Positions 1 through 64,000 of a stretch of 64,000 nucleotides of DNA are shown here, one piece after another; positions within the stretch are counted from its first letter, which is position 1; each line of letters starts with the position of its first letter. The notes below the pieces were generated by a model that saw nothing but the letters and a program-made list of their open reading frames with translations, was not told the origin of the DNA and searched no databases. The position numbers and the translations under genes are program-made. Source of the stretch: Mumia xiangluensis (GTDB taxonomy: Bacteria > Actinomycetota > Actinomycetes > Propionibacteriales > Nocardioidaceae); the NCBI RefSeq assembly GCF_010994095.1, contig NZ_WJYO01000001.1:1-64000 (forward strand), given 5' to 3'.

Positions 1-663
1 CCAGCGGTAGCAAGGGTAGGACGCCAGCACCGACGCCACCGGCGCGCACGCGAACACCTGACCCATGAAGTGGTGATCCTCCAACCGCACCCGACCCTCC
101 AGGAACCGGATCCCGTGCTCCATCAGGAACGACCGCCGAAACAGCTTGTGCACCGTCCGCGACTGCATCACCCCGTCGGCAACCAGATCCGCACGCTCCA
201 CGTCACGCCGCGCCAACCCCCAGTACGGCGTCCCCCCACCGACCCGCACCACCTTGCCCGCCACCACGTCCGACCCGTTGCGATCAGCCATCGCGACCAT
301 CCGCTCCAACGCCTCCGGGAACAGCTCGTCGTCCTGATCGGAGAAGAACACATACTCACCCCGCGCCCGCTCCAACCCCACGTTGCGCGGACGCCCCGGC
401 CACCCCGAGTTCGCGATCGAGACCACCACCATGTTCGAACGCTCCGCCGCCCGCGCCCGCAACCACCCCAACGTCTCCCCATCACGAGACCCGTCGTCGA
501 CGAACACCAGCTCCACCGCACGCCGCCCCAACGACTGCGCATCCAACGACGCCAACAACGGCACGATGTTCTGCCCAGGCTCGAACACCGGCACCACCAC
601 CGACACCCGCGGACCACCCCACGGCAACAGCCGCCGTACCCACCCCGCCCGACCAACGACCAC
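1..663 (-). CDS. Family 2 glycosyltransferase, N-terminal part (runs off the window)
   Basis: This is the first 221 codons of a GT2-type glycosyltransferase read leftwards; the rest lies outside the window. The GTG start at 663-661 comes one base after the TGA of the preceding gene, so the two are almost certainly translated together. The visible part has the GT-A fold signatures: a VSVVVPVFEPGQN strand and turn, VFVDDGSRDGET for nucleotide binding, and FFSDQDDE as the metal-binding acidic motif. Over its whole visible length it is identical at the DNA level to the start of the neighbouring gene (665-2287), so its own identity must lie in the unseen C-terminus. Leucine codons are mostly TTG with no CTC, unlike most of this locus, which suggests imported or converted DNA. 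The donor sugar cannot be told from sequence. Confidence 0.8.
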   Translation of the reverse strand, partial: MVVGRAGWVRRLLPWGGPRVSVVVPVFEPGQNIVPLLASLDAQSLGRRAVELVFVDDGSRDGETLGWLRARAAERSNMVVVSIANSGWPGRPRNVGLERARGEYVFFSDQDDELFPEALERMVAMADRNGSDVVAGKVVRVGGGTPYWGLARRDVERADLVADGVMQSRTVHKLFRRSFLMEHGIRFLEGRVRLEDHHFMGQVFACAPVASVLASYPCYRW

Positions 664-674
664 GTCAAGCCCCC
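1..674. repeat. 674-bp exact direct repeat, copy A (shared with 1625-2298)
   Basis: Bases 1-674 match 1625-2298 at a constant offset of 1,624; the first mismatch is at 675 versus 2299. The repeat may extend left of the window. It covers the first 221 codons of two adjacent GT2 genes plus 11 bases upstream of their GTG starts, including the TGA that in this copy serves as the stop of the upstream gene. Confidence 0.95.
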
Positions 675-2287
675 ACCACGTCGACGCTCTGCTCCGGTCG
701 GGTCTCTGCACGCGTGCCCGAACGACCGTCGCGCAGCACGAGGACCAGTGCTCCCCTGGCGCCACGGCGCACCCGGGCACGCCGAAGCGCTCCCTTCGAC
801 CGCACGCGCGCGCGTCCCGCGAGTACGGCGTGCCCTGGCGGAAGCGGGACGGGCCGCACCGCACCGCGACCGATCAGCCGCGATCGCACGTAGAGCGTCC
901 ACCGCCCGGCGTCGAGCCGCTGCCCGAACGAGCCCTCTTGGGGATCGAGCGTGGCCTCGACGGTCGCCGTCTGCAGGATGTCGCCTGAACGAGGTGTCTC
1001 GACCACGCACCGTACGGTCGAGACCGGCCACTCGATCCCGGAGTCTCGCTCACGGATCGACAGCTCCGCCCAGCCCGCATCGGGCGAGCCGACCGCCAGC
1101 GCAGGCTCCGAGTACGCCGGCACGACGATCTCGGAGACCCCGTCCACGCCGGCGCTCGTCACCGTCCGGACCAGAGCGGGATCGGTCGTACGCAGGCGAG
1201 CCAGGACGACCAGCCGCAGCAGACCGTCGTCCCACGAGGCGTCGATCAGCTCGGCGTCGACGACCGTCGCGCGCGCCGCGCGCCGGATCGCGAAGAGGTC
1301 GCCGGCATCGCCGCGGCGGAGTGCGGAAACCTCCGCACGACGCCACACCGGCAGGTGGGGGTCGACTGACTCCGGGACAGAGCGGCGGACCAAGTCCGAG
1401 ACCGCGTCGAAGATCTCGGCCGCATCATCGGCCGGGATACGGTCCACGTTCGCGACGACGGCCCGCCCCATGGCCTGGGCTGCACCGACCGTCCGCAGCG
1501 CGGTGACCACGGCAGGGTCTGCGCCCGGACGGTCCACCGCGTCGACCGCGCGACGGTAGTGCTCCCAGTACGCCGCCTGGGTCACCGTCGCGGCCGAGTT
1601 GTTGGTGCCGTCGCGGCGATCGATCCAGCGGTAGCAAGGGTAGGACGCCAGCACCGACGCCACCGGCGCGCACGCGAACACCTGACCCATGAAGTGGTGA
1701 TCCTCCAACCGCACCCGACCCTCCAGGAACCGGATCCCGTGCTCCATCAGGAACGACCGCCGAAACAGCTTGTGCACCGTCCGCGACTGCATCACCCCGT
1801 CGGCAACCAGATCCGCACGCTCCACGTCACGCCGCGCCAACCCCCAGTACGGCGTCCCCCCACCGACCCGCACCACCTTGCCCGCCACCACGTCCGACCC
1901 GTTGCGATCAGCCATCGCGACCATCCGCTCCAACGCCTCCGGGAACAGCTCGTCGTCCTGATCGGAGAAGAACACATACTCACCCCGCGCCCGCTCCAAC
2001 CCCACGTTGCGCGGACGCCCCGGCCACCCCGAGTTCGCGATCGAGACCACCACCATGTTCGAACGCTCCGCCGCCCGCGCCCGCAACCACCCCAACGTCT
2101 CCCCATCACGAGACCCGTCGTCGACGAACACCAGCTCCACCGCACGCCGCCCCAACGACTGCGCATCCAACGACGCCAACAACGGCACGATGTTCTGCCC
2201 AGGCTCGAACACCGGCACCACCACCGACACCCGCGGACCACCCCACGGCAACAGCCGCCGTACCCACCCCGCCCGACCAACGACCAC
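665..2287 (-). CDS. Family 2 glycosyltransferase with beta-rich C-terminal extension
   Basis: A protein of about 540 residues. Residues 1-230 form a GT2 (GT-A) domain with VSVVVPVF, VFVDDGSRD and FFSDQDDE motifs and a later RLEDHHFMG motif of the sort found near the catalytic base. After about residue 320 it has a region rich in predicted beta strands, with an ASWDD motif and later LDAGRWTLYVR, resembling the accessory modules of the TagF-like proteins in this locus. The GTG at 2287 is chosen because an in-frame N-terminal extension would be long, arginine-rich and overlap the divergent promoter; a G-rich stretch lies just upstream. The gene is a mosaic: the first third uses TTG for leucine heavily and never CTC, while the sampled later part uses CTG. 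Probably adds a sugar to a wall polymer; substrate unknown. Confidence 0.8.
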   Translation of the reverse strand: MVVGRAGWVRRLLPWGGPRVSVVVPVFEPGQNIVPLLASLDAQSLGRRAVELVFVDDGSRDGETLGWLRARAAERSNMVVVSIANSGWPGRPRNVGLERARGEYVFFSDQDDELFPEALERMVAMADRNGSDVVAGKVVRVGGGTPYWGLARRDVERADLVADGVMQSRTVHKLFRRSFLMEHGIRFLEGRVRLEDHHFMGQVFACAPVASVLASYPCYRWIDRRDGTNNSAATVTQAAYWEHYRRAVDAVDRPGADPAVVTALRTVGAAQAMGRAVVANVDRIPADDAAEIFDAVSDLVRRSVPESVDPHLPVWRRAEVSALRRGDAGDLFAIRRAARATVVDAELIDASWDDGLLRLVVLARLRTTDPALVRTVTSAGVDGVSEIVVPAYSEPALAVGSPDAGWAELSIRERDSGIEWPVSTVRCVVETPRSGDILQTATVEATLDPQEGSFGQRLDAGRWTLYVRSRLIGRGAVRPVPLPPGHAVLAGRARVRSKGALRRARVRRGARGALVLVLRDGRSGTRAETRPEQSVDVVGA

Positions 2288-2298
2288 GTCAAGCCCCC
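1625..2298. repeat. 674-bp exact direct repeat, copy B (shared with 1-674)
   Basis: Identical to 1-674. Its last 95 bases (2204-2298) also lie inside the 8.7-kb tandem duplication and so appear a third time at 10945-11039. Confidence 0.95.
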
Positions 2299-2333
2299 GG
2301 CATGTCGACAAACCCGAGACGGAACGAGACTCA

Positions 2334-2342
2334 GGATAGACT
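2334..2342. promoter_or_regulatory. Overlapping divergent -10 elements
   Basis: In the 97-bp gap between the divergent GT2 gene and the TagF-like gene, AGGATAGACT carries TAGACT (2337-2342) for the rightward gene and, on the other strand, TATCCT (2339-2334) for the leftward gene. Leaders would be about 35 and 40 bases. No convincing -35 box is visible, so this is tentative. Confidence 0.4.
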
Positions 2343-2384
2343 CGCTCGCTACCGGCGGAGGGCTTCCGAGGAGGAGGCGGTCGC

Positions 2385-4793
2385 GTGAGATGGGTGCTCG
2401 AGCGATCGCGTGCGCGCTCCTGGGGCCTGAAGGGCCGTCGGACGCCGACCCCGTCTGCACCCCCTCCCACGTGGACTGCCGCCCTCCGATCAGCGTCGTG
2501 GTCACCCGACGGGTCCTTGACCATCGCGGGCTGGGTGTACGTCGGGGGCGTCGCCATGGAGTCCATCCCCACGTCGGCGCGGGTCTCGCTGACAGATCTT
2601 GCGACCGGCCGCACGATCGACGTGCGCACACAGAGCCGGCGTGACCCCGAGGTCAACCACGTCGCGGCCGACCCTGACCACGACTACGCCGCCGGCGCCT
2701 TCGCGGCCGAGCTGCCTGTGCCCGACGGCGCTCCCGGGACGGACTGGGACGTGCGCATCGCGCTCGGGACGGGCGCCCAGCGGTGGTCCGGCCCGCTGAC
2801 GACCCTCTTCCGACGTGCGTCGGCCGGCTGGATCCCCCGTCGGCTCCTCGACGACGGAGCACAGGTCGTGCCGACCTGGCTGCCGGACCGAGGACTTGTC
2901 CTCCGCCTCGTACGACGCCAGGTGACCGCCCGGTCCTCGTCGGTGTCGGAGGGGCGATGGACCATCGGCGCCACCATCACCGGGCGGCGCCCGGTCGCTG
3001 CGCAGCTGGTCGGGCCGGAAGGTGCCGTGCTCGACGGCGAGGTCGAGGACGGCGCCAAGGTGGAAGGAGGGTGGCGCGCCAGCCTCCGGTTTCCCCTCCC
3101 GGCCGCAGGAAGCGGTGTCTGGCAGCCTCACGTGGGCCTCGCCGGGGGAAGCCGCAGGCCCGTCCACTGGTCCGAGGAAGACGCGCCCGCACAGGCCGGG
3201 TCGTTGAGCATCGTGGTGACGCCGACCGGCAAGCTGGACGTCACCCACCCGGCCGACGAGGTCGTCGTCGACGAGGTCGAGGTCGTCCCCGGGGAGCTTC
3301 CGGAGCTGCTCCTGCGTGGCCGCGCGGCGGCCGGCTGCGAGACCTTCACGCTCGTCCTCAGCGGACCTCGCACCGACAGCACCGCGCACGTCTCGGTCAC
3401 AGACGGACGGTTCGCCGCCAACGTCCCCCTCTTCGCGGCGTCACAGCTCTGGTCGACCGACGCGCTTCCGCTGCCGATCGGAACGTACCGCGCCGACGCG
3501 GTGCGTCCCGACGGCGTCCAGGTCCTCGTCCGGCTCACCGAAGAGGCCGTCAGACGCGCCTGTGGCCGGTGGACGTCCGCGCCTGCCGTGATGGTCCGTC
3601 CAGAGCGCGGCCCCCGCAACCGTCTTGAGGTCAGGCTGGCACCGCCGCGCGAGGCCGAGGAGTGGAGCGAGCTCGGTCAGCGCCGCGAGGATGCCGCGTA
3701 TCGCTCGCGGCACTACGCACCGGAGGATGCCGTGCTCTTCGAGAGCTTCCTCGGCAAGCGAGCAGCGTGCAACCCGCTGGCGATCCGCAACGAGGTGGCG
3801 CGGCGGCAGCCGGAGCTTCGACGCGTGTGGAGCGTGTTCGAGGCCTCTGTGCCCGTTCCCGAGGGCGACGAGAAGGTGCTGATCGGGACCCGGAGGTGGC
3901 GGGACGCCCGAGGGTCCGCCCGCTACATCGTGACCAACGACTGGCTCCGTCGTTTCGAGCACCGTCCGTTCCAGACGTTCGTCCAGACGTGGCACGGCAC
4001 ACCATTGAAGAAGCTCGCGCTCGACCGCCGCCCGCGCGGCCTGGACGCGGACTACCAACAGCTCGTGCGCGACGAGGTCTCGCGATGGGACCTTCTCGTG
4101 AGCCAGAGCCCGTTCATGACCCATGCGCTGCGCAGTGCATACAGGTACGAAGGGCCTGTCCTCGAGGTGGGCTACCCGCGCAACGACATCCTGAGCGGCC
4201 CACCCGACCCTGAGCGGGTCCGTCGCGTCCGCGAGCGCCTGGGACTCTCGGCTGAGTCCCCGGTGATCCTGTACGCGCCGACCTGGCGGGAGGACAACGA
4301 GCGTCGCACACCGCTGCCACCCGATCCTCAGACGCTCGTCGCGCGCCTGGGCTCGTCGATGACGTTGCTGGTCCGCGGCCACGCAGAGAACATCCGCCAC
4401 GACCGACGGATCCACGGGCCGAACGTGCTCGACGTGACGTTGTACCCCGACATCTCCGAACTGTTCCTCGTCACCGACGTGCTGGTCACCGACTACTCGT
4501 CGCTGATGTTCGACTTCGCGGTGACAGGGCGTCCCATCGTCTTCTTCGTCCCGGATCTCGACGAGTACCAGAACGTCAGCCGCGGCCTGTACCTCGTGCT
4601 CGAGGACATCGCACCAGGCCCCGTGCTGCACACCAGCGAGGACGTCGCAGAAGCCCTGTCGGACCTGCAGTCGTTGCGAGCGGAGCACCGCAGCGCCTAC
4701 GCCGCCTGGCGCGAGCAGTTCGTTCCCTTTGATGACGGTGGCGCGACCGCCCGCGTGGTCGATGCCGTGTGGCCGGGCTCCGTCACATCGTGA
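2385..4793 (+). CDS. CDP-glycerol glycerophosphotransferase family protein (TagF-like), copy 1
   Basis: An 802-residue cytoplasmic or membrane-associated enzyme. The C-terminal part (about 440-795) is a CDP-glycerol:poly(glycerophosphate) transferase domain (PF04464 type): QTWHGTPLKK from residue 534, GYPRND near 595, YAPTWR near 625 and TDYSS at 702-706. In the family the His and Asp of these motifs are needed to transfer glycerol phosphate in teichoic acid synthesis. Residues 1-430 are not catalytic: a basic N-terminus, then beta-rich modules with LTIAGWVYVGG (45-55) and LPLPIGTYRAD (361-371) that recur in other proteins here. GTG 2385 is supported by a GAGGAGGAGG ribosome site six to seven bases upstream. 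The stop overlaps the start of the next gene (GTGA), so the two are coupled. Actual substrate (CDP-glycerol, CDP-ribitol or other) is unknown. Confidence 0.85.
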   Translation: MRWVLERSRARSWGLKGRRTPTPSAPPPTWTAALRSASWSPDGSLTIAGWVYVGGVAMESIPTSARVSLTDLATGRTIDVRTQSRRDPEVNHVAADPDHDYAAGAFAAELPVPDGAPGTDWDVRIALGTGAQRWSGPLTTLFRRASAGWIPRRLLDDGAQVVPTWLPDRGLVLRLVRRQVTARSSSVSEGRWTIGATITGRRPVAAQLVGPEGAVLDGEVEDGAKVEGGWRASLRFPLPAAGSGVWQPHVGLAGGSRRPVHWSEEDAPAQAGSLSIVVTPTGKLDVTHPADEVVVDEVEVVPGELPELLLRGRAAAGCETFTLVLSGPRTDSTAHVSVTDGRFAANVPLFAASQLWSTDALPLPIGTYRADAVRPDGVQVLVRLTEEAVRRACGRWTSAPAVMVRPERGPRNRLEVRLAPPREAEEWSELGQRREDAAYRSRHYAPEDAVLFESFLGKRAACNPLAIRNEVARRQPELRRVWSVFEASVPVPEGDEKVLIGTRRWRDARGSARYIVTNDWLRRFEHRPFQTFVQTWHGTPLKKLALDRRPRGLDADYQQLVRDEVSRWDLLVSQSPFMTHALRSAYRYEGPVLEVGYPRNDILSGPPDPERVRRVRERLGLSAESPVILYAPTWREDNERRTPLPPDPQTLVARLGSSMTLLVRGHAENIRHDRRIHGPNVLDVTLYPDISELFLVTDVLVTDYSSLMFDFAVTGRPIVFFVPDLDEYQNVSRGLYLVLEDIAPGPVLHTSEDVAEALSDLQSLRAEHRSAYAAWREQFVPFDDGGATARVVDAVWPGSVTS

Positions 4794-7700
4794 GCGGCAT
4801 CGTCCTCGGCCGTCGGCGGGGCGGCCCGACCCGGTCTCCGGAGAGTGCGTTGAGGCTCCGGCTGACCGGCGACCACCTGTGCGTCGAAGTGACCCTCGCT
4901 GATCGCTCGCGGATCGAGGGATTGCTGCTGCGACACCGCGACACCGGGCGCGAGACGACGGTCGTCCCTGTCCGGGAGGAACGGGGAGACGGCACCGTCG
5001 GCTTCGACATCGACATCTCCGCCGCGGTCCGGGCGGACCCCTCGTGCGAGTGGATCGACCTGTGGATCAAGGTCTCCGGCGAGGATGACCCTCGTCGTCT
5101 CGGCCGGTTCGCGTCGACCGATCGCGGCGGGGCCGTCTCACCGACAGAGGTCGACGGGCTGACCGCGACCGTTCACATGACGCACAAAGGCAACGTCAGC
5201 ATCCGCGTACAGGCCGAGCGCTCCCGTGAGGTGGCGCTGTGGACCCGCGAGATCTCCCTGCGCCACGGCCGGATCGCCTTCGCTACCGACGTCGTCACGC
5301 ACAACGTCCGCGTGGTCTCGGCCGTCCTGGCGGTGATCTCGCGTGAGAGCGGGGACGCCACGCGGCTCTCCGTGGGCATCCGGCCGCTGGAAGAGGACAC
5401 ACGTCGCCTCCACGGCCTGCTCCGCTACCGCGTCGACGCAGACTTCGACGTGGGTGTCCTTGCTCGGGCCGGGGAGCACGACAGCGACATCTACGACCTC
5501 GCTCTGCTCCTCACGCTCGAGGGCTTCGACGAAACCGTCGAGCGAGGGATCCGCATACCGCCGTACCGGGTAAGACGCCGTCTGCGCGCGGTCGAGGTGT
5601 CCGCCGGTGACACAGGCCACCTCGTCACTCCCTACTTCAGCTTCAAAGCACAGCGGCTCTGCCTGAGGGTCGAGCAGTTCTCGAGTGCCGACCTCGAGTT
5701 CATGCGCCGCGTGCTACGGCTCGGCTGGGCGTTCGCCCTCGTCCGCCCGTTCAGCAGGATCTGGCTGATCGGGGAGCTCCCGTACAAGGCGCAGGACACC
5801 GGCTTCCACTTCTTCCGGTGGATCCGCACGAGCCACCCCCGTCGACGCGCGTACTACGTCATCGAGCGTGACTCCCCTGAGCGTGCGAACGTCGAGCCGT
5901 ACGGGAACGTCGTCCTGCACCGCTCTCGCCGTCACATCCTCTACTCGTTGCTCGCGTCGCGGCTTGTCGGTTCGCACCACGCCGAGTACCTGCTCGCCTC
6001 GCGCAGCCCTCGCTTCGTACGGTGGTCGCGCGGAGTGCGTGTGTTCCTGCAGCACGGGGTGATGGGCACGAAGAACATGACCGGCAACTACGGCCGCCGT
6101 GCGTCGACGGACTTCCGGACCGACCTGTTCCTGGTCAGCTCCGAGCGCGAGCGCGAGATGGTGGTCGATGACTTCGAGTTCTTCCCCGGCCAGGTGCGAG
6201 TCACCGGTCTCTCGCGCTTCGACGCGCTACTCGCCGACGACGTGGACGTCGAGCGCGCCCTGTTGATCATCCCGACCTGGCGTGACTGGCTGAGAGCGCG
6301 TGACTTCGGCGAGAGTGAGTTCTTCGAGCAGTGGAACGGGCTGCTGACCTCGGCGAGGTTCCAGGAGATGATCCGCCGCCACGGGCTGGCCGTCTGGTTC
6401 ATCCTCCACCCGAACATGCGCGAGTACGCAGAGCGCTTCGACGCCCCCGGCGTCGTCGTCCTGCAGCAGGGCGACGCGCCGGTCCAGGACCTCCTCAAAC
6501 GCAGCGCCGTCATGCTCACCGACTACTCCAGCGTGGGGTTCGACTTCAGCTTCCTCCACCGTCCGGTGGTCTACTTCCAGTTCGACCGCGCGCGGTTCCT
6601 CGGTGCCCGTGGCTCACACCTCGACCTCGACGCGCACCTTCCGGGCGAGATCGCCTTCTCGCACGACGAGGCGCTCGATCGGCTGGACGAGGTGCTCAAA
6701 GCAGGGATGACGATCTCCGAGCGCAACCGCGCGCGGGCCGACGCGTTCCTCGAGCGCCGCGACCGCGACAACAACGAGCGGATCTACGAGGTGGTTCGCC
6801 GCGCCTGGTCCCCACTGACGCCGGTGCGGCGTCTGCGCAGCGCCTCCCCGTCACGTGCTCTCTTCAACCGGTTCCGCAAGAGCCGCTTCTACTTCCCCGC
6901 CATGCGCGTGCTCTACCGCCTGGCGACGCTGCTGCCGCGACGCGACCTCGTCGTCTTCGAGAGCGCGAACGGGAAGCAGTACGGCGACAGTCCTCGCTAC
7001 CTCTACGAGAAGCTGCTCGAGCGTGGAACCGAGAGCACTCTCGTGTGGGTCAACGACTCGACCGTCCGGCTCCCCGACCCGAGCACGCGCAAGGTACGGC
7101 GGTTGAGTCCGCGATACTTCTGGCTGCTGGGTCGGGCGAGCCACTGGGTCAACAACCAGAACTTTCCGCACTACCTGCGCCCGGCCCACGGGACCCGCTA
7201 CGTGCAGACCTGGCACGGCACACCGCTGAAGAAGATGCAGCACGACCTGGAGCAGGTCCACGGTCGCCGCGACGACTACCTCGAGCGCGTCACGAAGATG
7301 ACCGGCTACTGGGACGACCTCGTCTCCCCGAGCCCGTACGCCACGGCGGCCTTCCGTAGCGCTTTCCAGTACAAGGGTCGCGTTCTGGAGTGCGGCTATC
7401 CCCGCAACGACGTGCTGCACTGGCCGGACGCCGACGAGCGAGCGGACCTCGTCCGCCGCAGGCTCGGGATCCCGGCCGAGAAGCGCGTCGTCCTCTACGC
7501 GCCGACCTTCCGAGACGACCGTACGAGCGGCGGGGGGTTCGCGGCGCAGGCCGAGCTCGACCTCGCGCGCCTGCACGACCGGCTCGGCGACTCCGTCGTC
7601 GTTCTCCTGCGGATGCACTCGGTCGTTCGTGGGCGGGTCACGGTCCCCGAGGACCTTCGCCGATTCGCCATCGATGCGTCGCGCTACCCGGACACGCAGG

Positions 7701-8035
7701 AGCTCCTGCTGGTCGCCGACGTGCTGGTCACGGACTACTCATCGGTCATGTTCGACTTCGTAACGCTGGACCGGCCGATCGTGTTCTACACCTACGACCT
7801 CGACCACTACCGCGACGACCTCCGCGGTTTCTACTTCCCGTTCGAGGAGCAGGCACCCGGGCCGCTCGTCCGCACGAGCGACGAGGTGGCCGACGCACTG
7901 TCCGAGGCGCTCTCCGGGAGCGAGGGCTACGCCCGCGCCCGTGCTGACTTCCGTGCCCGGTTCGCCCCGCTCGACGACGGCTCGGCCTCCGAGCGGGTCC
8001 TGGACGCCGTGTTCGGGCGATCCGACGACCGCTGA
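4790..8035 (+). CDS. Tandem double-domain TagF-like polymerase, copy 1
   Basis: A protein of about 1,081 residues with two glycerophosphotransferase-type domains. The first (about 310-660) has FLQHGVMGTKN (His 422), TGLSRFD, IIPTWRDW and TDYSSVGFDF (Asp 578). The second (about 690-1,075) has YVQTWHGTPLKK (His 809), GYPRND, YAPTFRDD and TDYSSVMFDF (Asp 982). The two represent different sub-types of the family, so the protein might carry out priming and polymerisation, or alternate two units. The first 300 residues are beta-rich with no known catalytic motif. GTG 4790 overlaps the upstream TGA (GTGA); an in-frame GTG at 4767-4769 upstream is less likely. Expected to extend a polyol-phosphate polymer at the inner membrane face. 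Confidence 0.85.
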   Translation: MSGIVLGRRRGGPTRSPESALRLRLTGDHLCVEVTLADRSRIEGLLLRHRDTGRETTVVPVREERGDGTVGFDIDISAAVRADPSCEWIDLWIKVSGEDDPRRLGRFASTDRGGAVSPTEVDGLTATVHMTHKGNVSIRVQAERSREVALWTREISLRHGRIAFATDVVTHNVRVVSAVLAVISRESGDATRLSVGIRPLEEDTRRLHGLLRYRVDADFDVGVLARAGEHDSDIYDLALLLTLEGFDETVERGIRIPPYRVRRRLRAVEVSAGDTGHLVTPYFSFKAQRLCLRVEQFSSADLEFMRRVLRLGWAFALVRPFSRIWLIGELPYKAQDTGFHFFRWIRTSHPRRRAYYVIERDSPERANVEPYGNVVLHRSRRHILYSLLASRLVGSHHAEYLLASRSPRFVRWSRGVRVFLQHGVMGTKNMTGNYGRRASTDFRTDLFLVSSEREREMVVDDFEFFPGQVRVTGLSRFDALLADDVDVERALLIIPTWRDWLRARDFGESEFFEQWNGLLTSARFQEMIRRHGLAVWFILHPNMREYAERFDAPGVVVLQQGDAPVQDLLKRSAVMLTDYSSVGFDFSFLHRPVVYFQFDRARFLGARGSHLDLDAHLPGEIAFSHDEALDRLDEVLKAGMTISERNRARADAFLERRDRDNNERIYEVVRRAWSPLTPVRRLRSASPSRALFNRFRKSRFYFPAMRVLYRLATLLPRRDLVVFESANGKQYGDSPRYLYEKLLERGTESTLVWVNDSTVRLPDPSTRKVRRLSPRYFWLLGRASHWVNNQNFPHYLRPAHGTRYVQTWHGTPLKKMQHDLEQVHGRRDDYLERVTKMTGYWDDLVSPSPYATAAFRSAFQYKGRVLECGYPRNDVLHWPDADERADLVRRRLGIPAEKRVVLYAPTFRDDRTSGGGFAAQAELDLARLHDRLGDSVVVLLRMHSVVRGRVTVPEDLRRFAIDASRYPDTQELLLVADVLVTDYSSVMFDFVTLDRPIVFYTYDLDHYRDDLRGFYFPFEEQAPGPLVRTSDEVADALSEALSGSEGYARARADFRARFAPLDDGSASERVLDAVFGRSDDR

Positions 8036-8061
8036 TGGGCGGGTGCCCTTCTGCGGTCCAG

Positions 8062-9741
8062 TCAGCCTCGCCGAAAGATCGTCGCTCGCTTCTGCAGGCG
8101 GAGGTCCTCGCGCGAGAACCCCGGCAGGAGCTCCTCCCACATGCGAGCGACCTCCTGCTCGTCGTTGCGAATCATGTCGTCGAGGACGACCGACACCCGG
8201 TCGGCGAACCGGTCCCGCATCATCGGCACCGCCGGGAAACGGGCGTGCACTCCGGTCGCGGCCGGCGGGCCGTCGACGAGGAGCAGTCCGACATCGGAGA
8301 GAGTCTCGAGCGCCGCGGGGTCGTACCAACGGCCGCGGTAGCCGGCCACATCGACCTCGGTCAGGGGAGCGTCCCGGACCTCGGCAACGTCGCCGAGGCC
8401 ATGGCGAGCGAGGACGGCTCGCGTCTGCTCCCCGAAACCTTCGTGGTGCTCGAGTGCCACGACCTTGCAGTCGAGACCGAAATGGCGGATGGCGAGGCCG
8501 AACCAGAGCGTCGAGACACCACTTCCGCACTCCACGATGAGCGACGGCCGGCGCGAGAGCAGCTCGTCGACGACTACTTCCACCAGATCCGGCGAGGCCG
8601 CCCATCCACCCATGGCGGGAACCCTGCCCTCGACAGGGAGCAGAGAGAACAGGTGGATGGCCGACTGGATCTGGGCGAGCTGAGCGGAGTTCTCGACGGT
8701 CCGCCTGCTGACATCCCTGTTCAAGCCCGTCTCGAGTGCCCGGACGGCCGTGGCGGTACGAGACTGCCCCACCTCGAGGCGTCGCACCGAGACCTGGAGC
8801 TCCTGCCACTCCTCGGCATGCCTGGTCCGTTCGGACTCGAGGTCCTCCGTGAGCTCGGCGTGCCGCTCTGCCAACATCTCGAGCGCCTTCCGAACGGCAT
8901 GACGTTGACCCTGCGCGACGGACGCAGCGCGTCGCACTGCCCACAGGACAAGTGCGAGGGAGGCGACAGCGCCGACGAATGCACAGGCAGCAACGATCCC
9001 CGCGCCGATGCCGCCGGCCGCCGCGAGCCAGCCCACCGCAACCGCGACGACGACGAAGGCCGCAGCACCGGCAACGGCGACGACCGGGCGCCCTCCCAGT
9101 CGGCGCACCATCGCCGAGGACGCACGCGAGACGCGCGCAACGCGGGATCGCTCTACCGCCTCGCGCCGGCGCTCGGCCTTCGCGCGGGCGGCCTTCTCGT
9201 TCTTGAGCCGCGCACGGACGCGCTGAGCACGCTCGCGCTGAGCAGCGAGCCGCTCGTTCTTCACCTCGAGACTGTTGCGCAGGTCGGCCACAACCGACCG
9301 CAGGCGCGTGACATCCTCACGCTCACGGCCCACTGCTCGCCGGGGATCATTCATCAGGAGGCGAGCCCACAGGTCGTCGACCTCGCCCGCCGTCCGCGTC
9401 GATCCCACCGACATGGCCACCACCGGCACGTCGCCGAGCCAACCCACGCCATCGACACCGAGCGGAGCGTACGAGCTCAGATCCCCGTCGAGCCGGCCGA
9501 GGTCCACGAAGAGCTGCAGCTGCGGCTCTTCGGCGACGCGCGCGACGGCGAGCCGTACGAGGTCGGCGGGAAGGCTCCCTGACAGAAGGAAGCCCGACAC
9601 CACCCCGGCACTGCGGGGAAGCTCGCCGTCGGACACGACGACGTCGTCACAGCTGTCACGGAGCTCACCCACGGTCGCCCCAGGCTGGGTCGAGACCACC
9701 ACGAGCTGCCCTCGGACATGGATGTCGTACCTGCCGTCCAC
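8062..9741 (-). CDS. Membrane-tethered class I SAM-dependent methyltransferase, copy 1
   Basis: About 559 residues. The C-terminal 200 residues are a class I SAM methyltransferase: LIVECGSGVST (401-411) is the SAM-binding loop, VALEHHEG the second strand and LLLVDGPPAA a motif common in O-methyltransferase-like enzymes. In front lies an unusual scaffold: a charged coiled coil (about 137-200), two hydrophobic helices (about 219-240 and 243-268) forming a membrane hairpin, and a second coiled coil (about 270-345). The catalytic domain is therefore probably held at the cytoplasmic face of the membrane. GTG 9741 is chosen because GAGGAGG lies six to seven bases upstream; longer starts would run into the divergent gene. 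It is convergent with the TagF-like pair. A likely role is methylating or capping the growing polymer; the substrate is unknown. Confidence 0.75.
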   Translation of the reverse strand: MDGRYDIHVRGQLVVVSTQPGATVGELRDSCDDVVVSDGELPRSAGVVSGFLLSGSLPADLVRLAVARVAEEPQLQLFVDLGRLDGDLSSYAPLGVDGVGWLGDVPVVAMSVGSTRTAGEVDDLWARLLMNDPRRAVGREREDVTRLRSVVADLRNSLEVKNERLAAQRERAQRVRARLKNEKAARAKAERRREAVERSRVARVSRASSAMVRRLGGRPVVAVAGAAAFVVVAVAVGWLAAAGGIGAGIVAACAFVGAVASLALVLWAVRRAASVAQGQRHAVRKALEMLAERHAELTEDLESERTRHAEEWQELQVSVRRLEVGQSRTATAVRALETGLNRDVSRRTVENSAQLAQIQSAIHLFSLLPVEGRVPAMGGWAASPDLVEVVVDELLSRRPSLIVECGSGVSTLWFGLAIRHFGLDCKVVALEHHEGFGEQTRAVLARHGLGDVAEVRDAPLTEVDVAGYRGRWYDPAALETLSDVGLLLVDGPPAATGVHARFPAVPMMRDRFADRVSVVLDDMIRNDEQEVARMWEELLPGFSREDLRLQKRATIFRRG

Positions 9742-9786
9742 GTGTCCTCCTCGTCGCCGACCCGCGAGACTCATCCGGGCCTCGGA

Positions 9787-9792
9787 TAGCAT
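9787..9792 (+). promoter_or_regulatory. Candidate -10 box for the GT2-GT4 gene
   Basis: TAGCAT lies in the 108-bp gap between the divergent methyltransferase and glycosyltransferase starts. It would give a leader of about 50 bases before the GTG at 9850, which has a GGGGGA ribosome site. The same element recurs at 18528-18533 in the second copy. Confidence 0.35.
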
Positions 9793-10944
9793 TGCACGGG
9801 CCCCGCCGCGGGCCTGACCGGCCCTGCCTCGAAAGCCCCCGGGGGAACTGTGACCCAGCACGACCGAAGCCATCAGCCGACGGTGACCGTCATCGTCCCG
9901 AGCTACCTCGGCGCCAAGCTCCTGCCGACCAGCCTCGGCTCGCTGGCGCGGCAGACCCTCGCACCACGAGAGTTCGAGGTGGTCGTTGTCCTCAACGGTC
10001 CCGAAGACGAGTCACGGACGGCGATCGACGATGTTCGCACCGCGTTCCCTGAGCTCCGCCTACGCATCGTGGAGGCCTCGACCGCAGGTGCAGGCAACGC
10101 GCGCAACCTCGGCCTGGACGCGGCCGCAGGGCGGTCCGTGACGTTCGTCGATGCTGACGACGAGGTCACGCCGGGCTACCTGAAGGCGCTGCTCGCGCAC
10201 GCCGGGCTGGGGATCGTCCCCGTCGCCTCGGTCGCCGACGTCACGGACGGCGGCGCGGCGCCGACCTTCGACAACTACCTGTCGAACCGCCTCCTGGCCC
10301 GGGCCGGCGAGGTGACCGACCCGACGCAGATCCCGTCCTCCCTCGGTTTCGTGGCCGGCAAGATCATCCCGACCGCGGTGGCACGTGCCAGCAGGTTCGA
10401 CACGACCCTGCGCAGCGGGGAGGACGTGGTCTACTGGTTCGACGTGTTCGAAGCCGCCCCGTTCCGGATCCGGCCCGTCGCCCTCGACTCCGACGGTGTC
10501 TACCTCCGTCACGTGGTGGCGAACTCGATCTCCCGGCAGGCGCGCTCCTATGACTTCTCGGTGACTCAGCGGCTCGACGTCATCGAACGGCTCTGGTCCC
10601 GACCGGCCGAGGAACCCCGAAGCCGCAAGCTCCGTGCGTCCTTCATCTCCGGGCAGGTCTCGCTCGTGAATGCCCATCTACGTGTCGAACCGGACGACCA
10701 CACGAGGGTCGTGGAGGACATCCGGTCCCGCGGGCTCGAGGACGCGATCCCGTGGCGCCGCCTCAACGCGGGCATTGCGCGCGACCTCGGGATCCTCTAC
10801 TCGTTCCTCCCCTACGCCGACACCAGTGCACTCGTCGCCGCGCGTCGCATCCGCGATCGCGGTGTCGTCGTCGACGTCGTGTCCAACAAGATGGGAGCGG
10901 ACAAACCCACCGACTGGTCCGCAGGCGTCATCGCGCGCGAGAAC

Positions 10945-11028
10945 CTCGAACACCGGCACCACCACCGACACCCGCGGACCACCCCACGGCAACAGCCGCC
11001 GTACCCACCCCGCCCGACCAACGACCAC
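10945..11028 (-). pseudogene. 5' fragment of the GT2 gene at the duplication junction
   Basis: Identical to the first 28 codons of the gene at 665-2287, from GTG 11028 to the junction. It keeps the promoter and ribosome site of the original, so transcription leftwards into the antisense strand of the truncated glycosyltransferase is possible. The reading frame stays open beyond the junction to 10678 but encodes nothing recognisable. Confidence 0.85.
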
Positions 11029-11074
11029 GTCAAGCCCCCGGCATGTCGACAAACCCGAGACGGAACGAGACTCA

Positions 11075-11083
11075 GGATAGACT
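11075..11083. promoter_or_regulatory. Overlapping divergent -10 elements, copy 2
   Basis: Duplicate of the element at 2334-2342. Rightwards it would drive the second TagF-like gene. Leftwards it now drives only the 28-codon GT2 fragment and antisense RNA. Confidence 0.4.
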
Positions 11084-11125
11084 CGCTCGCTACCGGCGGA
11101 GGGCTTCCGAGGAGGAGGCGGTCGC

Positions 11126-13534
11126 GTGAGATGGGTGCTCGAGCGATCGCGTGCGCGCTCCTGGGGCCTGAAGGGCCGTCGGACGCCGACCCCGTCTGCA
11201 CCCCCTCCCACGTGGACTGCCGCCCTCCGATCAGCGTCGTGGTCACCCGACGGGTCCTTGACCATCGCGGGCTGGGTGTACGTCGGGGGCGTCGCCATGG
11301 AGTCCATCCCCACGTCGGCGCGGGTCTCGCTGACAGATCTTGCGACCGGCCGCACGATCGACGTGCGCACACAGAGCCGGCGTGACCCCGAGGTCAACCA
11401 CGTCGCGGCCGACCCTGACCACGACTACGCCGCCGGCGCCTTCGCGGCCGAGCTGCCTGTGCCCGACGGCGCTCCCGGGACGGACTGGGACGTGCGCATC
11501 GCGCTCGGGACGGGCGCCCAGCGGTGGTCCGGCCCGCTGACGACCCTCTTCCGACGTGCGTCGGCCGGCTGGATCCCCCGTCGGCTCCTCGACGACGGAG
11601 CACAGGTCGTGCCGACCTGGCTGCCGGACCGAGGACTTGTCCTCCGCCTCGTACGACGCCAGGTGACCGCCCGGTCCTCGTCGGTGTCGGAGGGGCGATG
11701 GACCATCGGCGCCACCATCACCGGGCGGCGCCCGGTCGCTGCGCAGCTGGTCGGGCCGGAAGGTGCCGTGCTCGACGGCGAGGTCGAGGACGGCGCCAAG
11801 GTGGAAGGAGGGTGGCGCGCCAGCCTCCGGTTTCCCCTCCCGGCCGCAGGAAGCGGTGTCTGGCAGCCTCACGTGGGCCTCGCCGGGGGAAGCCGCAGGC
11901 CCGTCCACTGGTCCGAGGAAGACGCGCCCGCACAGGCCGGGTCGTTGAGCATCGTGGTGACGCCGACCGGCAAGCTGGACGTCACCCACCCGGCCGACGA
12001 GGTCGTCGTCGACGAGGTCGAGGTCGTCCCCGGGGAGCTTCCGGAGCTGCTCCTGCGTGGCCGCGCGGCGGCCGGCTGCGAGACCTTCACGCTCGTCCTC
12101 AGCGGACCTCGCACCGACAGCACCGCGCACGTCTCGGTCACAGACGGACGGTTCGCCGCCAACGTCCCCCTCTTCGCGGCGTCACAGCTCTGGTCGACCG
12201 ACGCGCTTCCGCTGCCGATCGGAACGTACCGCGCCGACGCGGTGCGTCCCGACGGCGTCCAGGTCCTCGTCCGGCTCACCGAAGAGGCCGTCAGACGCGC
12301 CTGTGGCCGGTGGACGTCCGCGCCTGCCGTGATGGTCCGTCCAGAGCGCGGCCCCCGCAACCGTCTTGAGGTCAGGCTGGCACCGCCGCGCGAGGCCGAG
12401 GAGTGGAGCGAGCTCGGTCAGCGCCGCGAGGATGCCGCGTATCGCTCGCGGCACTACGCACCGGAGGATGCCGTGCTCTTCGAGAGCTTCCTCGGCAAGC
12501 GAGCAGCGTGCAACCCGCTGGCGATCCGCAACGAGGTGGCGCGGCGGCAGCCGGAGCTTCGACGCGTGTGGAGCGTGTTCGAGGCCTCTGTGCCCGTTCC
12601 CGAGGGCGACGAGAAGGTGCTGATCGGGACCCGGAGGTGGCGGGACGCCCGAGGGTCCGCCCGCTACATCGTGACCAACGACTGGCTCCGTCGTTTCGAG
12701 CACCGTCCGTTCCAGACGTTCGTCCAGACGTGGCACGGCACACCATTGAAGAAGCTCGCGCTCGACCGCCGCCCGCGCGGCCTGGACGCGGACTACCAAC
12801 AGCTCGTGCGCGACGAGGTCTCGCGATGGGACCTTCTCGTGAGCCAGAGCCCGTTCATGACCCATGCGCTGCGCAGTGCATACAGGTACGAAGGGCCTGT
12901 CCTCGAGGTGGGCTACCCGCGCAACGACATCCTGAGCGGCCCACCCGACCCTGAGCGGGTCCGTCGCGTCCGCGAGCGCCTGGGACTCTCGGCTGAGTCC
13001 CCGGTGATCCTGTACGCGCCGACCTGGCGGGAGGACAACGAGCGTCGCACACCGCTGCCACCCGATCCTCAGACGCTCGTCGCGCGCCTGGGCTCGTCGA
13101 TGACGTTGCTGGTCCGCGGCCACGCAGAGAACATCCGCCACGACCGACGGATCCACGGGCCGAACGTGCTCGACGTGACGTTGTACCCCGACATCTCCGA
13201 ACTGTTCCTCGTCACCGACGTGCTGGTCACCGACTACTCGTCGCTGATGTTCGACTTCGCGGTGACAGGGCGTCCCATCGTCTTCTTCGTCCCGGATCTC
13301 GACGAGTACCAGAACGTCAGCCGCGGCCTGTACCTCGTGCTCGAGGACATCGCACCAGGCCCCGTGCTGCACACCAGCGAGGACGTCGCAGAAGCCCTGT
13401 CGGACCTGCAGTCGTTGCGAGCGGAGCACCGCAGCGCCTACGCCGCCTGGCGCGAGCAGTTCGTTCCCTTTGATGACGGTGGCGCGACCGCCCGCGTGGT
13501 CGATGCCGTGTGGCCGGGCTCCGTCACATCGTGA
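11126..13534 (+). CDS. CDP-glycerol glycerophosphotransferase family protein (TagF-like), copy 2
   Basis: Same 802-residue protein as at 2385-4793, with the full promoter gap, ribosome site and start. Motifs QTWHGTPLKK, GYPRND, YAPTWR and TDYSS are all kept, so both copies should be functional and double the gene dose. It overlaps the next gene by four bases. Confidence 0.85.
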   Translation: MRWVLERSRARSWGLKGRRTPTPSAPPPTWTAALRSASWSPDGSLTIAGWVYVGGVAMESIPTSARVSLTDLATGRTIDVRTQSRRDPEVNHVAADPDHDYAAGAFAAELPVPDGAPGTDWDVRIALGTGAQRWSGPLTTLFRRASAGWIPRRLLDDGAQVVPTWLPDRGLVLRLVRRQVTARSSSVSEGRWTIGATITGRRPVAAQLVGPEGAVLDGEVEDGAKVEGGWRASLRFPLPAAGSGVWQPHVGLAGGSRRPVHWSEEDAPAQAGSLSIVVTPTGKLDVTHPADEVVVDEVEVVPGELPELLLRGRAAAGCETFTLVLSGPRTDSTAHVSVTDGRFAANVPLFAASQLWSTDALPLPIGTYRADAVRPDGVQVLVRLTEEAVRRACGRWTSAPAVMVRPERGPRNRLEVRLAPPREAEEWSELGQRREDAAYRSRHYAPEDAVLFESFLGKRAACNPLAIRNEVARRQPELRRVWSVFEASVPVPEGDEKVLIGTRRWRDARGSARYIVTNDWLRRFEHRPFQTFVQTWHGTPLKKLALDRRPRGLDADYQQLVRDEVSRWDLLVSQSPFMTHALRSAYRYEGPVLEVGYPRNDILSGPPDPERVRRVRERLGLSAESPVILYAPTWREDNERRTPLPPDPQTLVARLGSSMTLLVRGHAENIRHDRRIHGPNVLDVTLYPDISELFLVTDVLVTDYSSLMFDFAVTGRPIVFFVPDLDEYQNVSRGLYLVLEDIAPGPVLHTSEDVAEALSDLQSLRAEHRSAYAAWREQFVPFDDGGATARVVDAVWPGSVTS

Positions 13535-16500
13535 GCGGCATCGTCCTCGGCCGTCGGCGGGGCGGCCCGACCCGGTCTCCGGAGAGTGCGTTGAGGCTCC
13601 GGCTGACCGGCGACCACCTGTGCGTCGAAGTGACCCTCGCTGATCGCTCGCGGATCGAGGGATTGCTGCTGCGACACCGCGACACCGGGCGCGAGACGAC
13701 GGTCGTCCCTGTCCGGGAGGAACGGGGAGACGGCACCGTCGGCTTCGACATCGACATCTCCGCCGCGGTCCGGGCGGACCCCTCGTGCGAGTGGATCGAC
13801 CTGTGGATCAAGGTCTCCGGCGAGGATGACCCTCGTCGTCTCGGCCGGTTCGCGTCGACCGATCGCGGCGGGGCCGTCTCACCGACAGAGGTCGACGGGC
13901 TGACCGCGACCGTTCACATGACGCACAAAGGCAACGTCAGCATCCGCGTACAGGCCGAGCGCTCCCGTGAGGTGGCGCTGTGGACCCGCGAGATCTCCCT
14001 GCGCCACGGCCGGATCGCCTTCGCTACCGACGTCGTCACGCACAACGTCCGCGTGGTCTCGGCCGTCCTGGCGGTGATCTCGCGTGAGAGCGGGGACGCC
14101 ACGCGGCTCTCCGTGGGCATCCGGCCGCTGGAAGAGGACACACGTCGCCTCCACGGCCTGCTCCGCTACCGCGTCGACGCAGACTTCGACGTGGGTGTCC
14201 TTGCTCGGGCCGGGGAGCACGACAGCGACATCTACGACCTCGCTCTGCTCCTCACGCTCGAGGGCTTCGACGAAACCGTCGAGCGAGGGATCCGCATACC
14301 GCCGTACCGGGTAAGACGCCGTCTGCGCGCGGTCGAGGTGTCCGCCGGTGACACAGGCCACCTCGTCACTCCCTACTTCAGCTTCAAAGCACAGCGGCTC
14401 TGCCTGAGGGTCGAGCAGTTCTCGAGTGCCGACCTCGAGTTCATGCGCCGCGTGCTACGGCTCGGCTGGGCGTTCGCCCTCGTCCGCCCGTTCAGCAGGA
14501 TCTGGCTGATCGGGGAGCTCCCGTACAAGGCGCAGGACACCGGCTTCCACTTCTTCCGGTGGATCCGCACGAGCCACCCCCGTCGACGCGCGTACTACGT
14601 CATCGAGCGTGACTCCCCTGAGCGTGCGAACGTCGAGCCGTACGGGAACGTCGTCCTGCACCGCTCTCGCCGTCACATCCTCTACTCGTTGCTCGCGTCG
14701 CGGCTTGTCGGTTCGCACCACGCCGAGTACCTGCTCGCCTCGCGCAGCCCTCGCTTCGTACGGTGGTCGCGCGGAGTGCGTGTGTTCCTGCAGCACGGGG
14801 TGATGGGCACGAAGAACATGACCGGCAACTACGGCCGCCGTGCGTCGACGGACTTCCGGACCGACCTGTTCCTGGTCAGCTCCGAGCGCGAGCGCGAGAT
14901 GGTGGTCGATGACTTCGAGTTCTTCCCCGGCCAGGTGCGAGTCACCGGTCTCTCGCGCTTCGACGCGCTACTCGCCGACGACGTGGACGTCGAGCGCGCC
15001 CTGTTGATCATCCCGACCTGGCGTGACTGGCTGAGAGCGCGTGACTTCGGCGAGAGTGAGTTCTTCGAGCAGTGGAACGGGCTGCTGACCTCGGCGAGGT
15101 TCCAGGAGATGATCCGCCGCCACGGGCTGGCCGTCTGGTTCATCCTCCACCCGAACATGCGCGAGTACGCAGAGCGCTTCGACGCCCCCGGCGTCGTCGT
15201 CCTGCAGCAGGGCGACGCGCCGGTCCAGGACCTCCTCAAACGCAGCGCCGTCATGCTCACCGACTACTCCAGCGTGGGGTTCGACTTCAGCTTCCTCCAC
15301 CGTCCGGTGGTCTACTTCCAGTTCGACCGCGCGCGGTTCCTCGGTGCCCGTGGCTCACACCTCGACCTCGACGCGCACCTTCCGGGCGAGATCGCCTTCT
15401 CGCACGACGAGGCGCTCGATCGGCTGGACGAGGTGCTCAAAGCAGGGATGACGATCTCCGAGCGCAACCGCGCGCGGGCCGACGCGTTCCTCGAGCGCCG
15501 CGACCGCGACAACAACGAGCGGATCTACGAGGTGGTTCGCCGCGCCTGGTCCCCACTGACGCCGGTGCGGCGTCTGCGCAGCGCCTCCCCGTCACGTGCT
15601 CTCTTCAACCGGTTCCGCAAGAGCCGCTTCTACTTCCCCGCCATGCGCGTGCTCTACCGCCTGGCGACGCTGCTGCCGCGACGCGACCTCGTCGTCTTCG
15701 AGAGCGCGAACGGGAAGCAGTACGGCGACAGTCCTCGCTACCTCTACGAGAAGCTGCTCGAGCGTGGAACCGAGAGCACTCTCGTGTGGGTCAACGACTC
15801 GACCGTCCGGCTCCCCGACCCGAGCACGCGCAAGGTACGGCGGTTGAGTCCGCGATACTTCTGGCTGCTGGGTCGGGCGAGCCACTGGGTCAACAACCAG
15901 AACTTTCCGCACTACCTGCGCCCGGCCCACGGGACCCGCTACGTGCAGACCTGGCACGGCACACCGCTGAAGAAGATGCAGCACGACCTGGAGCAGGTCC
16001 ACGGTCGCCGCGACGACTACCTCGAGCGCGTCACGAAGATGACCGGCTACTGGGACGACCTCGTCTCCCCGAGCCCGTACGCCACGGCGGCCTTCCGTAG
16101 CGCTTTCCAGTACAAGGGTCGCGTTCTGGAGTGCGGCTATCCCCGCAACGACGTGCTGCACTGGCCGGACGCCGACGAGCGAGCGGACCTCGTCCGCCGC
16201 AGGCTCGGGATCCCGGCCGAGAAGCGCGTCGTCCTCTACGCGCCGACCTTCCGAGACGACCGTACGAGCGGCGGGGGGTTCGCGGCGCAGGCCGAGCTCG
16301 ACCTCGCGCGCCTGCACGACCGGCTCGGCGACTCCGTCGTCGTTCTCCTGCGGATGCACTCGGTCGTTCGTGGGCGGGTCACGGTCCCCGAGGACCTTCG
16401 CCGATTCGCCATCGATGCGTCGCGCTACCCGGACACGCAGGAGCTCCTGCTGGTCGCCGACGTGCTGGTCACGGACTACTCATCGGTCATGTTCGACTTC

Positions 16501-16776
16501 GTAACGCTGGACCGGCCGATCGTGTTCTACACCTACGACCTCGACCACTACCGCGACGACCTCCGCGGTTTCTACTTCCCGTTCGAGGAGCAGGCACCCG
16601 GGCCGCTCGTCCGCACGAGCGACGAGGTGGCCGACGCACTGTCCGAGGCGCTCTCCGGGAGCGAGGGCTACGCCCGCGCCCGTGCTGACTTCCGTGCCCG
16701 GTTCGCCCCGCTCGACGACGGCTCGGCCTCCGAGCGGGTCCTGGACGCCGTGTTCGGGCGATCCGACGACCGCTGA
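13531..16776 (+). CDS. Tandem double-domain TagF-like polymerase, copy 2
   Basis: Same protein as at 4790-8035 (about 1,081 residues, two glycerophosphotransferase-type domains, all catalytic motifs present), with the GTGA overlap to the upstream gene preserved. Nothing distinguishes it from copy 1. Confidence 0.85.
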   Translation: MSGIVLGRRRGGPTRSPESALRLRLTGDHLCVEVTLADRSRIEGLLLRHRDTGRETTVVPVREERGDGTVGFDIDISAAVRADPSCEWIDLWIKVSGEDDPRRLGRFASTDRGGAVSPTEVDGLTATVHMTHKGNVSIRVQAERSREVALWTREISLRHGRIAFATDVVTHNVRVVSAVLAVISRESGDATRLSVGIRPLEEDTRRLHGLLRYRVDADFDVGVLARAGEHDSDIYDLALLLTLEGFDETVERGIRIPPYRVRRRLRAVEVSAGDTGHLVTPYFSFKAQRLCLRVEQFSSADLEFMRRVLRLGWAFALVRPFSRIWLIGELPYKAQDTGFHFFRWIRTSHPRRRAYYVIERDSPERANVEPYGNVVLHRSRRHILYSLLASRLVGSHHAEYLLASRSPRFVRWSRGVRVFLQHGVMGTKNMTGNYGRRASTDFRTDLFLVSSEREREMVVDDFEFFPGQVRVTGLSRFDALLADDVDVERALLIIPTWRDWLRARDFGESEFFEQWNGLLTSARFQEMIRRHGLAVWFILHPNMREYAERFDAPGVVVLQQGDAPVQDLLKRSAVMLTDYSSVGFDFSFLHRPVVYFQFDRARFLGARGSHLDLDAHLPGEIAFSHDEALDRLDEVLKAGMTISERNRARADAFLERRDRDNNERIYEVVRRAWSPLTPVRRLRSASPSRALFNRFRKSRFYFPAMRVLYRLATLLPRRDLVVFESANGKQYGDSPRYLYEKLLERGTESTLVWVNDSTVRLPDPSTRKVRRLSPRYFWLLGRASHWVNNQNFPHYLRPAHGTRYVQTWHGTPLKKMQHDLEQVHGRRDDYLERVTKMTGYWDDLVSPSPYATAAFRSAFQYKGRVLECGYPRNDVLHWPDADERADLVRRRLGIPAEKRVVLYAPTFRDDRTSGGGFAAQAELDLARLHDRLGDSVVVLLRMHSVVRGRVTVPEDLRRFAIDASRYPDTQELLLVADVLVTDYSSVMFDFVTLDRPIVFYTYDLDHYRDDLRGFYFPFEEQAPGPLVRTSDEVADALSEALSGSEGYARARADFRARFAPLDDGSASERVLDAVFGRSDDR

Positions 16777-16802
16777 TGGGCGGGTGCCCTTCTGCGGTCC
16801 AG

Positions 16803-18482
16803 TCAGCCTCGCCGAAAGATCGTCGCTCGCTTCTGCAGGCGGAGGTCCTCGCGCGAGAACCCCGGCAGGAGCTCCTCCCACATGCGAGCGACCTCCTGCT
16901 CGTCGTTGCGAATCATGTCGTCGAGGACGACCGACACCCGGTCGGCGAACCGGTCCCGCATCATCGGCACCGCCGGGAAACGGGCGTGCACTCCGGTCGC
17001 GGCCGGCGGGCCGTCGACGAGGAGCAGTCCGACATCGGAGAGAGTCTCGAGCGCCGCGGGGTCGTACCAACGGCCGCGGTAGCCGGCCACATCGACCTCG
17101 GTCAGGGGAGCGTCCCGGACCTCGGCAACGTCGCCGAGGCCATGGCGAGCGAGGACGGCTCGCGTCTGCTCCCCGAAACCTTCGTGGTGCTCGAGTGCCA
17201 CGACCTTGCAGTCGAGACCGAAATGGCGGATGGCGAGGCCGAACCAGAGCGTCGAGACACCACTTCCGCACTCCACGATGAGCGACGGCCGGCGCGAGAG
17301 CAGCTCGTCGACGACTACTTCCACCAGATCCGGCGAGGCCGCCCATCCACCCATGGCGGGAACCCTGCCCTCGACAGGGAGCAGAGAGAACAGGTGGATG
17401 GCCGACTGGATCTGGGCGAGCTGAGCGGAGTTCTCGACGGTCCGCCTGCTGACATCCCTGTTCAAGCCCGTCTCGAGTGCCCGGACGGCCGTGGCGGTAC
17501 GAGACTGCCCCACCTCGAGGCGTCGCACCGAGACCTGGAGCTCCTGCCACTCCTCGGCATGCCTGGTCCGTTCGGACTCGAGGTCCTCCGTGAGCTCGGC
17601 GTGCCGCTCTGCCAACATCTCGAGCGCCTTCCGAACGGCATGACGTTGACCCTGCGCGACGGACGCAGCGCGTCGCACTGCCCACAGGACAAGTGCGAGG
17701 GAGGCGACAGCGCCGACGAATGCACAGGCAGCAACGATCCCCGCGCCGATGCCGCCGGCCGCCGCGAGCCAGCCCACCGCAACCGCGACGACGACGAAGG
17801 CCGCAGCACCGGCAACGGCGACGACCGGGCGCCCTCCCAGTCGGCGCACCATCGCCGAGGACGCACGCGAGACGCGCGCAACGCGGGATCGCTCTACCGC
17901 CTCGCGCCGGCGCTCGGCCTTCGCGCGGGCGGCCTTCTCGTTCTTGAGCCGCGCACGGACGCGCTGAGCACGCTCGCGCTGAGCAGCGAGCCGCTCGTTC
18001 TTCACCTCGAGACTGTTGCGCAGGTCGGCCACAACCGACCGCAGGCGCGTGACATCCTCACGCTCACGGCCCACTGCTCGCCGGGGATCATTCATCAGGA
18101 GGCGAGCCCACAGGTCGTCGACCTCGCCCGCCGTCCGCGTCGATCCCACCGACATGGCCACCACCGGCACGTCGCCGAGCCAACCCACGCCATCGACACC
18201 GAGCGGAGCGTACGAGCTCAGATCCCCGTCGAGCCGGCCGAGGTCCACGAAGAGCTGCAGCTGCGGCTCTTCGGCGACGCGCGCGACGGCGAGCCGTACG
18301 AGGTCGGCGGGAAGGCTCCCTGACAGAAGGAAGCCCGACACCACCCCGGCACTGCGGGGAAGCTCGCCGTCGGACACGACGACGTCGTCACAGCTGTCAC
18401 GGAGCTCACCCACGGTCGCCCCAGGCTGGGTCGAGACCACCACGAGCTGCCCTCGGACATGGATGTCGTACCTGCCGTCCAC
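16803..18482 (-). CDS. Membrane-tethered class I SAM-dependent methyltransferase, copy 2
   Basis: Same protein as at 8062-9741: coiled coil, two-helix membrane hairpin, second coiled coil, C-terminal SAM-binding domain with ECGSGVST. The start at 18482 keeps its GAGGAGG ribosome site. Confidence 0.75.
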   Translation of the reverse strand: MDGRYDIHVRGQLVVVSTQPGATVGELRDSCDDVVVSDGELPRSAGVVSGFLLSGSLPADLVRLAVARVAEEPQLQLFVDLGRLDGDLSSYAPLGVDGVGWLGDVPVVAMSVGSTRTAGEVDDLWARLLMNDPRRAVGREREDVTRLRSVVADLRNSLEVKNERLAAQRERAQRVRARLKNEKAARAKAERRREAVERSRVARVSRASSAMVRRLGGRPVVAVAGAAAFVVVAVAVGWLAAAGGIGAGIVAACAFVGAVASLALVLWAVRRAASVAQGQRHAVRKALEMLAERHAELTEDLESERTRHAEEWQELQVSVRRLEVGQSRTATAVRALETGLNRDVSRRTVENSAQLAQIQSAIHLFSLLPVEGRVPAMGGWAASPDLVEVVVDELLSRRPSLIVECGSGVSTLWFGLAIRHFGLDCKVVALEHHEGFGEQTRAVLARHGLGDVAEVRDAPLTEVDVAGYRGRWYDPAALETLSDVGLLLVDGPPAATGVHARFPAVPMMRDRFADRVSVVLDDMIRNDEQEVARMWEELLPGFSREDLRLQKRATIFRRG

Positions 18483-18590
18483 GTGTCCTCCTCGTCGCCG
18501 ACCCGCGAGACTCATCCGGGCCTCGGATAGCATTGCACGGGCCCCGCCGCGGGCCTGACCGGCCCTGCCTCGAAAGCCCCCGGGGGAACT

Positions 18591-20714
18591 GTGACCCAGC
18601 ACGACCGAAGCCATCAGCCGACGGTGACCGTCATCGTCCCGAGCTACCTCGGCGCCAAGCTCCTGCCGACCAGCCTCGGCTCGCTGGCGCGGCAGACCCT
18701 CGCACCACGAGAGTTCGAGGTGGTCGTTGTCCTCAACGGTCCCGAAGACGAGTCACGGACGGCGATCGACGATGTTCGCACCGCGTTCCCTGAGCTCCGC
18801 CTACGCATCGTGGAGGCCTCGACCGCAGGTGCAGGCAACGCGCGCAACCTCGGCCTGGACGCGGCCGCAGGGCGGTCCGTGACGTTCGTCGATGCTGACG
18901 ACGAGGTCACGCCGGGCTACCTGAAGGCGCTGCTCGCGCACGCCGGGCTGGGGATCGTCCCCGTCGCCTCGGTCGCCGACGTCACGGACGGCGGCGCGGC
19001 GCCGACCTTCGACAACTACCTGTCGAACCGCCTCCTGGCCCGGGCCGGCGAGGTGACCGACCCGACGCAGATCCCGTCCTCCCTCGGTTTCGTGGCCGGC
19101 AAGATCATCCCGACCGCGGTGGCACGTGCCAGCAGGTTCGACACGACCCTGCGCAGCGGGGAGGACGTGGTCTACTGGTTCGACGTGTTCGAAGCCGCCC
19201 CGTTCCGGATCCGGCCCGTCGCCCTCGACTCCGACGGTGTCTACCTCCGTCACGTGGTGGCGAACTCGATCTCCCGGCAGGCGCGCTCCTATGACTTCTC
19301 GGTGACTCAGCGGCTCGACGTCATCGAACGGCTCTGGTCCCGACCGGCCGAGGAACCCCGAAGCCGCAAGCTCCGTGCGTCCTTCATCTCCGGGCAGGTC
19401 TCGCTCGTGAATGCCCATCTACGTGTCGAACCGGACGACCACACGAGGGTCGTGGAGGACATCCGGTCCCGCGGGCTCGAGGACGCGATCCCGTGGCGCC
19501 GCCTCAACGCGGGCATTGCGCGCGACCTCGGGATCCTCTACTCGTTCCTCCCCTACGCCGACACCAGTGCACTCGTCGCCGCGCGTCGCATCCGCGATCG
19601 CGGTGTCGTCGTCGACGTCGTGTCCAACAAGATGGGAGCGGACAAACCCACCGACTGGTCCGCAGGCGTCATCGCGCGCGAGAACCTCGACAGGACTTTC
19701 GAGGTCGACGCGCGTACCGCGGCCTTCGAGTGGGGCCCGTTGAAGACGTTCACCCGCCGTGCGCTGGCCAAGGTGGCCGAGTGGGAGGACGAGAAGGGCC
19801 TCTACCGGAGCGTCTACAGCAGGACGATGTGGCCGGGGTCCAACCTCGTCGCCGCCCTGCTGAAGCTCCGCCGACCGGAGATCCGCTGGATCGCGGAGTT
19901 CTCCGACCCCCAGCTCTTCAACGCGTACGGGCAGCGTCGCGTCGGTCAAGCGAGCACCGACTCCCTGTGGAAGGAGCTTGCCGCCGGGCTGGCATCGGCA
20001 GGCGTGGACGCGCCCGCTGACCGCAACATCCCCCATCTCGTGGAGCTCCTGGCCTACGCGCTCGCGGACGAGATCGTCTTCACCAATCAGCACCAACGCA
20101 CGTTCATGCTCGACTACCTTCCCGAGCAGCAGCTGGTCGAGCGCGTTCTGGAACGCTCACGGGTCTCGCACCACCCGACGCTCCCCGAGTCCTTCTACCA
20201 CCGCGTCGACGGTGAGTACCCGCTCGAGCCGGGTTTGCTCAACATGGCCTACTTCGGCGCCTTCTACGCCACGCGTGGCCTTACTGAGGTCGTCGAGGCG
20301 CTGAAGGCGCTGACGCCTGCCGAACGGACGAAGGTTCGCCTGCACGTGTTCACGTCGGATCCCGCGACCCTGTCACAGGAGCTCGAGGCACACGGTCTGA
20401 CGGACGTCGTCACTGCAAACCCGTACGTCTCCTACTTCGCATTCCTCGAGCTGACCACCCGCATGGACGTCCTTCTCGTCAACGACGCCCGGACTCGCGA
20501 CCACTACGACGTCAATCCGTTCCTGCCATCGAAGTGGTCCGACTACGCAGGCAGTGGCAGCGACGTCTGGGCCGTCGTCGAGGAAGGCAGCATCTTGTCG
20601 ACGATGCCGACGGCCTACCGGTCGCCTCTCGGCGATCCCGGGGCCGCCGTCGCCGCGGTGCGCCGGATGCTCGCAGATCGCGGTCTCGCGGACGCGCCGG
20701 ACCTCACTCGTTGA
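18591..20714 (+). CDS. Two-domain glycosyltransferase (GT2 plus GT4-like), full length
   Basis: A 707-residue protein starting at a GTG with GGGGGA in front. Residues 10-300 are a GT2 domain: TVIVPSYLGAKLL, VVVLNGPED, GAGNARNLG and VDADDEV. From about residue 340 a second Rossmann-like part begins (VVVDVVSNKMGADKP), with WIAEFSDPQ, an EIVFTNQHQ strand, FGAFYATRGL, and a C-terminal DVLLVNDA segment; this looks like a GT-B/GT4-type fold of the sort seen in actinobacterial wall-polymer loci. I infer two successive sugar transfers by one polypeptide. Its 3' end overlaps the convergent gene by 11 bases. It is the intact parent of the truncated copy at 9850. Confidence 0.75.
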   Translation: MTQHDRSHQPTVTVIVPSYLGAKLLPTSLGSLARQTLAPREFEVVVVLNGPEDESRTAIDDVRTAFPELRLRIVEASTAGAGNARNLGLDAAAGRSVTFVDADDEVTPGYLKALLAHAGLGIVPVASVADVTDGGAAPTFDNYLSNRLLARAGEVTDPTQIPSSLGFVAGKIIPTAVARASRFDTTLRSGEDVVYWFDVFEAAPFRIRPVALDSDGVYLRHVVANSISRQARSYDFSVTQRLDVIERLWSRPAEEPRSRKLRASFISGQVSLVNAHLRVEPDDHTRVVEDIRSRGLEDAIPWRRLNAGIARDLGILYSFLPYADTSALVAARRIRDRGVVVDVVSNKMGADKPTDWSAGVIARENLDRTFEVDARTAAFEWGPLKTFTRRALAKVAEWEDEKGLYRSVYSRTMWPGSNLVAALLKLRRPEIRWIAEFSDPQLFNAYGQRRVGQASTDSLWKELAAGLASAGVDAPADRNIPHLVELLAYALADEIVFTNQHQRTFMLDYLPEQQLVERVLERSRVSHHPTLPESFYHRVDGEYPLEPGLLNMAYFGAFYATRGLTEVVEALKALTPAERTKVRLHVFTSDPATLSQELEAHGLTDVVTANPYVSYFAFLELTTRMDVLLVNDARTRDHYDVNPFLPSKWSDYAGSGSDVWAVVEEGSILSTMPTAYRSPLGDPGAAVAAVRRMLADRGLADAPDLTR

Positions 20715-23304
20715 GGTCGGGCGCGCGGTACTTCCGCGCGGACCCCTCGATCGCGGCGACGACGCGCTCGCGGCAGCGCCCGTCCCGCTGGGGGAACGTC
20801 GCCGCGACCCGGTCGAGGTAGAGCTGGTCGGGAGCGTGTCCGCGGTCGACGATGTCGACCGCGGCGGCGACCGCGGCGTCCGCGGTCTCGGTGACCGGTC
20901 CGAAGCCGTCCCGGTCGTACTCAAAGTAGCCGGCCCGTCCGACGTGCCCGCCCTGCGTCATGCGCTCTCGGTCGAACTGGAAGTACACGACCGGCCGGTC
21001 GAGGTAGGCAGCATTGAAGGCGACCGAGGAGTAGTCCGTCACCAGGACGGCGGACCGGGCGAACAGCTCACGGACGTCGCGGCCCTCGAAGCTCATGACC
21101 TCGACGTGGTCCGGAAGGTCGAGTCGGCCCGCCAGCACGTCCATGTTCGGGTGCGGGAGGAACGCCACCTTGAGACCGTGCCGGGCTGCCGCGTCGGCCA
21201 GCTCCTTCGACCGCAGGACGGCCAACCACTCCTGTACGTAGTCGGTCTCCTCGATGCCGTCGATGAGGTCCCGTCGTTGAGAGCCGCGCTTGAGCGGAGG
21301 AACCAGCCAGACGCGCCAGGTCGGGCACACCAGCACGAGGTCCCGCTCATCGGGTCCGAACCGCTGGCCCTGCTCGAACAACAGGTCGAACCGCGGAAGA
21401 CCGGTCAGCTTCGTCTCTCGCTCGGTGTAGATGTACGGGGTGTCGTCCCCGACGATCGAGTCGTGCTCCTGCTGGGTGCTGGTGATGAACACGTCGAGCG
21501 GTCGGTGGTTGAGCCAGCTGGACAGGTCGTCCTTGATCACTCCGTGCTGCAGGAAGGTGAACCGGTAGGCGGGCGTCGCGAGCGCCGTGATCGCCGGCGG
21601 ACGACACACCGCGATGTCAGCGTGCGACGACACCAGGTGCCGGCAGTTGAGCATCAAGATCTTCCACAGCACGGAGCCGTGCGCGACCACCCGGCGCCCG
21701 TACGCTGCACGCAGGCGCTTCCAGTCAGGCGTTCCTCGCTGGACGGTGAAGTACGCGTCGATGTCCTGGCGGTTCTCGCGGACGTACTGGAAGAGATGCT
21801 CGGCACTGTCATCAGCGTTGTGGATGCGGTCCATCAGCACCCACGAGCTCCGGAGCCTCCGGCTCACGGGCCGGCTTCTGGCCACACGGAGGAGAAGCCG
21901 GTCGCGCCAGGCCATGGCGTTCGCACCGCCGGAAGCCTTCCGGCGAGGCTGCAGCGCCTGTCGGAGGCGCGAAGGCGAGAGCGTCCTTGCCGGGACCGGT
22001 GGCTGCGCGAACCGGAGCTCACGCACACGACCGGCGACAACCAGACGCAGCGCCCGCGTGGCCGGCACCCAGTGGAGGCGCTCCCGCAGCAACGGACGAC
22101 CGTGGTAGTAGAGCGCGCGGACCTTCGTGTAGGCCGGTGGCGTGGCTTCACCGCCCGACAGGATCTCGTCGTCAGGCGCCTCCCCGGTGAACCGATAGGC
22201 GATGCGGACCAGACCCTGTCGGGAGTCGAGCCGCTCGGCGAGGGCGTACGAGGAGATCCAGGGCTCTTCCCGGTAGGCGTGCAGGAGAACGTCGCGAGAG
22301 GCTCCCCGAAGGGGCACGAGCGAGAACGATTGCACCACCTCGGGATCGAGAAAGTCGACGATCTGGGTCATCAGGGCGTGGAACTCGTCGGCCTGGGCGG
22401 ACGGGGCGACCACCTTCGAACCCGAGTCCTCGGCCGCGAAGTAGTAGCTGAGCTCGTACACGACGAAGTTCTGAAGCCACTCGGGAACATGTCCGAGGTC
22501 GCGCTTCGCCGTCTCGAGGGCATCGAGGTAGCCGTGGCGGAGGACGGCCGTGAACCTGCCGGGATGCCGCTGCGAGCTCTGCAACGTGGAGCTCTGGTCG
22601 CTGCGCTTGCGGTACTGGTAGCGCGCAGTCGCCAGGAACGCCACCGTCGGTTCCGGCGTGAGCAGCAGGTAGCGGCAGCTGAAGTGACCGTCCTCGAAGT
22701 TGGGGCGGATCCGGTGGTCGAACCGCAAGCCGCTCTCACGGAGCCGGTCGACGCGATAGAAGGCGGCCGGTGCACTGCCGTGGAAGTGGTCGGGAAACGT
22801 CGTCAATCGCCGTGCGCGGTCACCAGCTGCGAAATGACGGCGCAGCGGGTGCTTGTCCGCGACATTGCCCGTGGAGTCGTTGAGAAGGACACGGTTGGTA
22901 GCCACCATGTCGATATCGTCACGACCGTCGAGGAAGTCGACGACGCTGCGGATGTAGCCGGGCTCGAGGATGTCGTCGGGGTCGGGAAACGTGACCCACT
23001 CGCCGAGCGCGACCTCGAGACCCGCATTGCGTGCGGCGCCCTGGCCGGCGTTCTGCTGGGTGAGGACACGCACCGTCCCAGGCCGTCTGCTCTCCCAGGC
23101 GCGGAGATCCGCGAGGGTCTCGTCGTTCGACCCGTCATCGACCATCACGACTTCGAGGAGCCCTGGGTTCTCAGCCATCTGAACCTCGACGGAGGCGATG
23201 AAGTCGGGGAGGTAGCGTGCCACGTCGTACGCGGCAGAGACCATCGAGAACCGTGGTCGCGGTGAACCGTCCACTCGGACAAGACCTTCCGTCGGAATTC
23301 GCAC
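20704..23304 (-). CDS. Bifunctional GT2 glycosyltransferase / CDP-glycerol glycerophosphotransferase
   Basis: An 866-residue fusion. Residues 18-240 are a GT2 domain (FSMVSAAYDVARYLP, VMVDDGSNDET, GQGAARNAG, FPDPDDI). Residues about 480-860 are a glycerophosphotransferase domain of the LQHGV sub-type: FLQHGVIKDD near 581, TGLPRFD, LVCPTWRVW and TDYSSVAFN near 755. Fusions like this are known in capsule and teichoic acid loci, where one protein adds a sugar and a glycerol phosphate. The start is uncertain: GTG 23304 has no ribosome site, while GTG 23274 has GGAAGG about ten bases upstream; both precede the GT2 fold. A TACGAT box at 23342-23337 could be its promoter. It follows the dehydrogenase gene by 110 bases on the same strand. 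Confidence 0.8.
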   Translation of the reverse strand: MRIPTEGLVRVDGSPRPRFSMVSAAYDVARYLPDFIASVEVQMAENPGLLEVVMVDDGSNDETLADLRAWESRRPGTVRVLTQQNAGQGAARNAGLEVALGEWVTFPDPDDILEPGYIRSVVDFLDGRDDIDMVATNRVLLNDSTGNVADKHPLRRHFAAGDRARRLTTFPDHFHGSAPAAFYRVDRLRESGLRFDHRIRPNFEDGHFSCRYLLLTPEPTVAFLATARYQYRKRSDQSSTLQSSQRHPGRFTAVLRHGYLDALETAKRDLGHVPEWLQNFVVYELSYYFAAEDSGSKVVAPSAQADEFHALMTQIVDFLDPEVVQSFSLVPLRGASRDVLLHAYREEPWISSYALAERLDSRQGLVRIAYRFTGEAPDDEILSGGEATPPAYTKVRALYYHGRPLLRERLHWVPATRALRLVVAGRVRELRFAQPPVPARTLSPSRLRQALQPRRKASGGANAMAWRDRLLLRVARSRPVSRRLRSSWVLMDRIHNADDSAEHLFQYVRENRQDIDAYFTVQRGTPDWKRLRAAYGRRVVAHGSVLWKILMLNCRHLVSSHADIAVCRPPAITALATPAYRFTFLQHGVIKDDLSSWLNHRPLDVFITSTQQEHDSIVGDDTPYIYTERETKLTGLPRFDLLFEQGQRFGPDERDLVLVCPTWRVWLVPPLKRGSQRRDLIDGIEETDYVQEWLAVLRSKELADAAARHGLKVAFLPHPNMDVLAGRLDLPDHVEVMSFEGRDVRELFARSAVLVTDYSSVAFNAAYLDRPVVYFQFDRERMTQGGHVGRAGYFEYDRDGFGPVTETADAAVAAAVDIVDRGHAPDQLYLDRVAATFPQRDGRCRERVVAAIEGSARKYRAPDLNE

Positions 23305-23414
23305 AGGGGGCCGGCAGCGCGGCCGGACGAGGGTCGATCGTACCTACCCGCTCGACGACGCCCAGCATCGGCACGCGAGGGCCCGCGTGCCCACGATGCA
23401 CCCGGGCCGCTGCG

Positions 23415-24674
23415 TCAGAGGCGTTCGACTCCTGGCTCGTCGACGACACCACGCAGGTCCAGGAAGCGGCGTGCCGCCTCTGCCAGGGCACGGAGGTCGA
23501 AGCCTGCGTGGTTCTGGACGAGCACCACGACATCCGCAGTGGCGGCGGCCTCGAGGAGCGACTCGCCCCCGACCGGACGGGCCCCTTCCACCTCCCAGTC
23601 GTCGACGTACAGGTCGTGGTAGCTCAACGATGCCCCCTGGGCGAGCAGCTGCTCGGCGAGGGGCTTCGCGGGGGTCTCACGCTGGTCGGCGATGTCCGGC
23701 TTGTAGGTGATACCGAGAAGCAGGACCTGGGCCCCCCGCAGGGCGATGGCGTCGTGGTTGAGCAGGTCCTGGATGCGCTGGACGACGTAGCGCGGCATCC
23801 CGGCGTTGATCTCCTGCGCGAGCTCGACGAAGCGGAACGGGTAGCCGAGCTGCTCCTTGACGCGGTGCGAGAGGTAGTTGGGGTCGATCGGGATGCAGTG
23901 TCCTCCGACGCCGGGGCCTGGCCGGAAGGCCTGGAAGCCGAACGGCTTGGTCGCGGCCAGGTCGATGACGTTCCAGAAGTCGATGCCGAGCTCGTGAGAG
24001 AACCGTGCCATCTCGTTGACGAGCGCGATGTTGACGTGGCGATAGGTGTTCTCCAGCAGCTTCGCCATCTCGGCCTCGCGGGTGCCCCTTGCGGGAACGA
24101 CCTGCTCGACGAGCTGCGCGTAGAAGGCTGTGGCCTGCTTGCCGCACTGATCGGTGAGGCCGCCGACGACCTTGGGTGTGTTGGCGATGGTGAAGGTCTG
24201 GTTGCCGGGATCGACTCGCTCGGGCGAGAACGCGAGCGCGAAGTCCTCGCCGGCCATCAGGCCGGACCGCTCCTCGAGAACCGGGCGGAGGACCTCATCG
24301 GTCGTCCCCGGGTAGGTCGTCGACTCGAGGACCACGAGGGTGCCCTTCGTCAGGTGCTCGCCGATCGCGCGCCCTGCGGACAGCACGGCCCCCAGGTCGG
24401 GGCCCCCTGCCGGGCCCAGCGGGGTGGGAACGCAGATGACCACGGTGTCGGCCGTCGCCACTACGGAGCTGTCCGTCGTCGCTCGGAAGCCGCCGTCGAG
24501 CATCTCGGAGATCTCAGCATCGCTCAGGTCGTCGACGTGCGAGACGCCGGCGCTCAGGCCCTCGACGACTCGGCGCGACGTATCGAGCCCGATGACGTCC
24601 AAGCCCTTGCGGACGGCCTGCTGTGCCAGGGGCAGGCCAACATAGCCCATACCCACGATGACTAGAGTGGTCAA
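23415..24674 (-). CDS. wecC: UDP-N-acetyl-D-mannosaminuronate / UDP-GlcNAc 6-dehydrogenase family
   Basis: A 419-residue NAD-dependent sugar-nucleotide dehydrogenase. It has an N-terminal Rossmann fold (VIVGMGYVGLPLA), ESTTYPGTT, a central helical domain and GPGVGGHCIPIDPNYL, whose Cys is the catalytic nucleophile that oxidises C6 to a carboxylate. In this family the substrate is UDP-ManNAc or UDP-GlcNAc. The divergent neighbour is a UDP-GlcNAc 2-epimerase, so the pair most simply makes UDP-ManNAcA, as in teichuronic or enterobacterial common antigen synthesis. The start is TTG 24674 with GAGG seven bases ahead. The two start codons face each other across 80 bases, so both promoters must sit there. 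WbpA (UDP-GlcNAcA) activity is an alternative. Confidence 0.88.
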   Translation of the reverse strand: MTTLVIVGMGYVGLPLAQQAVRKGLDVIGLDTSRRVVEGLSAGVSHVDDLSDAEISEMLDGGFRATTDSSVVATADTVVICVPTPLGPAGGPDLGAVLSAGRAIGEHLTKGTLVVLESTTYPGTTDEVLRPVLEERSGLMAGEDFALAFSPERVDPGNQTFTIANTPKVVGGLTDQCGKQATAFYAQLVEQVVPARGTREAEMAKLLENTYRHVNIALVNEMARFSHELGIDFWNVIDLAATKPFGFQAFRPGPGVGGHCIPIDPNYLSHRVKEQLGYPFRFVELAQEINAGMPRYVVQRIQDLLNHDAIALRGAQVLLLGITYKPDIADQRETPAKPLAEQLLAQGASLSYHDLYVDDWEVEGARPVGGESLLEAAATADVVVLVQNHAGFDLRALAEAARRFLDLRGVVDEPGVERL

Positions 24675-24754
24675 CTCAGAACCTCTTTCGCTGTGTCGCG
24701 CCCAAGTCTGACACAGTGCCCCACCCCGCCCTCACGTCCAGCCCAGAAGGAACC

Positions 24755-25834
24755 ATGTCAGACCTCGTCATGCACATCACCGGTGCGCGGCCGAACTTTC
24801 CCAAGGCTGCTCCGGTCGTCGCCGCGCTCGCAGAGCGTGGGGTTGCGCAGAAGCTCGTCCACACCGGCCAGCACTACGACGACAACATGTCCGCCGTGTT
24901 CTTCCGCGAGCTCGGACTCCCGCATCCCGATGTGAACCTGGGAGTCGGCTCGGGTAGCCACGCGTCGCAGACTGCTGCGATCATGACCGCGCTCGAGGCC
25001 GTGGTGCTGGAGGACCGTCCAACACTGGTCATGGTCTACGGCGACGTCAACTCCACACTTGCTGCCGCGCTCGTCGCTTCCAAGCTGGGCATCGGGATCG
25101 CGCACGTCGAGGCGGGCCTTCGGTCCTTCGACTGGACGATGCCCGAGGAGATCAACCGGGTGGTGACGGACCGTCTGGCGGACCGCCTCTACGCCACGAG
25201 CGCTGACGCGGTCGCCCACCTGGGCAACGAGGGCGTCTCCGCCGACAAGATCCGCCTGGTGGGCAACCCCATGATCGACACACTGCTGGCCCACCGCGAC
25301 AGGTTCGACGGCTCACGGGTGCGCGACGAGCTCGGTCTCGCCGACAGGTACGGCGTCGCAACCCTTCACCGCCCGGGCAACGTGGACGATCCGGCAGCTC
25401 TCAAGCCGCTCGTCGAGGCGCTCACCTCGGTCGCCGACGAGATCGACATCGTGCTGCCGGTTCACCCCCGCGGCGCCGCACGCCTGGAGCAGTCGGGCCT
25501 CTTGGCGCATCCACGGGTCCACGCCGTCGATCCTGTCGGCTACACCGAGTTCCTCGGGCTGGTCGCCGACTCCGCGCTCGTCGTCACCGACTCCGGCGGC
25601 ATCCAGGAGGAGACGACCGTTCTCGGCGTCCCCTGCCTGACTCTTCGTCCGAACACCGAGCGCCCGGTCACCATCACGGACGGTACCAACCAGCTGGTGA
25701 ATCCTCAGTCCCTGCCGGCCGCAGCCGCCAAGGCGCTCGCCGCTGGTCGCCCGACCACGTGGCCCGTTCCGCCGCTCTGGGACGGCCACGCGGGGGAACG
25801 CATCGCCCGCGACGTGGTGAACATGCTCGACTGA
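24755..25834 (+). CDS. wecB: UDP-N-acetylglucosamine 2-epimerase (non-hydrolysing)
   Basis: A 359-residue cytoplasmic epimerase interconverting UDP-GlcNAc and UDP-ManNAc. Family motifs are all present: TGARPNFPKAAP near the N-terminus, HTGQHYDDNMS, HVEAGLRSFD, TLHRPGNVD and the UDP-binding SGGIQEETTVLG. ATG 24755 is chosen over an in-frame start at 24716 because AGAAGGA lies just ahead of it. It is divergent from the dehydrogenase gene, consistent with one UDP-ManNAcA pathway; the ManNAc unit could also serve as part of a teichoic acid linkage unit. Confidence 0.92.
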   Translation: MSDLVMHITGARPNFPKAAPVVAALAERGVAQKLVHTGQHYDDNMSAVFFRELGLPHPDVNLGVGSGSHASQTAAIMTALEAVVLEDRPTLVMVYGDVNSTLAAALVASKLGIGIAHVEAGLRSFDWTMPEEINRVVTDRLADRLYATSADAVAHLGNEGVSADKIRLVGNPMIDTLLAHRDRFDGSRVRDELGLADRYGVATLHRPGNVDDPAALKPLVEALTSVADEIDIVLPVHPRGAARLEQSGLLAHPRVHAVDPVGYTEFLGLVADSALVVTDSGGIQEETTVLGVPCLTLRPNTERPVTITDGTNQLVNPQSLPAAAAKALAAGRPTTWPVPPLWDGHAGERIARDVVNMLD

Positions 25835-25912
25835 GACCTGCCGAGCGGCTTCCCACCTCCCGTGGTTCGTGGGTACTGTGATCCGAATTCCTACCCCTGG
25901 GACGGAGTCCAC

Positions 25913-26779
25913 GTGAGCTCGACCGTTAAGCGAACCGCGACAAGGATCGTCAAACCGATCGTCGGCGACAAGACTTGGCAGCGGCTTCGGCGACTCGGGG
26001 GTGCGCCTCAACCCCAGCCGCCTGCGGTGTCTTCGCGTTCGCAGGCGCCTCCGCCGTCACCTCCCCCCTCGGGCGCGACTGTCGATGCATCGACTGCACG
26101 AGCGTGGTTCGAGCGACGCCGTCCCACGTACGTCCACCTGGCCAAGAGCGTCCAGCCCTATGTGCCGGTCGACGGCGTCGTGTTCGACGTCGGCGGCAAT
26201 ATCGGATTCTTCACCGAGGTTCTGGCCGAGACGGTGGGTTTCCGCGGCACGGTCCATCTGTTCGAGCCGCTCCGCAACCTTGCCGACCTCTGCACAGAGA
26301 ATCTCTCGGGCAAGGCCTACACACCGATCGTTCACGCCTACGGTCTCGGCGCACAGGACGAGTCAACCGAGATCTTCGTCGCCGCCGACGGGAACCTGGG
26401 CTGGAACACTCTGATCGCTGACAAGACGCAGCCGGAGATGACGACGACACCGATCGCGATCCGCGCATTCGACGGCACAGGGATCAAGGATGTCCCGGAC
26501 TTCGTCAAGATCGACGTCGAGGGCGCGGAATACCTTGTCCTCCGCGGGCTCCTCCCGGCGCTGCAGACGTGGGAGACCCTCCCGGTGATTCTCTGCGAGA
26601 TCGGCTGGGGAGAGAGCCACCCGGCTTGGGACGAGGAGCTGGCAGTCTTCGACGAGCTCGCCAAGCTCGGCTACAGCGCCCAGGATCTCGACGGCGGGCC
26701 GATCGAGGTCGCCGCGATCAGGAAGACGACGGACGTTCTGCTCGTCCCCGGAGATCCGGCAGCGCAGACCGCCGAGTGA
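25913..26779 (+). CDS. FkbM-family methyltransferase
   Basis: A 288-residue SAM-dependent methyltransferase of the FkbM type. VVFDVGGNIGFFTE is the SAM-binding loop, HLFEPL the second strand, and VKIDVEGAEYLVL the family's hallmark metal/substrate motif. The first 60 residues are a basic, Pro-rich linker without a clear fold. GTG 25913 has a GGACGGAG stretch in front; an upstream start at 25862 would add 17 poorly supported residues. Members of this family O-methylate sugars in exopolysaccharides and antibiotics. It lies 78 bases after the epimerase gene and ends at a strong bidirectional terminator. Confidence 0.85.
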   Translation: MSSTVKRTATRIVKPIVGDKTWQRLRRLGGAPQPQPPAVSSRSQAPPPSPPPSGATVDASTARAWFERRRPTYVHLAKSVQPYVPVDGVVFDVGGNIGFFTEVLAETVGFRGTVHLFEPLRNLADLCTENLSGKAYTPIVHAYGLGAQDESTEIFVAADGNLGWNTLIADKTQPEMTTTPIAIRAFDGTGIKDVPDFVKIDVEGAEYLVLRGLLPALQTWETLPVILCEIGWGESHPAWDEELAVFDELAKLGYSAQDLDGGPIEVAAIRKTTDVLLVPGDPAAQTAE

Positions 26780-26780
26780 C

Positions 26781-26812
26781 AGGCTTTGCGGGCGCCACCG
26801 CCCGCAAAGCCT
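26781..26812. terminator. Bidirectional hairpin terminator between fkbM-type gene and lsr2
   Basis: A perfect 14-bp stem, AGGCTTTGCGGGCG paired with CGCCCGCAAAGCCT, with a four-base CCAC loop. It begins one base after the stop region of the plus-strand gene and lies just past the end of lsr2 on the minus strand, so it can stop transcripts from both sides. Confidence 0.85.
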
Positions 26813-26818
26813 GAGCAG

Positions 26819-27154
26819 TTACTGTGCGGCTTCGTACGCCGCCCGCAACTCCTCGGACACCCGTCCGCGCTCGGAGACCTCGTAGCCGTTCTCGCGCGCC
26901 CACTCGCGGATTTCGGACGCCGACGACGACCCGCTCGCGCGACGTTTCGCGCTGCCTCCGCTGGAGCGTCGCCGGGCACCTCGGGCCTTGCGAGCCTCCG
27001 CGACGTACGGGGCTACAGCATCCCTCAGCTTCTTCGCATTCTTTGCCGAGAGGTCGATCTCGTACGAAACGCCGTCGAGAGCGAAGGAAATGGTTTCTTC
27101 GGCTTCTCCGCCGTCGATGTCGTCGACCAGGATCACCTGAATTTTCTGGGCCAT
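26819..27154 (-). CDS. lsr2: Lsr2-family nucleoid-associated protein
   Basis: A 111-residue H-NS-like protein of actinobacteria that binds AT-rich DNA in the minor groove and silences acquired genes. The N-terminal dimerisation domain reads MAQKIQVILVDDIDGG; the C-terminal domain has the SERGRVSEEL stretch with the RGR hook that inserts into the groove. A basic Ser/Arg/Gly linker joins the two. ATG 27154 is chosen over an in-frame upstream start at 27190 by alignment to the family and because the promoter overlaps that extension. There is no ribosome site; the mRNA is predicted to be leaderless. It lies between housekeeping genes and the polymer locus. Confidence 0.96.
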   Translation of the reverse strand: MAQKIQVILVDDIDGGEAEETISFALDGVSYEIDLSAKNAKKLRDAVAPYVAEARKARGARRRSSGGSAKRRASGSSSASEIREWARENGYEVSERGRVSEELRAAYEAAQ

Positions 27155-27161
27155 GAGGGGA

Positions 27162-27190
27162 AATATACGCCGCCATTTCTTCGGCGACAA
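27162..27190 (-). promoter_or_regulatory. lsr2 promoter (predicted leaderless transcript)
   Basis: On the minus strand TTGTCG (27190-27185) and TATATT (27167-27162) are separated by exactly 17 bases, the ideal spacing for the main sigma factor. Only seven bases separate the -10 box from the ATG, so transcription should start at or next to the first base of the start codon. Confidence 0.75.
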
Positions 27191-27207
27191 TTCACGTGCT
27201 CAGGAGT

Positions 27208-28713
27208 TCATACTTCGCGGGCCGCGGGAAAAAGAATTGCCTCCCGAATTCCTACGCCCATCAGGAGCATGACCAGTCGATCGACGCCGAGACCCATCCC
27301 TCCGGCGGGCGGCATGCCGAACTCGAGCGCGCGGAGGAAGTCCTCGTCGACCTCCATCGCCTCGGGGTCGCCGGCAGCGGCCAGCTCGGCCTGCTCGACG
27401 AGCATCGCACGCTGGAGGACCGGGTCGTTCAGCTCCGAGTACGCGGGCGCCAGCTCGACGCCGTTGATGATGAGGTCGAACGCCTCCGCCAGGCCTGGCT
27501 TGCTGCGGTGCGGCTTGGCCAGCGGTCGGACCGACTGCGGATAGTCGGCGACGAACGTGGGCTGGATCAGTGTGTGCTCGACGAGCTTCTCGAACAGCTC
27601 CAGGACGATCTCCCCGGCACCCCAGCCGTCGCGCAAGGCGACGTCATGCTCCGCCGCCAGCTTGCGCAGCGTGGCTGCGTCGGTGTCGACGTCGACGACG
27701 GCCCCGACCGCCTCGCCGACGAGCTCGTGGATGGTCGCCCAACGCCAGTCGGCCTCGAGGTCGATCTCCACGCCGTCCCGCCCGGGAACGACCGTGCGAT
27801 CCAGGGCACGAGCCGCGTCGCGGACGAGGTCGCGCAGGAGCTCCGCCATCGTGTGGTAGTCGCCGTACGCCTGGTAGGCCTCGAGCATCGCGAACTCCAC
27901 ATTGTGGGTGTTGTCGACGCCCTCGTTGCGGAAGGTCTTGGCGATCTCGTAGACCCGATCGACGCCCCCGACGAGCGCGCGCTTGAGGTGGAGCTCCAGC
28001 GCGATCCGCAGCAGCATCTCCTGGTCGAAGGCGTTCATGTGCGTCTTGAACGGCCGCGCGGCAGCGCCGCCGTTGGTGAACTGGAGCACCGGCGTCTCCA
28101 CCTCGACGAAGTCGCGGCCGTCGAGCGTGCGTCGCAAGGACTGCAGGATCTTCGCCTTGGCCCGGACGATCTCACGGGCCTCGGGACGCACGACGAGGTC
28201 GACGTAACGCATCGTCGCCCGCAGGTCGTTCGACAGCGGGTTGTGCTCGTTCGGCAGCGGACGCAGCGTCTTCGCGGCTACCTGCCACCGGCGGACCGCG
28301 ATCGAGAGCTCCCCCCGGCGGCTCGTGATGACCTCCCCCTCCACGGCGAGGTGGTCGCCGAGGTCGACGAGCGCCTTGAAGTCTGCGAGCGACTCCTCCC
28401 CCACCTCCGCGAGCGAGAGCATCGCCTGCATCTCGCTGCCGTTGCCCTCCCGAAGCCGGACGAAGCAGAGCTTGCCGGTGTTGCGGAGGAAGATCACCCG
28501 GCCCGCCGTGGCGACCTCGAGGCCGGTGTGCGCGTCCGGGCCGAGGACGTCAGCGTCGTGGGTCCCGACGATCTCGGTGATGGTGTGGGTGAACGGAACC
28601 GTCAGCGGGTACGGGGCGACGCCTGCGTCGATCATGCGCTGACGCTTCTCGAGCCGGACGCGCATCTGCTCCGGGAGGTCGTCAGTGTGCTGGGGCGGGA
28701 CGGCGTCGGTCAT
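27208..28713 (-). CDS. lysS: Lysyl-tRNA synthetase, class II
   Basis: A 501-residue enzyme that charges tRNA-Lys. The N-terminal OB-fold (about 60-170) binds the anticodon. The class II catalytic core carries motif 2 (TFRNEGVDNTHNVEF) and motif 3 (GMGLGVDRLVMLL, where the Arg contacts ATP). Length fits bacterial LysS. It is the fifth gene of a minus-strand run (DUF2520, panC, panD, coaX, lysS), 31 bases after coaX, and is followed after 53 bases by lsr2, which has its own promoter. Confidence 0.97.
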   Translation of the reverse strand: MTDAVPPQHTDDLPEQMRVRLEKRQRMIDAGVAPYPLTVPFTHTITEIVGTHDADVLGPDAHTGLEVATAGRVIFLRNTGKLCFVRLREGNGSEMQAMLSLAEVGEESLADFKALVDLGDHLAVEGEVITSRRGELSIAVRRWQVAAKTLRPLPNEHNPLSNDLRATMRYVDLVVRPEAREIVRAKAKILQSLRRTLDGRDFVEVETPVLQFTNGGAAARPFKTHMNAFDQEMLLRIALELHLKRALVGGVDRVYEIAKTFRNEGVDNTHNVEFAMLEAYQAYGDYHTMAELLRDLVRDAARALDRTVVPGRDGVEIDLEADWRWATIHELVGEAVGAVVDVDTDAATLRKLAAEHDVALRDGWGAGEIVLELFEKLVEHTLIQPTFVADYPQSVRPLAKPHRSKPGLAEAFDLIINGVELAPAYSELNDPVLQRAMLVEQAELAAAGDPEAMEVDEDFLRALEFGMPPAGGMGLGVDRLVMLLMGVGIREAILFPAAREV

Positions 28714-28744
28714 GCCGACCAGGGTAGTCGGGGGCCCTGGCGGG

Positions 28745-29515
28745 TCAGGCGTTGCGTTCGGCCACGATGCGCAGGCCGATGAGTGTGAGGTCCGGGACGT
28801 GCGCGGTGACGGTCGTGCACTCGCCGAGCACGACGTCGGCGTTGCTCCCCGTCGCGACCACCGCGACGTCGTCGGTGCCGAGCGCCTCGATCATGCGAGT
28901 CACGATCCCGTCGACCAGTCCGGCAAACCCGAAGACCATGCCTGACTGGATGGCCTCGACCGTATTCTTGGCGACCACGCCCCGAGGGCGGACGAGCTCG
29001 ACCGATCGCAGCTGAGCGCCGCGCCGAGCGAGCGCGTCCAGCGAGATGCCGATGCCCGCCGAGATCGCGCCGCCGACGTACCGTCCCTGAGCATCGACCA
29101 CGTCGAAGGTCGTGGCCGTGCCGAGGTCGACGACGATGCAAGGTCGCCCTGCGTACAGGACGCCGGCTGCGGCGGCGTTCACGATACGGTCCGCGCCGAC
29201 CTCGCGGGGGTTGTCCATCAAGATCGACACCCCGGTTCGCGTGCCCGGCTCGACGATGGAGACCGCGCAATGGCCGTAGTGGCGCTCCAGCAGCAGGCGC
29301 ATCTCGTGCAGGATCGCGGGCACCGTGCACGACAGCGCCACTGCTTCGACCGGCCCAGCGGCGCTCTGCGAGAGCAGTCCCTGGACGAGCAGGTGCCACT
29401 CGTCCGCGGTCCGCGAGTCAAGCGATGCCACGCGCCAGCTCGCGGTCAGCTCGTCACCGTCGAAGACGCCGACGACCGTCTGGCTGTTTCGGACGTCGAG
29501 GCAGAGCAGGCTCAC
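28745..29515 (-). CDS. coaX: Type III pantothenate kinase
   Basis: A 256-residue kinase making 4'-phosphopantothenate, the first step from pantothenate to coenzyme A. It has the ASKHA-fold signatures of type III enzymes: CLDVRNSQTVVG at the N-terminus (DVRN as in mycobacterial CoaX rather than DxGN), GADRIVNAAAA, VVDLGTATTFD and GGAISAGIGIS. GTG 29515 is chosen from the family alignment; an upstream start at 29569 would overlap panD. It sits 25 bases after panD, so vitamin B5 synthesis and its activation are in one operon. Confidence 0.94.
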   Translation of the reverse strand: MSLLCLDVRNSQTVVGVFDGDELTASWRVASLDSRTADEWHLLVQGLLSQSAAGPVEAVALSCTVPAILHEMRLLLERHYGHCAVSIVEPGTRTGVSILMDNPREVGADRIVNAAAAGVLYAGRPCIVVDLGTATTFDVVDAQGRYVGGAISAGIGISLDALARRGAQLRSVELVRPRGVVAKNTVEAIQSGMVFGFAGLVDGIVTRMIEALGTDDVAVVATGSNADVVLGECTTVTAHVPDLTLIGLRIVAERNA

Positions 29516-29540
29516 TGCCCCATCATGGCGCAGCGGGTGC

Positions 29541-29966
29541 TCAGGCGGTCGGGGTGGCCGTGAGATCACCGCGCACCGTGGCGCTGCCGGGGACCGGCGC
29601 GGCCGGGTCGGAGCCGGTGCCGAGGATTCGGTTCTCGGTGTCGACGAACACTACGCGCGGCTGGAGCTCTCGCGCCTCGGCATCTGTCACCTGTGCGTAT
29701 GCGATGAGGATGACGAGGTCGCCGGGGTGCACGAGGCGGGCGGCTGCACCGTTGATGCCGATCACGCCCGAGCCGCGCTCGCCCTCGATCGTGTAAGTCT
29801 CGAGCCGCGCACCGTTGTCGATGTCGACGATGTGGACGAGCTCACCGGGCAGGATGTCCGCGGCGTCCAGCAGGTCTGTGTCGACCGTCACCGAGCCCAC
29901 GTAGTGCAGGTCGGCCTGGGTCACTGTCGCCCGGTGGATCTTGGACTTCATCATGGTCCGCAGCAT
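29541..29966 (-). CDS. panD: Aspartate 1-decarboxylase
   Basis: A 141-residue pyruvoyl enzyme converting L-aspartate to beta-alanine for pantothenate. The self-cleavage site is the Gly24-Ser25 bond in [10 protein letters not shown]; the Ser becomes the pyruvoyl group. [10 protein letters not shown] at the N-terminus and [15 protein letters not shown] are conserved. The ATG shares its A with the TGA of panC (TGATG), so translation is coupled. Confidence 0.96.
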
Positions 29967-30835
29967 CAGGTGTCCTTGTCCGCGCCGAGGGAGACGGCGA
30001 CGTTGTCGATCAGGCGGGTCGACCCGAGACGAGCCGCCACCAGCAGCCGCGCCTCCTGACCGGGGAGCGGGTCGGTGAGGTCGGCCGCGCGGAGGGTGAG
30101 GTAGTCGACGTCCACGCCATCCGCCTCCCCGAACGCCTTCTGCGCGGCGTCGAGGACCGCGACCGCGCCGGAGGGACCGGCGTCGGCACCCGCCCGCAGC
30201 GCTCGCGACAGCGAGACGGCGAGCTCGCGCTGGGCGTTGTCCAGATAGCGGTTGCGCGACGAGAGGGCGAGGCCGTCGTCCTCTCGGACGGTGGCGCATC
30301 CCACCACGACGACCGGGAGACAGAGCGTGCGCACCATCTGCCGGATGAGGACGAGCTGCTGGTAGTCCTTCTCGCCGAACACGGCGAAGTCCGGCCGCGC
30401 CAGGCCGAAGAGCTTGGCGACCACCGTGAGGACGCCGCGGAAGTGCGTCGGCCGGACGGCACCTTCGAGCTCGGACCCGAGCGGCCCAGGGTCGACGTTC
30501 ACGCCGACGGCACCGGGCCCCTCTGGGTACATCTCGGTGACCTCGGGGTGGTAAACGACGTCGGCTCCGGCTCGGGAGAGCTTCTCGAGATCGGCGTCGA
30601 AGGTACGTGGGTAACGGTCGAGGTCCTCCCCCGCGCCGAACTGCGTGGGGTTGACGAAGATCGAGACCACGACCACGTCGGCGAGGTCACGGGCTCGAGC
30701 GACCAGGGCGAGGTGACCGTCGTGCAGAGCGCCCATCGTCGGCACCAGGGCGACCGTCAGACCCTGCGCGCGTGCAGGAGCGAGCGCGGCGTCGAGCGTG
30801 CCACGCGTGGAGACGACCACCGGGCCGATACTCAT
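29966..30835 (-). CDS. panC: Pantothenate synthetase
   Basis: A 289-residue ligase joining pantoate and beta-alanine with ATP. It belongs to the nucleotidyltransferase superfamily: [12 protein letters not shown] includes the HxGH-type motif, with [19 protein letters not shown] and the KMSKS-like ALSSRNRYL further on. ATG 30835 overlaps the stop of the DUF2520 gene (ATGA); the in-frame extension to 30886 is not supported. It provides the substrate line with panD, its downstream neighbour. Confidence 0.96.
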
Positions 30836-31755
30836 GCGCCGGTCCGCGAGTCCTCGTCGGCGACCAGCGTGGCGAGGAGATCCCACTCGGACTCACGCAG
30901 CACCCTGCGGATCGCGCGTGCGCGAGACTCGTCGAGCCGCCCGTCTGCGACGGCGTGCGCCGTGGTCGCGCGCGCCATCGCGACGTACGCGTCCATCGTG
31001 GGCGCGGGCTGCTCCTCGAGAGCGGCGAGGTGGGCGCGCACGGTCTCGACGTCACCGCGTACGACCGGTCCGGTGAGTGCCGCGTCCTCGTAGAGGAGCG
31101 CGTTGTCCAGCGCGGCCGTGAGGAGGGGGCGTAGGACCGCCGCAGGATCCTCGGCGCCGGTACGGCGCAGGACCTGCATGGCCTGCGACACGATCGTGAC
31201 GAGGTGGTTGGAGCCGTGCGCGAGTGCCGCGTGGTACGTCGTACGGTCCTCGTCGCGAATCCACATCGGCCGTCCGCCGAGGTCGGCGACAAGACCTTCG
31301 GCGATCGCGCGGTCGTCTGCGGCGGCGGTGAGGCCGAAGACGCAGCCGCTGAGCCGGGCGAGGTCGACATCGGTGCCCGTGAAGGTCATCGCGGGGTGCA
31401 ACGCGACAGGGCGCGCACCGACGTGCGCTGCGGCCGCGAGCACGCTGAGGCCGTGCCGTCCGCTCGTGTGCACGACGACCTGGCCCGGGCGGAGGTGACC
31501 GTCCAGGGCGAGCCCGGCGACGAGGCCTGCGAGCGCGTCGTCAGGGACGGCGAGGACGAGGACGTCCGAGCGGGCCGCTACCTCGGCAGGGCTGAGGAGC
31601 GGGACACCGGGGAGGAGGGTGTCGATGCGGGTCTGCGATGCGGCGGATCGGCCGCTGGCGGCGACGATCTCGTGGCCGGCCTCGCGCAGCCGGGCGGCGA
31701 GCACCGCTCCGACGCGACCTGCACCGACCACGCCTACGGCGTGGAGGGACTTCAT
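30832..31755 (-). CDS. Rossmann-like and DUF2520 domain protein
   Basis: A 307-residue protein with an N-terminal NAD(P)-binding fold ([17 protein letters not shown]) and a C-terminal all-helical DUF2520 domain (HPAMTFTG and [15 protein letters not shown]). The architecture resembles ketopantoate and pyrroline-carboxylate reductases, and genes of this family sit next to panC in many actinobacteria, so a role as the ketopantoate reductase of this pathway is plausible but not shown. It is the first gene of the panC operon; GAAAGG lies nine bases ahead of the ATG. Confidence 0.85.
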
Positions 31756-31811
31756 CGAAGTGCCTTTCGTTCCAGTCCCACGGGCGGGGTACCAGACAAA
31801 CGGACGCTTCT

Positions 31812-31817
31812 AGTCTA
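31812..31817 (-). promoter_or_regulatory. Candidate -10 box for the pan/coaX/lysS operon
   Basis: TAGACT on the minus strand, about 57 bases upstream of the DUF2520 ATG, in the 116-bp gap that separates it from the upstream gene. No clear -35 box. Confidence 0.4.
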
Positions 31818-31871
31818 CGTGCGCGAAACCTCGCCGTAACCCGCCTGTGGCGCGCCTCACATCTCGATGCG

Positions 31872-32909
31872 TCAAGCCCGGCTACGGCGGAGCCGAGAGA
31901 CGGCACGACGCAACGGAGTGCGCTCGAGGCGCGCGACGCGCTCACGCAACCGGGCTGTCGCCTCCTCGAGCTCGCCGTACCGCCGCGTGATCTCGTCGAG
32001 CTGCTCCGTCCGGGCAGACAGATCCCGCTCGAGAGTCGAACGCGCGCCACTCTCGATCTCCGCCACCATCTGCGGTGAGGCCGTCCCTTCGTCCGCAACG
32101 ACGATCTTGTGCATCTCGGCGAGGAAGCGCCGGTAGTAGTCGTCGGGATAGTGCACGTAGAACGGTCCCCACGGATGCTCGTCGTAGGTCGGGAACACGT
32201 CGCCCGTGAGATCGATCGAGGCCGCACGGAGGACTTTCACGGCTCGCGCGTCCATGCGGCTCCACAACGCGTTCGCGGAATCCACGTCGATCTTGTGGAG
32301 CCGTCGCGCTCGACGGTGCTCGCCACGCAACGGAACCAGGTGCGGCCGGTCGGGAAGATCCAGCCAACCGGTGTGATGGCCGTGGTGGACGATGACCTTC
32401 GACCGAGGGAGGTGCTCGGCGAGGAAGCCGGCGAAGCGGTCGAGCGCCTCTGACCACAGGGCGAAGTAGGCATCGGGATCCTCGCGGCCCCGAACCTGCT
32501 CGAGACGCCCCTCGTCGCGGAGCCGTCGGTAGAGATCGGTGTGACGGACCTTCCACCGGTTGTCGGTCAGGAAGCGACCATCGGGGAGTCGTACGCAACC
32601 GAAGTGGGCATCACCAAAGAAGTCCACGACGAGGTAGGCGGGCTGCAGCCGGACGACGTCGACCAGGAACGACTTGCTGAGCTCCGTGCGAACGTTCCAG
32701 AGGTCGTACTCGGACATGACCCGCGTGGGCTCCCATGCCTCGAGGACGGGCTCCGACATGAGGCTGAGGAGCGACATCTGGTTCTGCAAGAGATCGCACC
32801 GATAGGTCTCCTTGTAGCCCGGGTTGAACCGCGAGTTGAAGCAGTCCCGGGTGATGCAGCTGCCGAAGACCGCCACGCTCCTTGGCTCGGCGTCAGGCGT
32901 ACGGTCCAT
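31872..32909 (-). CDS. DUF6270-like protein (SGNH-like) of a polysaccharide locus
   Basis: About 345 residues. The N-terminus has SVAVFGSCITRDCFNSRF, a Gly-Ser-Cys-x-Thr-Arg-Asp pattern I associate with DUF6270 proteins, which sit in surface-polysaccharide clusters and may have an SGNH-hydrolase-like fold. Other conserved-looking stretches are VVDFFGDAHFG, KVIVHHGHHTGW and GPFYVHYPDDYY. The last 60 residues form a charged coiled coil with an arginine-rich tail. ATG 32909 is preferred over TTG 32921; a GAGG lies about 12 bases upstream. A role in modifying or sensing the polymer is only inferred from position. The family assignment is from memory of the motif. Confidence 0.55.
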   Translation of the reverse strand: MDRTPDAEPRSVAVFGSCITRDCFNSRFNPGYKETYRCDLLQNQMSLLSLMSEPVLEAWEPTRVMSEYDLWNVRTELSKSFLVDVVRLQPAYLVVDFFGDAHFGCVRLPDGRFLTDNRWKVRHTDLYRRLRDEGRLEQVRGREDPDAYFALWSEALDRFAGFLAEHLPRSKVIVHHGHHTGWLDLPDRPHLVPLRGEHRRARRLHKIDVDSANALWSRMDARAVKVLRAASIDLTGDVFPTYDEHPWGPFYVHYPDDYYRRFLAEMHKIVVADEGTASPQMVAEIESGARSTLERDLSARTEQLDEITRRYGELEEATARLRERVARLERTPLRRAVSRLRRSRA

Positions 32910-32994
32910 GCTTGCGAGCAACCTCTTCGTCGGTCGTGCGGCGCTCCCGGGAGGGCGAGCGAACGCCTCCGGCGATCGTACATCCGCAGACGAC

Positions 32995-33000
32995 TAGTCT
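32995..33000 (+). promoter_or_regulatory. Candidate -10 box for manC
   Basis: TAGTCT about 40 bases upstream of the GTG at 33041, inside the palindromic ACTAGT sequence of the divergent gap. It would give a leader of about 33 bases carrying the GAGGAGGAA ribosome site. Confidence 0.4.
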
Positions 33001-33040
33001 GGACCCGCACGTGTGGAGGACGCAGAGGAGGAACCGCCCG

Positions 33041-34141
33041 GTGGAAGACGTTGTGCCATCGCTGCACGCCATCATTCCTGCCGGCGGGGCCGGCACCCGA
33101 CTGTGGCCCGTGTCACGCGCAGGACACCCGAAGTTCCTCATCGACCTCACCGGCAGCGGTCGCAGCCTCCTGCAGCAGACGTACGACCGCCTCGTACCGC
33201 TGGTGGGGAAGGCAGGGGTCAACGTGATCACGGGTGCGCGCCATCGCGAGGCCGTCGTCGCCCAGCTTCCCGACCTCGCCGACGAGCAGATCGTCGCCGA
33301 GCCGTCGCCTCGCGACTCGATGCCGGCGATCGGCCTGATGACTGCACTGATCCACCGACGCGACCCGGACGCACTGGTCGCCTCGTTCGCAGCCGACCAC
33401 CTGATCCTCGACGAGCCAAGGTTCCTGGATGCGGTGCGACAGGCCGCCGACGTCGCTCGGGAGGGCTTCGTCGCCACGATCGGCCTTCGCCCGCTCTCGC
33501 CGTCGACGGCCTACGGCTACATCGAGACAGGCGACGCGCTGCCTGCCGCCTCGGATGCTGCCGCCGTGCTTCGCTTCGTCGAGAAGCCCGAGGCAGCGCA
33601 AGCACTCGAGTACCTCCGCGCAGGAACGTTCCGCTGGAACGCCGGGATGTTCGTCTCGCGCGCAGACGTCATGCTCGACCACCTGCGCCGTGAGCAACCG
33701 CGGTTGCACGCCGGAATCGAGGAGATCGCCGCGGCGTGGGACGGGCCCGACCGTGACGAGGTGCTTGAAGGCACCTGGCCGACGTTGACGAGGATCGCCA
33801 TCGACCACGCCCTCGCCGAGCCGGTTGCCGCCGCTGGAGGTGTGGCCGTGATCCGGGCCGACTTCGGTTGGAGCGACATCGGCGACTTCGCAGCAGTCTC
33901 CCAAGCCGTACTCGGAACGGAGCGAGACCTCGGCATCGTCGGTGACCCCCGGGACGTCGCTGCGGTCGACAGCAGCGGGATCGTGGTGACGTCTGGACGT
34001 GCCGTGTCCGTGCTGGGCGTCGAGGACATCGTCGTGGTCGACACGCCCGACGCCCTCCTGGTCACCACGCGGGCTCGGGCCCAGCAGGTGAAGCAACTCG
34101 TCGACCACTGGCGGGACGTCGGACGCGAGGACCTCCTCTGA
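33041..34141 (+). CDS. manC: Mannose-1-phosphate guanylyltransferase
   Basis: A 366-residue nucleotidyltransferase making GDP-mannose from mannose 1-phosphate and GTP. Key motifs: AIIPAGGAGTRLWPVSR (pyrophosphorylase loop), AEPSPRDSMPAIG, FVEKPEA and FRWNAGMF. It lacks the C-terminal phosphomannose isomerase domain of longer ManC proteins. GTG 33041 is preceded by GAGGAGGAA with good spacing; the next in-frame GTG at 33053 is possible. The stop overlaps the predicted CTG start of the next gene. It suggests mannose, or a sugar derived from GDP-mannose, in the polymer made here. Confidence 0.9.
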   Translation: MEDVVPSLHAIIPAGGAGTRLWPVSRAGHPKFLIDLTGSGRSLLQQTYDRLVPLVGKAGVNVITGARHREAVVAQLPDLADEQIVAEPSPRDSMPAIGLMTALIHRRDPDALVASFAADHLILDEPRFLDAVRQAADVAREGFVATIGLRPLSPSTAYGYIETGDALPAASDAAAVLRFVEKPEAAQALEYLRAGTFRWNAGMFVSRADVMLDHLRREQPRLHAGIEEIAAAWDGPDRDEVLEGTWPTLTRIAIDHALAEPVAAAGGVAVIRADFGWSDIGDFAAVSQAVLGTERDLGIVGDPRDVAAVDSSGIVVTSGRAVSVLGVEDIVVVDTPDALLVTTRARAQQVKQLVDHWRDVGREDLL

Positions 34142-37100
34142 GCGCCCGTCGCGCCCGTCGCGCGCGTGCCGCCGACGCTGTCCGCCGACTCGCCCGGGCA
34201 GCGCGAGGCCGCAACCGTCGACCGGCGCTGAGCGTGGTCGTTCCCGTCTACAACGTGGCCCCCTACCTCGACGAGTGCCTCGAGAGCGTTCTCTCCCAGA
34301 GCCTGCGCGAGATCGAGGTCATCGCCGTCGACGACGGCTCGACCGACGGCTCGAGCGAGATTCTCGCCCGCCACGCCAGCAACGACCATCGCCTGAGGGT
34401 CGTACGCCAGGAGAACGCCGGGCAAGGACCGGCGCGCAACCTCGGCGTCACGCTTGCCAGGGGCACCTTCCTCACGTTCCTGGACGCCGACGACACCCTC
34501 CCCGCGACGGCCTATCAGCATGCCGTCCAGACCCTGCAGCGCACCGGTTCGGACTTCGCCGTGGGCGAGGTGAACCGGGTGCGCAACGACGCCCGCTCGG
34601 CGGCGCCATGGGCCGCCTCCGTCCATGAGCGCGACCGCCTCGGCATCACCATTGACGACTTCCCGGACGCGCTACAGGACGTGATCGCCTGCAACCGGGT
34701 CTTCCGACGACGGTTCTGGGTCGAGGAGGTCGGAGGTTTCGAGGGTCGCGGCGCCTACGAGGACCACGTCCCCATGGTCCGGGCCTATGTCCGGGCAACG
34801 CGCTTCGACGTGCTCAAACGAGTCACCTACTACTGGCGCATCCGCGAGAACCAGACCTCGACCGGTCAGCAGAAGCATCAGCTCGCGAACCTCCGTGACC
34901 GGGTGGCCGTGAAGGCACAGGCACAGGACCTCCTCGAGCGTGAGGCGTCGGAGACCGTCTTCTCGACATGGCTCGGTCGGGTGCTCGACCTCGACTTCCC
35001 GCCGTACGTCAAGCACGCACTGATCGCCGACGACGAGTACCGCGCCGTCCTCGCGCAGGCCTACCGACGACACGTCGCCATGGCCACCCCCCACGCCTGG
35101 CGGTCGGTCCGGGTTTTCCACAAGCTGAGAGCATGGCACGTCGCAATGGAGCGGTGGGACGACGTCGAAGCGATCCAGCAGCACGTCCGCGACTACGGCC
35201 GGCCACCGAGGGCGCTCGTCCACGACGGACGGGTTGTGGCCGACCTGCCCATCGCGGACGACCTCGATCCGGACACACCTCACGAGCTCTTCGAGCTTTC
35301 CGACAGCGAGACGGCGCTCGACGCGCGGCTGCTTCGGGCGTCGTGGGACGATCCGGCTCGTCTGCGCCTTCGCGGCTGGGCCACCGTGCGTGCCGTCGGC
35401 CACGGTGGGGACGAGCACCGGATGACACTGTCGCTGCGATCGACAGGCGGGGAGACGATCGTCCTCTCACCTGTCCACGTCGACGAGCCGCGGGCGAACG
35501 CCGCCATCGCCGAGCCCGAGGCCGACCATGCGCCGGCGGGGTTCGAGGTCGTGATCGACGTGGAACAGCTGCTCCGTACGCGAGGCGGGCGCACCGGCCG
35601 GTGGGTCCTCGAGACTGAGGTCTCCGTCGGCGCGGTGACTCGAGCCGGGGTGTTCTCGAGCCCGGTCGCGGGCGGCTCCGCCGCGCCCCAGAGCCTCACG
35701 TCAACTGATGTCCAGGGACACCGGTTGACGCCGTCGTGGGACGCACGCGAGGGCTTCGTGCTGGATCTGGAGCCGCCGAAGCCACCCGCTGAGGAGGGCC
35801 CCTCGGGCGTGTCGATCGATGACGCAGCCACCGGTAACGGCTCTCTCGCGATCACGCTCACCGGTGCCGCCGCTGACGAGGCCGCGGTCCGACTCGTTGG
35901 TGAGCGCCTCGCCGTCGCAGCCACGGTTGCGGGGAATGTCGGGCTCGGCCGCCGTCTCCTCCTTCCGCTGCGAGCCTCCGTGCTGGGCGGCCCCGAGCAG
36001 CCCCTCCCGTCCGGCTCGTACTCGCTCCGGTTGGGCGACGGGACACCCGTGAGTGCCACCACCGGGTTCCGCGCCCGCCTCCCGCTCGAACAGGTGACGC
36101 CTGATACCACTGTCCGCTGGACCGTCACTCGAACCGGCGAGGCCCGGCTGACCGTCATGTCCGGGCTCGGGCCGCTCGAGCGGAGCCGCTGGGCCCGCCG
36201 ACAGGTTCTCCACGGCTACGAGCGCTCGGCGGCCCCCGCTGCCCGCCAGCTGCTGCTCCACAGTCGCGGCGGTCTCGCCGCCGCCGGTTCGCCCGCGGCG
36301 ATCGCCCGCGCGGCCGCCGACCTCGATCCAGGCCTCAAGGTCGTGTGGTCCACGTCCGACCGCTCCGTCGCCATCCCCGACGGCACCCGACGCGTGATCA
36401 TCGGAAGCGCTGAGTGGGCCGACGAGGTCCGGCGGTCATGTCTCGTCGTCGCTGACGGACCCCTCGACAACCTCCTCCCGCCCTCCGGGCGACACTGGAT
36501 GAACCTTGCGGCGCTGCATCCCATCAGCTCGCCCGGGCGCGCCCGCTGGGCGGCCAACGGCTTCTCGCCGGGACATGTGCGCGAGGAGGAGCAACGGCTT
36601 GCACGCTGGGACATCCTCGTCGCCGCGGCGCCGTACGCAGAGACCGCCATCCGCTCCGACCTCGGCTTCGGCGGCGAGATCGCCGTGCTGGGCGACCCGG
36701 AGGCAGATCTCCTCGTATCGGCCGACGGCGCGGTCGCAGAGCGTGTGCGTGAGCGGCTCGGCCTTGCCCCTGATGCGTTCGTCGTGCTGTACGCGCCCGC
36801 CGATCGCCCGGACCGCGCGACCAGCGCACGCACCGCCCGCCTCACCCACCTGCTCGACGTGCAGAAGCTCCAGTCATCCCTCGGCCCGTCGTCGGTGGTC
36901 CTCGTCCGGGGAGGGCCGGCGGTCGCTCAGGGCGGCGAGCGCATCCTCGGAGTCCGAGGCGTGGTGGACGTCACCGACTACCCGAACGAGGCCGAGCTGG
37001 TGCTCGTGGCCGACGCTGCTGTGCTCGACTACACACCGCTACGACTCACGTGGGCACTCACACGCAAGCCTGTCGTCCTGTTTCAACCAGATCTCGAGGA

Positions 37101-37317
37101 GTACTCCGCTCTCCACCCCCCGCTCGTGCCGTGGGCGAGGTCCGAGACGGGGCCCGTCGTCACATCGACGCTAGAGGCAGCACACGCGCTGACGGATCCT
37201 GCAGGGCTCGTCGAGACCTACACCGATGCGTTCGAGGACGTCAACCGCACCTTCAACGCGCACGCTGACGGTCACGCGGCGGTGCGGGCGGCGGAGCTCC
37301 TGCTGAGTCGCCTTTAG
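34138..37317 (+). CDS. GT2 glycosyltransferase fused to a degenerate TagF-like domain
   Basis: A protein of about 1,059 residues. A GT2 domain fills the first 250 residues (LSVVVPVYNVAPYL, AVDDGSTDGS, GQGPARNLG, FLDADDTL). The middle is beta-rich with RLRGWATV and EQPLPSGSYSLRL (Pro622-Tyr628). The C-terminal 400 residues align in layout with glycerophosphotransferases, but the catalytic signatures are gone: where QTWHGTP is expected there is NLAALHPISSPG, and TDYSS is replaced by LDYTPLRLTWAL. That domain is probably inactive or only structural. The first standard start, GTG 34234, falls inside the first GT2 strand; the frame is open back to a CTG at 34138 that overlaps the manC stop (CTGA) with GAGG seven bases ahead. 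I take CTG as the real start. Confidence 0.75.
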   Translation: MSARRARRARAADAVRRLARAARGRNRRPALSVVVPVYNVAPYLDECLESVLSQSLREIEVIAVDDGSTDGSSEILARHASNDHRLRVVRQENAGQGPARNLGVTLARGTFLTFLDADDTLPATAYQHAVQTLQRTGSDFAVGEVNRVRNDARSAAPWAASVHERDRLGITIDDFPDALQDVIACNRVFRRRFWVEEVGGFEGRGAYEDHVPMVRAYVRATRFDVLKRVTYYWRIRENQTSTGQQKHQLANLRDRVAVKAQAQDLLEREASETVFSTWLGRVLDLDFPPYVKHALIADDEYRAVLAQAYRRHVAMATPHAWRSVRVFHKLRAWHVAMERWDDVEAIQQHVRDYGRPPRALVHDGRVVADLPIADDLDPDTPHELFELSDSETALDARLLRASWDDPARLRLRGWATVRAVGHGGDEHRMTLSLRSTGGETIVLSPVHVDEPRANAAIAEPEADHAPAGFEVVIDVEQLLRTRGGRTGRWVLETEVSVGAVTRAGVFSSPVAGGSAAPQSLTSTDVQGHRLTPSWDAREGFVLDLEPPKPPAEEGPSGVSIDDAATGNGSLAITLTGAAADEAAVRLVGERLAVAATVAGNVGLGRRLLLPLRASVLGGPEQPLPSGSYSLRLGDGTPVSATTGFRARLPLEQVTPDTTVRWTVTRTGEARLTVMSGLGPLERSRWARRQVLHGYERSAAPAARQLLLHSRGGLAAAGSPAAIARAAADLDPGLKVVWSTSDRSVAIPDGTRRVIIGSAEWADEVRRSCLVVADGPLDNLLPPSGRHWMNLAALHPISSPGRARWAANGFSPGHVREEEQRLARWDILVAAAPYAETAIRSDLGFGGEIAVLGDPEADLLVSADGAVAERVRERLGLAPDAFVVLYAPADRPDRATSARTARLTHLLDVQKLQSSLGPSSVVLVRGGPAVAQGGERILGVRGVVDVTDYPNEAELVLVADAAVLDYTPLRLTWALTRKPVVLFQPDLEEYSALHPPLVPWARSETGPVVTSTLEAAHALTDPAGLVETYTDAFEDVNRTFNAHADGHAAVRAAELLLSRL

Positions 37318-37351
37318 ACGGTGATGGCCGCCGACAGCGAGTTCACCCCAA

Positions 37352-37640
37352 TTGGTACGTCGCCTCGGTTGCTTGCCTGGTGTCAGCAACCTGCCTGGGC
37401 TCGGGCTTGCGGGTGAGATCGGCGACTGGCACCGGTTCACCGGCAGGCCATCCGTGACCGCTGGGAGCTCGCGTCGCCAGCCGCTCGCGCTCGTGGTGAT
37501 GCAGGCAACCGGCGACTCCACGCCCGATGGAACGCCGTCCGGCAGCACGCAAGCGGCACGTCGTGGTCCAACGTCGCGATCGCCCGCGAGCCGGCCGGCG
37601 GGTGCTGGTCGTTGGCCGTCCTCGAGGAGCAGACCCCTCA
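37352..37640 (+). pseudogene. Remnant of an IS110-family transposase
   Basis: Fragments of the C-terminal part of an IS110/IS116-type transposase occur in two frames. First comes LPGLGLAGEIGDWHRFTG (around 37388-37445), then after a frame change AIRDRWELASPAARARGD and on through GNRRLHARWNAVRQHASG and NVAIAREPAGGCWSLAVLEE. Roughly 60 residues that normally lie between the two parts, and the whole DEDD catalytic N-terminus, are missing. No terminal repeats are visible. The 619-bp gap 37318-37936 holds only this; 37641-37936 shows nothing I can identify. Confidence 0.75.
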
Positions 37641-37936
37641 CAGATCGCTTCATGGACCACCACGTGGTGGAAGCAGCGCGCGGAACCACCCGCGAAACAA
37701 CTATGAGCAGCCCGGTCCTGCCGGGCGACGCCCGACTCTAGGCACCCGGACCTGCTCATGCCGAACACCCCGTCCGGCGGTCACCAACCCGCGCATCTCA
37801 GTCTGACCGCGCGTCGCCAACGACACGCTCACCACCGACTCGTCGACGAAGCAGAGGCGCCCACCCCCACCTCCGGGGACGGGCGCCTCACCCTGCCGCT
37901 TGACAGGAAGTCGCTACCTATCAGCTGTCCTCGTCC

Positions 37937-38974
37937 TCACCCGGCCACCCGGGTCAGCCAGATGGAGGACGTCCCAGGCCCGATCAGGTCGAGCGACTCG
38001 ACGTCTTCCAGCTCCGCGCCGAAACGCCACATGAAGTCCGTCCAGATGTGGACGGTGAAGCACGAGTTGAACATCAGGAATGCTCGCAGGAAGTACGCCT
38101 CGTTCCAGGAACGGTTCTGCTCCGCGAGCCAGCTCATGGGGTAGTCGAACGGATATGGGATGTCGTGCAGGTGGATCTTCACGCCGACCGGTACCCGGGG
38201 GAGGATGTCGAAGATCTCGGTGAGGACGTCGCTCCCCGTCTTCGCCAGATGGGTCGAGTCGATGAACAGCACATCACCCGCCTCCAGCTGGTCGAAGACG
38301 GCGAGGTCCACAGCCTGGATCTCCTCCGGGATGATCGTGCTGGTGGCGCGGTCGGCGTCGCGGAGGAGTGACTCGAGCCGCTCTGGATGAGGGTCGATGA
38401 ACGTCAGCTCGATCGGGTCGTCCGACCGCCACTCGTCGTTGATGTCCAACAGGACGGCTGAGCTGAATCCGGAGCCGACCTCGATGTAGCGCCGGGGCTG
38501 CGCGGCACCGATGGCGCCCGCGAGCAGCCGGGCGCTCTGAGTGCCGAACATCGAGTTCGAGTGGTACCGACGAGTCTCGCTGCCCTCGCCCGCCCGCCAC
38601 CGGCGTACGTACGGGACCCACGTGGCCCACGCGGCAGCCTGTGCATCGAGGTCCAAATGGATGCCGGCGATGCTCGCACGTCCCTCGATGTCACTCCCCC
38701 GGCCGCGGAGCCGGCGCACATCGACGATCGGCGAGTAGTAGTGCCCGGGTGGGACGAACAGAGGCGCACCGGAGTCGTTCTGCTGATCGCGTTCTCGCTG
38801 CGGAATGGCCGGAGGAGCGTCGCGTCGCGGCGGGGAGGGCGTGCGTCCGAGGACGAGGTCCTTCGTCGATCTCATCAGCGCGCGAGCCGCCTCGTCACGC
38901 GGCGCCGGTAGTCGATCCGCCAGGGCCGCCGCGGCCCGACGACTCATGGTCCGTGCACTTCTCCTACCTGACAT
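37937..38974 (-). CDS. Class I SAM-dependent methyltransferase (Methyltransf_24-like)
   Basis: A 345-residue enzyme. RYIEVGSGFSSAVLLD is the SAM-binding loop, FIDPHPERLE the acidic second strand, and LFIDSTHLAKTGSDV a motif typical of enzymes that modify sugars in surface polymers or natural products. The HLHDIPYPFDYP stretch may hold a metal ligand. The first 120 residues are a Pro/Arg-rich linker. The ATG at 38974 is supported by a -10 box six bases ahead; an internal ATG at 38947 is the alternative. It stands alone on the minus strand, next to the IS remnant. Substrate unknown. Confidence 0.7.
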   Translation of the reverse strand: MSGRRSARTMSRRAAAALADRLPAPRDEAARALMRSTKDLVLGRTPSPPRRDAPPAIPQRERDQQNDSGAPLFVPPGHYYSPIVDVRRLRGRGSDIEGRASIAGIHLDLDAQAAAWATWVPYVRRWRAGEGSETRRYHSNSMFGTQSARLLAGAIGAAQPRRYIEVGSGFSSAVLLDINDEWRSDDPIELTFIDPHPERLESLLRDADRATSTIIPEEIQAVDLAVFDQLEAGDVLFIDSTHLAKTGSDVLTEIFDILPRVPVGVKIHLHDIPYPFDYPMSWLAEQNRSWNEAYFLRAFLMFNSCFTVHIWTDFMWRFGAELEDVESLDLIGPGTSSIWLTRVAG

Positions 38975-38980
38975 CCGAGC

Positions 38981-38986
38981 ACCCTA
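38981..38986 (-). promoter_or_regulatory. -10 box giving a leaderless transcript (methyltransferase)
   Basis: TAGGGT on the minus strand, exactly six bases before the ATG at 38974. No ribosome site is present, which fits a leaderless mRNA. Confidence 0.55.
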
Positions 38987-39051
38987 GCGTGTCGAGGGCG
39001 CACGGACGAGGTCCGCTCGCCCGGAGCGTGCGGCCCAACCCCGCAGCCGTG

Positions 39052-39999
39052 TCATACCTGCCAGTGGATGCCCGACGCGATGCCGAGGTCAGCCGGGTCG
39101 GCCGCCCGGCGCCACCAGCGCGCGGGCCTCTGCTGAAGAGCCCGCATCACAGTCCCCCAGTCGCCCGGTGCAGCCACGATCGTCGACACGATGCGGCGCA
39201 GCTCGTCGGCGGGGACGGCGACGTGGCCCGATCCCCACGGCCGTTCGACGGTCCACACCCGCCGTCGCTCCAACCCGGACTCCAGGAACGGTTCCATGTG
39301 CACGGTCCGGTGGGTGTCACCCGTGTTCTGGATGTAGAGCACCCGGTTGCGCGCCTCGGCGTACACCGGTCGGAGGTCGGACCCGACGGATGCGAGGGCA
39401 TCGTCGACCGCTGCGTCGTCGCCCGCGCCCAGGCACATCCGCGCATACCGCTCGACGTGAGCCCGGGTGTAGTTCGCGATGATCGTCTGAGGATTGACCG
39501 CGACCGAGAGCACGTCCTCCTCCGGCGCCCCGTAGAAGAGCGCGGCGAACCCTCCACCCGAACCCCCGAAGTACAGCCGACGGGTACCCCCGGCGGCGCG
39601 GTGGAGGTGGTCGATCAGCCGGGGAAGCTCGTGCTGGAGATCGAGCGTGTCGGTGCCGGCGTACCAGGCGAGCGTCAACGACTCGTGCCTGTACAGCGCG
39701 GGGTCCGCAATCAGGATCCGGTTGACCGGGGTGTCGCCGTGGAGGCTGCCGCCCGTGAAGTAGGGCAGAGAGACGCCGGTCCTCATGATCGCGGCGTGGA
39801 AGCTGACGATCGTCGTTCCCGCTCCGCGGGGGTCGTAGAGGACGTCGATCACGGTGTCTGCGGCGCGCACCGCCAGGACGCCGCCAGGCGGATGCGGGTC
39901 AGCGATCAGCGCGTCGATGGAGGGGTAGTCGTGGACAGGCCGGTTCCACCTCGTCGGGTCTCGTCGTGCTGGAAGTCCGTCCACAGTCCGCATATCCAC
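39052..39999 (-). CDS. Alpha/beta-hydrolase-like protein
   Basis: A 315-residue soluble protein with an esterase-type nucleophile elbow, LYFGGSGGGFAALFYG, in which the Ser would be the nucleophile. A VSFHAAIMR strand comes before it, and a C-terminal GSGHVAVPADE could supply the catalytic His. No signal peptide or membrane helix is seen, so it acts in the cytoplasm. In this setting it might remove or transfer acyl groups, or help the neighbouring O-acyltransferase, but no specific function is supported. GTG 39999 follows a -10 box by six bases. Confidence 0.5.
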   Translation of the reverse strand: MDMRTVDGLPARRDPTRWNRPVHDYPSIDALIADPHPPGGVLAVRAADTVIDVLYDPRGAGTTIVSFHAAIMRTGVSLPYFTGGSLHGDTPVNRILIADPALYRHESLTLAWYAGTDTLDLQHELPRLIDHLHRAAGGTRRLYFGGSGGGFAALFYGAPEEDVLSVAVNPQTIIANYTRAHVERYARMCLGAGDDAAVDDALASVGSDLRPVYAEARNRVLYIQNTGDTHRTVHMEPFLESGLERRRVWTVERPWGSGHVAVPADELRRIVSTIVAAPGDWGTVMRALQQRPARWWRRAADPADLGIASGIHWQV

Positions 40000-40005
40000 G
40001 GAGCC

Positions 40006-40011
40006 ACCCTA
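40006..40011 (-). promoter_or_regulatory. -10 box giving a leaderless transcript (hydrolase-like gene)
   Basis: TAGGGT on the minus strand, six bases before GTG 39999 and with no ribosome site between. It is the same hexamer and spacing as upstream of the methyltransferase at 38974. Confidence 0.55.
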
Positions 40012-40026
40012 GCGACACGGGCACGG

Positions 40027-42165
40027 TCAGCCCCGCGCCAGCGCCTTCATGAGCGGGCGCTCGAGAACGGGTGCGAGCGTCCGGGCGTACGTAGCCGTGA
40101 GGTGGGACCCGTCGAAGTACACGACCACACCCCCGACTGCGCCGTCACAGCGTTCCGACCTGCAGATCCGGTCGTTGAGATCAGCAAGCACGATGCCACG
40201 GTCGTCGAGGTCGTGGACAGCGTCCACCACGGGCTCGGCGGGCTCCCACCTGTCACGGGGCGCCGAACACCTGGTCAGGTCGGAGGCGTTCTCGGCGAGG
40301 CAGTCCGGGATGATCGTGCCAGGTGCCGGCGTGTCCCGGATGACGGTGATCGGCACACCGGACGCTCGGACGCTCGACAGGACCTTCTCGTAGCCTCGGC
40401 GATAGTCGTCCTGGCTCCCGGCGATGTCGTTCCCGACCGACGGGACCGAGATGCGATTCGTGTAGACGACCAGGTCGTAACCGCCCGTGACGATACGACG
40501 TGTGACCCGCTTGACCCATCCCGAGCAGCGCCCCGACTTGTCCGCAGTGTCGAACTGCTGCTCCGTCTCGGCCGCCGCGCACTGGGATGCGAGGTAGGTC
40601 GTGATGCGCCAGCCGCGTGCTCGAGCGATCTCTTGGAGCGCCGGCAACCACTGTCCAGCGTGCGAGTTGCCGGTCAAGGCGACCGAGGTCTCGGCGTCGG
40701 GGTCACCGAACTCGCACACGGTGACGGGGAACCGCGGGGCGCTGGCCCAGCAGTCCTTGCCGCCCGAGACCTCCTCGTACGCATCGGACTTGTCCTTCAG
40801 TGCCTGCGCGGGCGCAGGCACGACTGGACCCTCCGTGGTCCGCGGGCAGCTGACTCCGGGAGCGAGCGCCGATGCTCCGAAGCACGGGTCGTCGTCGGCG
40901 ATCGCTGCTGCCAGCGCACGACGGGCAGCGTCCTCGCCGCGGTCGACCTCGACCAGCTGGGCAGCGGCCATCGCAACGACGACCGCCATGCCGGCGATGC
41001 CGAGGACGTAGGACTTGCGGAGAGGTCGTCCCCACTCCGGGCTCCGGAAACGATCCTCGACGTAGCGTTTCGTCCACGCAGCGAGGACCAGCGAGGCCAC
41101 GAGGATCGTCAGCTTGTCGAGCAGCCCGAGCGGCGACCCGGTCGCGTACGGGACGAGGACGATGAGCGGCCAGTGCCAGAGGTACACCGAGTAGGACACG
41201 TCACCGAGCCACTGGACCGGCCTCATCGCCATCAGCCCGGCCGGTGAGCCGGGGGCCTCGGGGGCATTGGCAGCGATCACAGCGGCCGCGCCCAGCACCG
41301 GGACCGCCGCATGCCACCCGGGGAACGGTGTCGCTCCCGTGTATGTGAAGGCCGTCCAGACAATCGCAGCGAGGCCCGTCCAGGCGAGGACCGCCCGTGC
41401 CGCAGGGGGCCAGGCTACGGCTTCGACCGATCGGCCGCGGCCGAATCCGTTCTTCCCGATCAGCACGGCCAAGAGACCGCCGACCCCGAGCTCCCACACG
41501 CGCGTCGGGGTCACGAAGTACGCCCTGGCCGGCTCGGTCACGGTCTCGTGCACCGAGTAGGCGAAAGATGCGGCGACCACTGCGCCCAGGCCGACGGCCA
41601 CGACCAGAGTTGGCGACCTGCGTACTCGGGACGCGAGCGCGACGAGCACCAGGATCAGCAGCGGCCAGCCGATGTAGAACTGCTCCTCGACCGACAGAGA
41701 CCAGAAATGCTGCACCGGGGTGGGTGAGTTCTCCGCAGCCAGGTAGTCCACGGCATCGGAGGCGAGGAGCCAGTTCACCACGTAGAGGGCCGCCGCACCG
41801 GCCTGCTTGGCTGTCGCAGCCCACTGCGTCTCCGGCGCCACCAGGCGCGAGGCCACGAGCGTGACCGCGAGCACGAGAAGCGACGCCGGGAGAAGACGGC
41901 GGATCCGCCGCGACCAGAAGCCCGCGAGGTCGCGTCCGCTGCGTGGTGGCCTGCCGATCAGGTGCGAGGTGATGAGGAACCCGGAGATGACGAAGAAGAC
42001 GTCGACACCTGTGAAGCCTCCGGTCAGCCGGTTGGGCCACAGGTGGTAGATCAGGACGAGCGAGACGGCGACGGCGCGGAGCGCCTGGATGTCGGCGCGG
42101 GTTCCCAACGCTGCGCGCTCGTCGCGCACTCGCGGCGAGCGCTCGGCCAGGGACCTGCTGCTCAC
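40027..42165 (-). CDS. Membrane O-acyltransferase with C-terminal SGNH domain (OatA-like)
   Basis: A 712-residue integral membrane protein. Residues 20-410 form the acyltransferase-3 domain with about ten to eleven membrane helices, beginning DIQALRAVAVSLVLIYHLW with the catalytic His, followed by FFVISGFLIT, RRIRRLLPAS and FWSLSVEEQFYIGWP. The extracellular C-terminus is an SGNH domain with VALTGNSHAGQWLPAL (GNSH instead of the usual GDSH) and the catalytic pair in YFDGSHLTATYA. Such proteins carry acyl groups (often acetyl) across the membrane and attach them to peptidoglycan or wall polysaccharide. GTG 42165 has GAGG about nine bases ahead. It lies downstream of the TagF-like gene, so it may decorate that polymer. 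Confidence 0.88.
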   Translation of the reverse strand: MSSRSLAERSPRVRDERAALGTRADIQALRAVAVSLVLIYHLWPNRLTGGFTGVDVFFVISGFLITSHLIGRPPRSGRDLAGFWSRRIRRLLPASLLVLAVTLVASRLVAPETQWAATAKQAGAAALYVVNWLLASDAVDYLAAENSPTPVQHFWSLSVEEQFYIGWPLLILVLVALASRVRRSPTLVVAVGLGAVVAASFAYSVHETVTEPARAYFVTPTRVWELGVGGLLAVLIGKNGFGRGRSVEAVAWPPAARAVLAWTGLAAIVWTAFTYTGATPFPGWHAAVPVLGAAAVIAANAPEAPGSPAGLMAMRPVQWLGDVSYSVYLWHWPLIVLVPYATGSPLGLLDKLTILVASLVLAAWTKRYVEDRFRSPEWGRPLRKSYVLGIAGMAVVVAMAAAQLVEVDRGEDAARRALAAAIADDDPCFGASALAPGVSCPRTTEGPVVPAPAQALKDKSDAYEEVSGGKDCWASAPRFPVTVCEFGDPDAETSVALTGNSHAGQWLPALQEIARARGWRITTYLASQCAAAETEQQFDTADKSGRCSGWVKRVTRRIVTGGYDLVVYTNRISVPSVGNDIAGSQDDYRRGYEKVLSSVRASGVPITVIRDTPAPGTIIPDCLAENASDLTRCSAPRDRWEPAEPVVDAVHDLDDRGIVLADLNDRICRSERCDGAVGGVVVYFDGSHLTATYARTLAPVLERPLMKALARG

Positions 42166-42226
42166 GTTGCTCTACCTCAAGGTCTCGTCAGGGTCCGGGG
42201 CGTTCTCGTCGATGATAGGTGGCGCC

Positions 42227-44557
42227 TCAACGGTCGTCGTACAAGGCATCGACCACGCGGGCCGCGGCCCGGCCGTCGTCCAAGGGGTTGTACGTCGCCA
42301 CCCACGCGTCGTACCGGTCCGCGAACCCCTCACGGGTCGCGTCCAGGTCGCGCAAGACCTCGACCACCTGCTCCGTGGTCCGGACGACCGGGCCCGGGCC
42401 GGACTCCTCCAAGTCGAGGTACGTGCCCCGACGACGGTCCCGGTAGTCGGCGAGGTCCGGAACCAGGAAGACGAGAGGCTTCCCGGTCACCGAGAAGTCG
42501 AACATGATCGACGAGTAGTCGGTCACGGCGACATCCGCGGCAAGGAACAGGTCGTTGATCTCCGGGTAGCCCGTAACGTCGAGCACGTCGCGTCCGCCGA
42601 TGCGGGTCGCCCAGCCGGAGATGTTCATGTGGCCACGCACCAGCACGGTCACATCGCGCCCCACGCCACGAACCACCGCATCGGTATCCAGGAACTGGTC
42701 CATCACGCGGTTCCCGTCACGCCACGTCGGCACGTACAGGACGACGAGCCGGTCGTCCTCGATGCCCAGCGCGTGCCGCGCTCGCTCGACGTCCGCGGCT
42801 CCCGCGCGGGCGAGAGCGTCGTTGCGGGGGTAGCCGAGCTGGAGGACAGGACCGTCGTAGCCCCAGACCCGCCCGAACACGTCGGCGCTGTGCGGGTTTC
42901 CTGCGAGAAGGGCGTCCCACCGGGCAACGCTCCACACGGTGGCCGGACCGGCCTCTTCGTCCGGTCCGAAGGTGGGACGGTCGCTGCCGAGGCGCTTGAA
43001 CGGGGTTCCGTGCCAGGTCTGGACCACCGTCTGACCAGGCCGGCGGCGCAGTCCATACGGGAGACCGGCGTTGAAGGTCAGGAATCGCGCGCGGGACAGG
43101 ACCTCCCACCACTCGCGCGAGTCCCGGAGGACCGCGCGACCCCCCTCGGGAACGGTCACCGAGCGATCGGCAACGCCCCACACCAGCTCCAGGTCGGAAC
43201 CCCGCCGGCGCAGCTCCTCGTGGATCGCCCGCGCGCTGTCCGTGGCGCTCGTCCCGTAGTAGCACTCGAAGTACGCCATCCGCCGCGGCGCCGGGGGCGA
43301 GGTCGCGTACGCGTGCTCCAGCAAAGCCTGCGCGCGAGCCCCCCGCTCGTCAACGGCGAGCGGGGGCGCGGCCTCGAGCATCATCCGGCCACCTTGACCG
43401 CGCAGGACACGCACGCGAACGGCTTCGGAGTCCTCCCACGTCCCGAGCGAGTCGACGAGTCCGTCGTCGAGCTCCACCGGTGCTTCCCCGTCCTCCGACA
43501 CCACCCAGACCTGGTAGCGGCCAGAGGGCAGCGGGACCCTCCTGCCCTGCCAGATGCTGACAGTCGTGGGGATCACGACGGTCGTCTCCCCTCGCACCAG
43601 GTCGAGTTCGACCTCGACCCGTGCGCGGGAACCCCGTACCTCGAGGACCGCACCGTCCGGGAGCCCCTCGGCTCGGCCCGTGACCATGATGCTCGACGCG
43701 GTGGCCTCGAGCGCGGACACGGCGAGAACCGGTCCTCGCCTCAGCTCCACCGCTCCAGACGGTCGCGGAACGAGGCGCAGGCCTCCGTCGGCGACCGCGT
43801 CGCCGGACGACCACCCTGCCGGGACGACGACGCGGGCGATCGATCCATCGGCGCCGACCGTCACCAAGGTCTGACGAGCTGACGACGCGTCAGCGGCTGT
43901 CAGGGAGGCACTCCCGACCCTGCCGACCACCGTGGTGACCCGCCGGGGTCGAGCACCCGTGCCGTCGCCGATCAGGGCCAGATCGGCGCCAGGACCCGTC
44001 CTGACCTCGACGTGCAGTGTCTCGCCGACCGCCTCCACCTGTGACAGCGTCGCTTTCACCCCAACCTTGGTCAGCTCCAGTCCTTCGACATCGGACCAGC
44101 CGAGCTTGACGTTGAATCCGTCCTGCGCCCCCGAGGCACGCAGGTGCCTCGCAGCAGAGCCAGGCGGACGAATCGTGAACGGGCGACGGACGAGCTGGCC
44201 CCCGTCGCACGAGACGACCTCGATGACGACCCGGCCGGCTCCGCGCCACGTCGTCAGGTCGACCTCCGCCTCGAACGCGGCGTCAGCATGCGAGACCCGC
44301 TTGTCTCCGGGGTACAGGTCGGCCGAGTCATCGTGCACGCGTGAGGCAGCCCCGTCGGCGACCACCTGACCGACGCCCCCGACGGCGACGACCGAAACCA
44401 CCGCGAGCGCCTCCGCACCGTCGACGTAGGCCCATCCACGCAGGACCAGCGAGCCCCGGTCCTGGCACCGGGCACTCGCGAGCACGACCACGGCCTCGGT
44501 CTCGGCGCGCGGAGGAGCGAAACGCATGGGCGGGCGCGGGCGTAGGCGCCGAATCAC
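42227..44557 (-). CDS. CDP-glycerol glycerophosphotransferase family protein (TagF-like)
   Basis: About 776 residues. The C-terminal 380 residues are an intact glycerophosphotransferase domain: VVQTWHGTPFKRLG, LGYPRNDAL, LYVPTWRDG and TDYSSIMFDFSVTGKP. The N-terminal 390 residues repeat the accessory layout of the gene at 2385: a LVLRGWAYVDG module, then a second beta-rich module with RVPLPSGRYQVWV near residue 342. GTG 44557 lies 14 bases after the rmlA stop; ATG 44527 is an alternative, and neither has a strong ribosome site. The longer frame back to 44794 would overlap rmlA and is rejected. It probably polymerises or primes a polyol-phosphate chain. Confidence 0.85.
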   Translation of the reverse strand: MIRRLRPRPPMRFAPPRAETEAVVVLASARCQDRGSLVLRGWAYVDGAEALAVVSVVAVGGVGQVVADGAASRVHDDSADLYPGDKRVSHADAAFEAEVDLTTWRGAGRVVIEVVSCDGGQLVRRPFTIRPPGSAARHLRASGAQDGFNVKLGWSDVEGLELTKVGVKATLSQVEAVGETLHVEVRTGPGADLALIGDGTGARPRRVTTVVGRVGSASLTAADASSARQTLVTVGADGSIARVVVPAGWSSGDAVADGGLRLVPRPSGAVELRRGPVLAVSALEATASSIMVTGRAEGLPDGAVLEVRGSRARVEVELDLVRGETTVVIPTTVSIWQGRRVPLPSGRYQVWVVSEDGEAPVELDDGLVDSLGTWEDSEAVRVRVLRGQGGRMMLEAAPPLAVDERGARAQALLEHAYATSPPAPRRMAYFECYYGTSATDSARAIHEELRRRGSDLELVWGVADRSVTVPEGGRAVLRDSREWWEVLSRARFLTFNAGLPYGLRRRPGQTVVQTWHGTPFKRLGSDRPTFGPDEEAGPATVWSVARWDALLAGNPHSADVFGRVWGYDGPVLQLGYPRNDALARAGAADVERARHALGIEDDRLVVLYVPTWRDGNRVMDQFLDTDAVVRGVGRDVTVLVRGHMNISGWATRIGGRDVLDVTGYPEINDLFLAADVAVTDYSSIMFDFSVTGKPLVFLVPDLADYRDRRRGTYLDLEESGPGPVVRTTEQVVEVLRDLDATREGFADRYDAWVATYNPLDDGRAAARVVDALYDDR

Positions 44558-44571
44558 ACGGCGGAGACGGC

Positions 44572-45450
44572 TCAACGGCTGAGGTCCTTGGACTCCAACA
44601 GGCTCAGCAGATAGTCCCCGTAGCCGCTCTTCACCAGTGGCTCGGCCCGCTCGCGCAGCTCGTCGTCGCTGAGGAAGCCCATGCGCCACGCCACTTCCTC
44701 GGGGCATCCGACCTTGAGGCCCTGACGGCTCTCGATCGTCCGTACGTAGTTCGACGCGTCGTTGAGCGAGTCGAACGTCCCCGTGTCGAGCCACGCCGTC
44801 CCGCGCGGCAGGATCTCGACCTGAAGGCGACCCTCGTCCAGGTAGACCCGGTTCAGGTCGGTGATCTCCAGCTCACCTCGGGCAGACGGGCGAAGCCCGC
44901 GAGCGATCTCCACGACGTCGTTGTCGTAGAAGTAGAGGCCCGGGACCGCATAGCTGCTCTTCGGCCTCACTGGCTTCTCCTCCAGCGACAGCGCGCGACC
45001 GTCTTCATCGAACTCCACCACTCCGTACGCGGTGGGATCGGTCACCTGGTAGCCGAAGACCGCAGCCCCGTCGAGGTCGTGGAACCGGGCGAGCTGGGTC
45101 CCGAGCCCCGCCCCGTAGAAGATGTTGTCGCCGAGCACGAGCGAGACGTTGTCGCTGCCGACATGGTCGGCGCCGAGGAGGAAAGCCTGCGCAAGGCCCT
45201 CCGGCCGCGGCTGCACGACGTAAGTGATGGCGACGCCGAACCGCGAGCCGTCGCCGAGCAGACGGTTGAACTGGGAAGCGTCCTCGGGGGTCGTGATCAC
45301 GAGGATGTCGCGGATCCCTGCGAGGATCAGGGTCGACAGCGGGTAGTAGATCATCGGTTTGTCGTACACGGGCACGAGCTGCTTGCTCGTGCCGAGCGTG
45401 ATCGGGTGCAGGCGAGAGCCGGTGCCGCCAGCCAGGATGATGCCCCTCAT
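44572..45450 (-). CDS. rmlA: Glucose-1-phosphate thymidylyltransferase
   Basis: A 292-residue enzyme making dTDP-glucose, the first step to dTDP-L-rhamnose. Motifs: [16 protein letters not shown] (nucleotide loop), [25 protein letters not shown] and [13 protein letters not shown]. Full family length. The ATG at 45450 is preceded by a -10 box at six bases. It is followed closely by the TagF-like gene, while rmlB and rmlCD lie on the other strand beyond the GT61 gene. Confidence 0.96.
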
Positions 45451-45456
45451 GCGCAG

Positions 45457-45462
45457 ATCGTA
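45457..45462 (-). promoter_or_regulatory. -10 box giving a leaderless rmlA transcript
   Basis: TACGAT on the minus strand, six bases before ATG 45450, with no ribosome site. Confidence 0.5.
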
Positions 45463-45519
45463 CGGGCCCCGCCGCTCGGCCTGTCCCGAACGACCCGTTC
45501 GCGCGGCACAATGTGCGCC

Positions 45520-47286
45520 ATGGAAGAGGAGACGCTGGACGAGATCGGTCGACGCCGTGGGGCGCGCCAGTCCTCCGACAGCCTCGGCTACCTCGCCGCG
45601 TACGAGGAAGCGCTCGCGAAGCTTCGCGAGTTCCCCGAGACGATCGCCCTCGTGCTCGGCCGGGGCGGGATAGACACCGCGAGCACTTTCGCGGAGCGGT
45701 TCCCTGCGGCGACCGTCCACCTGCTCGCCCACGGTGACGCAGCCGCATGGTCGTCGACAGCCGACGCCTCGACACCCGCGAACGTCATCGTTCATCCCTG
45801 TCGTTCCGCCAAGGATCGGGACGCGGTCCTCCTCACGACTCCGCGACCCGGGCTGCTGGTCCTGGGGCACGCCACGCGGTCCAGTCGCCGCATCGGGAGC
45901 ATCCGCCGTCATCAGGGTTTCGTGGCGGCTGGGGGTCTTCTCGCCATCGAGCAGGTCGACCGCGAGGGCCGCGACAGGCGCGGCGCATCCCCGGAGACCT
46001 CAGCCCGCGTGGTGCTCGAGAAAGCCCTCGCGAAGTCACACCTCCCGTTGCCGCAAAATGGCTGGACGACGTGGACCGACGCCCTTGCCCTCTCGCTGGA
46101 CGACGTGAGGTTCTACGACGACCTTGCGTTGGTCACCAAGCGACTGGCACTCACAGCGGCCCTGAGGTCCGCCGAGGCCGCGCCCGTGCTTGCCGCGCGC
46201 TTCGGTGACGACAACCCGCTCGAGACCCTCGTCAGGCGCCCGGCACGGGAGTTCACCTCTCGCGGCCGGATAAGGACGCACGGCCGGGGTCCAGATGTCG
46301 TTGCCGGCGACATCGCCGTGCCGGAGCTGGAGCTCCGGCGCTATCACGATGTCGTCGCCTACCCTCGTCAACGGCTCCGATTCGGTGACTACTGGCTGCC
46401 CGACACGTTTCGCCATCAGCACTCGCGGCGCCTTCACCACCGGTCGATGATCCGCTCCGGAGTGCACACCGCCGCGACACGGCCCGAGTGGGAACCCACC
46501 ACCCAGGATCGCTGGAACGGACCTCTCTACTACCTCGACACGGAGTTCCCTGGCCATTTCGGGCACGTGTGCACCGAGGTGGTCTCCCGCTTGTGGGGAT
46601 GGGACCGTGCTCGGCAGGAGCACCCCGACCTCCGTCCCATCGTCAGTCTGCGTCCTGGGCAGCACGATGCGCCTGGCTTCCTCCGTATGATCCTCGACGC
46701 CTACGGCATCGACAGCACCACACTCGTGGTGCAGCCGAGCGACCAGGCGCTCGAGGTAGACACCCTGTACGCCGCCGACCCCGAGTTCGAGAATCCGCGC
46801 TTCGTCGCGCCGGAGGTCACTGAGACGTGGGCCCGCATCCACGCGGGCTTCGACGACGTCGTGCCTCCGATCCGCTCGGAGCGCATCTTCATCGCGCGCG
46901 GACGTCGGCGGGTCCCCCGGGAGCAGGCACAGATCGAGGCCTTCTTCGCGAGCCACGGTTTCACGGTCCTGCGGCCCGAGCAGTACCGTTTCGACGAGCA
47001 GGTCGCCCTCTTCTCACAAGCGCGGATCATCGCCGGATACGCCGGCAGTGGGATGTTCACCATGGCGTACGCGCCGCAGGCCCGGGTGATCCTCATCGCT
47101 GGGGACGGATACCTCGCCCAGAACGAAGCCCTGATCGCCGCGGCGCAAGGGCAGGACGTTCACTACTTCTGGGGTCGCACGCAGCGGTCAGCACCGGACC
47201 TGACGAAGTACCGGGCGGCCTTCGCCGACGACTTCACATTCAACCTGCGTCGGCGGTCATGGGCGCTGCGCCGTCTGCTGCGATGA
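45520..47286 (+). CDS. Glycosyltransferase family 61 protein
   Basis: About 588 residues. The C-terminal half matches the GT61 (DUF563) family of capsular polysaccharide transferases: [17 protein letters not shown], a central [15 protein letters not shown] strand and Arg cluster, and [17 protein letters not shown], which corresponds to the conserved Gly/Ser/Gly-rich motif. The N-terminal 270 residues have a nucleotide-fold look ([16 protein letters not shown]) but no family I can name. The start is either ATG 45511 or ATG 45520; neither has a ribosome site. It lies between rmlA and rmlB, so rhamnose is a reasonable guess for the donor, not shown. Confidence 0.75.
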
Positions 47287-47310
47287 GGCGTGGGCGCCCA
47301 CCGAACTCGC

Positions 47311-49684
<2,374 letters not shown>

Positions 49685-49697
<13 letters not shown>

Positions 49698-51952
49698 GCC
49701 GCGTACTCCGCCGGCACGACCGCACGGTCCGGTCCGGCCAGGACGTGGAGCACCTCGCGCAGCCGCAGGCCGTACGCCTCGACGAGCGCGGGGGCCGCGG
49801 CGACCGCGGCGGAGCCCCGCATCGCTGCCAGGTCGGCCACGAGGACGTCGACGTCGAACGCGTCGAAGTCGAAGGTGTGAGCCTGGTAGGCGATGCGGCG
49901 CAGCTCGGTCGAGCGGTCGACCTTCGCGCCGAGGCGCACCGCGGCGGTCTCGATCACACCGAACCCGCTCGAACGACGGCGGTCCAGCGTGGTCGGGGCC
50001 GCGAACAGGTGCCCCTCGAGGTCGAGCGCTGCGAGCGGCGCAAGGTCACGGTCCACGACCGCCGCCGTGGTGAGCATGACGGCGCGATCGACGTCGGGGA
50101 GCAGGTCCGGCAGCGTCAGGAAGACGTCGACGACACTGCCGTCCGTCTCGATCCGTCGCACCTCGAGGTCGGGCTCTGCCGCCACGTCCACGTTTCCGGC
50201 TCCGGGGCCGACGAGCGTCACCCGGGCGGAGTGCCGGCTGTGCTCGGCCAGCGAAGCGATCAGGGGCCCGACCTGGTCGGCCGTCCCGGTGCCACCGCCC
50301 CGGCCGACCAGCACGACCACTTCCTCGCGATCCAGCGCGGTCCTGGCCGGCGCGTCGGTCGCGGCCAGCGGCGACAGCGTACGGCGGTCGATCACGGCGG
50401 GCAGCGGGCGCGTCCGTGCGGCGGTGGCTGCGGGGGCGTCGTGGCGGGCACGCGCCTGTGCCACGCGGTCGGCCGTCACGGTCCGCCACAGCGCGTAGAC
50501 GTCGTCCGGCGCGGCACCCCCCAGGATCGCGTCCAGGACGGGCTCCAGGAGCCCCGTGATGCCGGTCCGGATGTCGGAGAGCCGCTGGTCGTCCATCGGC
50601 GTGAGCCCGGCGAAGCGCGGGTCCGACGGCTTCGGCGGGACGAACTCCGCGTCGATGCCCAGCGACCGAGCCGGCAGGTAGGCGTGGAGGCGGCTGGTGA
50701 CCAGCCCGCTGTGCTGGGTCCGGTAGGTCTCCAGCAGCGCCGCCGCGCGACGCAGGTTGTCGACGAACGGGGTGGTCCGGATGCGGTCGTCGCCGTGACG
50801 GTACGTGACCCCGCCCTCCGGCACCTGGTCCGCGGGAACGTCGACGTACGCGCGGGGGGCGTCTGCCGCCGGGCGTTCGGCGAGGTCGGGGAAGACGGTG
50901 CTGACCGTGGTCGTCACGCAGCCCGAGAAGAACGCCGGGACGTCCATCGACAGCAGGAGATCCACCGTCGTCCAGTCACGGCAGCCGATCGGCCCGTGGC
51001 GTCGCAGGTAGTCGACGACCTCGGGGTTCAGCAGATCGCGCTTGCTGCAGTGGAACGACACGAACACCGGCAGGAGGTTCGCGTGGAACGGGAGGCCGTA
51101 CCGGCTGGTGCCGAACAGGGCGTGCATGTACCAGCCGAAGGCGATCGTCCAGGTCTGCGGCGGCACGGCGGCGTAGGCGGAGGCGTCGCGGTCGACGGTG
51201 ATGACGGAGACGTCGGCGTCCGTGGTGTCGTGGCGCATCCGCTCGGGGACCCGGCCCTGGAGCTCGGTGAGCGCAGCGGCGAGACGCTCGTCGCCCGCGA
51301 AGCGGAGCTTGCTGCGGCGAACCACGTGGCCGAGCATCGCCAGGCTCTGGACGTGGTCGCCGATGTTGGCCGACGCACGACGGCGGCCGGGGTGGCCGTA
51401 CGCGAGGACGGCGAAGGAGACGGTGCCCGGCGGGACCGCCGGCGCCGAGGCCGAGACGGGGTCGCGCTGGACCCAGTCACGCATCCAGTCCCGCGACTCG
51501 CGCACGCGACGACCGGCGCGGGCCCGCGTGGAGACCGCATCGTCGAAGCGGGCGAACAGCGTGCGAGCGAGGTCGCTCTCGCCCTCGGCGAAGGCCAGCC
51601 CGACAGCGACGTCCCACGACGCAGGCGACAGCCTGATCGCGGGGTCGGTGGCCAGGTCGCGCAGGTCCGCGACCACGCGGTCGCGGTCGTGGGCGAGCCC
51701 AGACCGCAGGTACTCCTCGAGCGCCCAGCGACGCCAGTCGGCAGCGGGGACGTCCGCGAACCGAGCCCAGGCGAGTCCGAGGTTGCCCGCCTCGTACGCG
51801 TCGACCGCGTGGACTGTCGTCGGCGGGGCGGTCGGGCGACGACTCGCCGGACGCGCCTGCGGGATGAGCGTCGAGATCACGGGCACCCGGCGCAGCCGGG
51901 CCGCCCATCGCCGTGCACTGCGGCGGATCCGACGGGGGGTCGTCGTGGTCAT
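49685..51952 (-). CDS. Polysaccharide pyruvyl-transferase-like protein with C-terminal glycosyltransferase-like domain
   Basis: A 755-residue protein. Residues about 170-480 resemble polysaccharide pyruvyl transferases (CsaB/PF04230 type): NIGDHVQSLAM, FVSFHCSKRDLL, GPIGCRDWTTVDLL and FFSGCVTTTVSTVFPD, and later SRLHAYLPARSLG, which contains the conserved SRLH. Such enzymes put pyruvyl ketals on wall sugars. The last 220 residues look like a GT8-type glycosyltransferase (VMLTTAAVVDRDLAPLAALD is a degenerate form of the family's DxD strand), probably without the metal-binding DxD. The first 150 residues are helical. ATG 51952 follows GGGAGT. I am fairly sure of the first domain, less of the second. 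Confidence 0.65.
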
Positions 51953-52021
51953 TCACACTCCCGACATCTGGCGTTTGGAATCTGGTGCGCGCAAGTGCCG
52001 GTGACTGACGGCTGGCACCCC

Positions 52022-52027
52022 TACGCT
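52022..52027 (+). promoter_or_regulatory. -10 box giving a leaderless transcript (GT4 gene)
   Basis: TACGCT, six bases before GTG 52034, with no ribosome site between. Confidence 0.5.
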
Positions 52028-52033
52028 AGCGGC

Positions 52034-53821
52034 GTGACGAGCAACAGGATGGCACGGGACGGCCGAGAGCCCGTGTCCGCACTCCCCGATGGCACCTACA
52101 TCGCTCTCGCCGCCCGGGTCCGGCTCAACAAGGGCGGGCGCACCGGCGCCATGCTGATGCGGGCGAGGATGCTGTCGGAGCTCGGCGGCAGGCGCTCGCT
52201 GGTCGCGACCTACGACGACTACCCCGACTACGCCGAGGTCCGCCGTACGCTGTTCGAGCAGGGGAAGCTGCACGACCCGGCTGACTTCGTGAATCTCTTC
52301 GAGTTCTACCGAGACCGGGCCCCCGCGGACCTGGGCACCGGCTCGAAGCGCCTCCCCCGGGTCCCCGGGACGACGACTCGTGACGAGCCCGGACCGGACG
52401 GCGCGCCGGCCCGACGGCACCACGTCGACGCCGCCGGATCGATCGTGGTCACCGACCACCTCCGTCCCGACGGCTCCGTCTTCATGCGCGCACCCCTCGA
52501 GGACGGAACGACCCCGTTCACGCTCGTCGACCATCGCGAGAGAGTGGTCCGGACGTGGCGCCACCGGCGCAGCATGGTCCGGACCTGGCTCACGGACCTG
52601 GTCCCGACCGGCGAGGTCTTCGTCGTCACCGACAGCAGGTACACCGGCTCCCTCCTCATGCGGCTGCGGTCGAGCCGGTTCCGTGTCCTCGAGGTGGTCC
52701 ACAACCCGCACACGACCCCCGACTACCGGTGGGACCGGCCCGTGCTGGAGACCTTCCGCCGCGTCTTCGACCACATCGACCGACTCGACGGACTGGTCCT
52801 CCTCACCGACCGGCACCGCCAGGACGTGGCGTGGCGCTTCGGGCCCACCAACAACCTGTTCACGGTCCCCAACCCCGTCATTCCTGTGGAGAGCCCCGGC
52901 CTCGCCGAGCGCGACCGGGCGGAGTTCGTCGTCCTCGCACGGCTCGAGCGCCAGAAGCGGGTCGGCCACGCGCTGCGGGCCTTCGCGGTCGCGCGACGCT
53001 CGGTCCCCGAGGCCAGGCTGAGCGTGTACGGCGACGGCCGCCAGCGCGAGCACCTCGAGGGCCTGGCGCGTCAGCTCGACGTCTCCGACCACGTCACCTT
53101 CTACGGGTACGACCCCCGGGCGCGCGAGAAGCTGCGCTCGGCGACGGCGCTCATGGTCACGAGCAGCCACGAGGGCTTCCCGCTGGGCACGCTCGAGGCG
53201 ATGAGCAGCGGGTGCCCGGTCCTGGGCTACGACGTGAAGTACGGCATGCGCGAGCAGATCACCGACGGCGTCACCGGGTTCCTCGTCGACGAGGGCGACT
53301 TCCACCGCCTCGCAGCACGGATGGTGGAGATGGCGAACGACCCCGCACTCGTCGAGAAGATGGGCGTGGCGGCACGCCACCGCGCGGACGAGCACTCTCC
53401 CGAGCAGATCTTCCCCCGGTGGGTCGACGTCCTCGCGCGCGTGCACGAGCAGGCAGGCTCACGGACCAAGCTGGTGGGCAGCAAGCTGGTCCGCGCGTCG
53501 CTCGGGAGGTCGCGCCTCCCGTGGTCGTCGGGCCTCCCGTTCCAGGCCACGGTCTCCCTGCTCGGCAAAGGGCCGCGCCCAGGACCCCAGAGCGTGAGTG
53601 CGTCGCTGGACCTCATCGTCGACGAGACCGCCGAGGTCGTGAGCACGCCGCTGAAGGTTGCCCGGCGATCCGGGGCCCTCCGGCTGAGCGGCCACGTGCC
53701 CGCGTCGGCGCTCGCACCGGTCGCCGACGCGGCGGGCAGTGCACGGCTCGTAGTGGTCTGGCAGAACACCAGCCGCGAGTTCCACCTCGCGTCCGGCAGG
53801 CTGGCCGAGCTGAAGCGCTGA
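52034..53821 (+). CDS. Family 4 glycosyltransferase (teichoic acid glucosyltransferase-like)
   Basis: About 595 residues. The core (about 30-490) is a GT-B fold close to poly(glycerol-phosphate) alpha-glucosyltransferases (TagE/GtfA type): VRLNKGGRTGAMLMRARML at the N-terminus, VVHNPHTTPDY, FVVLARLERQKRVGHAL, and the donor-site SSHEGFPLGTLEAMSSGCPV with its EX7E Glu residues. The last 100 residues are beta-rich (LSGHVPASAL and ARLVVVWQNTSREF) and may bind the acceptor polymer. GTG 52034 fits a leaderless mRNA; ATG 52049 is an alternative. I infer that it puts a hexose on the teichoic-acid-like chain made by the TagF-like enzymes. Confidence 0.8.
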   Translation: MTSNRMARDGREPVSALPDGTYIALAARVRLNKGGRTGAMLMRARMLSELGGRRSLVATYDDYPDYAEVRRTLFEQGKLHDPADFVNLFEFYRDRAPADLGTGSKRLPRVPGTTTRDEPGPDGAPARRHHVDAAGSIVVTDHLRPDGSVFMRAPLEDGTTPFTLVDHRERVVRTWRHRRSMVRTWLTDLVPTGEVFVVTDSRYTGSLLMRLRSSRFRVLEVVHNPHTTPDYRWDRPVLETFRRVFDHIDRLDGLVLLTDRHRQDVAWRFGPTNNLFTVPNPVIPVESPGLAERDRAEFVVLARLERQKRVGHALRAFAVARRSVPEARLSVYGDGRQREHLEGLARQLDVSDHVTFYGYDPRAREKLRSATALMVTSSHEGFPLGTLEAMSSGCPVLGYDVKYGMREQITDGVTGFLVDEGDFHRLAARMVEMANDPALVEKMGVAARHRADEHSPEQIFPRWVDVLARVHEQAGSRTKLVGSKLVRASLGRSRLPWSSGLPFQATVSLLGKGPRPGPQSVSASLDLIVDETAEVVSTPLKVARRSGALRLSGHVPASALAPVADAAGSARLVVVWQNTSREFHLASGRLAELKR

Positions 53822-53854
53822 CGCCGGCGCGACCCGCGAGCTGACCGGACCCGC

Positions 53855-54727
53855 CTATGCGCCGGGGGTCTCGCGCACGAGGTGGAGCTTGGCGCGCTCC
53901 TCGCGACGCCAGCCGGCGCGGCCCTCGAAGTACTCGTCGACGGCCGTGCGGCAGCCGGACCAGGCGTAGTAGTCGTCGAGGATGATGCGCCCGCCAGGCA
54001 CGATCAGGGGTGCCAACCGCTCGAGGCAGGTCATCGTCGACTCGTACCAGTCGCCGTCGAGGTGGGCGAGGACGACGGGCTCGTCGAGCGTGATCGTGTC
54101 CGCGAAGAGGCCCTTGACGAGCTCGACCGAGGACGACTCGACGGGGCTGCCGTGGCGCGCGAACGACTCCTGGACCTCGGTATAGAGGTCGTCGCGGTAG
54201 CCGTAGTAGGTGGATCCGCCGATCCCCTTCGCGCCACCGGCCGTGATCTTCTCGTAGCGGCGGTGCACGTCGGTGCCGTCGGAGTCGGTCGGGGGCGGGA
54301 TCATCCCGAAGACGTCGTAGACGTACATCGGGCGGGCAGCGCTCTTGGCCGCGGCCATCACGATCGCCGACCCTCCGCGGGCCGTACCGGCTTCGACGAC
54401 GGCGCCGGGCAGCCCGCGCCGCTCGGCGTCGAGGACGGCGAGGGCGAGCGTCCGGAGGTACGTCGGGTTCAGGTAGCTGAGGTTCTCCTCGCGGACCCCG
54501 GCGAGGACCTTCTCGACGTCGTCCGGCAGCACCAGTCCGCTGCGGGCCGCAGTGAGCTGTGCCTCCGCCTCCGCCAGGTCGCGGCGCGAACGCCGCAGGG
54601 CACGCTGGGTCTTCTTGAGCTTGGCACGGAGGTCGTCGAGGTCACCTGGGGCCGACTGCTGATCCGCGTGGCCGAACCACCGGGTCGGTCGGAGCTGTCG
54701 CATACGCACCCCGCCATCGAACACCAT
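53855..54727 (-). CDS. TylF/MycF-family O-methyltransferase
   Basis: A 290-residue methyltransferase. After an N-terminal coiled coil (about 30-65, DLDDLRAKLKKTQRALRR), the enzyme domain has VVEAGTARGGSAIVMA (SAM loop), YVYDVFGMIPPP, HLDGDWYESTMTCLERL and RIILDDYYAWSGCRTAVDEYF, the metal-binding Asp-Asp pair and closing motif of TylF/macrocin O-methyltransferases. Those act on sugar hydroxyls such as deoxyhexoses, so methylated rhamnose is a natural guess. ATG 54727 has AGGAGG seven to eight bases ahead. Divergent from the next gene. Confidence 0.85.
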   Translation of the reverse strand: MVFDGGVRMRQLRPTRWFGHADQQSAPGDLDDLRAKLKKTQRALRRSRRDLAEAEAQLTAARSGLVLPDDVEKVLAGVREENLSYLNPTYLRTLALAVLDAERRGLPGAVVEAGTARGGSAIVMAAAKSAARPMYVYDVFGMIPPPTDSDGTDVHRRYEKITAGGAKGIGGSTYYGYRDDLYTEVQESFARHGSPVESSSVELVKGLFADTITLDEPVVLAHLDGDWYESTMTCLERLAPLIVPGGRIILDDYYAWSGCRTAVDEYFEGRAGWRREERAKLHLVRETPGA

Positions 54728-54742
54728 CGGGCGTCCTCCTGC

Positions 54743-54748
54743 TAGCGT
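54743..54748 (+). promoter_or_regulatory. -10 box giving a leaderless transcript (methyltransferase-like gene)
   Basis: TAGCGT, six bases before GTG 54755, in a 27-base gap between divergent starts. The AGGAGG in the same gap serves the other strand. Confidence 0.55.
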
Positions 54749-54754
54749 CTCGGC

Positions 54755-55672
54755 GTGATCGACTGGCGCGAGGCCTGGGAGGCGGCGCTCTACGGGGTCG
54801 ACGGGTTCTACCGTCGCGAGTCCCCGGCCGCGCACTTCCGTACGTCGGTGCACGCCTCCGGCGCGTTCGCGGCCGCGATCTTGGCGTACGCACGACGCCA
54901 CGGCCTGCGGTCGGTCGTGGACCTGGGCTCGGGGCGGGGCGAGCTCCTCGCCGCGCTCGACGCCCTCGCACCCGGCGAGCTCGCGCTGCACGGTGTCGAT
55001 CTGCGGCCTCGGCCCGCCGACCTGCCGGCACGTATCGTCTGGAGCAGCGAGCTCCCCGACCAGGTGTCCGGCCTGCTGTTCGCGAACGAGCTGCTCGACA
55101 ACGTCCCCTGTGACGTGGTCGAGCGCGACGACGACGGTGTACTGCGCAGGGTGCTCGTGGACCCCGTGAGCGGGGACGAGCGGCTGGGCGACCCGGTGCG
55201 CACCCCCGAGGCCCTGGCGTGGCTGGAGCGGTGGTGGCCGTCGACCCGCGCCGGTGAGCGGGCCGAGGTCGGCACCACGCGCGAGGCACTGTGGCGGGAC
55301 GCGGTGGCACGGCTCGAGCACGGTACGGCGATCGCGGTCGACTACGGCCACCTGCGGACCGACCGACCGCCGTACGGCAGCATCCGCGCGTACCGCGACG
55401 GGTCGGAGGTCTCCGCCGTCCTCGACGGGACCTGCGACGTGACCGCGCACGTCGCGGTGGACGCCCTCGCCGACGCCGTCGGAGGGTCGCTGGTTCGCCA
55501 GCGGGACGCGTTGCGCGACCTGGGGATCGACGGCGCGCGTCCGCCGCTCGCGCTCGCGTCCTCCGCCCCCCGCGCCTACCTCGCCGCGCTCGCGGCGGCC
55601 TCCGAGGCTGCCGAGCTGACCGCTGCGGGCGGGCTCGGCGACTTCTGGTGGGTCGTCAGCGAGATCCGCTGA
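54755..55672 (+). CDS. SAM-dependent methyltransferase, MidA/NDUFAF7-like
   Basis: A 305-residue protein. VVDLGSGRGELLAAL is the SAM-binding loop, and LLFANELLDNVPCDVVE matches the signature of the MidA/NDUFAF7 group (PF02636), whose eukaryotic member methylates a subunit of respiratory complex I. A stand-alone nuoD is about 6 kb away, but no direct operon link is seen. The start is GTG 54755, probably leaderless. The stop overlaps the convergent methyltransferase gene by 17 bases. Family assignment is reasonably likely, substrate unknown. Confidence 0.65.
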   Translation: MIDWREAWEAALYGVDGFYRRESPAAHFRTSVHASGAFAAAILAYARRHGLRSVVDLGSGRGELLAALDALAPGELALHGVDLRPRPADLPARIVWSSELPDQVSGLLFANELLDNVPCDVVERDDDGVLRRVLVDPVSGDERLGDPVRTPEALAWLERWWPSTRAGERAEVGTTREALWRDAVARLEHGTAIAVDYGHLRTDRPPYGSIRAYRDGSEVSAVLDGTCDVTAHVAVDALADAVGGSLVRQRDALRDLGIDGARPPLALASSAPRAYLAALAAASEAAELTAAGGLGDFWWVVSEIR

Positions 55673-56489
55673 CCCGCCTCCGCAGCTGACGCACCTCGCG
55701 CCGCACCCTGCGACGCGCCTTCCAGAACGCGTCACGCACCGGCTTCGGGACGGCCGCCCTCACGCGGCGGTGCAGGGCGTCGTCGGGCTGCACCCGTCTG
55801 GCCCGCGCAGCCTGCACCGCCGGGTCCCAGCTCGCCAGACCCGTCTTCTCGTGGGTGGGTGGCGACACCGCGCCACGCTCGAAGACGACGATGCTGTCGT
55901 AGAAGTGCATCGACCGCGTCGTCCGCGCGAACTCGTCGACGACGAAGTCGGGCTGCCGGCTGTGGTAGGCGTTGAGGCCGTCGGTGAGGTTCTTCGCGTA
56001 CTCGATGAACGTCCCCTCCCTCCGGAGGCCGCCGTCGTAGGACGGCCAGTAGCTCGTGTGGAGGTCCTCGATGAGAAAGACGCCGTCCGTGGACATCCGC
56101 GGGTAGAGCTCCTCGAACGTGGCGATCTGCTGCGCCGGTCGGTGGCCGCCGTCCTCGATGAGGATGTCGATGGTGCCCGCGGCGTCGCCGACCGTCCTGA
56201 GGAACTCGCGATCGGCCTGGTCGCCGATCATGATCGTGGTCTGCGCGTCCTCCCAGGACCGGCAGCGCGGGTCGATGTCGACACCGACGAACCTCGCCTC
56301 GGGCCCGAAGTAGTCCTGCCACATCTGCATGGACCCGCCGAACTGCACGCCGAACTCCACGACGGTGACGGGGCGCCCGCGGAAGCGGCTGAAGTGGCGG
56401 TCGTACACGTCGAAGTAGTGCAGCCACTTGTGGATCTGGCGACCGCCGTTGTGCCGGAAGTACCGCTCGAGGTCGTTGGACCTCCCCAT
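55656..56489 (-). CDS. Class I SAM-dependent methyltransferase, rhamnosyl O-methyltransferase-like
   Basis: A 277-residue enzyme. VVEFGVQFGGSMQMW is the SAM loop, VGVDIDPRC the second strand, ILIEDGGHRPAQQI and LIEDLHTSYW the metal- and substrate-binding strands typical of the sugar 3'-O-methyltransferase/cephalosporin-hydroxylase-like group. The last 60 residues are basic and may bind nucleic acid or membrane lipid head groups. ATG 56489 has AGGGG seven bases ahead; ATG 56510 is possible. It follows the ligase gene on the same strand. The spacer repeats ATGACGAACAG twice, 16 bases apart. Confidence 0.75.
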   Translation of the reverse strand: MGRSNDLERYFRHNGGRQIHKWLHYFDVYDRHFSRFRGRPVTVVEFGVQFGGSMQMWQDYFGPEARFVGVDIDPRCRSWEDAQTTIMIGDQADREFLRTVGDAAGTIDILIEDGGHRPAQQIATFEELYPRMSTDGVFLIEDLHTSYWPSYDGGLRREGTFIEYAKNLTDGLNAYHSRQPDFVVDEFARTTRSMHFYDSIVVFERGAVSPPTHEKTGLASWDPAVQAARARRVQPDDALHRRVRAAVPKPVRDAFWKARRRVRREVRQLRRRVSGSR

Positions 56490-56522
56490 GCCCTCACCCC
56501 TGTTCGTCATCCGTGCTGTTCG

Positions 56523-58157
56523 TCATCCGTGCTGGACATCCAGGCCGCCGTCGGCGTACCGGCGGCGGAGCACCTTCTTGTCGAACTTGCCCACCGAGGT
56601 GCGCGGGACGGCGTCGATGAACGTCCACGCGTCGGGCAGCTGCCACTTCGCGAACGAACCCGCGAGGTGGTCCCGCAGCTCCTCGGGAGTCACCGTGGCG
56701 CCGGACCGGACGACGACGGTCGCGAGCGGGCGCTCCTGCCACTTCTCGTCGGGGATGCCGACGACCGCCGCCTCGACGACGTCAGGGTGCCCCATCAGGG
56801 CGTTCTCGAGCTCGACCGACGAGATCCACTCGCCACCCGACTTGATGACGTCCTTGGCTCGGTCGGTCAGCGTGATGAACCCCTGCCGGTCGATCGTGCC
56901 GACGTCACCGGTCCGAAGCCACCCGTCGCGGAACTTCTCCGGGTCGTCGTCGAGGTAGTACGCGCCGGTGATCCACGGGCCACGCACCTCGACCTCGCCG
57001 ACCGCCTCGCCGTCGTGCGGGAGGATCTCGCCGTCGCCGCCGACCAGGCGTCCCTCGACACCGCCGAGCAGCCGCCCCTGACCGGCCCGGTACGGCCACG
57101 CCTCCTCGTCGCTCAACCCGACCGGCGGCTTGCCGGAGGTGGCGACGGGCGACGTCTCGGTCATCCCCCACGCCTGCTGGATGCGTACGCCGTGGCGGTC
57201 CCAGAGCGCCCGCTGCAGCGACTCCGGCACCGCGGATCCGCCGCAGAGCACCGCACGCAGGGACCTGAGGTCGGACGGGTGCTCGTCGATCCAGCCGAGC
57301 ACGTCGTTGAAGATCGTCGGGACGCCGCCCGCAAGCGTGGGACGGGTCTCCTGGATCAGGCGGACGAGCGGCTCGGCCTGCAACCAGCGGTCGGGCATGA
57401 CGAGGGACGCGCCCACCAGCACCGCGGCGTACGGGAGACCCCAGGCGTTCGCGTGGAACATCGGCACCACGGGCAGCACGCGGTCGTCGGGTCCCATCCC
57501 GGCGTTGTCGCCCATCGCCATCGACATCGAGTGGAGGTACGCGGAGCGGTGGCTGTAGACGACGCCCTTCGGGTTGCCGGTGGTGCCGCTGGTGTAGCAC
57601 ATCGCGGCCGCGTCACGCTCGTCCACCTCCGGCCACGCGAAGTCCTCGGACGCGGCCTCGAGCACGTCCTCGTAGCGCAGGATCGTCCTGCCCGTCGCCT
57701 CGAGCGACGACAGGTCGGCCTGCTCCGTGTCCGGCCGAGCGACGAGCACGTGGGTGACGGTGGTCATCTCCGGCAGCATCGCCGCGAACGGCTCCGCCAG
57801 CGACGCGTCCACGATCACCACGCGGTCCTCGGCGTGGTTCACGACGTAGACGACCTGCTCCGGGAACAGACGGATGTTGATCGTGTGCAGGACCGCCCCC
57901 ATCGAGGGGATCGCGAGGTACGCCTCGAGGTGCTCGGCGTTGTTCCACATGAACGTGCCGACCCGCTCGTCGCCGGTGATGCCGAGGTCGCGCAGCGCGT
58001 TCGCCAGTCGGGCGACGCGACGGCCGACCTCGCCGTACGAGCGGGTGCGCGTGCCGTCGGCCGTGGCTGTGACGACGGATGCGTCGGCATACGCGGTCGT
58101 GCCGTACTGCATGAGCCGGCCGAGGCTGAGCGGGACGTCCTGCATGGTGCTGCGCAT
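56523..58157 (-). CDS. Acyl-CoA ligase (AMP-forming), long-chain type
   Basis: A 544-residue adenylate-forming enzyme that activates a carboxylic acid to its CoA thioester. Motifs in order: CYTSGTTGNPKGVVYSH (P-loop), VPMFHANAWGLPY, GWGMTE-type AWGMTETSP, DGWLRTGDVG and the C-terminal PRTSVGKFDKKVLR with the catalytic Lys. It resembles medium/long-chain acyl-CoA synthetases with the FHANAW motif. ATG 58157 follows GGAGG with seven-base spacing; TTG or upstream starts are not needed. It could feed fatty-acid degradation; a link to the polymer locus is not evident. Confidence 0.92.
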   Translation of the reverse strand: MRSTMQDVPLSLGRLMQYGTTAYADASVVTATADGTRTRSYGEVGRRVARLANALRDLGITGDERVGTFMWNNAEHLEAYLAIPSMGAVLHTINIRLFPEQVVYVVNHAEDRVVIVDASLAEPFAAMLPEMTTVTHVLVARPDTEQADLSSLEATGRTILRYEDVLEAASEDFAWPEVDERDAAAMCYTSGTTGNPKGVVYSHRSAYLHSMSMAMGDNAGMGPDDRVLPVVPMFHANAWGLPYAAVLVGASLVMPDRWLQAEPLVRLIQETRPTLAGGVPTIFNDVLGWIDEHPSDLRSLRAVLCGGSAVPESLQRALWDRHGVRIQQAWGMTETSPVATSGKPPVGLSDEEAWPYRAGQGRLLGGVEGRLVGGDGEILPHDGEAVGEVEVRGPWITGAYYLDDDPEKFRDGWLRTGDVGTIDRQGFITLTDRAKDVIKSGGEWISSVELENALMGHPDVVEAAVVGIPDEKWQERPLATVVVRSGATVTPEELRDHLAGSFAKWQLPDAWTFIDAVPRTSVGKFDKKVLRRRYADGGLDVQHG

Positions 58158-58406
58158 CGAGAACCTCCGACAAGGTGTGCCTTGAGTCACACAAGTGTGC
58201 CGGAGGTGCGCGAGCGGGACCAGTCACGTCTCGCCGTGGACGCGGGGCGGCCTTATACCACTGCAACTCATGATGTGTCTGGAGTTTTCATAAATCTCCG
58301 GTTGCATGAATCTCATCGTGCGGGGAACGTGAGGAAAATCTCATGTGGTCGTCGCCGTGGCCGCCAAGCTTGGCGCAACGGTCGGCCACTCGGCGAAAGG
58401 AACACC

Positions 58407-59786
58407 TTGCGCACGACACGACTCACATCCCGGTCCAAGGTCCTGGCGACCGCCGCAGGGGCCGCGCTCGCTGCCTCAGTCCTCGTCGGGAGCGGCACGA
58501 CCGCCGGCGCAGACCAACGCGACGACGCCCTCGAGAAGGCTCTCGCCGCCGCAGCGGACGACGCACCCCCCGCCCTCCAGACCCCGTTCGAGAAGTCCGG
58601 CGGCGCGACCTGGACCACCCACCCGCAGTCCGTCCAGTTCTATCGACAGCTCGACCAGTCCAGCGAGCGCGTCGCGGTCAGCAACGTCGGCCGTACAACG
58701 CAGGGTCGGCCGCTGCAGCTCGTCTCGATCGGCTCGCCGGCACCGAAGGCACAGACTGAGGCCGCCGACGGCTCGGTCGCGATGTTCGTCTGCTCCGTGC
58801 ACGGCAACGAGCCGTCCGGCCGCGAGGCCTGCATGGAGCTGGCGCGCGACCTCGCGACGAGCACCGACGCGACGGTGACGCGCTTCCTCGCGCGTACGAC
58901 GGTGATCCTCATCAACGCCAACCCCGACGGCTGGGTCGCCAACACCCGCGGCAACGCCGACGGCGTCGACGTCAACCGCGACTACCTCGAGCTCGCGACG
59001 CCCGAGGGCCGCGCCGTCACCAAGGTGATCCGCGACTGGAACCCCGACATCCTCAACGACCTCCACGAGTACGGTCCGAGCGAGTACTACCGGACCGATC
59101 TCCTGCACCTGTGGCCGCGCAACCGCAACGTCGACGACCAGATCCACGGCCTCAGCCAGGAGATGAGCGAGGACTACGCGGCGGCGCAGGCCCGCAGCGA
59201 GGGCTACACGGCCGGCATCTACGGCCACTACGTGAAGGACGGGGAGCCGTTCCTGCAGGTCGCCGGTGACGAGCAGGTCCGGATCCTGCGCAACTACGCC
59301 GGTCTCGTCAACGTCGTCGGCATGCTCAGCGAGACGGCGACCCGTCCGTTGAACGACGAGGAGGCGGCCGATGTCCGTGTCCTCAACAACCGCCGGGTCG
59401 ACACCAACTACGCGAGCGCACTGGGCTCGACGCAGATGGTCGCCGAGAACCGGGAGACGCTGGCGCGCGAGACTGCGGCCGCGGCCGAGCGCCAGACGGA
59501 GCTCGGCGCCTCCCAGGGCGGCGTCGTCTACTTCGCGGGGCAGGACGACATGCTGCCGACCAGCTCCAGCGAGGTGGAGCCTGAGCCGATGTGCGGCTAC
59601 CAGATCACGGAGGCGACCTTCCAGGAGGTCAAGCAGGCGCTGCGCCTGCACGACCTGAAGGCCACCCGCAACGCCTCCGGGCGCGTCGTGAGCCTCGCTC
59701 AGCCGAACCGGGGTCTCGTGCCGCTGATCTTCGACGAGCGCCATGAGTTCCGCATCGCCGAGGGGACGCCGCTCGAGACCTGCTGA
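58407..59786 (+). CDS. Secreted M14-family zinc carboxypeptidase
   Basis: A 459-residue precursor starting at TTG 58407 with GAAAGGA just ahead. The N-terminus is a Sec signal peptide (basic RTTRLTSRSK, hydrophobic VLATAAGAALAASVLVG, cut after TAGA). Zinc ligands are His132 and Glu135 in SVHGNEPSGRE and His220 in LNDLHEYG; NPDGW and DVNRDYLEL are the usual substrate-site stretches, and the Glu in GMLSETAT is a candidate catalytic base. M14 peptidases trim C-terminal residues of peptides or cell-wall stems. The 249-base gap upstream is relatively AT-rich and must carry its promoter and that of the ligase; I cannot name the boxes. Confidence 0.85.
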   Translation: MRTTRLTSRSKVLATAAGAALAASVLVGSGTTAGADQRDDALEKALAAAADDAPPALQTPFEKSGGATWTTHPQSVQFYRQLDQSSERVAVSNVGRTTQGRPLQLVSIGSPAPKAQTEAADGSVAMFVCSVHGNEPSGREACMELARDLATSTDATVTRFLARTTVILINANPDGWVANTRGNADGVDVNRDYLELATPEGRAVTKVIRDWNPDILNDLHEYGPSEYYRTDLLHLWPRNRNVDDQIHGLSQEMSEDYAAAQARSEGYTAGIYGHYVKDGEPFLQVAGDEQVRILRNYAGLVNVVGMLSETATRPLNDEEAADVRVLNNRRVDTNYASALGSTQMVAENRETLARETAAAAERQTELGASQGGVVYFAGQDDMLPTSSSEVEPEPMCGYQITEATFQEVKQALRLHDLKATRNASGRVVSLAQPNRGLVPLIFDERHEFRIAEGTPLETC

Positions 59787-59804
59787 GCGACGACGCCGTA
59801 CGCA

Positions 59805-59855
59805 ACGAAGACTCGCAGTCGCGACCGTTGTCTGGTCGCGGCTGCGAGTCTTCGT
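59805..59855. terminator. Bidirectional hairpin terminator
   Basis: A 22-bp stem (ACGAAGACTCGCAGTCGCGA and following CC, paired with its complement at 59834-59855, one mismatch) around a seven-base loop GTTGTCT. It lies between the convergent M14 peptidase and HtaA-like genes and can end both transcripts. Confidence 0.85.
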
Positions 59856-59894
59856 GTGCTCGTGCTCGTGCGCGTGGGCGTTGCGGGCGCGGGG

Positions 59895-61406
59895 TCAGCG
59901 GACGCGGAGCACCACGCGGACAGAGGAGCCGGAGAACGCCGACGAACCGCCGTACGCGATGCGCAGGGTGTGCTTGCCGCGCTTCTTCAGCTTCGGAAGC
60001 TTCACAGTCACCTTCCCGCGCTTGCTGACGGTCAGCGTCGCCGTACTGATCCGCTTCTTGCCGTCGTAGATCTTCACCGTGCCGGTGGGACGGATCGTCG
60101 TCCCGCGTCCCGCGACCGTGACGGTGACCTTCGCGCGCTGCTTGCGGGTGACCTTCTTCTTCGCCAGCGCAGCCTTGGTCACGGTGCCGGCCTTGGTGAT
60201 CCGCAGGCTCGTGCGTGCCGTCGCGGTCGTCGGCGAGTAGTCGGCCTTGTACGAGGCGGTCACCGCGTGGCTCCCGACGGCCAGGCCAGCCGGGACGGCC
60301 ACGGCCGCAGCGCCGCGCGAGAGGCGGACGGTGCCCAGACTGCGGCTGCCGGCCCGGAACGTGACCGTGCCGGTCGCGTACGTCTCCGGACGCGCGACCG
60401 TCACGCTGACACGACTGGTCCGGCCGTACGAGATCGCACCGGGGTTGACGACCATGCGGCCCGTGATGCGAGGCGGGGTGTCGGTCCAGTACGACCTCCA
60501 GTGCGTCGTGCCGAGCGAGGAACCCGTCGTGGTGGCGAGCGCGGTCGCGCCGGCCGCGGTCGCCGCTGCCTTGAAGGTGCTGGCGTCGGCGTACCAGGGG
60601 TCGCCGGCACCGCCGATCCCGTCCACGAGATTCGCGACGGTCAGGCCCTGTACGGTGCGGGTCGGCACGCCCGGGTGACGGTAGGTGACGTCGGCCTGGA
60701 GGACGAACGTGCTGCCCTTCGCGGTCCGGCTCGTCTCGACCTGACGCACGTCACTGACGGTCACGTCGCGCTTCGGGCTCGTGAACCGCACCGTCCCTCC
60801 GAAGACCACACGGTGCAACGCAGCCGCCTTCGTCGTGTCGACGATCGGGAACCGCACGGCGGTCGGGTCCTCGGTGTCCTGCTTGGCGCCGCTGCCGAAC
60901 GTGATCGTCCCGCCCTCGGCGAGCACCAGCGACCGCAGGGTCGGGCTCACCTGCCACTGCAGGCCGATCTCGCGGTCAGCCACACCGCTCCCCCTCGGCG
61001 GTGTCGCCGTCGGGTACAGCAGAGGCCCGTCGACCTCGAGCACGCCCTCTGTGGTGACCGGGGAGCCCGTCGCCGGAGTGAACGTCGCGCGAACGGTGTG
61101 GACGCCCACCGGGACGTCGGTGGCCCACAGCTCGTAACGGTTCTGCTGGACCGTCGACGTCGAGCGCTTCAAGGCGTACGTCTTGCCGGCGACGGTGGCG
61201 GTCGCCGCGCCCGTCGCGTCGCCGTCGCCGACCTCGACGGCCAGGTAGACGCTCTTCCACTCCGCAAGGCTCAGCTCGTCGCCGACGTACGTCAGCGTGG
61301 TCGCGGCACTGGCGGCGGGCGCTGCGGCGAGGATCCCGACGGCGAGCAGGACGGCCATCAGCCCGGCCAGCGCACGGCGCGGGGCAATTGTTGCAAGGGT
61401 CAGCAC
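59895..61406 (-). CDS. Secreted HtaA-domain protein with two Ig-like repeats
   Basis: A 503-residue precursor. The signal peptide is [20 protein letters not shown], cut after ASA. Residues about 135-240 resemble an HtaA haem-binding domain of actinobacteria ([41 protein letters not shown]). Two bacterial Ig-like domains follow: one with [15 protein letters not shown], ending [13 protein letters not shown], the other [14 protein letters not shown], ending [11 protein letters not shown]. The C-terminus has no sortase motif or membrane anchor. GTG 61406 has GGGAGAG ahead. Haem capture is a guess; the key Tyr and His of HtaA should be checked, as I see neither clearly. Confidence 0.6.
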
Positions 61407-61508
61407 GATCTCTCCCGATAGATGTAGGGTGCGTCCCCCCGAACGCGGCTCTATTGTGGCACGTCTTGGGTCAGACCCTTCTGCGCTCGCCCGCGACGTC
61501 TGCGCCGC

Positions 61509-61514
61509 TAGGCT
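61509..61514 (+). promoter_or_regulatory. -10 box giving a leaderless nuoD transcript
   Basis: TAGGCT, seven bases before ATG 61522, with no ribosome site. Confidence 0.5.
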
Positions 61515-61521
61515 GAGCGGC

Positions 61522-62733
61522 ATGTCGAGCGACGACGCGCACCCGCCCCGCACGCTGACCGTCGGTGTGGGCGCCGGCTCGGCCGGGTTCGGCCACGAGC
61601 GCGGCGGCGGAGTCGACATCGACACGACGGACATGGTCCTCAACGTCGGGCCGCAGCATCCGGCGACGCACGGCGTCCTGCGGCTCCGCCTCACCCTCGA
61701 CGGCGAGCGGATCGTCGACTGCGAGCCGATCGTCGGCTACATGCACCGCGGTGTCGAGAAGCTCTTCGAGGTTCGGGACTACCGCCAGATCATCGTCCTC
61801 GCCAACCGCCACGACTGGCTGTCGGCGTTCTCGTCCGAGGTCGGGGTCGTGCTCGCGGTGGAGCGGATGCTCGGCCTCGAGGTTCCCGAGCGGGCGACCT
61901 GGGCCCGTACCCTCCTCGCCGAGCTGAACCGGATCCTCAACCACCTCATGTTCTTGGGCTCGTACCCGCTGGAGATCGGCGCGATCACGCCGATCTTCTA
62001 CGCGTTCCGCGAGCGGGAGACGATCCAGGAGGTGATGGAGGAGATCTCCGGCGGGCGGATGCACTACATGTTCAACCGCGTCGGCGGCCTGAAGGAGGAC
62101 CTGCCCGCAGGATGGCTGGGCCGGGTCGGCTCGGCCACCACCGCCGTACGCAGTCGTCTCGGGCAGATCGAGGACCTGCTGCTCACCAACGAGATCTTCG
62201 TCGCCCGGACCCGCGGGGTGGGGGTGCTGTCGACCGAGCTCGCCCAGGCGTACGGCGTCTCCGGCCCGATCGCCCGCGCGTCGGGACTCGACCTCGACCT
62301 GCGCCGCGACCAGCCGTACCTCGCCTACCCGGAGCTGATCGCCGACGGCGCGCTGCGCGTGGTCACCCGGACCGAGGGAGACAGCTACGCGCGGTTCGCG
62401 TGCCTGCTGGAGCAGGTCCGGGTGTCGCTCGACCTGGTCGACGCGTGCGTCGCGCGGATGCGCGAGCTGCCGCAGGGCCCCGTGAACGTCAAGCTCCCGA
62501 AGATCGTCAAGGTGCCGGAGGGCTCCACGTACACCTGGACCGAGAACCCGCTCGGGATCAACGGCTACTACCTCGTCTCGCGGGGCGAGAAGACGCCGTG
62601 GCGGCTCAAGCTGCGGTCGGCGTCGTTCAACAACATCGCGGTCCTGCCCGAGGTGGTGCGCGGCGCGGTCGTGGCGGATCTGATCTCGATCCTGGGCTCG
62701 ATGTTCTTCGTCGTCGGCGACATCGACAAGTAG
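61522..62733 (+). CDS. nuoD: NADH-quinone oxidoreductase subunit D, stand-alone
   Basis: A 403-residue protein of the complex I 49-kDa subunit family, which with other subunits forms the quinone site. Conserved stretches: [54 protein letters not shown] and the C-terminal [12 protein letters not shown]. No other nuo gene is near, so this is a lone or second copy rather than part of the operon. The first 35 residues are a short non-conserved extension. Whether it works in complex I or a related membrane complex is unknown. Confidence 0.92.
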
Positions 62734-62739
62734 CCCGCT

Positions 62740-62925
62740 CGCTCCCGTCGCTGCCCGTCGCTGCCGCGCATCGCTGCCGCGCATCGGTGCCCGCCGCTGC
62801 CGCGCATCGGTGCCTCAGCGTCCACCCGCGCCGTACGCGTGGACGCTGAGCCACCGACGGGCAGTATGTCGTGGACGCTGAGCCACCGACGGGCAGTACG
62901 CGTGGACGCTGAGGCACCGACGGGC
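62740..62925. repeat. Intergenic cluster of short direct and inverted repeats after nuoD
   Basis: Three copies of GCTGCCGCGCATC lie at 62760, 62773 and 62796. Three copies of a unit starting GTGGACGCTGAGCCACCGAC lie at 62839, 62871 and 62902 (periods 32 and 31). The sequence at 62809-62825 is the exact reverse complement of the start of the third unit and, with one mismatch, of the others, so several alternative hairpins can form. It may act as a nuoD terminator or a mobile-type intergenic repeat. Confidence 0.8.
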
Positions 62926-62961
62926 GAGGTGCTTCGACGGGCCGACTCGCGCCACGCGCCC

Positions 62962-62967
62962 TAAGGT
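62962..62967 (+). promoter_or_regulatory. -10 box giving a leaderless transcript (phosphoesterase)
   Basis: TAAGGT, seven bases before GTG 62975, with no ribosome site. Confidence 0.5.
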
Positions 62968-62974
62968 CCCAAGC

Positions 62975-63772
62975 GTGGGCGACGTGTGGGCGGTCAGCGA
63001 CATCCATGGGCACCGCGACGTCCTCGTCGCGGCCCTGACGGACGCCGGGCTCATCGACGAGAGCGAGCACTGGTCCGGTGGCGACGCACGGCTGTGGCTC
63101 CTCGGGGACTACGTCGATCGCGGCCCTGACGGGATCGGCGTCATCAGGCTGGCGCGACGCCTCGAGCAGGAGGCGGCCGAGGCCGGCGGAGCAGCGACAG
63201 CGCTCCTGGGGAACCACGAGATCCTGCTGCTCGGGATGCACCGGTACGGGGCGATGCCGGTGCCGAGCGACCCGCGCTACGCGTTCGAGCCGAACTGGGC
63301 CGGGAACGGCGGTGTCGTCACCGATCTGGAAGGCCTCGACGAGGAGATCCTCGACTGGCTGACGACCCGGCCCGCGATCGGGGAGGACGCCGACCACCTG
63401 CTCCTGCACTCCGACACCGTGGAGTACCTCGAGTGGGGCGGCACGGTCGACGAGATCAACGCCGCCGTCCGGGCGGAGCTCCGCATGCCCGACCTCGACA
63501 CCTGGTGGGAGATGTGGCGCCGCCTGACCACGCGGATGGCGTTCGCGGGAGCCGACGGACCCGGGGTCGCCCGGCGCGTGCTGGACGAGCTCGGGGGCAG
63601 CCGGATCGTGCACGGGCACACGATCTGCGCGCTCATCCGCGGCGGAGGGGTGTCACCCGACGACGAGCCGCTGGTCTACGCGGACGGCCTGGCGCTGGAC
63701 ATCGACGGCGGGATCTTCGTCGGCGGGCCCTGCCTCCTCGTCCGTCTGGACGAGGAGGCAGAGGGCCGCTGA
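62975..63772 (+). CDS. Metallophosphoesterase (calcineurin-like)
   Basis: A 265-residue cytoplasmic enzyme of the PPP/calcineurin-like fold. The five metal-binding motifs are visible: AVSDIHGHRD, LLGDYVDRGPD, ALLGNHE, a His in LLLHSDT and VHGHTICAL. This set is typical of serine/threonine phosphatases and diadenosine tetraphosphatases (PrpA/ApaH type). Start GTG 62975 follows a -10 box and looks leaderless. Convergent with the next gene; substrate unknown. Confidence 0.88.
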   Translation: MGDVWAVSDIHGHRDVLVAALTDAGLIDESEHWSGGDARLWLLGDYVDRGPDGIGVIRLARRLEQEAAEAGGAATALLGNHEILLLGMHRYGAMPVPSDPRYAFEPNWAGNGGVVTDLEGLDEEILDWLTTRPAIGEDADHLLLHSDTVEYLEWGGTVDEINAAVRAELRMPDLDTWWEMWRRLTTRMAFAGADGPGVARRVLDELGGSRIVHGHTICALIRGGGVSPDDEPLVYADGLALDIDGGIFVGGPCLLVRLDEEAEGR

Positions 63773-63781
63773 CCGTCGGTG

Positions 63782-64000
63782 CTAGCCGAGCAGCCCCTCG
63801 TCCTCGAGGAACTGCTGGGCGACGTCCGTCGGCTTCTCGCGGTCGACGTCCACGGCGACGTTCATGTCGGCGAGCTTGTCGGTCGTGAGCTTCGCGGACA
63901 GCGCGTTGAGCGCCGATGCGGCGTCCTCGTTGTCGGCGAGCCACTCGGTGTTGACCGCCGGGATGAGGTTCTGAGCGGGCTGCAGGCCCTTGTCGTCCTC
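63782..64000 (-). CDS. Glycine betaine/choline ABC transporter substrate-binding protein, C-terminal end
   Basis: The last 72 codons before a TAG stop; the rest lies beyond the window. LEDDKGLQPAQNLIPAV, the following LNALSAKLTTDKLADMN and a VDVDREKPTDVAQQFL tail match the end of OpuAC/ProX-type osmoprotectant-binding proteins. Such lipoproteins deliver betaine, proline betaine or choline to an ABC importer for osmotic balance. The start, signal sequence and ligand cage are outside the window. Confidence 0.8.
   Translation of the reverse strand, partial: EDDKGLQPAQNLIPAVNTEWLADNEDAASALNALSAKLTTDKLADMNVAVDVDREKPTDVAQQFLEDEGLLG

Follow-up and report, generated by a model that had tools for sequence, protein, structure and literature searches.

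The window analysed here comprises the first 64 kb of contig C1, from base 1, of the Mumia xiangluensis assembly (4,622,342 bases in nine contigs, with C1 accounting for 1,314,123 bp). Near its start, a unit of 8741 bp is written twice in direct orientation (Table 1). Positions 2204-10949 are the same, base for base, as positions 10945-19690, at an offset of 8741 and with a longest identical run of 8746 bases; at the neighbouring offsets (8735-8740 and 8742-8747), identical runs are at most 11 bases long. The exact 8.74-kb tandem identity reported in the first-pass annotation of this DNA was thereby reproduced, as was the doubling of three complete genes. These genes encode two TagF-like proteins and a 603-aa protein, previously described as a membrane methyltransferase, in which we found a methyltransferase domain and, by hydropathy, three adjoining hydrophobic windows.

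Table 1. Features of the duplicated unit and its immediate surroundings (window coordinates unless a contig is named).
Feature	Position	Strand	Details
Direct repeat	1..674		exact, = 1625-2298; two paralogous glycosyltransferase genes; ~674-685 bp; C1 starts at its first k-mer
Family-2 glycosyltransferase gene B (TarS_linker)	665..2656	-	left unit edge (2204) lies inside; whole on the left
Unit copy 1 as written	2204..10944	+	8741 bp; = 10945-19685; also at C8:66519-75259 (-)
TagF-like CDP-glycerol glycerophosphotransferase, 802 aa	2385..4793, repeated at 11126-13534	+	Pfam PF04464 (one Glyphos_transf stretch), E 3.4e-91
Two-domain TagF-like protein, 1088 aa	4769..8035, repeated at 13510-16776	+	PF04464, two Glyphos_transf stretches, E 5.1e-149; TarS_C1 PF18674, E 9.4e-12
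Methyltransferase-domain protein, 603 aa	8062..9873, repeated at 16803-18614	-	C-terminal Methyltransf_24 PF13578, E 6.4e-10
Junction fusion ORF, 511 aa	9850..11385	+	366 aa of family-2 glycosyltransferase start plus 145-aa antisense tail
Junction edge	10823..11071	+	249 bp: closing 127-mer of the unit joined to its opening 127-mer through the shared CTCGA
Unit copy 2 as written	10945..19685	+	relative to the single-copy C8 form, new 128-mers only across the junction
Intact family-2 glycosyltransferase, 707 aa	18591-20714	+	cut by the right edge of the unit

Gene content and the junction

Both outer edges of the unit fall inside glycosyltransferase genes, the left one cutting the 5' part of the gene B frame; in both cases the outer copy of the gene is intact. 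The genes around the unit include two more proteins that join glycosyltransferase and TagF-like domains (20704-23304 and 34234-37317), a third TagF-like protein (42227-44794), a UDP-GlcNAc 2-epimerase, a UDP-sugar dehydrogenase, nucleotidyltransferases and dTDP-rhamnose genes, with housekeeping genes interspersed. Judged from these gene families, the surroundings of the unit look like a wall-polymer cluster. No transposase, integrase or replication gene was matched by Pfam within the unit, where the families found were those of polymer synthesis, glycosyltransferases and methyltransferases.

The junction reads ...GAGAAC-CTCGA-ACACC..., and the five bases CTCGA are common to all three edges, in agreement with the earlier observation that the junction shares only this motif with both ends. 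The complete stretch of the junction edge occurs once in the source genome, and both of its halves are also present separately; its sequence differs from that of both outer edges, a feature expected of a real tandem duplication. For two random breakpoints in the window, homology of at least 5 bases was obtained with a frequency of 0.0105 (1.05%; 200,000 draws). The 5-bp homology is mildly above chance, and would be expected of microhomology duplications and of chimeras alike. No repeat longer than 5 bp that could start a duplication is common to the two unit edges; the left edge of the unit lies within the direct repeat found at positions 1 and 1625, the right edge does not. Homologous recombination between long repeats was therefore rejected as the origin of the duplication, given that only 5 bp are common to its edges.

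Assembly type and the second contig

The contig ends of this genome carry exact dovetails, of 127 bp in seven pairs and of 210 bp in two pairs, and 16 of the 18 terminal 127-mers recur within the stretches examined, a count for those stretches and not for the whole genome (the exceptions are the starts of C5 and C7). Contig ends that overlap by exactly k are characteristic of de Bruijn assemblers; 127, the usual largest k of SPAdes, is the value on which the assembler's name rests here. From its contig ends, we infer a short-read de Bruijn assembly with k = 127, SPAdes-like in type. The 5,436-bp contig C9 consists of one 16S-23S-5S rRNA operon. Five contig ends dovetail exactly with it, and the terminal 127-mer of a sixth end (that of C4) lies inside it. 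Because C9 joins multiple contig ends, the 5.4-kb rRNA repeat was evidently not bridged and one operon sequence stands for several; an exact 8.7-kb repeat is therefore unlikely to have been bridged either. A long-read assembly was rejected on the basis of the 127-bp contig ends and the collapsed rRNA operon.

The same locus is present a second time in the assembly, with one unit instead of two. Over its full length of 77,462 bp, contig C8 matches C1:1-86,182 in reverse complement but has a single unit, so that the whole unit occurs three times in the genome, twice in C1 and once in C8. There are zero substitutions between the two contigs, and the remaining difference is one extra 21-bp minisatellite unit in C8, inside a 222-codon frame (C1:67387-68052, minus strand). 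C8 is continuous through both outer edges of the unit. On the left the two contigs have the identical end base, and the terminal 127 bases at the other end of C8 coincide exactly with the start of an exact 182-bp repeat in C1. That the minisatellite has two alleles suggests either variants among the reads or slippage, and a mixed sample would be plausible. About 86 kb of the assembly (all of C8 plus one unit) is redundant or unproven, and would inflate gene counts.

The duplication as a loop in the assembly graph

A graph with 127-mers as vertices was rebuilt from C1:1-86,182 and C8, not from reads. In this graph the unit is a simple loop, entered at the vertex 2204-2330 (two edges in) and left at the vertex 10823-10949 (two edges out). 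The 128-mers of C1:1-86,182 that have no counterpart in C8 number 122 at the junction (starts 10823-10944) and 97 at the 21-bp minisatellite; the 118 that are specific to C8 also lie at the minisatellite. Apart from the k-mers at the junction, the second copy contributes none of its own, so the identity between the copies is automatic, and exact identity was rejected as a sign of recency for the same reason. The junction edge is thus the sole carrier of the duplication claim. The idea that C8 proves a single-copy allele was likewise rejected, because the same graph would arise from a purely two-copy genome.

Another loop in C1, that of the direct repeat at positions 1 and 1625, was walked twice by the assembler. 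This repeat was judged to have been walked correctly because a genome of the same genus, G002, carries both paralogues.

Relatives

The genus search covered six genomes, including the source genome. The first-pass annotation had proposed looking for single-copy relatives in the same species. At the level of the genus, G002, which is a single contig, has the module once, at 81% identity, and stays collinear with C1 across the left and the right outer edge, with ~1.16 kb more sequence separating the second gene from the third. The two junction halves occur in G002 only separately, 9.6 kb apart, and the junction was not found in any of the other five genus genomes examined. The remaining four genus genomes gave weak partial matches only, so that the single-copy ancestral arrangement is read from G002, a single genome.

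Within a family draw of 61 genomes, which included the source genome and left out G002, the two-domain protein was present in five at a threshold of E <= 1e-100, that is, in four of the 60 others. Of these four, only G051 had two such proteins; their genes were 2.3 Mb apart and dissimilar, with 50% and 42% identity to the query. The genome-contig scan returned 10 loci at 38-45% identity, from a set in which near records may be absent; one locus was from Brevibacterium, and the other nine were from genera of Bacillales. In megablast searches, a near-identity mode that would miss distant relatives, the phage records gave no match and the plasmid records one match of 65 bp only. Among the papers listed on assembler behaviour, bacterial duplications and teichoic-acid duplication, judged by titles and abstract openings, there was none on this locus, which is no proof of its absence from print.

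Interpretation of the tandem copies

We favour, with a rough probability of 0.7, the reading that one de Bruijn graph loop was written twice in C1, and that an ordinary, possibly partial, tandem duplication lies behind it. The unit would be a single edge of 8746 bp, with the 249-bp back edge linking its end to its start, and the assembler would have passed through this loop twice in C1 and once in the redundant contig C8. The back edge would exist because reads crossed the 10,944/10,945 junction, and its source would be an ordinary tandem duplication at the 5-bp microhomology, in part or all of the culture. Since a graph edge needs reads, and since C8 is unbroken, the junction could hardly be a join of two dead ends; it is probably a real adjacency at the level of the reads. 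It is likely that some or all cells carry an ordinary tandem duplication, which would be the likeliest source of the junction. This assembly gives neither a copy number (subclonal, two, or more) nor a frequency, and the two written copies should not be taken for a resolved feature.

Published tests of assemblers on tandem repeats speak partly for this interpretation and partly against it. A tandem repeat is described as a simple loop in the de Bruijn graph (PMC6052550), and the locus studied here has the same form, with a two-in vertex, a two-out vertex, a unit edge and a back edge. For simulated arrays of 3, 4 and 5 copies, SPAdes 3.11.0 in scaffold mode wrote 2 in 9 of 15 rows for each of the three insert sizes, and in the remaining 6 rows for the two larger ones (PMC6052550, Table 5). 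Against this, its unitig mode gave 2 for the 5 simulated rows with a true number of 2, and 0 for the 15 rows with more. The motifs of that study measured 100-500 bp in Table 5 and at most 612 bp in Table 4, versus 8.7 kb here, and the behaviour would have to carry over to this much larger unit.

The results of that study on real data speak for a tentative, less probable reading, in which a true and fixed two-copy tandem duplication is present in all cells and C8 is merely a redundant output path. Of 21 repeats in real data, SPAdes scaffolds recovered 8, each at the expected number (~2), and gave 0 for the other 13 (PMC6052550, Table 4); there was no false '2' in these data, so the '2' may hold here as well. 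The junction adjacency is present in the sequence, the assembler walked the other loop in C1 correctly, and the ambiguity of the graph noted above would deprive C8 of any weight as a single-copy allele. However, the assembler left the 5.4-kb rRNA repeat unbridged, and it also wrote this locus once, in C8. Fixed duplication is a special case that overlaps our preferred explanation, namely the loop written twice where twice is correct. An unlikely alternative is that the genome is single-copy and the junction a false edge, due to a chimera in the library or to some other cause. The single-copy state of both C8 and G002, with continuity through both outer edges, would be consistent with such an origin, and a 249-bp back edge with a 5-bp overlap would also be expected from chimeric reads. 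Assemblers of this kind discard thinly covered edges, however, and a single chimera would seldom reach the cover needed to survive.

Two further readings involve a variable copy number. It is improbable, in our estimation, that the culture is a mix in which the polymerase module exists at one, two or more copies or as free circles, such that C1 and C8 represent two haplotypes that really exist, each phased with its own minisatellite allele; were this true, it would imply cell-to-cell differences in wall polymer. We consider it very improbable that a single chromosomal copy is accompanied by a free circle of 8.74 kb, or by an array that varies rapidly, as a copy-number switch for the polymerase module. 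A circle would yield identical junction k-mers, and the differing minisatellite alleles of C1 and C8 suggest a mixed sample; however, the genes of the unit include none for replication or recombination, the near-identity megablast searches of plasmid and phage records were nearly empty, and the first recombination step would have only 5 bp of homology. The suggestion in the first-pass annotation of reversible copy-number change thus found no support, with edges that share 5 bp only and a junction confined to one of the six genus genomes, and nothing was found in favour of its other suggestion, selection for more polymer synthesis. It had also offered recency, active maintenance or assembly error as explanations of the perfect identity. 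The evidence indicates that it was the assembler that produced the second copy as it stands. A recent duplication in some or all cells is likely, but the identity itself bears on neither age nor maintenance.

Returning to the graph loop with an ordinary duplication behind it, the wider implication is one of caution. When a de Bruijn draft from short reads contains an exact tandem repeat of several kilobases, the repeat is to be read as a graph loop; neither recency nor selection can be deduced from its perfect identity, and its copy number is the program's guess. If the duplication is real, it would be an ordinary microhomology event, of a common kind.

Comparison with known systems

A block of teichoic-acid synthesis genes that is present twice is also known from Staphylococcus aureus, in which the two tarIJL regions are highly similar (PMC1458327). 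The tarIJL copies are partly diverged and occur in all six genomes analysed in that study, whereas the duplication described here is one graph edge, with a junction not found in the other five genus genomes examined. Another parallel is offered by bacterial tandem amplification, as reviewed with S. aureus evolved under a drug, where amplifications of 7-13 kb had microhomology or no homology at their junctions (PMC11721125). Those cases arose under drug selection, whereas for the present unit no selection is known. The unit resembles the amplifications described in that review in its length, which lies within the 7-13 kb range, in its direct orientation and in the few bases common at its junction.

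Redundant contig and allelic differences within the assembly

Comparison of contig C8 with contig C1 revealed that the start of C1 (window 1-64000 plus C1:64001-86182) is duplicated by the whole of C8, about 77 kb in reverse complement. The genome size of the Mumia xiangluensis assembly is inflated by about 77 kb, and this redundancy may be a partial source of its 1.53% contamination estimate. C1 also contains a 350-bp direct repeat of 98.3% identity (C1:85916-86265 and 86849-87198); the terminus of C8 falls within its exact 182-bp core. The two contigs differ in the copy number of an in-frame 21-bp minisatellite unit near C1:67434, and these forms are two alleles within a single assembly.

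Paralogues and flanking genes of the TagF module

Within two adjacent family-2 glycosyltransferase genes, the 674 bp at window 1-674 recur without a mismatch at 1625-2298. The gene pair also occurs in G002, the same-genus genome with a single TagF module, where each copy is about 92% identical to the 674-bp stretch; gene conversion may be keeping these paralogues alike. In G002, about 1.16 kb absent from the M. xiangluensis assembly separates the TagF-like pair from the methyltransferase gene, and the reading frame in this segment looks, by eye, like a putative membrane acyltransferase.

Coding features in and around the TagF region
Feature	Location	Strand	Remark
222-codon frame	C1:67387-68052	minus	21-bp minisatellite close to C-terminal end
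378-codon frame	within G002:C1 ~4060047-4061208	minus	hydrophobic stretches
866-aa protein	window 20704-23304		family-2 glycosyltransferase and TagF-like domains
1027-aa protein	window 34234-37317		family-2 glycosyltransferase and TagF-like domains

The layout of the 866-aa and 1027-aa proteins is reminiscent of glycosyl-polyol-phosphate polymer polymerases, a class of enzymes treated in PMC5974469.
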